Below are positions 1 to 34,327 of a stretch of 34,327 nt of DNA, piece by piece. The translations under genes were made by a program, and so were the position numbers. Each line of letters opens with the position of its first letter. The stretch's first letter is position 1. Below the pieces are notes generated by a model. That model was not told where the DNA came from. It did no database searches and was given only the letters and a program-made list of their open reading frames with translations. Origin of the DNA: a virus; the IMG/VR virus record IMGVR_UViG_3300042546_000360, positions 1 to 34,327 of that record; one strand, given 5' to 3'.

Positions 1-48
1 TCCATTTGTACAGTTGTACCTCCGGGAACGCCTACCTTAGGAGCATAA
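1..48 (+). CDS. 3' end of an upstream gene (partial)
   Basis: One + strand frame is open from the window edge to a TAA at 46-48 and would encode a C-terminus ending ...VVPPGTPTLGA. The next gene starts 13 nt later. The other two frames also stay open until stops at 38-40 and 51-53, so the choice rests only on the plausible Pro/Gly-rich tail and the tight spacing. Product unknown; it could be a virion protein. Confidence 0.35.
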   Translation, partial: SICTVVPPGTPTLGA

Positions 49-61
49 AATAAAATAAATC

Positions 62-580
62 ATGGCTAATTTTTTCTATACAGAAGGCGGTTTTTTATGG
101 GATGAAAATAACATGTCATACAAAGGATATTATTTTTATACCAACAGAATACCATACGCAGGTATAAACGGGAAGGATACTAGAAAAAGATTATTTTTAG
201 AGTACGAATTTAAGAGAAGGGTATATTCTTCTCTTGGTTCGGAGCCCATGGTAGAGTATATTAACATAAATCCATACACACCAACAAAAGAAGTTATAGA
301 AGAAGAAGGTCTTTATTTTAAAAGATATTTTTACCAAAAAAGAATAAAACCAATAACATCTATAACCGAAATTAAAAAAGATGATTATTTTTCTGCTAAA
401 AACTTGCAGGATAACAAAAATAGACTTATATTTGCAGAAATCTATTGGAAAGTCCGTGGAGATAAAGTTAAAGTAGCGCAATTAAACAGGAATGAAGTTT
501 TAAGTGCAGATACAACTTTTCCAGGACTTAAGAGGTTTATTGTAAATTATAATGAGTTTTATATAGATGATGGTTATTGA
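62..580 (+). CDS. Hypothetical phage protein, possibly structural
   Basis: A 172-residue soluble protein with no signal peptide or membrane segment. The first 45 residues (FYTEGGFLWDENNMSYKGYYF, then a second YAGINGK turn) resemble the opening of small virion-associated proteins in large myophages, where a GG-F-x-L...Y-x-G-Y-Y pattern recurs. That resemblance is from memory and weak. The protein is rich in Tyr, Phe and Lys. Its stop codon lies 14 nt inside the next gene, so the two are probably translationally coupled. It sits at the edge of the replication block and may belong to the preceding structural module. Start chosen: ATG at 62, after an A-rich leader without a Shine-Dalgarno box. 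Confidence 0.75.
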   Translation: MANFFYTEGGFLWDENNMSYKGYYFYTNRIPYAGINGKDTRKRLFLEYEFKRRVYSSLGSEPMVEYININPYTPTKEVIEEEGLYFKRYFYQKRIKPITSITEIKKDDYFSAKNLQDNKNRLIFAEIYWKVRGDKVKVAQLNRNEVLSADTTFPGLKRFIVNYNEFYIDDGY

Positions 581-1901
581 GAACGAGGATCAACTAAGGG
601 AGGTCCAAACTAATTTTTCGGGTTCCTTTGTGTTTCCTATTCCGAAAGATATGTCAAATTTTTCGGAGGGGCTCTCTATGTTATTTATACATGACTACAA
701 ATCAAATGAGTCATATTCAATAGCATTACAACATGAAGAATTTAAATCAAACATAACATTAGAGACATTACAGACATTATTATCATTTAATTATGTAATA
801 GCTTCATCTAAATACATCTTTGATTATTATTTCCCTAGTAAATTTTCAACCGAGTTCCCATTACTATATTGGCTAAACAAAGGAGATACAGATTATTTAG
901 GAGATTTATATTCATTTACATCTAAGTACAAAAGATTTTATTATCCATCAACATCCTATAACATCTATATTCCATATTACATGTTCTTAAGATGTTTTAA
1001 TAGTCAGCTATCCTATTTAAGCACATTGGATAAAAAATCATCTGTAATTGAAAAATATACATCTATTCTATCATCTTTAAATCATATTAGAGATAATGGA
1101 ATATGCATTGACATTCCTCAAATAAATGAAGTTTACAATAAGAAATTAACAATATCTTTATTACATCCTAAATACATGCTATACAATGCCACAGGAAGGC
1201 CCGTAGGGACATGTAATGGTATTAACCTTAGCGCAATACCAAAAGATGAAAAACATCGCTTAGGATTCATTTCTAGGCATGATAGAGGGATATTAGTGGA
1301 ATTTGATATTAAGTCATTTCATTTATATCTGATTGCAAAGGCCATTGGATATACATTAGAAGAAGAAGATGTTCACATGTATTTAGCAAAGATGTATTTC
1401 AAGAAGAATAATATATCCCCGCAAGAATACGATGAAGCTAAAAAAATCACTTTCACTAATATTTATTCTGAAAGGGGGGATGCTAAGAAGATTCCTTTCT
1501 TTAGTGCATTGTATAAATATAGGGATTCGATATATAGTCAAATGGTTCAAGATAAAGAAGTTATTGTTCCATACTGTGTAAGAACTTTAAAACTATCGAA
1601 TCTAAAAGATGATTACTCCTACACAAAAGGAAAATTATTCTCTTATGTTATACAATTAATGGAAGTTGAACATTTTTTTGACATTATTAGTAAAATTATT
1701 GTATATTTGCAGTCGAAGAAAACGCAAATCGTATTATATGTGTATGATTCTTTCTTATTAGATTTTGACAGAGAAGATGGATTGGAAACATTAAGGGGAA
1801 TACAAAAGATTATAAACGATTCTGGGTTTAGCTCATCTGTGAAAATTGGAAAAAACTATTTTAACATGAAATCTTTTGATTTGGAAAACATGAAAACATG
1901 A
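567..1901 (+). CDS. Atypical family A DNA polymerase-like protein without exonuclease domain
   Basis: A 444-residue protein whose second half aligns with the palm and fingers of Pol I-type polymerases. Residues about 209-225 carry TGR...NLSAIPK, matching the TGRxS...NLQNIP segment. Motif A is FDIKSFHLYLIAKAIG (about 246), keeping the metal-binding Asp (E. coli D705) but with His where Glu710 sits. The motif B helix is KKITFTNIYS (about 291-301), keeping the K758, F762 and Y766 equivalents but with Tyr at the R754 position and Ser replacing the Gly after Tyr766. Motif C is YVYDSFLLDF (about 388-397): the Asp of HDE is kept, with Tyr for His and Ser for Glu. The N-terminal about 180 residues show no DxE/YxxxD exonuclease motifs. 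A full-length polA is also present at 10353. The role is unknown: accessory or lesion polymerase, primase-like enzyme or regulatory relic. The start could be 567 or 570 (two ATGs in tandem). Confidence 0.75.
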   Translation: MMVIENEDQLREVQTNFSGSFVFPIPKDMSNFSEGLSMLFIHDYKSNESYSIALQHEEFKSNITLETLQTLLSFNYVIASSKYIFDYYFPSKFSTEFPLLYWLNKGDTDYLGDLYSFTSKYKRFYYPSTSYNIYIPYYMFLRCFNSQLSYLSTLDKKSSVIEKYTSILSSLNHIRDNGICIDIPQINEVYNKKLTISLLHPKYMLYNATGRPVGTCNGINLSAIPKDEKHRLGFISRHDRGILVEFDIKSFHLYLIAKAIGYTLEEEDVHMYLAKMYFKKNNISPQEYDEAKKITFTNIYSERGDAKKIPFFSALYKYRDSIYSQMVQDKEVIVPYCVRTLKLSNLKDDYSYTKGKLFSYVIQLMEVEHFFDIISKIIVYLQSKKTQIVLYVYDSFLLDFDREDGLETLRGIQKIINDSGFSSSVKIGKNYFNMKSFDLENMKT

Positions 1902-2308
1902 TTGAGAGGAAACCTACAAAATTATTATGTACTTTTTGCCACCCGCATTTTATAGAAAGTACATTGAAGACTATTAGAAACACTTATGATATAACAAACG
2001 ATAGTGTATTTGTTTTTAGAAATGCATCCGATAATGATGAACTAATTTTAAGTTACAATGTTATCAGAGAGGAAGATTTTACATTACTTCCGTCCACCCT
2101 TATATTACATAGAAATAAAGAAACCGGAACTTTATTCACTCTAAATGGCCTTAACATACTTATAGAGCAATCGAATAATGGTAAACTTGATGTTAATTAT
2201 AAAATTGACTGGTATGCTTACGAGAATTGCCTAATAGTGACAGGATCTGATGGATTGAGAATAATTGACTTAAAGTTTCTTTACAAAAAGAATATTTCTA
2301 ACATTTAA
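1898..2308 (+). CDS. Hypothetical protein
   Basis: A 136-residue protein that I do not recognise. Its ATG overlaps the stop of the polymerase-like gene (ATGA), a strong sign of coupled translation and perhaps related function. It is mixed alpha/beta with a central hydrophobic stretch (TLILHR...LFTLNGLNILIEQ) and no obvious catalytic motif, membrane segment or metal-binding cluster. It lies just upstream of the single-strand binding protein gene, so a replication-associated role is possible but not shown. Confidence 0.8.
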   Translation: MIERKPTKLLCTFCHPHFIESTLKTIRNTYDITNDSVFVFRNASDNDELILSYNVIREEDFTLLPSTLILHRNKETGTLFTLNGLNILIEQSNNGKLDVNYKIDWYAYENCLIVTGSDGLRIIDLKFLYKKNISNI

Positions 2309-2319
2309 TTTATATAGTT

Positions 2320-3189
2320 ATGAGTAATTTTGCAGAACGTTTCAAACAAGAAGCGAGTAAACTTTCTAACTCCGGCCCTACAGGTAGAAAGAAAGGTAAA
2401 AACATTTTTGATTATATTTGGAGACCTACATCCGGAACTTCTACCATTAGGATAGTACCAAATAAAAGAGACCCTGAGTGGCCTTTTTACACAGTCTATC
2501 TTCATGGTAGAGATTTCGTTACAAAAATAGGTCTAGCCAATTATGAGTTTGCATCCCCTAAGACCTTCCAACAAGAAGATCCTGCCGAGATTTTCGCAAA
2601 CAAATTGTACAGAGAAGATTATGAGAACAACAAGCAGTTTATTAAGTACTTCTCTCCTCAAAAATTTTACTATGTTCCTGTTCTAATAAGAGGAAAGGAA
2701 TCGTCAGGAATCAAAGTATGGCCTGTAAACACTAAGACTTACGAGAAAATATTCAATATCATGAATACTATTTTCGAGGAAGAAGGAGAAGACTCGTCAA
2801 AAATCTTTGACTTAAAAATAGGAACTGACTTAGTTATTACTAAACCTTCGGGAGGTGGAGTAGAAATTACAGCAAAGAGAAGCCCGACTAATTTGATAGA
2901 AAGAGCGGAAGAAGGCTATACTATTGAGGATTTTAAGAGACAGTATGAGGAAATGGGAAATATTGAGGATTTGTACGTTACTCATACAAAAGAAGAGATT
3001 GAAAAAATGGTAACTTCTTTAGCGGGATCTTTATTCTCGAAAAGCAAGGCACCGGAATCAACAGAGATTATAAGAGGTGGCACAAAGACACAAGAAACTA
3101 CGGAAGAGGTAAGAAATAAACAGGTTGAAAAACCAGTAGCTACCAAATCACTTGAAGACGATTTTTCTAAATTTCTAGATTCTATATAA
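2320..3189 (+). CDS. Single-stranded DNA-binding protein (gp32-like)
   Basis: A 289-residue protein with the layout of T4-type single-strand binding proteins. It has a basic N-terminus (MSNFAERFKQEASKL, then GPTGRKKGKN) suited to cooperative binding, a central OB-fold-like region (residues about 30-190: WRPTSGTSTIRIVPNKRDPEWPF, then aromatic-rich strands such as KYFSPQKFYYVPVLIRGKE), and a low-complexity C-terminus ending in an acidic tail (LEDDFSKFLDSI) of the kind that recruits replication partners. I see no Cys/His zinc site like that of T4 gp32. The gene sits directly upstream of the recombinase and exonuclease genes, which supports the assignment. It would coat ssDNA at phage forks and load UvsX and helicase. 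Start ATG at 2320 follows TATAGTT, with no Shine-Dalgarno box. Confidence 0.82.
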   Translation: MSNFAERFKQEASKLSNSGPTGRKKGKNIFDYIWRPTSGTSTIRIVPNKRDPEWPFYTVYLHGRDFVTKIGLANYEFASPKTFQQEDPAEIFANKLYREDYENNKQFIKYFSPQKFYYVPVLIRGKESSGIKVWPVNTKTYEKIFNIMNTIFEEEGEDSSKIFDLKIGTDLVITKPSGGGVEITAKRSPTNLIERAEEGYTIEDFKRQYEEMGNIEDLYVTHTKEEIEKMVTSLAGSLFSKSKAPESTEIIRGGTKTQETTEEVRNKQVEKPVATKSLEDDFSKFLDSI

Positions 3190-3202
3190 AAAAACGTTAA
3201 TT

Positions 3203-4381
3203 ATGGCAAAGAAAAAGGAATCCTCCCAAGAGAGGACTGATACATCTTTTGCATCATCTTTGATAGATGCGATAAATGCTAAGTACAAAAAAGACATAGG
3301 GACTGTAGCTTACAAGCTAGAAGACTCTACGTTAGCACCTACAAATGTTAGTGATTTTATACCTACCGGATGTACAACACTAGATATGGCTATCTCCAAT
3401 AGAGAAAATGGCGGGTATCCTGTAGGTAAAATTGTAGAATTAATAGGACTAGAACAATCCGGAAAATCTTTATTAGCTGCTCACGCTATAAAAGAAACAC
3501 AAAAGAAAGGAGGAATTGGAATTATTATAGATACAGAGAGTGCTGTGAGTAAAGAATTTCTAAGTGCTATTGGTGTAGATTTAAAAAAGAACTTCGTATA
3601 TGTGCAGCATGAAGTTATAGAAGATGTTTTTAATTCAGTCGAAACTATAATAGAGCAAATGAGAGCATCTAATAAAGATGTTATCGTAACTATTGTTGTG
3701 GATTCAGTAATGGGAGCAAGTACAAAGGACGAGATTGAGGGTAATTATGACAAAGATGGATGGGCTACGCAAAAGGCAATCATTATATCTAAAGCCATGC
3801 GTAAACTTACAAACTTGTTAGGCAGAGAAAAGATTCTTTTAATTTTCACTAACCAACTTAGGCAGAATCTACAGGCTAGACCAGGAATGGGGGATTCTTA
3901 CACTACATCAGGAGGTAAGGCTATTGGTTTTCACTCATCCATAAGAGTTAAGTTAGTCAAGAAAGGAAAAATACAGGGTCCTGAAAAAGATTTGCCTTTA
4001 GGTATTACTACGGAAGCAGAGATTATCAAGAATAGAATAGGACCTCCTCATAGAAAAGCATCCTTCAATATTATGTATAACTCAGGAATTGATGATGTAA
4101 GTTCAATTATGGATTTCCTAAAAGACAAAGGAATTGCAACAGCTTCCGGACCCTGGTATACTTATAAATATTGCAATAGAGAGACCGGAGAAATTATAGA
4201 GGAAATAAAATTTCAAAGGAAAGATTTTCACGATAAGCTATTTTCTAGGGAAGAAATACGTAAAGATATATTCTCTAATATTTCTGATTATTATATTACA
4301 ACATACATTAAAAGAGACGGTAGCGACGAAGGAGATTCTACTCCATTCATTCACATAGAAGAAACGGAAGATGACAATTGA
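3203..4381 (+). CDS. RecA/UvsX-like recombinase
   Basis: A 392-residue ATP-dependent strand-exchange protein. Walker A is GLEQSGKS at about 83-90; Walker B is TIVVDSV at about 162-168, followed by a RecA-type segment with conserved IIISKAMRKLT and the FTNQLRQNL strand. The L2-like loop is GMGDSYTTSGGKAIGFHSS, closely matching RecA family order. The C-terminus is acidic (EETEDDN), as in RecA/UvsX. It would polymerise on ssDNA coated by the upstream binding protein and drive recombination-dependent replication and repair. The stop overlaps the next gene by 11 nt. The length is typical of T4 UvsX (about 390). It could equally be named RecA; the phage context favours UvsX. Confidence 0.93.
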   Translation: MAKKKESSQERTDTSFASSLIDAINAKYKKDIGTVAYKLEDSTLAPTNVSDFIPTGCTTLDMAISNRENGGYPVGKIVELIGLEQSGKSLLAAHAIKETQKKGGIGIIIDTESAVSKEFLSAIGVDLKKNFVYVQHEVIEDVFNSVETIIEQMRASNKDVIVTIVVDSVMGASTKDEIEGNYDKDGWATQKAIIISKAMRKLTNLLGREKILLIFTNQLRQNLQARPGMGDSYTTSGGKAIGFHSSIRVKLVKKGKIQGPEKDLPLGITTEAEIIKNRIGPPHRKASFNIMYNSGIDDVSSIMDFLKDKGIATASGPWYTYKYCNRETGEIIEEIKFQRKDFHDKLFSREEIRKDIFSNISDYYITTYIKRDGSDEGDSTPFIHIEETEDDN

Positions 4382-5393
4382 TTTATCAAAATTGTTAGAT
4401 AATCATAGATTTATGTCTAACGAAAAGACTGTTCTTATAATAGATGGAACTAATTTGTTTATCAGATGCTTTTGTGCCTATCCGACATTGAACACGGATG
4501 GGCACACAATAGGAGGTGCCTTTGGATTCTTAGAAAGTATGTTTTCTTTTGTTAAGACTTACAATATAAATAAAGTTATTGTTGTATTTGATGGTCAAGG
4601 AGGATCTGTACGGAGAAAAAAAATGTACAAAGGATATAAATCCGGCAAACATAAAGGACTTAAGTTAAATAGACTAACCGAAAGTAAGACAGAAAGTACA
4701 GATAAAGAATCAGAAAGACAAATTAGAAGACTTATAGAGTATTTAAATAATTTACCTGTTGTTCAATTAATCATGGACGGAGTTGAAGCTGACGATGTTA
4801 TTTCTATTCTCATAAACTCAAATGACTTAGATGATTACAAATATAAATTTATAATGTCATCTGATAAAGACTACCTCCAGTTAGTATCGGAAAACATACA
4901 AGTTTATAACCCTACAAAAAAAATTATGTATTCTCCGAAAAAAGTTACCGAAGAATTTGGAATTATCCCAGAAAACTTCGTATATTACAAGGCTTTTGTA
5001 GGGGACCGCAGCGACAACATTCCTAGCTTCGGTTCTATAGGAGAAAAAAACATAATTAAATTTTTTCCGGAAATAAGAAATACTAAAATAGAAGATTTGG
5101 ATTTCTTTTATAACCGGGCAAAAGATTTGATTTCAGAGGGTAAAAAATACAAAGGGTTAGATAATCTCATTAACGATTTTGACAAATTAGAATTAAACTA
5201 CAAGTTAATTCAGTTACATAACGTTGATGTTTCTTACCATACAAAAAGTGCAATAAGAAGAATTTTGCAGGATTTTGTACCCGCTAGTTATGACTATGAA
5301 TTTATGCAAATGTTTGCGTTCGACGGACTTTTCTCTAGGATTAATGACTTTGATTCATGGCATAGAAACTTTGTAAACAGATTAAAATCATAA
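4371..5393 (+). CDS. 5'-3' exonuclease / flap endonuclease (RNase H-like)
   Basis: A 340-residue protein of the FEN/Pol I 5'-nuclease family. Visible acidic and structural motifs: LIIDGTNLFIRCF (about 22-34), VVFDGQGGSVRRKKMYKGYKSG (helical-arch basic segment), DGVEADDVIS (about 136-145), MSSDKDYLQLV (about 163-173) and GDRSDNIP (about 210-217) of the helix-hairpin-helix region. It would remove RNA primers and 5' flaps during lagging-strand synthesis, as T4 RNase H does. Both polA-like proteins in the window lack a fused 5' nuclease, so a separate enzyme fits. It overlaps recA by 11 nt and is followed 3 nt later by the helicase gene. Confidence 0.93.
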   Translation: MTIDLSKLLDNHRFMSNEKTVLIIDGTNLFIRCFCAYPTLNTDGHTIGGAFGFLESMFSFVKTYNINKVIVVFDGQGGSVRRKKMYKGYKSGKHKGLKLNRLTESKTESTDKESERQIRRLIEYLNNLPVVQLIMDGVEADDVISILINSNDLDDYKYKFIMSSDKDYLQLVSENIQVYNPTKKIMYSPKKVTEEFGIIPENFVYYKAFVGDRSDNIPSFGSIGEKNIIKFFPEIRNTKIEDLDFFYNRAKDLISEGKKYKGLDNLINDFDKLELNYKLIQLHNVDVSYHTKSAIRRILQDFVPASYDYEFMQMFAFDGLFSRINDFDSWHRNFVNRLKS

Positions 5394-5396
5394 ATA

Positions 5397-6761
5397 ATGA
5401 CCGCCAATTTATTAAATTCTTTTGGTACGGATTTTCAAAAGAAGGTTTTGTACAATTTACTTAATGACGAGAATTTCTTTACTCGCATTATCGACATTCT
5501 TGATCCAAATTATTTTGAGAACGAAGCTATGTCTTGGGTAGTAGAAAAAATGTATGACTATTATGAGACATACAAAATACAACCCACAATAGATGTTTTG
5601 AAAATAAACATTAAGGAGTTAGCAAACAAGGACGAAAGTGATTCCCAAACGGAGAGAAACAAAATACACGCCCAGAGTATTTACATGTTTCTTAAGAGTT
5701 CTTTAGATTTCGCTGACTCAAAGGACTTGCAACACGTTAAGGATAAAATCGTGGAGTTTTGCAGGAATAGAGAGTACGTAAAAGCTTTGAGAAGTGCTGT
5801 TGATTTAGTTAAAAGAAATGATTTTGATGCTGCATTTTCTGCCATAAACAAAGCACACAACGCCGGATCAGAGTTGGACTTAGGCTACATGTATGAGGAA
5901 ACTTTAGAAAACAGATACATGGAAGATGATAGAAATCCGATTCCTACACCATGGCCTGTTCTTAATTCCTATATGAAAGGAGGTTTATCTTATGGTGAAT
6001 TAGGTGTTGTACTATGTCCGCCAAAGGGAGGTAAATCATGGTTACTAATATCCTTAGCTGCTCACGCTATGGAGTTAGGAGTAAACGTAATCTACTATAC
6101 CATGGAGTTATATCCTACTCAAATTTCAAAGAGAATTGACGCTTACATCACAGACATATCATTAGATAACTTGTCTAAGGATAATATGCCTTTTATCAAT
6201 AAGAAAATGGATGAAATTCCAGGCAAGTTAATCATTAAGAAATACGGAGCGTACAAGGCATCAACAATGACCATCAGAGGACATTTAGATCAGTGTATCC
6301 ATCAAGGAATTTCGCCGGGATTAATCATTATAGATGATCCAAAATTACTAAAATCTACAAAGACAGAGAAGAGATTTGCATTAGATGAAATCTTTACAGA
6401 CATTAGAAACATAGCAGATGAATATAGAGTTCCAGCATGGGTTCCATCTCAAGCAAATAGAACATCCGAATCAGCTAAAATTGTAAATGGAGAACACATT
6501 GCAGAATCATATAATGTTCTCATGGTATGTGATTTCATGTTCTCATTATCAAGAAAAAACATTTATCACATTGTAGCATCAAGATTAGGAGATTTAGGAT
6601 TATCATTTGAAGGAGCATTAGATACAAGATGTGGAAAGCATGTCATAAATAGTCTAATAGCAGATGTAGATGATGATGATAGAGGTCCCGCTCCAAAAAA
6701 TTCAAGTGCTTTTGACCCCGCCGAAGTAGATAGATTTTTTAAAGAGTACAATGAAATTTAA
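5397..6761 (+). CDS. Replicative DNA helicase (DnaB/gp41-like)
   Basis: A 454-residue protein. The N-terminal about 150 residues are helical (DnaB N-domain type, with ILDPNYFENEAMSWVVEKMYDYY). A RecA-like motor follows: PTPWPVLNSYMKGGLSYGEL (about 183-202), Walker A CPPKGGKSW (about 207-215), MELYPTQISKRIDAY (motif H1a region) and Walker B LIIIDDPKLL (about 308-317). ITDISLDNL and VPAWVPSQANR match DnaB spacing. The last about 15 residues (DPAEVDRFFKEYNEI) may be a partner-binding tail. It is a ring helicase that would unwind DNA ahead of the phage polymerase. I see no primase domain fused to it and no separate primase in the window. The length is close to T4 gp41. Confidence 0.92.
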   Translation: MTANLLNSFGTDFQKKVLYNLLNDENFFTRIIDILDPNYFENEAMSWVVEKMYDYYETYKIQPTIDVLKINIKELANKDESDSQTERNKIHAQSIYMFLKSSLDFADSKDLQHVKDKIVEFCRNREYVKALRSAVDLVKRNDFDAAFSAINKAHNAGSELDLGYMYEETLENRYMEDDRNPIPTPWPVLNSYMKGGLSYGELGVVLCPPKGGKSWLLISLAAHAMELGVNVIYYTMELYPTQISKRIDAYITDISLDNLSKDNMPFINKKMDEIPGKLIIKKYGAYKASTMTIRGHLDQCIHQGISPGLIIIDDPKLLKSTKTEKRFALDEIFTDIRNIADEYRVPAWVPSQANRTSESAKIVNGEHIAESYNVLMVCDFMFSLSRKNIYHIVASRLGDLGLSFEGALDTRCGKHVINSLIADVDDDDRGPAPKNSSAFDPAEVDRFFKEYNEI

Positions 6762-6820
6762 GTTAGTCAGGTATTTATTTTTACCGAAAACAAAATTATA
6801 AACATTCAACTTTTCACATT

Positions 6821-7786
6821 ATGCCTTTACTAAAAGAGAGATTGCATTTTAAACCATTTGAGTATCAATGGGCTTATGATTATTGGTTCAAACAGCAGAA
6901 CGCCCACTGGTTGCATACGGAAATTAACATGCAAAAAGACATCAAAGATTGGGATGAAAATCTTACAAAATCTGAAAAAAATGTCATAGGTAACATCTTA
7001 AAAGGATTTGCCCAAACTGAAACACATGTAAATGATTACTGGTCACAATATGTTACTACGTGGTTTCCAATTCCTGAAATCAAGATGATGGCAGTAACAT
7101 TTGGATCATTTGAAACAATACATGCGACAGCCTACTCTTATTTAAATGATTCTTTAGGCTTAGATGACTTTCAAGCATTCATGCAAGATGAGGCTACTAT
7201 GAATAAATTGCAAGTTCTGATTGATGTAGATAAAAATGATACATCTATATCAAACATCGCAAGAAGTCTAGCATTATTTTCCGCATGCGCCGAAGGCATT
7301 CAATTGTTTAGTTCTTTTGCAGTTCTTCTCTCTTTTAGAAAATCAAACAGGCTAAAAGGTATTGGACAACAAATGATATTTTCCGTAAGAGATGAAAGTT
7401 TACATAGCGAAGCAGGATGTAAGTTGTTTAGAGAACTAGTTAAAGAGAATCCTGACATCTGGACATCTGAATTCAAAAAAAGTATAGTAGAAGGAGTTCA
7501 ATTATCTCTTGTAAATGAATTCTTATACATAGAGAGTATTTTTGAAATGGGAGAATTAGAGACCATATCAAAACAAGATCTCAAGAATTTTATGTATGAC
7601 AGAGCTAATAGAAAACTAGTTGAATTAGGATTAGAGCCTGTATATAAAGTAAACCCAAAATCAATGGAGAATATGTCTTGGTTTTACATTATGGTGTCTG
7701 GTGAGCAACAAACTGATTTCTTTGATAACAGGGAAACCGGATATGCAAAACCTAACGAAGATTGGAACAGTGATGACTTATTTTAA
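6821..7786 (+). CDS. nrdB: Class I ribonucleotide reductase, beta (small) subunit
   Basis: A 321-residue ferritin-like radical-generating subunit. The dimetal ligands can be placed as E67, E98, H101, E158, E192 and H195 (segments GFAQTETHV, FETIHATAYSYL, SACAEGIQLF, SVRDESLH). The radical tyrosine position (E. coli Y122) is Y105, seven residues after E98, so Tyr is present. E67 replaces the usual Asp (E. coli D84), as in class Ic and some manganese-using enzymes. The C-terminus ends SDDLF, the acidic peptide that docks into NrdA. No ATP-cone is fused to it. The gene begins after a 59-nt gap and is followed 10 nt later by nrdA. The pair supplies dNTPs during infection. Confidence 0.95.
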   Translation: MPLLKERLHFKPFEYQWAYDYWFKQQNAHWLHTEINMQKDIKDWDENLTKSEKNVIGNILKGFAQTETHVNDYWSQYVTTWFPIPEIKMMAVTFGSFETIHATAYSYLNDSLGLDDFQAFMQDEATMNKLQVLIDVDKNDTSISNIARSLALFSACAEGIQLFSSFAVLLSFRKSNRLKGIGQQMIFSVRDESLHSEAGCKLFRELVKENPDIWTSEFKKSIVEGVQLSLVNEFLYIESIFEMGELETISKQDLKNFMYDRANRKLVELGLEPVYKVNPKSMENMSWFYIMVSGEQQTDFFDNRETGYAKPNEDWNSDDLF

Positions 7787-7796
7787 ATTATAAACA

Positions 7797-9521
7797 ATGA
7801 ACGAACTACACGATTTAGCTAAAAAACAAGGTTGGTCCATAGACGACATACCGGAGTGGGGCAATAATAGCTTATACTTAACAACGATGCTTGGGGGTTA
7901 TTTACAAAATAAAGAAACTCCTAAAGATGCTTATAATAGAATAGCTAGTACGGCTGCAACTTATTTAAACAAACCCGAATTATTTTCCAAGTTTTTCGAG
8001 ATACTTTGGAATGGTTGGCTAATACCATCAACTCCGGTAATGAGTAACTTTGGAACTAACAGAGGATTGCCTATCTCATGCTTTGGTGGATATATTGGAG
8101 ATTCTATGTACGATATATATAGGAAAAATCTCGAGATGGCCGTATTATCTAAACATGGCGGGGGAACGGCTTATGATTTTTCTGAAATTAGACCTAAGGG
8201 AGCTCTAATAAAAGATGGCTCTAATGGTACTACTGATGGAATTATACCTTTTATGAAGTCTTTTGATTCTACTATTATAGCATCTAAGCAGGGTAAAATG
8301 AGAAGAGGTGCAGTAGCTTTATACCTATCTGCAAACCATCCTGAATTTGCCGACTTCTTAAAAATTAGAGAACCTAAAGGGGATATTAATAGACAATGTC
8401 ATAATATTCACATGGGTGCTAAATTCTCCAATGATTTTATGGAAGAGGTGGTTAATAAGAATGGTAGCAAGAGAGAATTGTGGCTAGAGCATATAAAAAC
8501 TCGCGTTAAAACCGGAGAGCCTTACACTTTTTTTACGGATAACGCTAACGCTAATCTTAAAAGTACATTCTCTACATATAATCTCAAGGTAAGACACAGT
8601 CAATTATGCGCAGAAATAATGTTACCTTCGGATGAAAATCACACTTTTGTATGTTGCTTATCTTCTATGAATTTATATAAGTGGGAAGAGTGGTCAAAAA
8701 CCGATGCAGTTTATTATGCTACTATATTTTTAGACGCAGTTATTTCCGAATTTTTAGAAAAAGCTAAATACATCCAAGGAATTGAAGACTCTATAAGATT
8801 TGCTGAAAAATCTAGGGCTTTAGGATTAGGAGCATTAGGATGGGCTTCATTGCTACAAAAAATGAGGATTCCTTTCGTAGGCATACAAGCAACTTCTTTA
8901 ACTCGAGTTATCTTTAGTCACTTGAAAGAGAAATCAGATAAGGCTTCTATGTGGATGGCTAATGAATTTGGGGAGCCTACATGGTGTAAAGGTAGCGGAT
9001 ACAGGAATTTAACGTGTATTGCCGTAGCACCTAATAGAAGTTCATCAAAATTAGCCGGAGGGGTATCCCAAGGAATTGAACCATTTGCCGCCAACTTATA
9101 CATGGATGATGACGCAAAAGGAGCTCACTTAAGAAGAAATCCGGATTTGGAAACATTGCTAGACGAAAAAGGATTAAATACCCCTCAAACATGGGATATA
9201 ATTGCAGAGGATAAAGGTTCTGTTAAAAATATAGATGAATTGACAGAAGAGGAGAAGGAGATATTTAGAACCTTTAAGGAAATTAATCAGTTAGAATTAG
9301 TTAGACAAGCTGCCGTTAGACAAGAGTATATAGATCAAGGACAATCTTTGAATCTTGCTTTTTTTAACGACGCTCCTGCTAAATGGATAAATCAAGTTCA
9401 CATTGAAGCGTGGAAACTAGGAATAAAAGCTCTGTACTATTTAAGATCAGAAAGTAATTTACGAGCTGATAGTAAACAACAGAGAGATTTATATTCTGAA
9501 TGTATTGTTTGCGAAGGATGA
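7797..9521 (+). CDS. nrdA: Class I ribonucleotide reductase, alpha (large) subunit, no ATP-cone
   Basis: A 574-residue catalytic subunit, shorter than the about 760 of E. coli NrdA because the N-terminal ATP-cone is absent. Key residues: C95 (LPISCFGG) and C286 or C287 (TFVCCLSS) as the redox pair, the radical cysteine C271 with E273 in QLCAEI, the substrate loop APNRSSSKLAGG, the GIEPF loop, the Tyr pair Y547/Y548 of the radical path (ALYYLRS) and the C-terminal reducing pair C569/C572 (ECIVCEG). Q269 occupies the place of the usual catalytic Asn (E. coli N437). Loss of the cone implies no dATP activity switch in this subunit. It is followed by a strong terminator, which closes the operon. 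Confidence 0.95.
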   Translation: MNELHDLAKKQGWSIDDIPEWGNNSLYLTTMLGGYLQNKETPKDAYNRIASTAATYLNKPELFSKFFEILWNGWLIPSTPVMSNFGTNRGLPISCFGGYIGDSMYDIYRKNLEMAVLSKHGGGTAYDFSEIRPKGALIKDGSNGTTDGIIPFMKSFDSTIIASKQGKMRRGAVALYLSANHPEFADFLKIREPKGDINRQCHNIHMGAKFSNDFMEEVVNKNGSKRELWLEHIKTRVKTGEPYTFFTDNANANLKSTFSTYNLKVRHSQLCAEIMLPSDENHTFVCCLSSMNLYKWEEWSKTDAVYYATIFLDAVISEFLEKAKYIQGIEDSIRFAEKSRALGLGALGWASLLQKMRIPFVGIQATSLTRVIFSHLKEKSDKASMWMANEFGEPTWCKGSGYRNLTCIAVAPNRSSSKLAGGVSQGIEPFAANLYMDDDAKGAHLRRNPDLETLLDEKGLNTPQTWDIIAEDKGSVKNIDELTEEEKEIFRTFKEINQLELVRQAAVRQEYIDQGQSLNLAFFNDAPAKWINQVHIEAWKLGIKALYYLRSESNLRADSKQQRDLYSECIVCEG

Positions 9522-9531
9522 TAATAAAATT

Positions 9532-9557
9532 AGAGAGGCTTTTTAGCCTCTCTTCTT
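9532..9557 (+). terminator. Intrinsic terminator after nrdA
   Basis: A perfect 8-bp stem (AGAGAGGC at 9532-9539, GCCTCTCT at 9546-9553) with a TTTTTA loop, followed by TCTT. It starts 11 nt after the nrdA stop and is the most GC-rich hairpin seen in any gap. The trailing U tract is short, so termination may be partial. It separates the replication/nrd operon from the cassette and polA that follow. Confidence 0.8.
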
Positions 9558-9574
9558 AAAACTATTATATTGTT

Positions 9575-9594
9575 ATTTGGTTATTATAAAAAAG
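9575..9594 (+). promoter_or_regulatory. Leader repeat copy 1 (possible promoter), upstream of the 90-aa gene
   Basis: A 20-nt element, ATTTGGTT-A-TTATAAAAAAG, directly downstream of the nrdA terminator and 5 nt before the ATG at 9600. The second copy at 10329-10348 matches at 18 of 20 positions and precedes the DNA polymerase gene. The TTTG with a TTA just upstream is near the Bacteroidota -7 consensus (TAnnTTTG), though the TA is imperfect here. The A-rich end may serve as the translation-initiation leader. Promoter function is inferred. Confidence 0.4.
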
Positions 9595-9599
9595 AAAAA

Positions 9600-9872
9600 A
9601 TGATTGGACTTAAAAAAAACGAATTAGAAGAAATATTTGATAATTTGAAAGAATTAGTTTTATACAAAGATGCTAAATATAATGGAGCAGCGGACTCTCC
9701 ATTAAATATTTTTACAGGAAAGCATAAATTTGGATATCGAATTGATGATAAATTGAAAAGAATCCAAACATCTCCTGAATTAAGAAAAAATGATATAGTT
9801 GATTTAATTGGATATATAGCATTAATATTAAGAGATAAAGAATGGACTAATTTTGATGATTTAAAAGATTAA
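9600..9872 (+). CDS. Small phage protein of the RIDDKL/DLIGY type (MazG-like?)
   Basis: A 90-residue protein. Its sequence follows a pattern I recall from short phage proteins: a K-x-Y...ADSPLNIF segment, RIDDKLKRI (about 47-55), and ELRKNDIVDLIGY (about 60-73). It is helical with several conserved acidic residues, reminiscent of MazG-like or nucleotide-modification-associated (DUF1599-type) proteins. A role in nucleotide metabolism is possible beside nrdA but not proven. I chose ATG at 9600, not the in-frame ATG at 9570, because the latter would start before the leader repeat and translate it. Base composition is very AT-rich. It forms a cassette with the following HNH gene. Confidence 0.75.
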   Translation: MIGLKKNELEEIFDNLKELVLYKDAKYNGAADSPLNIFTGKHKFGYRIDDKLKRIQTSPELRKNDIVDLIGYIALILRDKEWTNFDDLKD

Positions 9873-9881
9873 CACGATTAT

Positions 9882-10325
9882 ATGAAAAAATGCAGTAATT
9901 GTAACATTACAAAAGAAGATGAAGATTTTCATTTTAAAGGAAGTGGAAAGAGGAGATGTGTTTGTAAAAAATGTTACAATGGTAACTGGAAGTATAGAGT
10001 ATTAAATGGTGTAATAGGTAGAGAAACTAGGAAAAAAGAAGAAAATGAGAGTGATAAAAGTAAAGAGAAGAGATTTAGAGATAAAGAAGTAAATGGTAAT
10101 TTTTTAGAAGAGTTAAAAGAAAAGCAAAACGGAATGTGTTATTGGCTAAATATACCAATAGATTTTACAATGAAAGATAGGTTAAGGAAGCCTAGTTTAG
10201 ATAGGTTAGATAATAATATTGGGTATCGTAAAGATAATGTTGTTTTAACTACTATTTTTGCGAATACAGGAAGAAGAGATGCTACAATAGAGGAGATGTT
10301 AAAATTTATTTCGGATTACTTATAA
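9882..10325 (+). CDS. HNH endonuclease (homing-type)
   Basis: A 147-residue protein. The N-terminus has a zinc finger of two CxxC pairs (C4-x2-C7 and CVCKKC near 26-31). The middle is lysine-rich and charged. The C-terminal half has NGMCYWLNIPI, then PSLDRLDNNIGYRKDNVVL (about 106-124) and NTGRRDAT, matching the SLDRiDN-x-x-GY-x-x-xNV core of HNH nucleases related to endonuclease VII. It lies with a small gene between nrdA and polA, typical of selfish intergenic endonucleases in phages. A structural role such as Holliday-junction resolution is a less likely alternative. Confidence 0.8.
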   Translation: MKKCSNCNITKEDEDFHFKGSGKRRCVCKKCYNGNWKYRVLNGVIGRETRKKEENESDKSKEKRFRDKEVNGNFLEELKEKQNGMCYWLNIPIDFTMKDRLRKPSLDRLDNNIGYRKDNVVLTTIFANTGRRDATIEEMLKFISDYL

Positions 10326-10348
10326 TACATTTGGTTTTTATAAAAAAA
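10326..10348 (+). promoter_or_regulatory. Leader repeat copy 2 and probable promoter of polA
   Basis: TACATTTG at 10326-10333 fits the Bacteroidota -7 consensus TAnnTTTG exactly. It overlaps the second copy of the 20-nt leader repeat (10329-10348: ATTTGGTT-T-TTATAAAAAAA), which ends 4 nt before the polA ATG. I could not find a clean -33 TTTG at the expected distance upstream (around 10303-10312 the sequence is TTATTTCGG). The downstream TATAAAAAAA is an A-rich ribosome-entry leader. Confidence 0.4.
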
Positions 10349-10352
10349 GGTT

Positions 10353-12710
10353 ATGGCAACCATAAAAAATTATATTACATGTAAAAACTTAGATGAAGTA
10401 AAGGATTTAGCTGAGAAGATAAATACCTACAGTATCATAAGTTTCGACGTGGAGTCAACAGGTCTTAACGTAAGGAAAGACCTTATTGTAGGCATGTCAT
10501 TTGGGTTTGAGCCTGGGCTATCCTACTATCTACCTACTCATGAGTGGTCTGTAGAAAAACAAGAACTAATTGCTTTGTCTACAGATTCTTACAGTAATGT
10601 TAAATTAGCCAAAGGTCTTATCAATAAATTAGTAGGAAAGAAGCTAATAATGCACAATGCCTCTTATGATACTTCTATTGTACTAAGTAATTATGGAATT
10701 GATTTACTCCCATCTTTACACGCAGATACTATTTTACTAGTCCACACAACTAGAGAGGAGGGATCTATTGGATATGGCAGGCCATTCGCCCTTAAGTCTA
10801 TCGGAAAACTTGTTCAAAAGTATATAGATTTAGATGTCGACAAAGAAGCGAACGAGGAACAGATTTTAATGAAAGAGTCCGTAAAAAATAACGGAGGTCT
10901 TATAACCCAGGATAATTTTGAAATATATAAGGCTGATTTAAGTATTCTAGCAAAGTATGCCTGTGCAGATACAGACTTAACATTGAGGATTTATCTTCTT
11001 TTTTCTAAAGTATTAGAAAAAGAAGGACTAGAAGATTTTTTCTATAATGTCGAAGTAATGCCTCTGTACAAAGAAGTAACGGTTCCTATGGAAAGAGAGG
11101 GAATTTTAATGGACTTTGACAAAATAAAAAAAGCTCAGAAAGATATTGTAGAAGACATAAAAGCTATAAAAGAGGAGGTATATGCTTCTTTAAGAGAGTC
11201 TAATGAATTTAAAAGTTGGGTTTATTCTACTGCTAATAGTAAGTACCCCTCCTTCAAGAAAGAGGGTAATGAATGGACCCCAGTAAGAGGCGCCATCTTA
11301 CCGGAACTTGTTAAATTGGCTGGGATTTCTAATCATTTTTTAAATGATAAAAATGAGATAAAAATACTAAAAAATAAAGTATTAACTTTACCTGACAGCG
11401 AGATAAAAACATACCTTTTAGGAGAATCTTTTTCTCCTACATCTATTTCAGATAATCTTAAAAAACTTCTAGCTTTTTCCTCTGTTAATTTATGGAAAAA
11501 AGCTAATGACAACGAGCTTATAAACATTAACTCAAAACAACAATTAGCATCCTTTGTATTTAATTTCTTGAATGAAAAACCAATAACATATACCGATAAA
11601 GGTGCCGCGCAGTTTAATGAGTCTTTTGTGGAATCAATAAGTGATAAATATGATTGGAGTAGGAAATTAACTGTGTATAATAAGCTGAATAAACTAAAAT
11701 CAGCATACATGGATAGATTTATAGACAGTTGCGAAGGTGGGAGATACTATTTTTATTACCAACAGCACGGAACTGTTTCTGGAAGATATAGTAGTGACGC
11801 GCAGCAACTTCCGAGACCTTTTGAATCAGATCAAGGAGTAGATCCTAGAGTGTATAAGTACACTAATATGATTAGAACCTTTTTTATCTGTGACGAAGAT
11901 ACTACTTTTATAGATTGTGATTATGTTAGTTTAGAGCCTCATATATTCGCACATATAAGCGGAGACGAAGGCCTTAGGGACATATTCAGAAAGAATTGGG
12001 ATTTTTACTCCCGTATTGCAATAGATACAGAAAAATTACCTCAATATTCAGCAGACCCGGAAGACAGTAATTTTTTAAAGAAAGTTAACAAGACCTTGAG
12101 AAACAAAGCAAAAAGCTATTCTTTAGGTATTCCTTACGGTATGTCTGCTTTCGCTTTAGGTAAAACTATAGAGGTTTCCACAAAAGAAGCAAAACTATTA
12201 ATAGACGGATACTTAAACGCATATCCGGAACTAAAAAAATGGATGGTTGAAAGCGAAGAATTTGTAAAAAATAACGGATACATTAAATGTCAATCCGGAA
12301 GAATAAGACATTTACCTAAAGTAAAAGAATATTATACTAAATTTAAAGACAAACTACTTGATTATGATTTTAGAGAGAGTTTAAAAAGAGATTTTAGCGA
12401 GAAAGAAATTTTAGACATGTATAGGGATTATAAGAATGGGCTAAATAATGCTAAGAATATTCAAATACAGTCCATGGCGGCTCATATTGTTAATAAGTCT
12501 GCTTTATTAGTTAACAGGGAATTTATAAAAAGAGGGATTAAAGGACTTGTAGTAGCTCAAATTCATGACCAATTAATATTTAAAATAGAGAACTCTAAGA
12601 AAGAGGAAGGATTAAGCATAGTCCAAGATATAATGGAAAACTCTACAAAATTAAGTATAGACTTAAAAGCACCTCCGGAATTATCTAAAAATTGGCAAGA
12701 AGGACATTAA
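10353..12710 (+). CDS. Family A DNA polymerase with 3'-5' exonuclease (Pol I-like), main replicase
   Basis: A 785-residue polymerase. The proofreading domain has all three motifs: FDVESTG (about 30-36), MHNASYDT (about 99-106) and YACADTD (about 202-208). The polymerase domain has SGRYSSDAQQLPR, motif A DCDYVSLEPH (about 522-531), motif B RNKAKSYSLGIPYGMSAF (about 582-599) and motif C AQIHDQLIF (about 733-741, with HDQ rather than HDE). In motif B the position of E. coli Phe762 is Leu. There is no 5'-nuclease domain; that activity is the separate gene at 4371. It is probably the main phage replicase, acting with the helicase and binding protein. It has its own leader and candidate promoter. 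An 8-bp inverted repeat lies at its 3' end. Confidence 0.95.
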   Translation: MATIKNYITCKNLDEVKDLAEKINTYSIISFDVESTGLNVRKDLIVGMSFGFEPGLSYYLPTHEWSVEKQELIALSTDSYSNVKLAKGLINKLVGKKLIMHNASYDTSIVLSNYGIDLLPSLHADTILLVHTTREEGSIGYGRPFALKSIGKLVQKYIDLDVDKEANEEQILMKESVKNNGGLITQDNFEIYKADLSILAKYACADTDLTLRIYLLFSKVLEKEGLEDFFYNVEVMPLYKEVTVPMEREGILMDFDKIKKAQKDIVEDIKAIKEEVYASLRESNEFKSWVYSTANSKYPSFKKEGNEWTPVRGAILPELVKLAGISNHFLNDKNEIKILKNKVLTLPDSEIKTYLLGESFSPTSISDNLKKLLAFSSVNLWKKANDNELININSKQQLASFVFNFLNEKPITYTDKGAAQFNESFVESISDKYDWSRKLTVYNKLNKLKSAYMDRFIDSCEGGRYYFYYQQHGTVSGRYSSDAQQLPRPFESDQGVDPRVYKYTNMIRTFFICDEDTTFIDCDYVSLEPHIFAHISGDEGLRDIFRKNWDFYSRIAIDTEKLPQYSADPEDSNFLKKVNKTLRNKAKSYSLGIPYGMSAFALGKTIEVSTKEAKLLIDGYLNAYPELKKWMVESEEFVKNNGYIKCQSGRIRHLPKVKEYYTKFKDKLLDYDFRESLKRDFSEKEILDMYRDYKNGLNNAKNIQIQSMAAHIVNKSALLVNREFIKRGIKGLVVAQIHDQLIFKIENSKKEEGLSIVQDIMENSTKLSIDLKAPPELSKNWQEGH

Positions 12711-12731
12711 TTAGTAATTATTAACTAATTA
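12708..12731. repeat. AT-rich inverted repeat after polA
   Basis: TAATTAGT (12708-12715) and ACTAATTA (12724-12731) form a perfect 8-bp inverted repeat around an 8-nt spacer. It overlaps the polA stop and lacks a T tract, so it is not a good intrinsic terminator. The right arm and spacer (12717-12731) recur inverted as an exact 15-mer at 20357-20371 in another gap. It could be an operator or RNA-stability hairpin; function unknown. Confidence 0.5.
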
Positions 12732-12785
12732 TTGTAGACATTAAAACTTTTTATTTACTTTAACGTTTTATTAAAAACTAAAAGA

Positions 12786-13007
12786 ATGAATTTACCACCA
12801 ATGGAACCTGCAAAATTACAGATAACTCCGGAACAAATGGATTCTATCTGCTGTGATGCTTGCGGACATGAATATTTTAAGCAAGTTTTAATCCTAAAAA
12901 GGATTAGTAAGCTATACACTGGCACTACTAAAGACAAAGTTGTCACTATGCCTGCATTTGTATGTGACGCTTGCGGAGAGCCAATAGATATGGAAAAATT
13001 GTCATAA
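12786..13007 (+). CDS. Small zinc-ribbon protein
   Basis: A 73-residue protein with two CxxC knuckles, CCDACGHEYF (about 22-31) and VCDACGEPI (about 59-67), spaced as in a zinc ribbon, with a basic beta-hairpin between them (QVLILKRISKLYTG). Small proteins of this kind are common in replication regions of large phages and may bind nucleic acid or partner proteins. Its gene begins after a 75-nt gap and is 9 nt upstream of the nuclease gene, suggesting a shared transcript. No enzymatic motif is visible. Confidence 0.8.
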   Translation: MNLPPMEPAKLQITPEQMDSICCDACGHEYFKQVLILKRISKLYTGTTKDKVVTMPAFVCDACGEPIDMEKLS

Positions 13008-13016
13008 GTAAAATAA

Positions 13017-13970
13017 ATGGTTTTGGAAGATTTAAAAGTAAAGTTGAATGAGGCTATAGTTTTTGCTAATGAAGTAAAACAGAAACCTCACAGACATGTT
13101 TCTTTTTCTCAGTTCTCCATGTACAGTCAATGTGCTAAAAAATGGTTTTTGAGCTACGCTTTAAAGCTAGGTACAAGACCTCCTTCGATACACATGACTT
13201 TTGGAACGGCGTTTCATGAAGTACTACAGGAATACATAACTTTGTATCACGACAAGAGCGCTAAAGATAATGGAAAAGTTGATTTTGATATAGAGTTAAT
13301 AAATAAAATAAAAGAGATATATAAGAGAGATTACAATAATTACGGAAAACATTTTTCCACAAGTTCGGAATTGTCTGAATTTTGTGAACAAGGTGTAAAA
13401 ATTCTAAATCATATAAGAAGTAACTATAATTCATATTATGATAGACAAAATTGGACGCTTTTGGGCGTAGAGGTTCCTCTGATGGTAAAAATACTAAATT
13501 CGGAGGAGCCTCTCTATTTTATTCTGTTTATAGACTTATTATTTTATGATAAACTTAACAATACTTTAATCATAGATGATATAAAAACTTCTGGCAAAGG
13601 ATGGAGTTCTTACTCTAAGAAGGATAAAGTAAAAACATCTCAGGTATTACTATATAAGGCTTTTCTATCCAAGAGCCTAGGATTAGATTATGAAAAAATA
13701 GATACGAGGTTTACTATAGTGAGAAGAATAACGGATGCTTATGATTTCCCTCTTAGTAGAGTACAGTTGTTTAAGCCTGCTCAATCAAATAAATCTACTG
13801 ATTTAGCTTTAGATAGTTTTAAAGATTTCGTAAAAACGGTATTTGACAAAGAAGGAAATTACAGACATGATATAGAATACCCAGCCGTAACAGGAAATAA
13901 TTGCTTTAACTGTAATTACTGCGAATTTAATGATAGACATGATATTTGTCCTGTAGAGAATAGATTATAA
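13017..13970 (+). CDS. PD-(D/E)XK exonuclease, RecB/Cas4-like, probable Fe-S protein
   Basis: A 317-residue nuclease. Motifs in order: YSQCAKKWF (Cys at about 38), GTAFHEVLQEY (conserved His, about 63-73), FIDLLFYD (motif II Asp, about 172), IIDDIKTSG (D-x-K, about 185-193) and the Q-x3-Y helix TSQVLLYKAF (about 206-215). A C-terminal cluster CFNCNYC...C (about 295-311) plus the N-terminal Cys is the arrangement used by AddB/Cas4-type enzymes to hold a 4Fe-4S cluster. It would be a DNA-end-processing exonuclease in phage recombination or host DNA degradation. It is not part of a CRISPR system: no repeats or cas genes occur in the window. Confidence 0.85.
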   Translation: MVLEDLKVKLNEAIVFANEVKQKPHRHVSFSQFSMYSQCAKKWFLSYALKLGTRPPSIHMTFGTAFHEVLQEYITLYHDKSAKDNGKVDFDIELINKIKEIYKRDYNNYGKHFSTSSELSEFCEQGVKILNHIRSNYNSYYDRQNWTLLGVEVPLMVKILNSEEPLYFILFIDLLFYDKLNNTLIIDDIKTSGKGWSSYSKKDKVKTSQVLLYKAFLSKSLGLDYEKIDTRFTIVRRITDAYDFPLSRVQLFKPAQSNKSTDLALDSFKDFVKTVFDKEGNYRHDIEYPAVTGNNCFNCNYCEFNDRHDICPVENRL

Positions 13971-13988
13971 AATCACAAATTACATAAA

Positions 13989-15485
13989 ATGAATTTTGAA
14001 TTACCTAAATTAAGGAAAATAACTAATAGGCCAAAGAAGAAAAAAATACTACTTCTTTCGGATGACCTGCGTCTAAATTCAGGTATTGGCGTAATGTCTA
14101 GAGAACTTGTAGTTGGGACAGCAAAACACTTTGATTGGATTCAACTAGGTGCTGCTATAAAAAATCCAGACGCAGGTAAAATAATTGATGTTTCCGAAGA
14201 TGTTAATAAAGAAATGGGTATTGATGACGCTAGCGTATTGATTTATCCTAATAATGGATATGGAGACCCTCAAAAACTAAGAGAAATTATTTCTAGAGAA
14301 TCGCCTGATGCAATATTGCATTTTACAGATCCTCGTTTTTGGGAGTGGTTATACGACATGGAAAGAGAAATTAGAACATCTATTCCATTAATGTATTATA
14401 ATATATGGGATGATTTACCATACCCTCATTGGAATGCAGAATTTTATGCATCATGTGATTTTATATTTAACATTTCTAAACAGACTCATAATTTAGTTAA
14501 TATAGTATTAGAAGAAAATGAGTATAAGACACATGACTTAGATTGTGGAATGCCTGAAAACTTTTCAAATGATACAACATATACCGCTTATATCCCGCAT
14601 GGTATAAACAATAAGCACATTTATAAAATATCAGAGAAAAGCGAAGTATTTGAAGAATATACAAAGTATATATCCGAATTTAAAAAGGAAACTCCTACCG
14701 ATTTTCTAGTCTTCTGGAATAACAGAAATATCAGAAGAAAACAACCAGGAGATGTTATTCTCGCTTTTAGTAAATTCTGTGAGCTTCTAAGAGATGAGAA
14801 CAAAGCTAGTAGATGTGTCTTGGTTATGCACACCGACCCTATTGATGGAAACGGAACAGATTTAATAGCCACAGTAAAAGCCATAAATCCAATAGGAAAA
14901 GTTATCTTTTCGGATAAAAAGATAGATACTAAGACTTTAAATTTTTGGTATAATTTCGCTGATGTTGTTGTTAACATAGCATCTAACGAAGGTTTCGGAT
15001 TATCCGGTGCTGAAGCCATAATGGCCGGAACGCCTATCATAAACAATGTAACCGGTGGTCTACAAGATCAATGCGGATTTGTTGACAGCAAAGGAAATCA
15101 CATGAAGTTCACAAAAGAGTTCCCTACAAATCATTCGGGGGTACTTAGAAATCATGGAGAATGGGCTTATCCAGTATTTCCTAGCAATAGATCTTTACAA
15201 GGTTCCCCGGCAACTCCGTACATCTTTGACGATAGAGTTTCTTTTGAGGATGTAGCTGTAGCCCTTTTACATTGGTACAATATTCCTAGAACAGAAAGAA
15301 AAGCTTTAGGAAGTAAAGGTATAGACTTTGCCTTAAATCCTGAGATAGGTATGTCAGCAGAAGAAATGAGTAATAGATTTATTAAAAACATAGGTATAGC
15401 CTTAGATAACTGGAAGCCTAGATCTAAATTCTCACTTCACAAAATAAAACCAGAAAAAACTAATAAAGCAATAGGAATTTTATGA
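13989..15485 (+). CDS. Glycosyltransferase, GT-B fold (GT4-like)
   Basis: A 498-residue protein. The N-terminal Rossmann half starts KKKILLLSDDLRLNSGIGVMSREL, where GIG is the acceptor-side glycine loop. The C-terminal half holds the family signature SNEGFGLSGAEAIMAGTPII (about 331-350), with the E-x7-E-like nucleotide-sugar-binding motif. NNRNIRRKQPGDVILAF is the usual donor-domain basic segment. No membrane segment or signal peptide is seen, so it is cytoplasmic. It is the first gene of a run of sugar-transfer genes and overlaps the next one by 4 nt. Donor and acceptor cannot be told from sequence. Confidence 0.88.
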   Translation: MNFELPKLRKITNRPKKKKILLLSDDLRLNSGIGVMSRELVVGTAKHFDWIQLGAAIKNPDAGKIIDVSEDVNKEMGIDDASVLIYPNNGYGDPQKLREIISRESPDAILHFTDPRFWEWLYDMEREIRTSIPLMYYNIWDDLPYPHWNAEFYASCDFIFNISKQTHNLVNIVLEENEYKTHDLDCGMPENFSNDTTYTAYIPHGINNKHIYKISEKSEVFEEYTKYISEFKKETPTDFLVFWNNRNIRRKQPGDVILAFSKFCELLRDENKASRCVLVMHTDPIDGNGTDLIATVKAINPIGKVIFSDKKIDTKTLNFWYNFADVVVNIASNEGFGLSGAEAIMAGTPIINNVTGGLQDQCGFVDSKGNHMKFTKEFPTNHSGVLRNHGEWAYPVFPSNRSLQGSPATPYIFDDRVSFEDVAVALLHWYNIPRTERKALGSKGIDFALNPEIGMSAEEMSNRFIKNIGIALDNWKPRSKFSLHKIKPEKTNKAIGIL

Positions 15486-16771
15486 AAAAGAAAGTAACTC
15501 TAGTAGCACCTGTATATACAGCCTCAGGATATGGAGCGCACGGAAGAGATATTGCCTGGGCATTAATTGCATTACAGGACAAGTACGATTTAAAAATTGT
15601 CTCTACAGCATGGGGAAACACTCCGACTAATGCACTAGACAAAAATAATCCAAATGATTTGGAGATTATTAAAAGAATTGTACCTAAAACTGACGCAAAT
15701 GACGATATTTTTATACAACTGACTATTCCTAATGAATTTGTTAGATGTGGGAAATATAATATAGGATTTACTGCTGGAATTGAGACAGACATGTGTGCTC
15801 CTAAATGGATTGAAGGATGTAATAACATGGATATGCTTCTTACAACATCTAAGCATTCTTTGGATGTTATAAACGATTCTGTTTTTGACAAAGTAAACAA
15901 AAATACAAATCAACTCGAAGGAACTCTAAAGCTCAGAGATAGCCTCAGGAAGGAGATTTTATTTGAGGGGGTTGACACGACACTATACACTAATAAAATG
16001 GATCCTGATGAAAATATGGGGATTTTAGAGCATGTCAAGGAAGACTTCTGTTATCTATTTGTAGGACATTGGCTGCAAGGTTCTTTTGGAAATGATAGAA
16101 AGAATGTAGGAGCCATGATAAAAGTATTTTTTGATACCTTTAAACGAATGCCCGCAAACAATAGACCGGCGTTAATATTAAAAACTAGTGGAGGTAAATA
16201 CTCGGTAGGTGATTTAAATGAAATACAATCTAAAATTAGATCTATACTAGACGGGGAAGCTGGACCTAACATCTATGTACTTCATGGAGATTTATCAGAT
16301 GGAGAAATGAATAATCTATACAACGACCCAAAAGTAAAAGCAATGATTTCTTTCACTAAAGGAGAGGGATACGGCAGGCCTTTAGCAGAATTTTCCGTAA
16401 CTGGAAAGCCTATTATCGCTTCTAATTGGTCCGGACAGCTTGACTTCTTACACCCTAAGTATTCTTCACTTCTTCCTGGTAGATTGGAACAAGTAGATAG
16501 ATCTGTAGTAAACGATTGGTTTATTCAGGACGCAAAATGGTTTACCGTAGATTATATGTATTCGGCTGGAGTTATTGCAGATGTTTTTACTAGATATAAA
16601 AAACATAAGGAGAATGCAGAAAAGCAAAGAGTACATACACTAACTCATTTTTCTTTTGAGAAAATGGTAGATAAGTTAGAGGAAATCCTGGATTCTATTG
16701 AAATAAATCAGTCTAGTAATCAACCTAAATTAAATACATTAAAATTACCAAAACTAAAACTAGTAGAATGA
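15482..16771 (+). CDS. Glycosyltransferase, GT-B fold (GT4-like)
   Basis: A 429-residue protein. N-terminus KKVTLVAPVYTASGYGAHGRDIAWAL has the glycine-rich acceptor loop. The C-terminal domain has FTKGEGYGRPLAEFSVTGKPII (about 291-312) and SNWSGQLDFL, the nucleotide-sugar site of GT4 enzymes. It shares its plan with the preceding gene and overlaps it by 4 nt, so the two may act in sequence on one glycan. No membrane anchor is visible. It overlaps the following 155-aa gene by 4 nt (ATGA). Confidence 0.87.
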   Translation: MKKKVTLVAPVYTASGYGAHGRDIAWALIALQDKYDLKIVSTAWGNTPTNALDKNNPNDLEIIKRIVPKTDANDDIFIQLTIPNEFVRCGKYNIGFTAGIETDMCAPKWIEGCNNMDMLLTTSKHSLDVINDSVFDKVNKNTNQLEGTLKLRDSLRKEILFEGVDTTLYTNKMDPDENMGILEHVKEDFCYLFVGHWLQGSFGNDRKNVGAMIKVFFDTFKRMPANNRPALILKTSGGKYSVGDLNEIQSKIRSILDGEAGPNIYVLHGDLSDGEMNNLYNDPKVKAMISFTKGEGYGRPLAEFSVTGKPIIASNWSGQLDFLHPKYSSLLPGRLEQVDRSVVNDWFIQDAKWFTVDYMYSAGVIADVFTRYKKHKENAEKQRVHTLTHFSFEKMVDKLEEILDSIEINQSSNQPKLNTLKLPKLKLVE

Positions 16772-17235
16772 TTAGCGAAACATTAGAAGAGAAATCTCCT
16801 ATTACAGGGAAAGACGAAGTTATTGTTGAACTTACTGACTCTGGAATTCTTACCAAATTATGTATGGGCAGCGGCTACTATACGGACTCAAGTCTTGTTC
16901 TTGGCTCGGATAATCAGATTCAGTATGAGTCGACGCTGCCCCGGATTTGTATCGACAAGCGGCACATTGACGTGGACCATTGCGTTTGGTACCCTTTTAT
17001 ATTCTCATTGGACAAGGCGGTTATTTTTCCGGACGAGGGTGAGAATAGGAAATTAGTATGGAAAGTTTGTGCTATTGTGGATTTTACTAAGGATGATGTA
17101 GAGTCTTACCCAAATGCAGAGATTCAACGTAAAGTAGATGTGGATAACTCTATTGAATTTGACGCGAACGGCTTTGCTTTGGCCTTTGAGAAACTATATG
17201 AATTAAACGCTCCAAAATACAGAGAAATTGGATAA
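16768..17235 (+). CDS. Hypothetical phage protein with a GC-rich internal patch
   Basis: A 155-residue protein that I cannot assign. It begins with a negatively charged segment (EKSPITGKDEVIVELTDSG) and has an alpha/beta core with Cys at about 32, 61, 72 and 101, none in CxxC form. The sequence GSGYYTDSSL and the FPDEGENRKLVWKVCAIVDF strand resemble small conserved proteins of T4-like marine phages, but this is a weak recollection. Bases 16861-17040 are markedly more GC-rich than both flanks and use codons such as CTG, CCC and CGG that are rare elsewhere here. It is wedged between glycosyltransferase genes in one overlapping operon. Confidence 0.75.
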   Translation: MISETLEEKSPITGKDEVIVELTDSGILTKLCMGSGYYTDSSLVLGSDNQIQYESTLPRICIDKRHIDVDHCVWYPFIFSLDKAVIFPDEGENRKLVWKVCAIVDFTKDDVESYPNAEIQRKVDVDNSIEFDANGFALAFEKLYELNAPKYREIG

Positions 17236-17998
17236 CATATTTATTTCCTACTGTGTTACTGCTTGCAATGAGAACGAGGAATTATTTGTATTACTTTCCC
17301 AGTTAGAAGGCGTTTTGGGAATAGATACGGAAATTATAGTACAGACAGATTCCTCCAAGGTAACTAAAGATGTTCTGCATGTAATTAATAATCATGACAT
17401 CTCGGATTCTATAAAGCATGTAAATTTTCCATTGAACGGAGATTTTGCTACATTTAAAAACAATTTATTCAATCATGCAAGAGGAGAATGGATTTTTCAA
17501 ATTGATGCAGATGAATTGTTGAATCAATATTTGCTTTATAATTTAAGAGAATTGTTGGAGATTAATGAAAACATGGAGATGATTGCAGTTCCTCGGGTAA
17601 ACATAGTAGAAGGTATTACACAGGATTGGATTAATCAATGGAAATGGAATATAGGTAAACAGAATAATGCTATGGGTTCTACTACGGAGCCTATAAGCAT
17701 TTACAGTGACTTCTATAAGGTTCTTGAGACGAATAATCTAATTAAAGAAGATTATAAGGTAAACGATAAAGGAGATAGTAGGATTGTTGTTTATCATAAG
17801 CCTATTATTAATTTTCCGGATTATCAAACTAGGATATATAGGAACAAGGATAGTATTAGATTTAAGAATAAAGTACATGAAGTAATTACAGGGTATTCAC
17901 ATTACTCTGCTATTCCTAGTGAGTGGAATTGGTGCTTATTACATGTTAAGGATATTAATAAGCAGATAAGTCAAAATGAAATGTATTCTAAATTATAA
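17228..17998 (+). CDS. Glycosyltransferase, GT2-like (GT-A fold), TTG start
   Basis: A 256-residue protein beginning FISYCVTACNENEELFVLLSQL, the first strand and helix of GT2 enzymes, with a TEIIVQTDSS strand and the metal/nucleotide DxD-like motif FQIDADELL (about 92-100). The later part includes a W-x-W region and YRNKDSIRFKNKVHEVI, as in GT2 proteins that act on lipid or protein acceptors. The start is TTG at 17228: the first strand begins at residue 4, no ATG lies close upstream in frame, and TTG overlaps the previous stop (TTGGATAA). Its donor is unknown. Confidence 0.82.
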   Translation: MDNIFISYCVTACNENEELFVLLSQLEGVLGIDTEIIVQTDSSKVTKDVLHVINNHDISDSIKHVNFPLNGDFATFKNNLFNHARGEWIFQIDADELLNQYLLYNLRELLEINENMEMIAVPRVNIVEGITQDWINQWKWNIGKQNNAMGSTTEPISIYSDFYKVLETNNLIKEDYKVNDKGDSRIVVYHKPIINFPDYQTRIYRNKDSIRFKNKVHEVITGYSHYSAIPSEWNWCLLHVKDINKQISQNEMYSKL

Positions 17999-18024
17999 TA
18001 TGATTATTCCTAAATGTTGAACTT

Positions 18025-19065
18025 ATGTTACGTATTAGATTAGTTGATGATACTAAGGGTAGAAATAAAGCTACATATAGAGGATTTTTGATGTATAAAG
18101 ATTTGTTCAAAGATGTAGGAATAGATTTTATTATTGCTGGGGATATAGTAGACAGTTGGGATATAAGCATTTTAGGTGATGAATGTTTTGTTAACCGGCG
18201 GGCGAAGTCTTTACGGGATTCTATTGATTATGGATTAGAAAGATTACATGAGATAGATGGAAGATTCATGCTATATGATGGTTCTGATTCTCCATCTATT
18301 TTAGGATCTTATGATGTATTTGAAAATAGCAATGCAGAAAAATTAATAAAGAATCAAATATATAGTAAAGATGTATATAGCATTCCATCTCCATTGGGCA
18401 AGGAATGGTGGAACATGTATGCCGGCCGGGAGGATAAGGTTTCCTATGATGTAAAAAGATATGATGACATTGTTTTATCTGGTTATAATCTCGGGTATTA
18501 TCATCCACATTATTTGCAATTCGCGAATCATGAAGTAAAAAAGGAACATGATATATTTGCAGTTTATCAAGCGGATCATAAGGAGAATTATGACTTTGGA
18601 ATTCGCAACGATTTATATTATAGCAGACATAGAAAGCGGAGCTTGGACGAGTTGGGTAAATTGGATGGTACCTATAATATCGTTTCTAGCAGGCTTAATC
18701 CTGAAGATTATAGTGTAGCATTGAGTAAGAGTAAATGTGCCATATCTCCTTTTGGCATGGGTGAGATATGTTTTAGAGATTTTGAAACATGGAATATTGG
18801 ATGTATATTGATTAAGCCTTTCATGGATAATGTCATTACTTATCCTAATCCTTACATAGATAGAGAGACTTATTTTGCATGTAATAATAATTGGGATGAT
18901 TTAAATAATCTTATTGATGTTGTATTATCATTGAACAATAATGATGTTAAAGATATTAATAGTAATGTGAGGAAGACATTGATTGATATGTATTCCCCGC
19001 AGAATTTTGTATTACATTTTTATAATATTTTGGCAAACCTGAATGGAATAACTAAAGAATCATGA
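18025..19065 (+). CDS. Glycosyltransferase-like protein (exostosin/GT-B C-domain type)
   Basis: A 346-residue protein with a conserved C-terminal block ISPFGMGEICFRDFETWNIGCILIKP. In sugar-transferase relatives of exostosin type, this SPxGxGExxxRxxEa...G.IPI segment binds the nucleotide sugar. The N-terminal half is an alpha/beta domain without DxD. Short GC-rich islands occur in the gene (around 18194-18212 and 18421-18432), unlike its AT-rich flanks. It overlaps the next gene by 4 nt, consistent with one operon. Substrate unknown. Confidence 0.75.
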   Translation: MLRIRLVDDTKGRNKATYRGFLMYKDLFKDVGIDFIIAGDIVDSWDISILGDECFVNRRAKSLRDSIDYGLERLHEIDGRFMLYDGSDSPSILGSYDVFENSNAEKLIKNQIYSKDVYSIPSPLGKEWWNMYAGREDKVSYDVKRYDDIVLSGYNLGYYHPHYLQFANHEVKKEHDIFAVYQADHKENYDFGIRNDLYYSRHRKRSLDELGKLDGTYNIVSSRLNPEDYSVALSKSKCAISPFGMGEICFRDFETWNIGCILIKPFMDNVITYPNPYIDRETYFACNNNWDDLNNLIDVVLSLNNNDVKDINSNVRKTLIDMYSPQNFVLHFYNILANLNGITKES

Positions 19066-20321
19066 ACAAATTTATAGAGATTTTAAGGTCATGGGGAATC
19101 CAATTAAACCCCAACGAAAAACAAAGTAAATTAGCGGAGGCTCGTATCGCAGTTTGCGATACCTGCGAACACAAAAAGACATCCCCAACCATTCATTGTG
19201 GTGTATGTGGATGTTTATTAAAGAGTAAGATATTCTCTCCGGTGGAAAACGCTTGCCCGGAAGGAAAATGGGCTGAAATAGATAAGAGTATGTCAAAGGA
19301 AATCCAAGAATTAGTGAATCAAATACCTGAGTACAATCCTCCACCGGTTCCTGTTTTAGAGCGCACTCCATCAGATAGATTGAAATTTATTTGCGCACAA
19401 CCGGCTACCTCATACTATGCTTGGCAGGTAGAAGTTATGATTAAAAACTTCTTAGAAATGGGCGTAGACCCTTCTTCCATTAACATTGTTTGCGCACTTG
19501 ATGAGACGAACACGATTCCTAATTTATGGTTTAAGCTCATTATGAAATACAATTCGGTAAAATACTACTTTTACCCGGATACAAGACAGTCTAAAAATTA
19601 CGTCTCTTCGATAAGACCTAATATTTTAAAGCAGCACTGGGAAAGAAATCCTGACTTAGTTAACGATGTTATATTCTACCATGATTGTGACATTGTATTT
19701 ACTAGACCTATAAATCAATGGATTAGCGATGATATGATACAGGATGGTAATTGGTATGGTTCTGATTGTAATTCATATCTTTCTCACGATTATATAGATA
19801 GTAAAGGAATTGATGTACTTAATTCCGTCTGCTCTATAGCAAATATACCTCAAGAAAAGCTATTAGAGAATAATTACAATAATATAGGAGCACAATACCT
19901 GCTAAAATATATCACTCTTCATTTCTGGCAGGATGTAGAAAGAGATTCAGAGAATTTATTTAGAGATATCACAGCAATTAATAGCTTAAAAAAGCAAGAA
20001 AATCCTAGTTATAACGAACTTCAAATATGGTGTGCGGATATGTGGGCAATATTATTTAACGGATGGAAAATGAACGCTAGCACAATTGTGCATGGTAACT
20101 TATCTTTTTCTTGGGCAACTGATGACGAAAATTCATGGTACCGAAACAATATTTTTCATAACGCCGGAGTAGTTGAAGGAAATCCGGAATATTTCTGTAA
20201 GGCTAATTATATAGATAAATTACCTTATAACGAAGAGGACTCTTATATTTCTGGTACAGCAGGTAAAAAATACTGGGAATTGGTTCAACAAACAGGCAAA
20301 GATTCTTGTTTACTAGAGTAA
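19062..20321 (+). CDS. Zinc-finger-glycosyltransferase fusion
   Basis: A 419-residue protein with two parts. Residues about 30-70 hold CDTCEHKK...HCGVCGCLL...CPEGKW, a metal-binding pattern seen in stand-alone small phage proteins (DUF6171-like, from memory). After a Pro-rich linker (YNPPPVPVLERTP) comes a nucleotide-sugar transferase domain: FICAQPATSYYAWQVEVM, then the DxD-type motif FYHDCDIVFT (about 205-214), and ELQIWCADMWAILFNGW, close to GT8/GT-A proteins. The metal-finger could dock the enzyme to a virion or DNA-bound partner; that is inference. The start ATG overlaps the previous stop by 4 nt. A 131-nt gap follows before the next gene. Confidence 0.8.
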   Translation: MNKFIEILRSWGIQLNPNEKQSKLAEARIAVCDTCEHKKTSPTIHCGVCGCLLKSKIFSPVENACPEGKWAEIDKSMSKEIQELVNQIPEYNPPPVPVLERTPSDRLKFICAQPATSYYAWQVEVMIKNFLEMGVDPSSINIVCALDETNTIPNLWFKLIMKYNSVKYYFYPDTRQSKNYVSSIRPNILKQHWERNPDLVNDVIFYHDCDIVFTRPINQWISDDMIQDGNWYGSDCNSYLSHDYIDSKGIDVLNSVCSIANIPQEKLLENNYNNIGAQYLLKYITLHFWQDVERDSENLFRDITAINSLKKQENPSYNELQIWCADMWAILFNGWKMNASTIVHGNLSFSWATDDENSWYRNNIFHNAGVVEGNPEYFCKANYIDKLPYNEEDSYISGTAGKKYWELVQQTGKDSCLLE

Positions 20322-20356
20322 TGTTATTTTTCTTTTGTCATATAACTATTATATAT

Positions 20357-20371
20357 TAATTAGTTAATAAT
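20357..20371 (+). repeat. 15-mer shared with the polA 3' inverted repeat
   Basis: The sequence TAATTAGTTAATAAT here is the exact reverse complement of 12717-12731. Both copies lie in intergenic gaps, each of them among the few gaps longer than 50 nt in this window. Being almost purely A/T, chance similarity cannot be excluded. Function unknown; a regulator-binding site is one possibility. Confidence 0.4.
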
Positions 20372-20373
20372 CT

Positions 20374-20441
20374 AGAATCGGTAGTTTAAGTAAAACAACA
20401 AAGTTATTTGAAGATGATGGAAAGCCATCCCGATTTTTTTT
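20374..20441 (+). ncRNA. Candidate structured RNA with terminator-like end
   Basis: An outer helix pairs 20374-20381 (AGAATCGG) with 20430-20437 (CCGATTTT; one G-U pair). It encloses a hairpin GATGG-AAAG-CCATC at 20416-20429 that stacks directly on the outer helix, and a weaker hairpin GTTT...AAAC at 20384-20396. An 8-T run (20434-20441) ends it, like an intrinsic terminator. It fills most of the gap before the HNH gene. It could be a small RNA, an attenuator for the HNH gene, or remains of an intron-like element. It is not a tRNA: no T-arm or anticodon arm is seen. Confidence 0.4.
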
Positions 20442-20452
20442 AAGTCTATCCT

Positions 20453-20950
20453 ATGGAGATTCGTGAAAATATGGATTTAAAACCTTTACCCGGCGAGGTA
20501 TGGAGACCTTTTCCAAATTATGAAGATTGGTATCAAGTATCTAATCTAGGTAGAGTAAAAAGGATGGAAAGATTATGCGTACAAAAAAGAAAAAAGGAAG
20601 ATGGTTCCGAGTATAATTACTCAACATACACATTAGGCGAATCTATTCTCGCTCAATCTTTTACAACAGCTGGGTATTTAATGATTAGATTTTCCTACCC
20701 AATTAAGGAGACCGGTACTGTAGCTAGATTTAATATGGCTATGCACAGAGCAGTCGCCATGGCTTTTATTCCAAACCCTAATAATCACCCACAAGTAAAT
20801 CACATAGATGGAGAAAAGACAAATAATACTGTCTCCAATTTAGAGTGGTGTAATAATTCTAGAAATCAAATACATAGAAATTATATCTTAGAAAAAAAAT
20901 CTAAGAGTAAATACTTAGGCTATTTGATGAGAAATAAAAACAAATTATAG
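20453..20950 (+). CDS. HNH homing endonuclease (NUMOD4-HNH)
   Basis: A 165-residue protein with the classic two-part layout. An NUMOD4 DNA-binding motif is at about 14-38 (GEVWRPFPNYEDWYQVSNLG, then RVKR). An HNH_3-type catalytic region is at about 97-135 (MHRAVAMAFIPNPNNHPQVNHIDG, then NNTVSNLEWC). The basic tail follows. Free-standing enzymes of this type spread between phages by cutting alleles lacking them. It sits in the glycosyltransferase operon, 3 nt before the next gene and after a candidate RNA structure, so it probably inserted between two sugar-transferase genes. Start at 20453 chosen; the in-frame ATG at 20471 is also possible. Confidence 0.9.
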   Translation: MEIRENMDLKPLPGEVWRPFPNYEDWYQVSNLGRVKRMERLCVQKRKKEDGSEYNYSTYTLGESILAQSFTTAGYLMIRFSYPIKETGTVARFNMAMHRAVAMAFIPNPNNHPQVNHIDGEKTNNTVSNLEWCNNSRNQIHRNYILEKKSKSKYLGYLMRNKNKL

Positions 20951-20953
20951 ATT

Positions 20954-21760
20954 ATGCAAAATGTTGTTTATTGGATTGGTGTCAAGAACAAAGACCCTCA
21001 CATGAATGATAAACATGGCGGATTTAGTTATCTTGATGTATCGAGAAAAACATGGGAATGGTGGTGCCAAAAAAATAATGTGGTTTTTGTACCTTACGAA
21101 TTACCGGATTATAATCCAGAAAAACCTGGAACAAAAGTTACTTGGCAGAGGTGGTTTGATATGAAAAGAGTTATATCCGACAAAGGGGTTACTCCTAATT
21201 GGATATGGGCAGTTGACGGGTCTACGATGATACGATGGGACGCCCCTGCTCCTTGGAATCAACAAGAACTTAATCCGGAAATTGTTTATGGTCACAGATC
21301 TCTAGAAAATCTATATTGGATAAATGAAGGAATACAAGGGTATAAAGATTTATTCTCTGTAGTTTTTGATTTGAAGAAATATATATGCACCGGTAATGTT
21401 ATCCTTAATGCTAAAAATTACGGCTTCCTATCTGACTTAGAAATCTTTTTTAAAGATAAGAACAAGGAAATTATGTTCTTAGAGAATGAAAAGATAAAAA
21501 GAGGAACAGACCAACCTGTTTTTAATTACTTCTTACAGGACAATAACATTCCTTTTGATGTTCATACACTTAATCCTGCCTATATGCTTACGCATCTAAA
21601 TAGATTTAATTGGATGAGTCATAATTGGCAAACAGGAAATAAGGATCCGTTTTTTATTAAATACGGATGGTTATGGATGTTCAGCGGATTTCCAACTAGA
21701 GGAGATAGATATGAATTAATGGCAAAAACATGGGAGCTAGTAAAAAAATATTATGAGTAA
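20954..21760 (+). CDS. Glycosyltransferase-like protein (GT8-related), DxD altered
   Basis: A 268-residue protein related to GT8-type nucleotide-sugar transferases and to the next gene. Common points: an N-terminal KTWEWWCQKNNVVFV segment, an acidic position WAVDGSTMI (about 85-93), ILNAKNYGF and the helix GTDQPVFNYFL (about 183-193). At the usual DxD the sequence is DGS, so the second Asp is lost. TGNVILNAKN and HLNRFNWMSH match the acceptor side. It could be a weak or altered enzyme, or a non-catalytic partner of its neighbour. It overlaps the next start by 8 nt. Confidence 0.75.
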   Translation: MQNVVYWIGVKNKDPHMNDKHGGFSYLDVSRKTWEWWCQKNNVVFVPYELPDYNPEKPGTKVTWQRWFDMKRVISDKGVTPNWIWAVDGSTMIRWDAPAPWNQQELNPEIVYGHRSLENLYWINEGIQGYKDLFSVVFDLKKYICTGNVILNAKNYGFLSDLEIFFKDKNKEIMFLENEKIKRGTDQPVFNYFLQDNNIPFDVHTLNPAYMLTHLNRFNWMSHNWQTGNKDPFFIKYGWLWMFSGFPTRGDRYELMAKTWELVKKYYE

Positions 21761-22493
21761 AGATATAGTTGTTCAAATAGCGATAGATAAATCTGAAAGA
21801 TCCGCTAACCAGGGATATTCGATAAGCTCAAAATCCTGGAAAAAGTGGTGTGACGCAAATAACGTAGAATTATTTTCTATATCTTCCGAAGTTGTTTCTG
21901 ATTTAGGATTCCAGTGGAATAAAATATTTATCCTAAACATACTAGACATCGAAGGAATTGATTACAATCGAGTTTTATATGTAGATTCTGATACTATAGT
22001 ACATCCTAAAATGCCCTACATATTTGATTTGGTAGGAGACAAGTTCGGAGTAGTCAGAAATTTCGGATGTATGGATTGGGTATGCAGGAGTATTGAAAAT
22101 TGTTCTGATGTTCTGTTTAATAAATCTGTATCGGTAAACCCGTTTCGTTACTTTAATTCCGGGGTTATGATATTCAATAAGTCTCATAAAAAATTCTTTG
22201 AGGCTGTAAAAGATTTTTACGCAGAGAATAAGGGTAAACTAGAAGACTTTCAATCCCTTGGGGTGGGTAAAGATCAACCTATTTTAAATTATTTGACGGA
22301 AATACACAACATAGAAAAAGTGTATCTTCCTTACGAATACAACATGCAGGATATGAATAGATTTGAAGTTCTTACTCCGGATATGCTGCACACTAATTTT
22401 GGCTGGATTTATCATTTTAATGGCGGAGTTAAACCGACTCCCGGTGAATGGATGCAAGAAACTTATAATTTTCTAAATAACAAGTATGACTAA
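21753..22493 (+). CDS. Glycosyltransferase, GT8-like (GT-A fold)
   Basis: A 246-residue protein. The N-terminal strand/helix is IVVQIAIDKSERSANQGYSI...SWKKWCDANNVELF. The DxD metal motif is intact: VLYVDSDTIVHP (about 74-85). FNSGVMIFNK (about 134-143) and GKDQPILNYL (about 172-181) are the characteristic GT8 segments. LHTNFGWIYHFNGG gives the conserved His near the C-terminus. It is likely a metal-dependent transferase using a UDP-sugar. The preceding gene appears to be a tandem paralogue with an altered DxD. It overlaps both neighbours by 8 nt. Confidence 0.85.
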   Translation: MSKDIVVQIAIDKSERSANQGYSISSKSWKKWCDANNVELFSISSEVVSDLGFQWNKIFILNILDIEGIDYNRVLYVDSDTIVHPKMPYIFDLVGDKFGVVRNFGCMDWVCRSIENCSDVLFNKSVSVNPFRYFNSGVMIFNKSHKKFFEAVKDFYAENKGKLEDFQSLGVGKDQPILNYLTEIHNIEKVYLPYEYNMQDMNRFEVLTPDMLHTNFGWIYHFNGGVKPTPGEWMQETYNFLNNKYD

Positions 22494-23523
22494 GTTAGAT
22501 TACAAATATGTTATAGGCACCAATGTTATGTTTTACGAGATAGATATGTTACCCTATCTGATTAATAGCATAATTGACTCTGTAAAAAATATAGAAAACC
22601 AGGAGAATATTTACATAGATTTACTATTAAATACTTCTGATTCCTTTGAAATATGTGAGAGTAAACAGATATTAACTGAGATAACATGGAAATTCATGCA
22701 AATAATCAGTTCATTAAAAGAAAAAACAAACTGTAATATAGTTCAAACTGATTTACCTAAAGATACAGAGGAGCCTTATACAATGGTAAATTATCGAAGA
22801 GACTTAAATTATAGATATGCTAACAAGGTAGATTGGGTTATTTGGGGAGAGACCGACTGCTTGGTGCCTCATTGTGCTTTTAATGTCCTAGACAAAATAA
22901 AAAAATCAGCTATTCCTCATAATGTCTTTAGATACATTGCTACTTTTGCAGACAGAAAAATGTGGGATTCTTCTTGGGAACCTTTAGAACATCCTGAATT
23001 TACAAATCTACAATACTACGAGAAATCAGACCCTAGATGTTTTACCGAAAAACATTCTATACGATATGTCATGACTAAAGAAGAAATGGATGAAATAAAT
23101 AAAAGATATGAGACATCTGAAAATATAGACATATTATATCATCCTAAATTTGATGGAAGTCTTTTATGTATAAGCTCTGAATTAATAAAAGCTGGAGCGA
23201 ATATTCCATTAGGATTCTGGGGCTTAAGTGGGGAGGATACTTCTTTTATGCACGAATGCATGAAAGTTATGGACAAACAATATGTGCAGTTTGTAATAAA
23301 AGATATACTTAAAGTACATAATAGGGAACACCCGGAAAAAAGAAAATATGCGTTATCTGTATTCGGAAAAACAACTAGCACTCAGGAAAAGAAAGGAGAT
23401 TGGTATAACATTGTAAGAGATTTGAATAAAGACAATCTAAATAAATTATACGGAAATAGTAAACAGGATAGATTAAATACTTATCAAGATTTTTTAAATA
23501 AAATGAAAGAACATGGCATCTGA
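22486..23523 (+). CDS. Glycosyltransferase-like protein (GT2/GT-A type)
   Basis: A 345-residue protein opening with an extended beta-alpha unit (KYVIGTNVMFYEIDMLPYLINSI) typical of GT2-like folds. An acidic motif WVIWGETDCLVP (about 118-129) is in the DxD position. Later GFWGLSGEDTSFMHECM (about 243-259) matches the ED-type catalytic base segment of inverting enzymes, in which the Glu-Asp pair follows a G-x-S/G-x loop. The C-terminus is lysine-rich. No membrane segment. It overlaps the next gene by 11 nt. Assignment to the GT-A superfamily is reasonable; the substrate cannot be read. Confidence 0.75.
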   Translation: MTKLDYKYVIGTNVMFYEIDMLPYLINSIIDSVKNIENQENIYIDLLLNTSDSFEICESKQILTEITWKFMQIISSLKEKTNCNIVQTDLPKDTEEPYTMVNYRRDLNYRYANKVDWVIWGETDCLVPHCAFNVLDKIKKSAIPHNVFRYIATFADRKMWDSSWEPLEHPEFTNLQYYEKSDPRCFTEKHSIRYVMTKEEMDEINKRYETSENIDILYHPKFDGSLLCISSELIKAGANIPLGFWGLSGEDTSFMHECMKVMDKQYVQFVIKDILKVHNREHPEKRKYALSVFGKTTSTQEKKGDWYNIVRDLNKDNLNKLYGNSKQDRLNTYQDFLNKMKEHGI

Positions 23524-24430
23524 TGATATGAAAAAAACTTTAAAAGATTTAGAGAACAGTCTTAAGAAAATAAAAATACACGAAAAGAATATAGGTAAGA
23601 TTGTCAAAGATATTTCTAAATCGGAGAAGGCTTTTAAGAAATTAAATTCAGTCAGTGATTTTAAGGTAGATAAAAATTCTTATGTATTCCCCACCGGGTT
23701 AGTATCTTATAAGAGAGTAACTGACGAGGATTTTTCAGGATTTTTCGGATCCTCTGAATCAAATGATAATTTGACTAGGAGAAAGGCCAAGAAATTAACT
23801 GATAAAAAATTTATGGACAAAAAAACAGAGAGAGAATATAGACTATTAGCTTACATGACTGGTATACCTCCTGACACTCCTGTATCAGATATAAAAAAAG
23901 TTATAATTGAGAAAAAAAACAACGGTAAAACAACATTCACTTTTGAGTCTAAGAGATATGATATTGCTAGAGAATATGATTTTAACACGGGAACTTTAAC
24001 CAATAAATTCATAGATATAGCAAATAAAGGAGGTGAAGATATTTCAGGAGCTGGTTTAAATATCTTAGTAAGACAAATTGCTAATCTGAAATCTTTTGGT
24101 AAAATTAGAAAAATAGAAGGAGAGTTTTTAAAAGCAGAAAATCTTTTTGGTTATTATGTATTTTTGAGATACGGGTTTATTCCGGACAGAGTCGCTCAGA
24201 GCAATTATAGAGACGTAATGGATGAGTATAATAGCCTTTATCCTAATGACAATGTAAAAAAAATAGAAGATTTTTTAAAGTCGGAAACCGGAAGAAAATT
24301 TTGGAAGGAAAAAGGAGGTGATTGGGATGGTCATTTTGATTTGTCAGATAACTCTTATAGCATGAAAGTACTAGAAGACTATGTTAAAAATAGAATTGAC
24401 AAAGATTTGTTCAACTTAACATTTAAATAA
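23513..24430 (+). CDS. Hypothetical protein with coiled-coil N-terminus
   Basis: A 305-residue basic protein that I do not recognise. Residues 1-50 form a lysine-rich coiled coil (MKKTLKDLENSLKKIKIHEKNIGKIVK). A middle region follows with FTFESKRYDIAREYDF. The C-terminal half includes GAGLNILVRQIANLKSFGKIRKIEGEF and a closing block GRKFWKEKGGDWDGHFDLSDNSYSMKVLEDYV, which has the look of an acetyltransferase-like or capsid-associated domain found in some phages (weak recollection). It interrupts the sugar-transfer genes and overlaps the previous gene by 11 nt (ATGGCATCTGA), so it is co-translated with them. Confidence 0.78.
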   Translation: MASDDMKKTLKDLENSLKKIKIHEKNIGKIVKDISKSEKAFKKLNSVSDFKVDKNSYVFPTGLVSYKRVTDEDFSGFFGSSESNDNLTRRKAKKLTDKKFMDKKTEREYRLLAYMTGIPPDTPVSDIKKVIIEKKNNGKTTFTFESKRYDIAREYDFNTGTLTNKFIDIANKGGEDISGAGLNILVRQIANLKSFGKIRKIEGEFLKAENLFGYYVFLRYGFIPDRVAQSNYRDVMDEYNSLYPNDNVKKIEDFLKSETGRKFWKEKGGDWDGHFDLSDNSYSMKVLEDYVKNRIDKDLFNLTFK

Positions 24431-24432
24431 CC

Positions 24433-24687
24433 ATGGAAGAAAAATTACAACTAGTACAAAGAACTTTAAGAGATCTTGTAAGGTTTAATACTGATAAAGA
24501 AGACTTGAATTTAGATGTCGCGTTTATATTAGCTTCAAATGATGATGAATTAATAGACGAAATCAGAAAAATGTATTATCACAGGGATTTCAAATGGGTT
24601 AATGACATAGACAATCAAATAGCAGATATTCTATTTGATATATACGGTTTATTTTTTGACGAAACAACAGACGGCGAAAATATTTAA
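24433..24687 (+). CDS. Small hypothetical acidic protein
   Basis: An 84-residue acidic helical protein (MEEKLQLVQRTLRDLVRFNTDKEDLN, then DDELIDEIRKMYYHRDFKWVNDIDNQIADILFDIYGLF). No motif or membrane segment. The ATG lies 2 nt after the previous stop and the next gene follows after 12 nt, so it belongs to the same transcript. The charge pattern complements that of the basic coiled-coil protein upstream, so they might interact; this is speculation. Confidence 0.72.
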   Translation: MEEKLQLVQRTLRDLVRFNTDKEDLNLDVAFILASNDDELIDEIRKMYYHRDFKWVNDIDNQIADILFDIYGLFFDETTDGENI

Positions 24688-24699
24688 ATAGATTATATT

Positions 24700-25353
24700 A
24701 TGGGTTACATTTTACCGGCCTTTTATCAGGCAATCGCTCAAGAAAAACTTAGGAGACCCTGTCCTAAAATATTTGTGGAGACAGGGACTTTCAAAGGAGG
24801 ATCAGCTCTTACGGCACTTCGATACAACGGAAATTTAGATGACTTTGACAAATGGGTTACAGTAGAACTAGGCGACTCTATTTCCAAAATAGCATCTAAC
24901 CGGTTCAAGAAAGTAGAAGAGAAAGGACAATTCTTCGACGCAATTTTAGCAGACGACACAGAGGATTCCGATTTCAACGATGTATGCTCCTATTTTTCAG
25001 AAAAGCTATGGTTATATAAGAATGACAGCGTATCTTTCTTGCGTGAATTCTTAAAGGACAGAGACGAGCCTATGTGCTTTTGGCTAGACGCTCACGCAGG
25101 TGCCGAAAAATACGCTAGAGGAGAAGATGATGTTCCTCTCCTAAAAGAACTAGAGCTTATCTTTGAAACAGCCCAGGATAACGATTTGATTGCTATTGAC
25201 GACGCTCATTTATTTGGGACTAATCAGGATGGAAAATGCGATTACACAGGTATTACATTAGACACAATCAAAAATCTTTCAAATTCTTATGGATATTCTG
25301 TGTATGCTTCTAGTCCTTATAACATGGAAATGCTAATAATTTTTCAAGAATGA
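24700..25353 (+). CDS. SAM-dependent methyltransferase (FkbM/Methyltransf_24-like)
   Basis: A 217-residue Rossmann methyltransferase. Motif I is FVETGTFKGGSALTAL (about 25-40). An acidic residue ends the second strand (WVTVELGDS, about 48-56). CFWLDAHAGAE (about 126-136) and LIAIDDAHLFG (about 164-174) mark the later strands; these fit enzymes that methylate sugars or small molecules. It lies between glycosyltransferase genes, so a sugar hydroxyl is a likely acceptor. It overlaps the next gene by 4 nt. No membrane or DNA-recognition domain, which argues against a restriction-type DNA methylase. Confidence 0.83.
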   Translation: MGYILPAFYQAIAQEKLRRPCPKIFVETGTFKGGSALTALRYNGNLDDFDKWVTVELGDSISKIASNRFKKVEEKGQFFDAILADDTEDSDFNDVCSYFSEKLWLYKNDSVSFLREFLKDRDEPMCFWLDAHAGAEKYARGEDDVPLLKELELIFETAQDNDLIAIDDAHLFGTNQDGKCDYTGITLDTIKNLSNSYGYSVYASSPYNMEMLIIFQE

Positions 25354-26279
25354 GAATTTTAATTATACATCAGCCGTATCCCATGGGTAATTATAAGTTA
25401 TCGGAAGCATTGGGAAAAAAATTACATGAGAAAGGACATGAAGTTATTTTATTGCATCAGTTGAACATGTCTCAAATTGATGCTAAAAATGCAGAAGAAT
25501 ATAAAAATAGCATTGATGAGATAGATCCTGATGTCATTTATTATGAGATGTTAGATGCAGCTACATTCGACATAATTAAAAATGTAAAATGTAGAAATAG
25601 AATATTATGTGCAACATCTAATGGCATTTTAGGATATGAAGGCATTGTAAAAGGATGGGGAGTTTATTACGATAAGATAATCACCAATTCTAAAAAAATG
25701 TATGATGATTTATTTACTAATGTTTGCGCAGAGCATTTTGAATATTACTTCCTGGCTATTGATGATTCTGAATTAGTTTACAATCCTCAATATGATAAAA
25801 AGAGTGTATTTCTAGGAATGGGATTCAATAGGCTTACAGATGATTCATACAAGTTAGAAAGGGATATATTTTTCTCGGAGCAAAATGATGTAATATCTAT
25901 TTATGGTAATGGCTGGAATAATCATAAGAATTGGGTAGAAATGTTGCCGCCAAATAATATAGGGTCATTATATAAATCTGCAAAAAGTGCTGTTGCTATT
26001 ATAGGTAAAGGCCAAAGAGAATTAGGCATGATAAATAATAGATATTCCGAAATCGCTTTCTCAAAATGTCCTATTATTACTTATCCTTATGATATTGAGT
26101 TTTTTGGAGCAGCTAGCTATATGAACTTTGCATCATCTCCTTCCGAGTATCATAAAGTTGCTTCTGATATATATAGAAATCCGGATAAATATCATTATAA
26201 GTGTAACCTTTTCCGAGATTTTATTGTTAAACAAGATAACATATTTTACGAAAAACTAACAAGATTATTTTATGTATAA
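25350..26279 (+). CDS. Glycosyltransferase, GT-B fold (CgeB-like)
   Basis: A 309-residue protein. Its N-terminus MRILIIHQPYPMGNYKLSEALGKKLHEKGHEVILL is a Rossmann start. IDPDVIYYEML and RNRILCATSNGI follow. The C-terminal domain has AIIGKGQRELGMINNRYSEIAFSKCPIITYP (about 215-245), matching the family in which a R-x-x-E/A-x-A-x-G/K-x-P segment binds the nucleotide. It is smaller than the GT4 enzymes upstream. Cytoplasmic; no signal. It overlaps both methyltransferase genes by 4-8 nt, which strengthens the idea that glycosylation and methylation act on one product. Confidence 0.8.
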   Translation: MRILIIHQPYPMGNYKLSEALGKKLHEKGHEVILLHQLNMSQIDAKNAEEYKNSIDEIDPDVIYYEMLDAATFDIIKNVKCRNRILCATSNGILGYEGIVKGWGVYYDKIITNSKKMYDDLFTNVCAEHFEYYFLAIDDSELVYNPQYDKKSVFLGMGFNRLTDDSYKLERDIFFSEQNDVISIYGNGWNNHKNWVEMLPPNNIGSLYKSAKSAVAIIGKGQRELGMINNRYSEIAFSKCPIITYPYDIEFFGAASYMNFASSPSEYHKVASDIYRNPDKYHYKCNLFRDFIVKQDNIFYEKLTRLFYV

Positions 26280-26859
26280 CTACGAAGAAATCCTACAAGG
26301 AATACCGGACAAAAAAGAGAACAAGAACACGACTTCTCATAAATTTAAAAAAGATTTACTAGAGTTCTTCTCTGATAAGCCAATTAAAACTTGTTTAGAA
26401 ATAGGTGCTAATTGGGGATATACAACTAGAGTATTATCCTATATTGCTGAAAAGGTTTATGCTATAGACCATTCTGATGATAATATCAAAAAAGTAATTG
26501 AAAATAATAGAGGTAGAAAAAATATATCATGTATAGTTGGAAATGCTTACTCTAACATGACCTACATGACTATAACCGATGAGATAGATTTATGTTTTAT
26601 TGATTGCGTACATGATTATTCAAATGTAAAAGAAGATATAGAAAGATGTCTTAGAATGAAGAGAGAAGACAAAGATTTATATATTGCATTTGATGATTAT
26701 GGACATCCCACTGCAAAAGGAGTAAAGAGAGCAGTGGATGAAACGATTGATTTTAAAAGAATGGAAATTGTTAAGCATATTGGACATGAGGCCGGCTATA
26801 ATGTTTTTAATAGTGTTATTTTAGCGGACAGCGAGGGAGTAATTTGTAAAGTTCTATAA
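26272..26859 (+). CDS. SAM-dependent methyltransferase
   Basis: A 195-residue methyltransferase. Motif I is CLEIGANWGYTTRVLS (about 40-55), motif II acidic residue YAIDHSDDN (about 62-70), followed by ISCIVGNAYS and LCFIDCVHDYSNVKEDI (about 107-123) and AFDDYGHPTAKGVKRAV (about 140-156). It resembles Methyltransf_24-type small-molecule or sugar methylases more than DNA methylases: no DPPY/NPPY motif or target-recognition domain. It is the second such enzyme in the glycosyltransferase run. The gene ends 3 nt before the next start. Confidence 0.83.
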   Translation: MYNYEEILQGIPDKKENKNTTSHKFKKDLLEFFSDKPIKTCLEIGANWGYTTRVLSYIAEKVYAIDHSDDNIKKVIENNRGRKNISCIVGNAYSNMTYMTITDEIDLCFIDCVHDYSNVKEDIERCLRMKREDKDLYIAFDDYGHPTAKGVKRAVDETIDFKRMEIVKHIGHEAGYNVFNSVILADSEGVICKVL

Positions 26860-26862
26860 TAT

Positions 26863-27861
26863 ATGAAAATAGCTATAATATCGGAAATTGGTAATTTTGT
26901 CAAATACCCTAGAGACTTCCATAACGCAAGAACTGATGTCGCATGGTCAATTGCTTTGGATGCACTAAACGTTCCTTCTAATACGCAGTTAATAAAGCAA
27001 TATATAGAGAGTACTCCATCTTTTAAAAAGGTAGATTTAGCTATTATTATTCCGGGTAAAAAAGATCCTTTCTTAGAAATAGAGTTTATTAAGGAATACT
27101 TTGCTAAGAAAGTGTGTATGATGCAAGAAGGTCCCAACTGGTACTGGCAGGACTATGACGTAGAAACTCAAATAAATTTCTATAACGCGCTTAGAACTTG
27201 TGATTTTCTACTTTGTCATAATTCATCCGATTATAAATACTACAAGGGAATTACTAATTTAGAATGTCTAGTCATGCCGTCTCTAATGATTGAAGATACT
27301 GTTAAACATATAGTATCTAAGAAATACGAAGCAGAAGGTATTGTAATTGGCGGTAATTCCTGTTCTTGGTATGGCGGAATGGATTCTTTTCTAACGGCTC
27401 TGAGCGGTAGGAAATCTTTCTTAAGAACTGAATCTGAAATTCCAATATTTGCTCCTTCAATGGGAAGAAAGAAGGAAGAGGAAGATTTAATTCCGGATAT
27501 CAACCATCTACCTTACATGGACTGGACTTATTTTATCGAAACACTAGCAGATAAGGCTAAGATTGGTATTCACTTGATGAGAACTCATGCCGCCGGTACA
27601 TTTGCATTGAATTGCTCATATCTAGGCATTCCCTGTATTGGCTACCGAGGCTTAGATACTCAAGAATACCTTCATCCATATACTACCGTAGAACTAGGAG
27701 ATGTTAAGGCCGCCGGGGAGATGGTTAAAAAATTATCAGACCCTACATTCTATAACACATGCTCGGAGGAGACTTTGTTCTTATACAAGGAGAATTACCA
27801 CGAAGATGTATTTAAAAAACGTTTTATAAACAAACTTAATAATCTAGTAAATGAAAATTAG
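26863..27861 (+). CDS. Glycosyltransferase-like protein (GT-B)
   Basis: A 332-residue two-domain alpha/beta protein. N-terminal IAIISEIGNFVKYPRDFHNARTDVAWSIAL resembles GT-B acceptor domains. CDFLLCHNSSDYKYY is the usual linker between halves, seen in glycogen synthase-like folds. The C-terminal half has IGIHLMRTHAAGTFALNC and LGIPCIGYRGLDTQEYL (about 237-270), where the sugar nucleotide binds. No signature is strong enough for a specific family. It overlaps the next gene by 11 nt. Likely a cytoplasmic glycosyltransferase. Confidence 0.75.
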   Translation: MKIAIISEIGNFVKYPRDFHNARTDVAWSIALDALNVPSNTQLIKQYIESTPSFKKVDLAIIIPGKKDPFLEIEFIKEYFAKKVCMMQEGPNWYWQDYDVETQINFYNALRTCDFLLCHNSSDYKYYKGITNLECLVMPSLMIEDTVKHIVSKKYEAEGIVIGGNSCSWYGGMDSFLTALSGRKSFLRTESEIPIFAPSMGRKKEEEDLIPDINHLPYMDWTYFIETLADKAKIGIHLMRTHAAGTFALNCSYLGIPCIGYRGLDTQEYLHPYTTVELGDVKAAGEMVKKLSDPTFYNTCSEETLFLYKENYHEDVFKKRFINKLNNLVNEN

Positions 27862-29212
27862 TTTTATTGTTCCCGGAAGAAATAACTTAAAGTATTTCAA
27901 ATGGTCGTATGATTCCATTATGAAAAATAAAGGAAATCATGAAGTGGAAATCTGTTTTGCTGACGATGCCTCCACTGATGGTACATGGGAGTGGGTTTAC
28001 AGCGAATCTCTAGTAAATCCAATGTTAAAAATTATGCGGAATGAAGGAGATACAAGATTAGGTCACACTATATTATATGATGCTTTAATTAGAAGATCCT
28101 TACATGATATATGCATTATATGGCATTGCGACATGTATTTAGCTCCAGGAGCATTGGACGCTATTGAGAAAAACATGGTAGATAAGAAAACTGTTGTCTC
28201 ACTTACTAGAGTAGAACCTCCATTACATCCTCCGGGACATGAGAAGATAACGTCTGATTTAGGTACCGAGCCTGAAACATTCAAGGAGGATTTGTTTCTA
28301 AAATTAGCCGAAAGTTATGTAAAAAAGAAGAAACCAATAACTAACGGTGTCTTTGCTCCATGGGCTTTTTATAAAGAAGAATTTTTAAGCATTGGTGGAC
28401 ATGATTCCCTATTCTATGTTCAATCAAAAGAAGATTCTGACATTTGGAATAGATTAATGTTAAATGGCGCAACATTTGTACAGACATGGGAAGGATTTGT
28501 TTATCACATGACATGTAGAGGATCAAGATTTAATCCAACTATCACACAAGTTGGTAAAAATTCGGATGAATGGGAGAAGCAGAACATCATATCTACAAGA
28601 AATTTCATTAGGAAATGGGGAGGAATGCCACTTCAAAATGAATATCATGCAATATCTCCTAATAAAAAATATAATATTGGAATCATTGTCGACATGTCTT
28701 CTGAAACAAATCAACCAACCGATGAAGAGTTTATAGATTTTATTGGATTCTTAGAAATTTTTTCTGATTCTTTGCATATTGTAGGAGATAAAAAATACAG
28801 AGACTTAATTAAGTTTTATATAGATAAAGAACAGGCAAATACTTTATATTACTTAGCTGATAGACTTTGGGGGTACAACTATAAATATACTCCTGTAAAT
28901 CAAATAGTGTTAGATAATAGTATAGTTATTAGCATGGAATGGGATAAGATTAAAGTTAATGAGGTATTCGATTTCCTACAAAAATTTCCATTTATTATAG
29001 AAAATTATGCTCCTGGGATGTATGAAAGTAATATTGGTACAATACATATTCAAAATGACAAATCTATTTCAAAAACTTATGAGAAGGATTTAATAAAACT
29101 AGATAATCTCTACCAATTAAGAGAGTATAAAGAAATCTATCCGGAATATTTTGATAGATATAGACCTGTTTTAGACTTTTTGGAAATGGAAAAATTAAAT
29201 AATAACTTATAA
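27851..29212 (+). CDS. Glycosyltransferase, GT2-like, with extra C-terminal domain
   Basis: A 453-residue protein. The first 270 residues are a GT-A catalytic domain: ISFIVPGRNNLKYFKWSYDSI, CFADDASTDGTWEWV (about 36-50), the DxD-like HCDMYLAPGAL (about 92-102), and SKEDSDIWNRLMLNG (about 193-207) with the catalytic ED pair. A further about 170 residues form an alpha/beta segment (NIGIIVDMSSETNQPTDEEF onward) with no recognised motif, perhaps a second domain. It is the last gene of the sugar-transfer run, and the next gene starts after 14 nt. Confidence 0.87.
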   Translation: MKISFIVPGRNNLKYFKWSYDSIMKNKGNHEVEICFADDASTDGTWEWVYSESLVNPMLKIMRNEGDTRLGHTILYDALIRRSLHDICIIWHCDMYLAPGALDAIEKNMVDKKTVVSLTRVEPPLHPPGHEKITSDLGTEPETFKEDLFLKLAESYVKKKKPITNGVFAPWAFYKEEFLSIGGHDSLFYVQSKEDSDIWNRLMLNGATFVQTWEGFVYHMTCRGSRFNPTITQVGKNSDEWEKQNIISTRNFIRKWGGMPLQNEYHAISPNKKYNIGIIVDMSSETNQPTDEEFIDFIGFLEIFSDSLHIVGDKKYRDLIKFYIDKEQANTLYYLADRLWGYNYKYTPVNQIVLDNSIVISMEWDKIKVNEVFDFLQKFPFIIENYAPGMYESNIGTIHIQNDKSISKTYEKDLIKLDNLYQLREYKEIYPEYFDRYRPVLDFLEMEKLNNNL

Positions 29213-29226
29213 AACAAAAATGTATT

Positions 29227-29736
29227 ATGGACGATCAAAAGAAAGTACCTAAAAAATATCTTAAAGGGTTAAAAGATAAGGGAAAAATGGGATCCAAAGA
29301 AGCAATGAAAAGGGAAATAGAAAAATTTTCAGGGAAGGATAAGTACAAGCAGGATTGGGACGCAGATTATACAGACAAGGGGGAGAGGATAAAAACAAAA
29401 CAAGGAGCAGCTACTAGTGCGTTCAAAAAAAGATTCGGAGAAATCGTTCAACAAAAGGTAATAGAGTACATGGACGCTATTTCTTTAGATGAAGATGCTT
29501 CGGAAGAAGGACTAGAAAATAAAGCAGAGAAATCTGAAATACCTCTAGGAATTTTACGTCAAGTTTACAATAAAGGAAAAGCTGCCTGGAATACCGGACA
29601 TAGACCTGGTGTATCTCAAGATCAATGGGCGATGGGTAGAGTGAATAGCTTTATTACCGGTGTAGGTGGTTCTAGAGATGCTGATAGCAAGTTATGGAAG
29701 CAGGCTCAAGCAGCTAAGAAGAAAAAAAAGAAGTAA
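29227..29736 (+). CDS. DUF5824/DUF5872-like phage protein
   Basis: A 169-residue basic protein. The N-terminal 75 residues are charged and helical (VPKKYLKGLKDKGK, then KREIEKFSGKDKYKQDWDADYTDKGE). The C-terminal half contains GILRQVYNKGKAAWNTGHRPGVSQDQWAMGRVNSFITG (about 117-154), which resembles the short W-x-TGHRPG...QWA-x-x-R-x-x-SF motif seen in phage and giant-virus proteins of unknown role. A Lys-rich tail follows. Function unknown. Its stop is inside a 10-bp hairpin that may end the transcript. Confidence 0.8.
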   Translation: MDDQKKVPKKYLKGLKDKGKMGSKEAMKREIEKFSGKDKYKQDWDADYTDKGERIKTKQGAATSAFKKRFGEIVQQKVIEYMDAISLDEDASEEGLENKAEKSEIPLGILRQVYNKGKAAWNTGHRPGVSQDQWAMGRVNSFITGVGGSRDADSKLWKQAQAAKKKKKK

Positions 29737-29766
29737 TGTGGCATATTTATAATTTATACTTCTTTT
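29726..29766 (+). terminator. Possible weak terminator after the DUF5824-like gene
   Basis: AAAAGAAGTA (29726-29735) pairs with TACTTCTTTT (29757-29766) in a 10-bp AT-rich stem with a 21-nt loop. The stem begins in the lysine codons at the end of the gene and ends in a run of U. The large loop and low GC make it weak, so read-through to the next gene is likely. It could also be a messenger-stability hairpin. Confidence 0.35.
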
Positions 29767-29790
29767 ATAACTATTTATATAAAAAAGAAT

Positions 29791-30498
29791 ATGCTATATT
29801 TTGACAAAGAATATCTATCTCAATATTTGGACACAGGATTGTCATTAAAGGTTTTTGTTGACGGCAATATGCTATCTGTACCTTCAAAAAATGATTTGGG
29901 TAAAAATAAAGGGACCGGCTATCAGGCTTCTGGTAAGTCGGCTCCTTTTGATTATAAGGCGGTAACAAAAGTAAAAATAGGATCTAATACCTATACCCTA
30001 GACATGTTAAATAAATCTGACGCAGCAATACCGAACATTGGAAGCGTTGAAGGCGGAGAAGAAGAGGAGGTTAACAAAGAATCAGTTACTTATCTTAAAG
30101 AGCAGATATATAAATTACTTGAGGGCAAATACAGTCATATAAATTTTACCCCTCCAGATAGTGTAGCAAAAGCCGCAGAAAGGGGATTGGAGATGAGGAA
30201 AAAGTCAGGAGGTAAAGGAGGCTTAAATGCAAAGCAGGCTAAACAAGCGGGCGTAGGTTCCGGAGTTCAGAGAGCATCTAACTTAAAAAATAAAAGTAAG
30301 ATGAGTCCTGAAACAGTTAAAAGAATGAGAAATTTTTTCAGTAGACATAACAAAAATTTAAAAGTGGATGCAGGTAAATCCCCTAGTCAAGATAGAGGTT
30401 ATATCGCAGGGTTACTTTGGGGTGGATCCCCAGGAAGGTCGTGGGCTAATAAAATAATAAGACAAATGGATGCCGCGGACAAAAAAAGTAAGAAATGA
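29791..30498 (+). CDS. Hypothetical phage protein with basic C-terminal helical domain
   Basis: A 235-residue protein. The N-terminal about 85 residues are a mixed fold with an acidic end (SVEGGEEEEVNKES). The C-terminal part is a conserved-looking segment: KAAERGLEMRKKSGGKGGLNAKQAKQAGVGSGVQRASNLKNKSKMSPETVKRMRNFFSRHNKN, then GYIAGLLWGGSPGRSWANKI. This RM-x-x-FF-x-RH...LWGG pattern occurs in small proteins of various phages with no known function. It is strongly basic, and nucleic-acid binding is plausible. Overlaps the next gene by 4 nt. The leader ATATAAAAAAGAAT resembles other A-rich starts here. Confidence 0.8.
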   Translation: MLYFDKEYLSQYLDTGLSLKVFVDGNMLSVPSKNDLGKNKGTGYQASGKSAPFDYKAVTKVKIGSNTYTLDMLNKSDAAIPNIGSVEGGEEEEVNKESVTYLKEQIYKLLEGKYSHINFTPPDSVAKAAERGLEMRKKSGGKGGLNAKQAKQAGVGSGVQRASNLKNKSKMSPETVKRMRNFFSRHNKNLKVDAGKSPSQDRGYIAGLLWGGSPGRSWANKIIRQMDAADKKSKK

Positions 30499-31109
30499 AA
30501 TTACCAGAAATAACTAATTTATTTTATGGAATAACCGCCATACTTAGTGCGCTAGGCATTAGACATATTTTTTCTTATTGGATAAACAAGAATAAGCAAA
30601 AATCTGTAGATTATAATACGTTATTAGGAAGACAGGATAAAATAATAGAAGATTTAGAGGAAAAACTACATGAATTAGAATCTAAATCTAGTACATCTTC
30701 CGAGGATAACTTAAAACTAAAGCAAGAAATATTTGTTCTAAAAAATGGAATATCTTTGTTGGAAAGTTCAGCACTAGATTTACCTTTACCTATGTGGCTA
30801 AAAAGTTCAGAAGGTAAATTATTAGCAACAAATACAGCTTACGTGGAAACTTTTGTTAAAAATTGTACTGAATCCGTGTCTAATCATCTAGGACAAACAG
30901 ATAAATGTATATTAGGTCAGGAAGCTCATGACACAATATCTTTAAAAGAAAAAGAAATATTAGCTAATGGATCTGTTATAATATATAAAGAATCGGTAAA
31001 ACTTGCAGGTATTATCACAGACTTCATCTTTATTCTATTCCCAAGAAAGTTAGGTAAAGTTACTCTAGGGATAACCGGCATAGCAATTAACGAATCATCA
31101 ATAAAATAA
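30495..31109 (+). CDS. Membrane-anchored coiled-coil PAS protein
   Basis: A 204-residue protein. Residues about 6-27 (ITNLFYGITAILSALGIRHIF) make one hydrophobic segment, probably a membrane anchor. Residues about 40-90 are charged heptads (EDLEEKLHELESKSSTSSEDNLKLKQEI), a coiled coil. The rest fits a PAS fold: LDLPLPMWLKSSEGKLLATNTAYVETF (about 95-121) with closing strands VIIYKESV...ITDFIFILFPRK and LGITGIAINES. Bacterial sensors use that layout, but no kinase or output domain is present. It could sense a ligand or host state, or be a structural/lysis accessory. Overlaps its upstream neighbour by 4 nt. Confidence 0.8.
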   Translation: MKLPEITNLFYGITAILSALGIRHIFSYWINKNKQKSVDYNTLLGRQDKIIEDLEEKLHELESKSSTSSEDNLKLKQEIFVLKNGISLLESSALDLPLPMWLKSSEGKLLATNTAYVETFVKNCTESVSNHLGQTDKCILGQEAHDTISLKEKEILANGSVIIYKESVKLAGIITDFIFILFPRKLGKVTLGITGIAINESSIK

Positions 31110-31110
31110 G

Positions 31111-31848
31111 ATGGCAGACGTAGATTTAAAACAACAGGATAAGGATATAAAAACATTGTCTACTGCTGAACTAGATCAGAAAGTTGCAAAGCAGGGCATG
31201 AAGTTTGAGTTTGCTGATTCTAAAAGAGCTGCAAAATCAATTCTAACACTAAAAAGATCAGACCTACCTAGAGGATATAAATCTAAGGTAGCCCAGGGTA
31301 TTTTAAACCGTATAGATAGTGCGTTAAGTAGAACCAAAGATAAGATAAAAATTTTTAACATTAAGAAAGCTCGAGCTCTTTGGGAGAAATTTTTTGACGC
31401 ATTTGCCGAAGAGAATCCAGAAAATGAAAAAAAAGCCGCACCAGAGGAAGAGGATAAGACTAAAGTAAAAGATTTAGGCGCCCAGGGAGCGGATACGACT
31501 TTAGAAGAGAGTGGATATCAGATTGTAAGAAATGATGCAGGAGATAGTGGAGTTATTGTCAGGCTGTTAAAGGACAATGAATTTTCTATCGGATATTTTA
31601 AGGAGGACCCATCAGAACTAGTTGCAGCAAAATTAAAAATAAACGGAAGAGAGTTGAAGAACCAAGTAATGACTCTCCATATAAGCGAATTTATTGAGGA
31701 AGAGGTAGAGCCTGTAGAAGAACCTACAACAAAACAAGCAGACAGGAATCCAGCCAAAACTCAAGAAAAGCCAAAACAAAAAGAACAGCCTAAAGAAAAA
31801 CCAAAAAGTGCACCCGCTAAACCAGATAAAGATGGCCAAGATAAGTGA
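31111..31848 (+). CDS. Hypothetical protein with Pro/Lys-rich tail
   Basis: A 245-residue protein of unknown function. The N-terminal about 90 residues are basic and helical (MKFEFADSKRAAKSILTLKRSDLPRGYKSKVAQGILNRIDSAL). A beta-rich stretch is at about 135-195 (ESGYQIVRNDAGDSGVIVRLLKDNEFSIGYFKE...VMTLHISEFIEEE). The tail after about 200 is low complexity and rich in Pro, Lys, Glu and Gln (KPKQKEQPKEKPKSAPAKPD), likely disordered. Its C-terminal codons overlap the next gene. Perhaps a virion or scaffold-type protein; not shown. Confidence 0.78.
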   Translation: MADVDLKQQDKDIKTLSTAELDQKVAKQGMKFEFADSKRAAKSILTLKRSDLPRGYKSKVAQGILNRIDSALSRTKDKIKIFNIKKARALWEKFFDAFAEENPENEKKAAPEEEDKTKVKDLGAQGADTTLEESGYQIVRNDAGDSGVIVRLLKDNEFSIGYFKEDPSELVAAKLKINGRELKNQVMTLHISEFIEEEVEPVEEPTTKQADRNPAKTQEKPKQKEQPKEKPKSAPAKPDKDGQDK

Positions 31849-32041
31849 TTATGAAGAAGCAGCGATAGATTTAGTCTTTGACATAACATCTAAAAATAAT
31901 TTCACTAATTGGTCAGATAAAGTGTCTAAACATGAAAAAATAGACATATCAGAGAAGATGTTAAAGTATTATGAAAAGAAAAATGATTTTGCTAAATGTA
32001 TTATAATTAAGAACGCTTTAAAACAAATTAAACATGTTTAG
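31832..32041 (+). CDS. Small hypothetical helical protein
   Basis: A 69-residue protein from ATG at 31832 (MAKISDYEEAAIDLVFDITSKNNFTNW), overlapping the previous stop by 17 nt. An upstream in-frame ATG at 31808 would add 8 residues but lies within the low-complexity tail of the previous gene. It has a helical layout and a lysine-rich end (KNALKQIKHV). Its stop overlaps the next ATG by 8 nt. No function recognised. Confidence 0.72.
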   Translation: MAKISDYEEAAIDLVFDITSKNNFTNWSDKVSKHEKIDISEKMLKYYEKKNDFAKCIIIKNALKQIKHV

Positions 32042-32447
32042 ATTAAAATGGATTCCATTATTGGATAAAGTTTACATGTATTTGATAGATCCTCATACAG
32101 GCTATCCATTGTCTGTAAAAGAATACCTACATTTCGAAGATGCAATAAATGATTTATCAAATACTTTATCTAACATTGTTCTTCCTGAAAATTGGATTAG
32201 CAAAGATGGTAAGCATGAGTATAAAATTGTAGTGCATGATAATGGATCAACGATTAAGGATTACGTAGAAGTATTTTATAATTTCTTAGGCATTCCTATT
32301 ACATCGGCAGAACAATTAGCTATCATCCTTAAAAATAATAAAAAAGTAGATTTTAAAAAAGTACAAGATTCCGAACTAATAAATGAATACTGCGAAGATT
32401 TAATAGCAGATAACATGAATTTTGAAGTACATATAACAAACATATAA
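32034..32447 (+). CDS. Hypothetical protein
   Basis: A 137-residue protein with a short hydrophobic/aromatic start (MFRLKWIPLLDKVYMYLIDPHTGYPLSVKEYLHFED), then a beta-rich middle (YKIVVHDNGSTIKDYVEVFYNFLG) and an acidic helical end. No membrane-length segment or catalytic motif is clear. The ATG overlaps the previous stop, and its own stop shares one base with the next ATG (TAATG), so translation of these genes is coupled. I do not recognise the family. Confidence 0.75.
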   Translation: MFRLKWIPLLDKVYMYLIDPHTGYPLSVKEYLHFEDAINDLSNTLSNIVLPENWISKDGKHEYKIVVHDNGSTIKDYVEVFYNFLGIPITSAEQLAIILKNNKKVDFKKVQDSELINEYCEDLIADNMNFEVHITNI

Positions 32448-32971
32448 TGAGCCTGTTTCAACGAAAGTCTTTTAATCCTAATGGGCGGCCTCAAATAAAT
32501 CTAAGCGAGTCCGAAATAAAATACGCAATAGAAAATACTAACTCTTCGGCACAAGCAGCTAGATTCCTTCGAGTTTCTCCATCTACCTTCAAAAAATACG
32601 CATCTATATACAAAAACCCTAATACCGGAGAGACCTGGTATGAAACTTCCAATAACAAGAGTGGAGTAGGCGTTTTTAGAACACCCAAGGCATCTGATTT
32701 CTTTTCTGATTTAAAAGAGGTGCTAGAGGGTAAGAGAATTTGTAAAAATAAAACTCACTTCAAAAAGAGGCTACTAATGTCTGGATTGGTCTCAAGTAAG
32801 TGTTGTCTATGCGGATTTCATGAAAAGAGATTATCAGACGAGTCAAGTCCCTTTCTTTTAGATCACATAGACGGAAATACAGATAATCAAAGAATAGAAA
32901 ATATAAGAGTGTTGTGCTATAACTGTTATTATGTAAATGTAGGAAATTTAATAGGACCCAAAAATTTTTAA
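32447..32971 (+). CDS. HNH endonuclease with N-terminal helix-turn-helix
   Basis: A 174-residue protein. The N-terminal part holds a helix-turn-helix-like segment (SSAQAARFLRVSPSTFKKYA, about 33-52), which would bind the target site. The HNH core follows: KCCLCGFHEKRL (about 119-130), FLLDHIDGNTDNQRIENIR (about 136-154) and VLCYNCYY (about 155-162). The four Cys form a structural zinc site. It looks like the phage HNH enzymes that sit alone between small genes. It could be a mobile endonuclease. The start overlaps the previous stop by one base (TAATG). Confidence 0.88.
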   Translation: MSLFQRKSFNPNGRPQINLSESEIKYAIENTNSSAQAARFLRVSPSTFKKYASIYKNPNTGETWYETSNNKSGVGVFRTPKASDFFSDLKEVLEGKRICKNKTHFKKRLLMSGLVSSKCCLCGFHEKRLSDESSPFLLDHIDGNTDNQRIENIRVLCYNCYYVNVGNLIGPKNF

Positions 32972-32973
32972 TT

Positions 32974-33204
32974 ATGATTTCACTAGAATGGAGCGAAAGT
33001 ATTTTATACAATTCCGCAGAAAATACAGAGGATTATAAAACCTATTACAATGAATATTTGTTTAATATTTATCTGAATAGGAAAAATGAATTTACTGGTA
33101 AAAGAGAGGAGCTAGAAAAATTTCTTATCTCTCATAAAATAAATCCTGATTTTTCCGAAGTTCAAGAAAGGATAAAAGAATATATAGAAAATTACACAAA
33201 GTAA
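32974..33204 (+). CDS. Small hypothetical protein
   Basis: A 76-residue helical, charged protein (SLEWSESILYNSAENTEDYKTYYNEYLFNIYLNRK, then EFTGKREELEKFLISHKINPDFSEVQERIKEYIENY). Rich in Glu, Lys and Tyr, with no recognised motif. It starts 2 nt after the HNH stop, and the next gene starts 1 nt after its own stop. Function unknown. Confidence 0.72.
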   Translation: MISLEWSESILYNSAENTEDYKTYYNEYLFNIYLNRKNEFTGKREELEKFLISHKINPDFSEVQERIKEYIENYTK

Positions 33205-33205
33205 T

Positions 33206-33400
33206 ATGACTGAACAAAAAGATTTAGATGCAATGTTTATAGAGCTAGGTAGGATAGAGTATGAATTGAAATACTACATTCAAATGGTAGAAAATCATAC
33301 TACGCTAAAAAATCAACTTGTCAACAATATTGATAAAGCTCTATATTCTGATTTACAAAAAGAAGAAAAAACAGAAAAAAATGAAACAGATTTGGGTTAA
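33206..33400 (+). CDS. Small hypothetical coiled-coil-like protein
   Basis: A 64-residue protein (MTEQKDLDAMFIELGRIEYELKYYIQMVENHTTLKNQLVNNIDKAL). Hydrophobic residues recur at heptad spacing, suggesting a helix or short coiled coil. The last 20 nt overlap the next gene. No function recognised. The overlap and spacing favour a real gene in a small-gene operon. Confidence 0.65.
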   Translation: MTEQKDLDAMFIELGRIEYELKYYIQMVENHTTLKNQLVNNIDKALYSDLQKEEKTEKNETDLG

Positions 33401-33584
33401 AAAACAGGATGTAGAAAAAGTAAATAACGACATCCTTGTAACAGAATGTAGGCTAGAGGCCGAGTTATCCATACTAGAATCAGGAGATTCACAATGGGTG
33501 TCTGTCTATGTAACCGATGAATATCTTACTAGACTAAAAGGAATGTTCACATTAACTGAAAACAAAAAAGTAATACTAGGGTAA
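33381..33584 (+). CDS. Small hypothetical protein
   Basis: A 67-residue protein from ATG at 33381 (MKQIWVKKQDVEKVNNDILVTECRLEAELSILESGDSQWVSVYVTDEYLTRLKGMF). The frame is open from 33318, but that stretch overlaps the 64-aa gene, so the later ATG with its A-rich leader is preferred. No motif seen; its only Cys is at about 24. The stop is 1 nt before the dioxygenase gene. Confidence 0.65.
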   Translation: MKQIWVKKQDVEKVNNDILVTECRLEAELSILESGDSQWVSVYVTDEYLTRLKGMFTLTENKKVILG

Positions 33585-33585
33585 T

Positions 33586-34173
33586 ATGGCAATAGGTTTC
33601 AAGCAATTTGTTCCAAACTTAACAAATTACTACACTTTCACTAACGGTTTCTCCGATTTGGAATTAGAAGCGGTCGAAAGATTAGCAGATAAAGTTCAAT
33701 CTCAAAATGCATCTGTCTTAGGATCTCCCGAAGACGTTAATGAATACCGGAGAAGTACTATCAAATGGCTACCAAATAACGAAGAGTACGCTTGGATATA
33801 TGAGAAATTATTCTATTACGCGGAAGAAGCCAATAATGCTATGTGGCAATTCAACATTGGAGACAACGCAGAAAATATCCAATACACGATATACAATAGC
33901 GAGGACGCAGGGATGTATGACTGGCATATAGACTGTGGCGGAACGCCTCCTGTATGCTTTAGGAAGATATCTATTACAGTTCAACTAACAGGACCGGATG
34001 AATATTCCGGAGGTGATTTAGTCTTGAAATACGGTAAACATGACACGATTATACCAAAAAATAAAGGACGGGTCGCTATCTTCCCATCCTTTATGCTACA
34101 TCGTGTTACTCCTGTCGAATCGGGTACTAGAAAATCTCTAGTTCTTTGGTTAGGAGGATTGCCTTACAGGTAA
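33586..34173 (+). CDS. 2-oxoglutarate/Fe(II)-dependent dioxygenase (prolyl hydroxylase-like)
   Basis: A 195-residue enzyme of the 2OG-Fe(II) oxygenase superfamily. The iron triad is visible: His and Asp in DWHIDCGG (HxD, about 112-115) and the distal His in MLHRVTPV (about 171-172). The 2-oxoglutarate-binding Arg/Lys is in GTRKSLVLW (about 181-189). The core SITVQLTGPDEYSGGDLVL and GRVAIFPSF gives the double-stranded helix strands. It would hydroxylate a protein or other substrate using O2; related oxygenases are common in marine phages, but the target is unknown. It meets the next gene tail to tail with no space. Confidence 0.9.
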   Translation: MAIGFKQFVPNLTNYYTFTNGFSDLELEAVERLADKVQSQNASVLGSPEDVNEYRRSTIKWLPNNEEYAWIYEKLFYYAEEANNAMWQFNIGDNAENIQYTIYNSEDAGMYDWHIDCGGTPPVCFRKISITVQLTGPDEYSGGDLVLKYGKHDTIIPKNKGRVAIFPSFMLHRVTPVESGTRKSLVLWLGGLPYR

Positions 34174-34327
34174 TTATTTGATTGTATAAATTATTTTATT
34201 TCCTATTTCATCTACAGCTTCTATTGTATTTATGGTAATTTTTAATGTACTTTGTAAATGGTTAACTATATAGCTACAAATGTCATGAGCATCAGAACCA
34301 TTTTTTACGAAAACACCATTCTCGTTA
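34174..34327 (-). CDS. 3' end of a minus-strand gene (partial)
   Basis: Reading the - strand, one frame is open from the window edge to a TAA at 34174-34176 and gives about 50 residues (...NGVFVKNGSDAHDICSYIVNHLQSTLKI, then TINTIEAVDEIGNKIIYTIK). It is the only likely - strand gene seen. The stop is directly adjacent to the + strand dioxygenase stop. The 5' part lies outside the window. The family is not recognised. A plausible real gene because the frame has no stop across the whole 154 nt. Confidence 0.6.
   Translation of the reverse strand, partial: NENGVFVKNGSDAHDICSYIVNHLQSTLKITINTIEAVDEIGNKIIYTIK

Follow-up and report, generated by a model that had tools for sequence, protein, structure and literature searches.

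What would a phage build with ∼15 kb of glycosyltransferase (GT) genes, and what would carry the product? The question is raised by positions 13989–29212 of the window, the whole 34,327-nt stretch of virus DNA analyzed here; ORFs are labeled with w and their start position in it. All listed ORFs of the locus were confirmed, all on the + strand and with mostly short overlaps. The initial annotation described ten GTs and two methyltransferases in an overlapping run. The run is real, but the count is 11 GT candidates, nine with support (w13989, w15482, w17228, w20954, w21753, w22486, w25350, w26863 and w27851) and two graded tentative (w18025 and w19062); of the methyltransferases w26272 is clear (PF13578) and w24700 tentative. 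An HNH/NUMOD4 gene and three non-GT genes (at 16768, 23513 and 24433) within the run had been overlooked. The stated absence of membrane proteins held up: a hydropathy scan predicted no membrane span in any of 38 window proteins, and four in the immuto holin, its positive control.

The source is a tailed bacterial virus. It appears to be an Immutovirus-like T4-type myovirus, judging by the same order of replication genes and by the T4-type head and sheath of its near relative G004, which carries homologues of T4-type head, sheath and baseplate proteins, with 53% (major capsid), 48% (portal), 47% (sheath) and 55% (terminase) identity to Flavobacterium phage immuto. The locus neighbors replication genes. 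Gene order, whose comparison with related phages had been proposed earlier, is the same in the three relatives compared gene by gene, and the locus genes are under purifying selection (dN/dS 0.035–0.29 against G002 and G004, wherever dS was computable). The retained order and the selection together indicate that the locus is more than chance.

A constant left end

The left neighbor of the locus is a gene for a RecB-like PD-(D/E)XK exonuclease (13017–13970, +; exonuclease profiles phrog_69/1218), with a homologue upstream in 63 of the 65 related loci that have >3 kb of upstream sequence. The locus opens with two GT4-type glycosyltransferases, GT-B1 (w13989; 13989–15485, +; PF20706 at 27.2 bits against a cut-off of 26, PF00534 just under cut-off) and GT-B2 (w15482; 15482–16771, +; phrog_2170 at E=3e-7, PF00534 below cut-off). 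GT-B1 was immediately upstream of GT-B2 in all 70 newly fetched loci. Then comes Z, a small conserved non-GT protein (16768–17235, +), whose immuto homologue has zinc-ribbon-like cysteines (alignment A5); a homologue of Z follows GT-B2 within 1.5 kb in 56 of the 62 loci on long enough contigs. GT2a, a GT-A family 2 glycosyltransferase (w17228; 17228–17998, +; PF00535 over cut-off), was found in 50 of 51 loci of sufficient length. Catalytic motifs were counted for GT-B1, GT-B2 and GT2a: EG-x6-E was present in 68/68 GT-B1 homologues (≥280 aa), GEG-x6-E (E-x7-E) in 70/70 of GT-B2, and D[AS]D in 54/54 of GT2a (≥180 aa). These three are predicted to be soluble GTs with their catalytic motifs intact.

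Core genes and right end

The core of the window begins with the two tentative GTs. The GT-B-like candidate w18025 (18025–19065, +) matched RXYLT1_C at E=0.024, with no match in a profile search against the PDB. The second, w19062 (19062–20321, +), has a Cys-rich N-terminus and a possible GT-A-like domain; it matched phrog_4417 (E=4e-60), annotated in PHROG as of unknown function, and its AlphaFold model is not usable (pLDDT 41.8). Homologues of w19062 are present in 74 phage records. In VPE25 the homologue is within the head-tail block, four genes from the major tail gene, in MA9V-3 among tail-like genes, and in Bacchae close to recA and a sigma-factor gene. Next inside the GT run is an HNH/NUMOD4 homing endonuclease gene (20453–20950, +; PF07463 and PF13392 over cut-off; phrog_59).

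Two paralogues come next: w20954 (20954–21760, +), GT8-like GT-A with D-G-S in place of DxD when aligned with w21753 and the G008-lineage homologues (alignment A10), and w21753 itself (21753–22493, +), a GT8-family GT-A enzyme with DSD (PF01501 over cut-off; same alignment). For w22486 (22486–23523, +) a profile search against the PDB gave no match, and the assignment comes from a structure model in which confidence is limited to the first ∼140 residues (whole-model pLDDT 55.4). Foldseek gave four matches at E≤0.001, all GTs, the best at 1.8e-4, with lower rows mixed, and VIA gave Z up to 10 against GTs; a GT-A-type fold is supported for the confident N-terminal part of the model. The non-GT protein w23513 (23513–24430, +) has an allele that is exchanged between close relatives, being 73% identical to that of G001 (dS 1.33), with both neighbors at 99% (dS 0.08 and 0.12); tblastn at E≤1 found no phage relative.

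The remaining core genes encode a small non-GT protein conserved in relatives (w24433; 24433–24687, +; no match in Pfam or PHROG searches); the tentative methyltransferase candidate w24700 (24700–25353, +), with a weak partial RlmJ match (E=0.077), no family in a Pfam search, and stretches ETGTFKGG and IDDAH invariant in alignment A3; a GT4-like GT-B glycosyltransferase (w25350; 25350–26279, +; PF13524 at E=1.7e-4, below cut-off); and a class I SAM methyltransferase of the Methyltransf_24 family (w26272; 26272–26859, +; PF13578 at 43.6 versus 26.3 bits). Near the right end, the GT-B glycosyltransferase w26863 (26863–27861, +) weakly matched two solved GT4-type enzymes in a profile comparison (E=0.002). 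In the G008 lineage its homologue (37%) immediately precedes the terminal GT2; that of immuto (25%) lies within the core. The last gene, GT2z (w27851; 27851–29212, +; PF00535 over cut-off), encodes a GT-A family 2 glycosyltransferase whose homologue, at 36% identity, is also the right end of the immuto island; of the 36 loci with >9 kb of downstream sequence, only 18 yielded a terminal GT2.

Viral distribution and exchange of the core

Relatives of GT-B2 occur in at least 549 viral stretches. By contrast, a scan of 84,980 genomes gave five matches, all on short contigs with the same island, which look like mis-binned phage contigs. On this distribution the locus is viral, and the refuting case raised by the initial annotation, a host O-antigen cluster, is not borne out. 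The island start is found in named phages with a recorded host, immuto (Flavobacterium) and Mel-JY01 (Microcystis); phage RM378 (Rhodothermus) has the GT-B1/GT-B2 pair alone. The locus is one of the alleles of an island that is widespread among viruses.

Constancy of the start contrasts with exchange of the core. We compared 24 pairs of loci with GT-B2 85–99% identical, drawn from 12 loci and not independent. The fraction of genes shared was 0.97 in the upstream flank, the only flank compared and made up mostly of replication genes plus the nuclease and GT-B1, genes conserved anyway, against 0.28 in the core. The upstream share (at similar identity) exceeded the core share in 24/24 pairs. This contrast is the signature of serotype loci, and we would class the island as a serotype-type locus whose core has been replaced where the upstream flank is nearly identical. 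Three pairs with 100% identical GT-B2 kept the whole core, and the window lineage retains a single core.

The core, taken as a 9-kb interval that may extend beyond short islands and with ORFs called mechanically, yielded 432 ORFs in 146 families, 86 of them singletons. Pfam families among 150 of the 294 core representatives, where one protein can match several families, were Epimerase (14), GT2 (11), Methyltransf_24 (11), DegT (9), FkbM (5), GT11 (3), NTP_transferase (3), NeuB (2) and RmlC (2). Cores of sister islands thus contain nucleotide-sugar enzymes (epimerases, DegT, NeuB, RmlC), and G004 encodes one sugar epimerase outside its island. The nucleotide-sugar genes of sister islands fit the earlier suggestion of a defined multi-sugar structure.

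Comparison with known systems

Bacterial O-antigen and capsule loci combine a constant flank, an exchanged core and an overlapping enzyme set. The island has the same architecture, but the searches for flippase, polymerase/ligase and lipid-carrier transferase families drew no match. The immuto island (MW353175) shares the constant start and terminal GT2, while its core differs, with two WecE-annotated genes, a 'pilin glycosylation protein', an epimerase and a methyltransferase; it is not the subject of the immuto literature found, going by titles and the starts of abstracts.

In the parts of the literature available to us, three published systems come close. Mycobacteriophages Che8, Corndog and Myrna use phage-encoded GTs, as here, to place sugar on capsid and tail tube proteins (Freeman 2023, via PMC12363180 and PMC12619734); single GTs are named per phage there, whereas the window has ∼11 GTs, a constant start with swapped core, and a putative acceptor. 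Pelagimyophages (PMC7029224) are likewise T4-like, with many GTs including GT8, a hypervariable region and some sugar-synthesis genes. Their GTs are mixed with tail fiber genes or scattered by two or three, and are read as modifying the host O-chain, unlike the island here, which stands apart next to a RecB-like nuclease gene and has a constant GT-B1/GT-B2 start. Giant viruses (Mimiviridae and others) have glycogene clusters of clade-specific content (PMC9614988, PMC10117803), in which virus GTs, enzymes that methylate sugars and pathways for rare sugars serve the synthesis of virion glycans; these are viruses of eukaryotes, and the likeness drawn here is one of gene content. The label 'undescribed system' was therefore too strong for the parts, since GT-rich variable regions and virion glycosylation are published; for the fixed-start, swapped-core organization we found no description in the searchable literature.

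Export machinery and alternative acceptors

The initial annotation favored cytoplasmic assembly without export machinery, and our searches agree. Families PF02397 (lipid-carrier transferase), PF01943 (Wzx) and PF04932 (Wzy/ligase) were each matched in 0/30 records, many of them fragments; the set covered one Pfam family per function, PF01943 standing alone for the flippases (others include PF13440 and PF14667), and of 14 control genomes 9, 13 and 9, respectively, gave a match. No core ORF (0/432) had ≥3 predicted membrane spans. The components of an O-antigen/capsule or gtr route (lipid-carrier transferase, flippase, polymerase) were thus not found in these 30 records.

These results bear on host-surface remodeling, in which soluble GTs and methyltransferases would modify host lipid-linked LPS/O-chain intermediates that the host flips and exports, blocking superinfection. 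The same reading has been published (PMC7029224, in the parts available) for the GTs of pelagimyophages, which are marine and T4-like and have variable regions rich in GTs, and core gene types resemble those of O-antigen loci. We nonetheless consider it unlikely, given the unmatched Wzx, Wzy/ligase and initiating transferase families and the lack of multi-span core ORFs. In the latter the island is unlike gtr serotype-conversion sets, which supply their own membrane proteins. The T4-type G004 is, moreover, likely to lead a purely lytic life.

We give still less credence to DNA hypermodification, with an oligosaccharide made on hydroxymethylated pyrimidines of phage DNA. The island adjoins replication genes, virus GTs are described as modifying DNA with diverse glycans (Pyle 2024, as cited by others), and PF00303 (ThyA fold, synthase and hydroxymethylase not distinguished) was over cut-off in 9/30 records, the window itself being a fragment. 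Yet three of the five island-bearing records >140 kb lacked such a match: at the limits used there was no hit at all in Mel-JY01 (190 kb, from a record titled complete) or in G010 (160.8 kb), and G004 (142.6 kb), which has ThyX instead, gave a single one below cut-off (E=0.004). Immuto already has annotated 7-deazaguanine genes. The Tet_JBP domain was seen in 0/30 records, the control genomes being silent too. DNA as acceptor appears weakened by these gene surveys.

Least credible to us, and very improbable, is a hydroxylate-then-glycosylate route on collagen-like (Gly-X-Y) fibers, as in Mimivirus L230, using an oxygenase and a GT-A such as w22486. A 2OG-Fe(II) oxygenase (33586–34173) is conserved in the window lineage, relatives G001, G003, G004, G006 and G008 have collagen repeats, and Foldseek ranks human collagen galactosyltransferase COLGALT1 first for w22486 (E=1.8e-4). 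Against this, VIA places other GT-A enzymes above COLGALT1, and the model is confident over only ∼140 residues. Also against it, among 29 records, four had both collagen and w22486 (all of the window or G008 lineage), four had collagen alone (G025, Mel-JY01, and G006 and G027, in both of which the contig ends within the island), nine had w22486 alone (all contigs <80 kb), and 12, including island-bearing immuto, had neither.

Proposed mechanism

We lean toward a variable glycan, in many cases methylated, that is assembled on virion proteins in the cytoplasm. After infection, the phage GTs would be made as soluble enzymes in the cytoplasm. GT-B1 and GT-B2, which co-occur in every locus surveyed, would lay down a conserved root, and GT2a would extend it. 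Core GTs would then attach lineage-specific sugars, in an order we can only infer, drawing mainly on host pools in the window lineage, and in sister islands on nucleotide sugars that the phage makes itself. Methyltransferases would decorate the chain, and in many islands the terminal GT2 would cap it. The acceptor is most likely to be at least one virion protein; sister phages would then differ in sugar coat, and a recombinational swap of the core would change the presumed coat type.

Several observations touch on the acceptor. In Enterococcus phage phiFL1A, one of four regions viewed, the homologue of w19062, itself a tentative GT, directly follows the major tail protein gene, which favors a virion link. 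The analyses run tied the island to none of the named virion proteins encoded in the same genome. Counting against a virion protein are the island's position beside replication genes and the fact that host lipid-linked intermediates would require no phage flippase.

Implications

The island offers soluble GTs and probable sugar methyltransferases, enzymes that seem to need no lipid carrier. Direct testing is possible because immuto, Mel-JY01 and RM378 are named phages with recorded hosts that carry the island start. If glycans are indeed assembled onto virion proteins, strain-specific, self-made sugar coats are worn by many uncultured phages, GT-B2 relatives being encoded in at least 549 viral stretches, and phage GT islands currently interpreted as host LPS modifiers require re-reading. 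More tentatively, and with the odds slightly against it, T4-type phages may have glycan serotypes, a constant GT-B1/GT-B2 root on a virion protein with a recombining cassette core. The cassette core would then specify a different, often methylated oligosaccharide in each strain, coding distinct virion surfaces, and glycan serotypes would be to phages what O-antigen variation is to bacteria, with grazers, host lectins or rival phages as possible drivers.

Gene content of the locus

The window (34,327 bases) is a virus record, probably a fragment. Its left part holds replication and nucleotide genes, including one for a gp32-like SSB and, by homology to annotated genes of Flavobacterium phage immuto (MW353175), those for RecA-like protein, 5'-3' exonuclease, DnaB, NrdB/NrdA and DNA polymerase A. 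The glycosyltransferase (GT) and methyltransferase locus of the initial annotation is real: all ORFs of 13989-29212 are present on the plus strand, overlapping for the most part. GT candidates number eleven rather than the ten originally proposed, nine supported and two tentative; ORFs are named here by start coordinate. Pfam matches above the curated cut-off identify w13989 (GT-B1), w17228 (GT2a), w21753 and w27851 (the terminal GT2), and a PHROG glycosyltransferase match identifies w15482 (GT-B2). The others rest on a Pfam match below cut-off (w25350), homology to w21753 (GT8-like w20954, 20954-21760), weak profile similarity to GT4-type enzymes of solved structure (w26863) and the fold of the first ~140 residues (w22486); w18025 and w19062 are the tentative candidates. 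As for the two methyltransferases claimed, w26272 is clear and w24700 is a tentative candidate. An HNH homing endonuclease gene (20453-20950) is lodged within the locus, and a PKHD-like 2OG-Fe(II) oxygenase gene (33586-34173) is kept across the lineage. w20954 has D-G-S in place of the D-x-D of its relatives, as do the three orthologues aligned; judging from this motif, metal use is possibly altered or lost. No membrane span was predicted in any of the 38 window proteins by a simple hydropathy scan that gave four spans for a control, the immuto holin.

Several proteins matched little. w23513 (23513-24430), a non-GT protein within the island whose allele appears swapped between otherwise near-identical phages, gave no hit in the phage collection at E≤1 and none among PHROG or NCBIfam families; in Pfam it matched only far below cut-off. 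Z (w16768), the small gene between GT-B2 and GT2a, belongs to no Pfam, PHROG or NCBIfam family, and its homologues in immuto and in the related viral record G008 belong to no PHROGs family. Profile search of the PDB returned nothing for w18025 and w22486, and neither these two nor w16768 had a tblastn match in the phage collection at E≤1e-5. The AlphaFold model of w19062 was of too low quality for use.

A constant start in related phages

The genes from a RecB-like PD-(D/E)XK nuclease (13017-13970) through GT-B1, GT-B2, Z and GT2a recur at the start of islands in named phages. In immuto (160 kb) identities to the window are 39% for the nuclease, 48% for GT-B1, 46% for GT-B2, 23% for Z and 33% for GT2a. 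The genes behind this start, the core, differ in immuto: two are annotated WecE and one 'pilin glycosylation protein', others encode an epimerase and a methyltransferase, and w26863 has a distant homologue there (25%). A w27851 homologue (36%) lies at the right end of the immuto island. The G008 lineage, whose core differs in part, retains the start (30–62%) and the last two GTs (37–47%). Microcystis phage Mel-JY01 carries the nuclease, an IMP dehydrogenase, GT-B1 in split form, GT-B2 and GT2a, then a short core and a distantly related terminal GT2 (22%); Z was not recognised there. In Rhodothermus phage RM378, GT-B1 (26%) is followed by a protein that matches GT-B2 in part (31% over 133 residues, E=3e-8) and then by ribonucleotide reductase, which leaves no core.

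In each of two distinct lineages, that of G008 (L014:8529-9999) and Mel-JY01 (L029:17956-19447), one ORF covers the N-terminal half of GT-B1 and another the C-terminal half, suggesting either a two-subunit enzyme or a frameshift. The related record G004 encodes a 1536-aa collagen-like protein (C1:66926-71536, minus strand) that by sequence seems also to contain an insertion of intein/Hint type and to end in a tail-chaperone-like segment. Downstream of homologues of the immuto tail fibre and spike genes, G004 also encodes a Sulfotransfer_2 protein (PF03567; C1:119876-120574).

We surveyed viral sequences with a GT-B2 profile, finding at least 549 stretches with a relative, and took the best 80, of which 70 were new. 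GT-B1 lay upstream of GT-B2 in all 70. Contigs of sufficient length had the nuclease upstream in 63 of 65 cases, Z downstream in 56 of 62, GT2a in 50 of 51 and, within reach, a terminal-type GT2 in 18 of 36. Motifs were likewise conserved: GEG-x6-E in GT-B2 (70/70; an alternative pattern, 68/70), EG-x6-E in GT-B1 (68/68) and D[AS]D in GT2a (54/54; an initial stricter pattern, 0/54).

Exchange of the core

Core genes were collected from 60 of the 70 loci as ORFs of ≥120 aa within 9 kb behind GT-B2, leaving out those whose best window hit was Z or GT2a; Z homologues recognisable only via immuto or G008 stayed in, which inflates core sharing values. The 432 core ORFs formed 146 families, 86 of them singletons. 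Pfam matches in a random 150 of the 294 non-redundant proteins, counted for the best 25 of 88 matched families (one protein may count in several), included Epimerase (14), GT2 (11), Methyltransf_24 (11), DegT (9), Polysacc_synt_2 (8), FkbM (5), GT11 (3), NTP_transferase (3), NeuB (2) and RmlC (2).

Sharing was compared in 24 non-independent pairs of 12 loci with GT-B2 85–99% identical and at least five core and four upstream ORFs per side, excluding pairs at ≥99%. On average the two loci of a pair shared 0.97 of their upstream genes (0.89 at similar identity), against 0.28 (0.16) of their core genes, and upstream exceeded core in all 24 pairs. Among the 22 pairs listed, two had ≥0.75 of core families in common; three pairs with 100% identity have the whole core in common. 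The contrast was also seen at lower GT-B2 identity. It covers the upstream flank, which consists mainly of replication genes, and variation is a feature of any accessory region; the reading becomes specific because the core has sugar genes. A constant flank beside a swapped core is the contrast typical of serotype loci.

The gene-order comparison proposed in the initial annotation gave the exact window order, HNH gene included, in three relatives (G001, G002 and G004) whose contigs were compared gene by gene, with protein identities to the locus of about 58–100%. dN/dS of locus genes against G002 and G004 was 0.035–0.29 where dS was computable (dS was saturated for three genes against G002), and 0.02–0.14 for flanking genes. 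Against G001, the nearest relative among those listed, w18025 had a higher dN/dS of 0.63, at a dS of only 0.02. Recombination seems to move individual genes as well, since dS against G001 was 1.33 for w23513 and 0.86 for w26863 (0.01–0.12 for remaining locus genes, 0.31 for the HNH gene), and dS of w18025 against G002 and G004 was 0.18–0.19, with all other locus genes at ≥0.62. w23513 and w26863 look like alleles exchanged between near-identical genomes.

Viral origin and candidate acceptors of the proposed glycan

Five GT-B2 relatives emerged from a pattern-based scan covering 84,980 species genomes, each of them on a contig of 17–26 kb within a metagenome-assembled genome. Z and GT2a homologues adjoin GT-B2 in all five; in four, the nuclease is present too, together with one or more additional Mel-JY01 homologues, with clamp-loader-type genes in three of these. 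We read the five as mis-binned phage contigs. That the locus might be a host O-antigen cluster with export genes can be set aside: its relatives are viral, and the hits in cellular genomes, all five, lie in this same phage island. The absence of export machinery noted initially was borne out for the three families searched, with PF02397, PF01943 and PF04932 each in 0 of 30 records (positive controls matched) and three or more predicted membrane spans in none of the 432 core ORFs (one span in 16).

Pelagimyophage GTs have been interpreted as modifiers of the host O-chain (PMC7029224). Phage DNA as acceptor would accord with PF00303 scoring above cut-off in nine of the 30 records. Against it, the island occurs in Mel-JY01 and in the record G010 with no PF00303 match, and G004 has only one, below cut-off, with ThyX present. 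PF01702 (7-deazaguanine) matched 0 of 10 records, immuto included though annotated with DpdA, and is thus too blunt a test. A route through collagen-like fibres was rejected, as co-occurrence was inconsistent across 29 records. A virion acceptor is favoured by the gene context of the w19062 domain together with a mycobacteriophage precedent for virion protein glycosylation, as cited in PMC12363180 and PMC12619734. The domain, phrog_4417, is labelled unknown function and is possibly an enzyme of GT-A type. Among the 74 phage records that contain it is Enterococcus phage phiFL1A (gp51), where its gene immediately follows that of the major tail protein. Four regions were viewed: the gene was adjacent to a major tail gene in one, within or close to head-tail genes in two, and elsewhere in the fourth.

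We found no description of a phage island with fixed start and swapped core in the available parts of open-licence literature on immuto, virion glycosylation, phage GT clusters and Mel-JY01; the closest functional parallel is the giant-virus glycogene clusters (PMC9614988). This locus represents one allele of a glycan island that is widespread, specific to viruses and exchanges its core in the manner of a cassette, and its likeliest use, in our moderately confident view, would be virion glycosylation.
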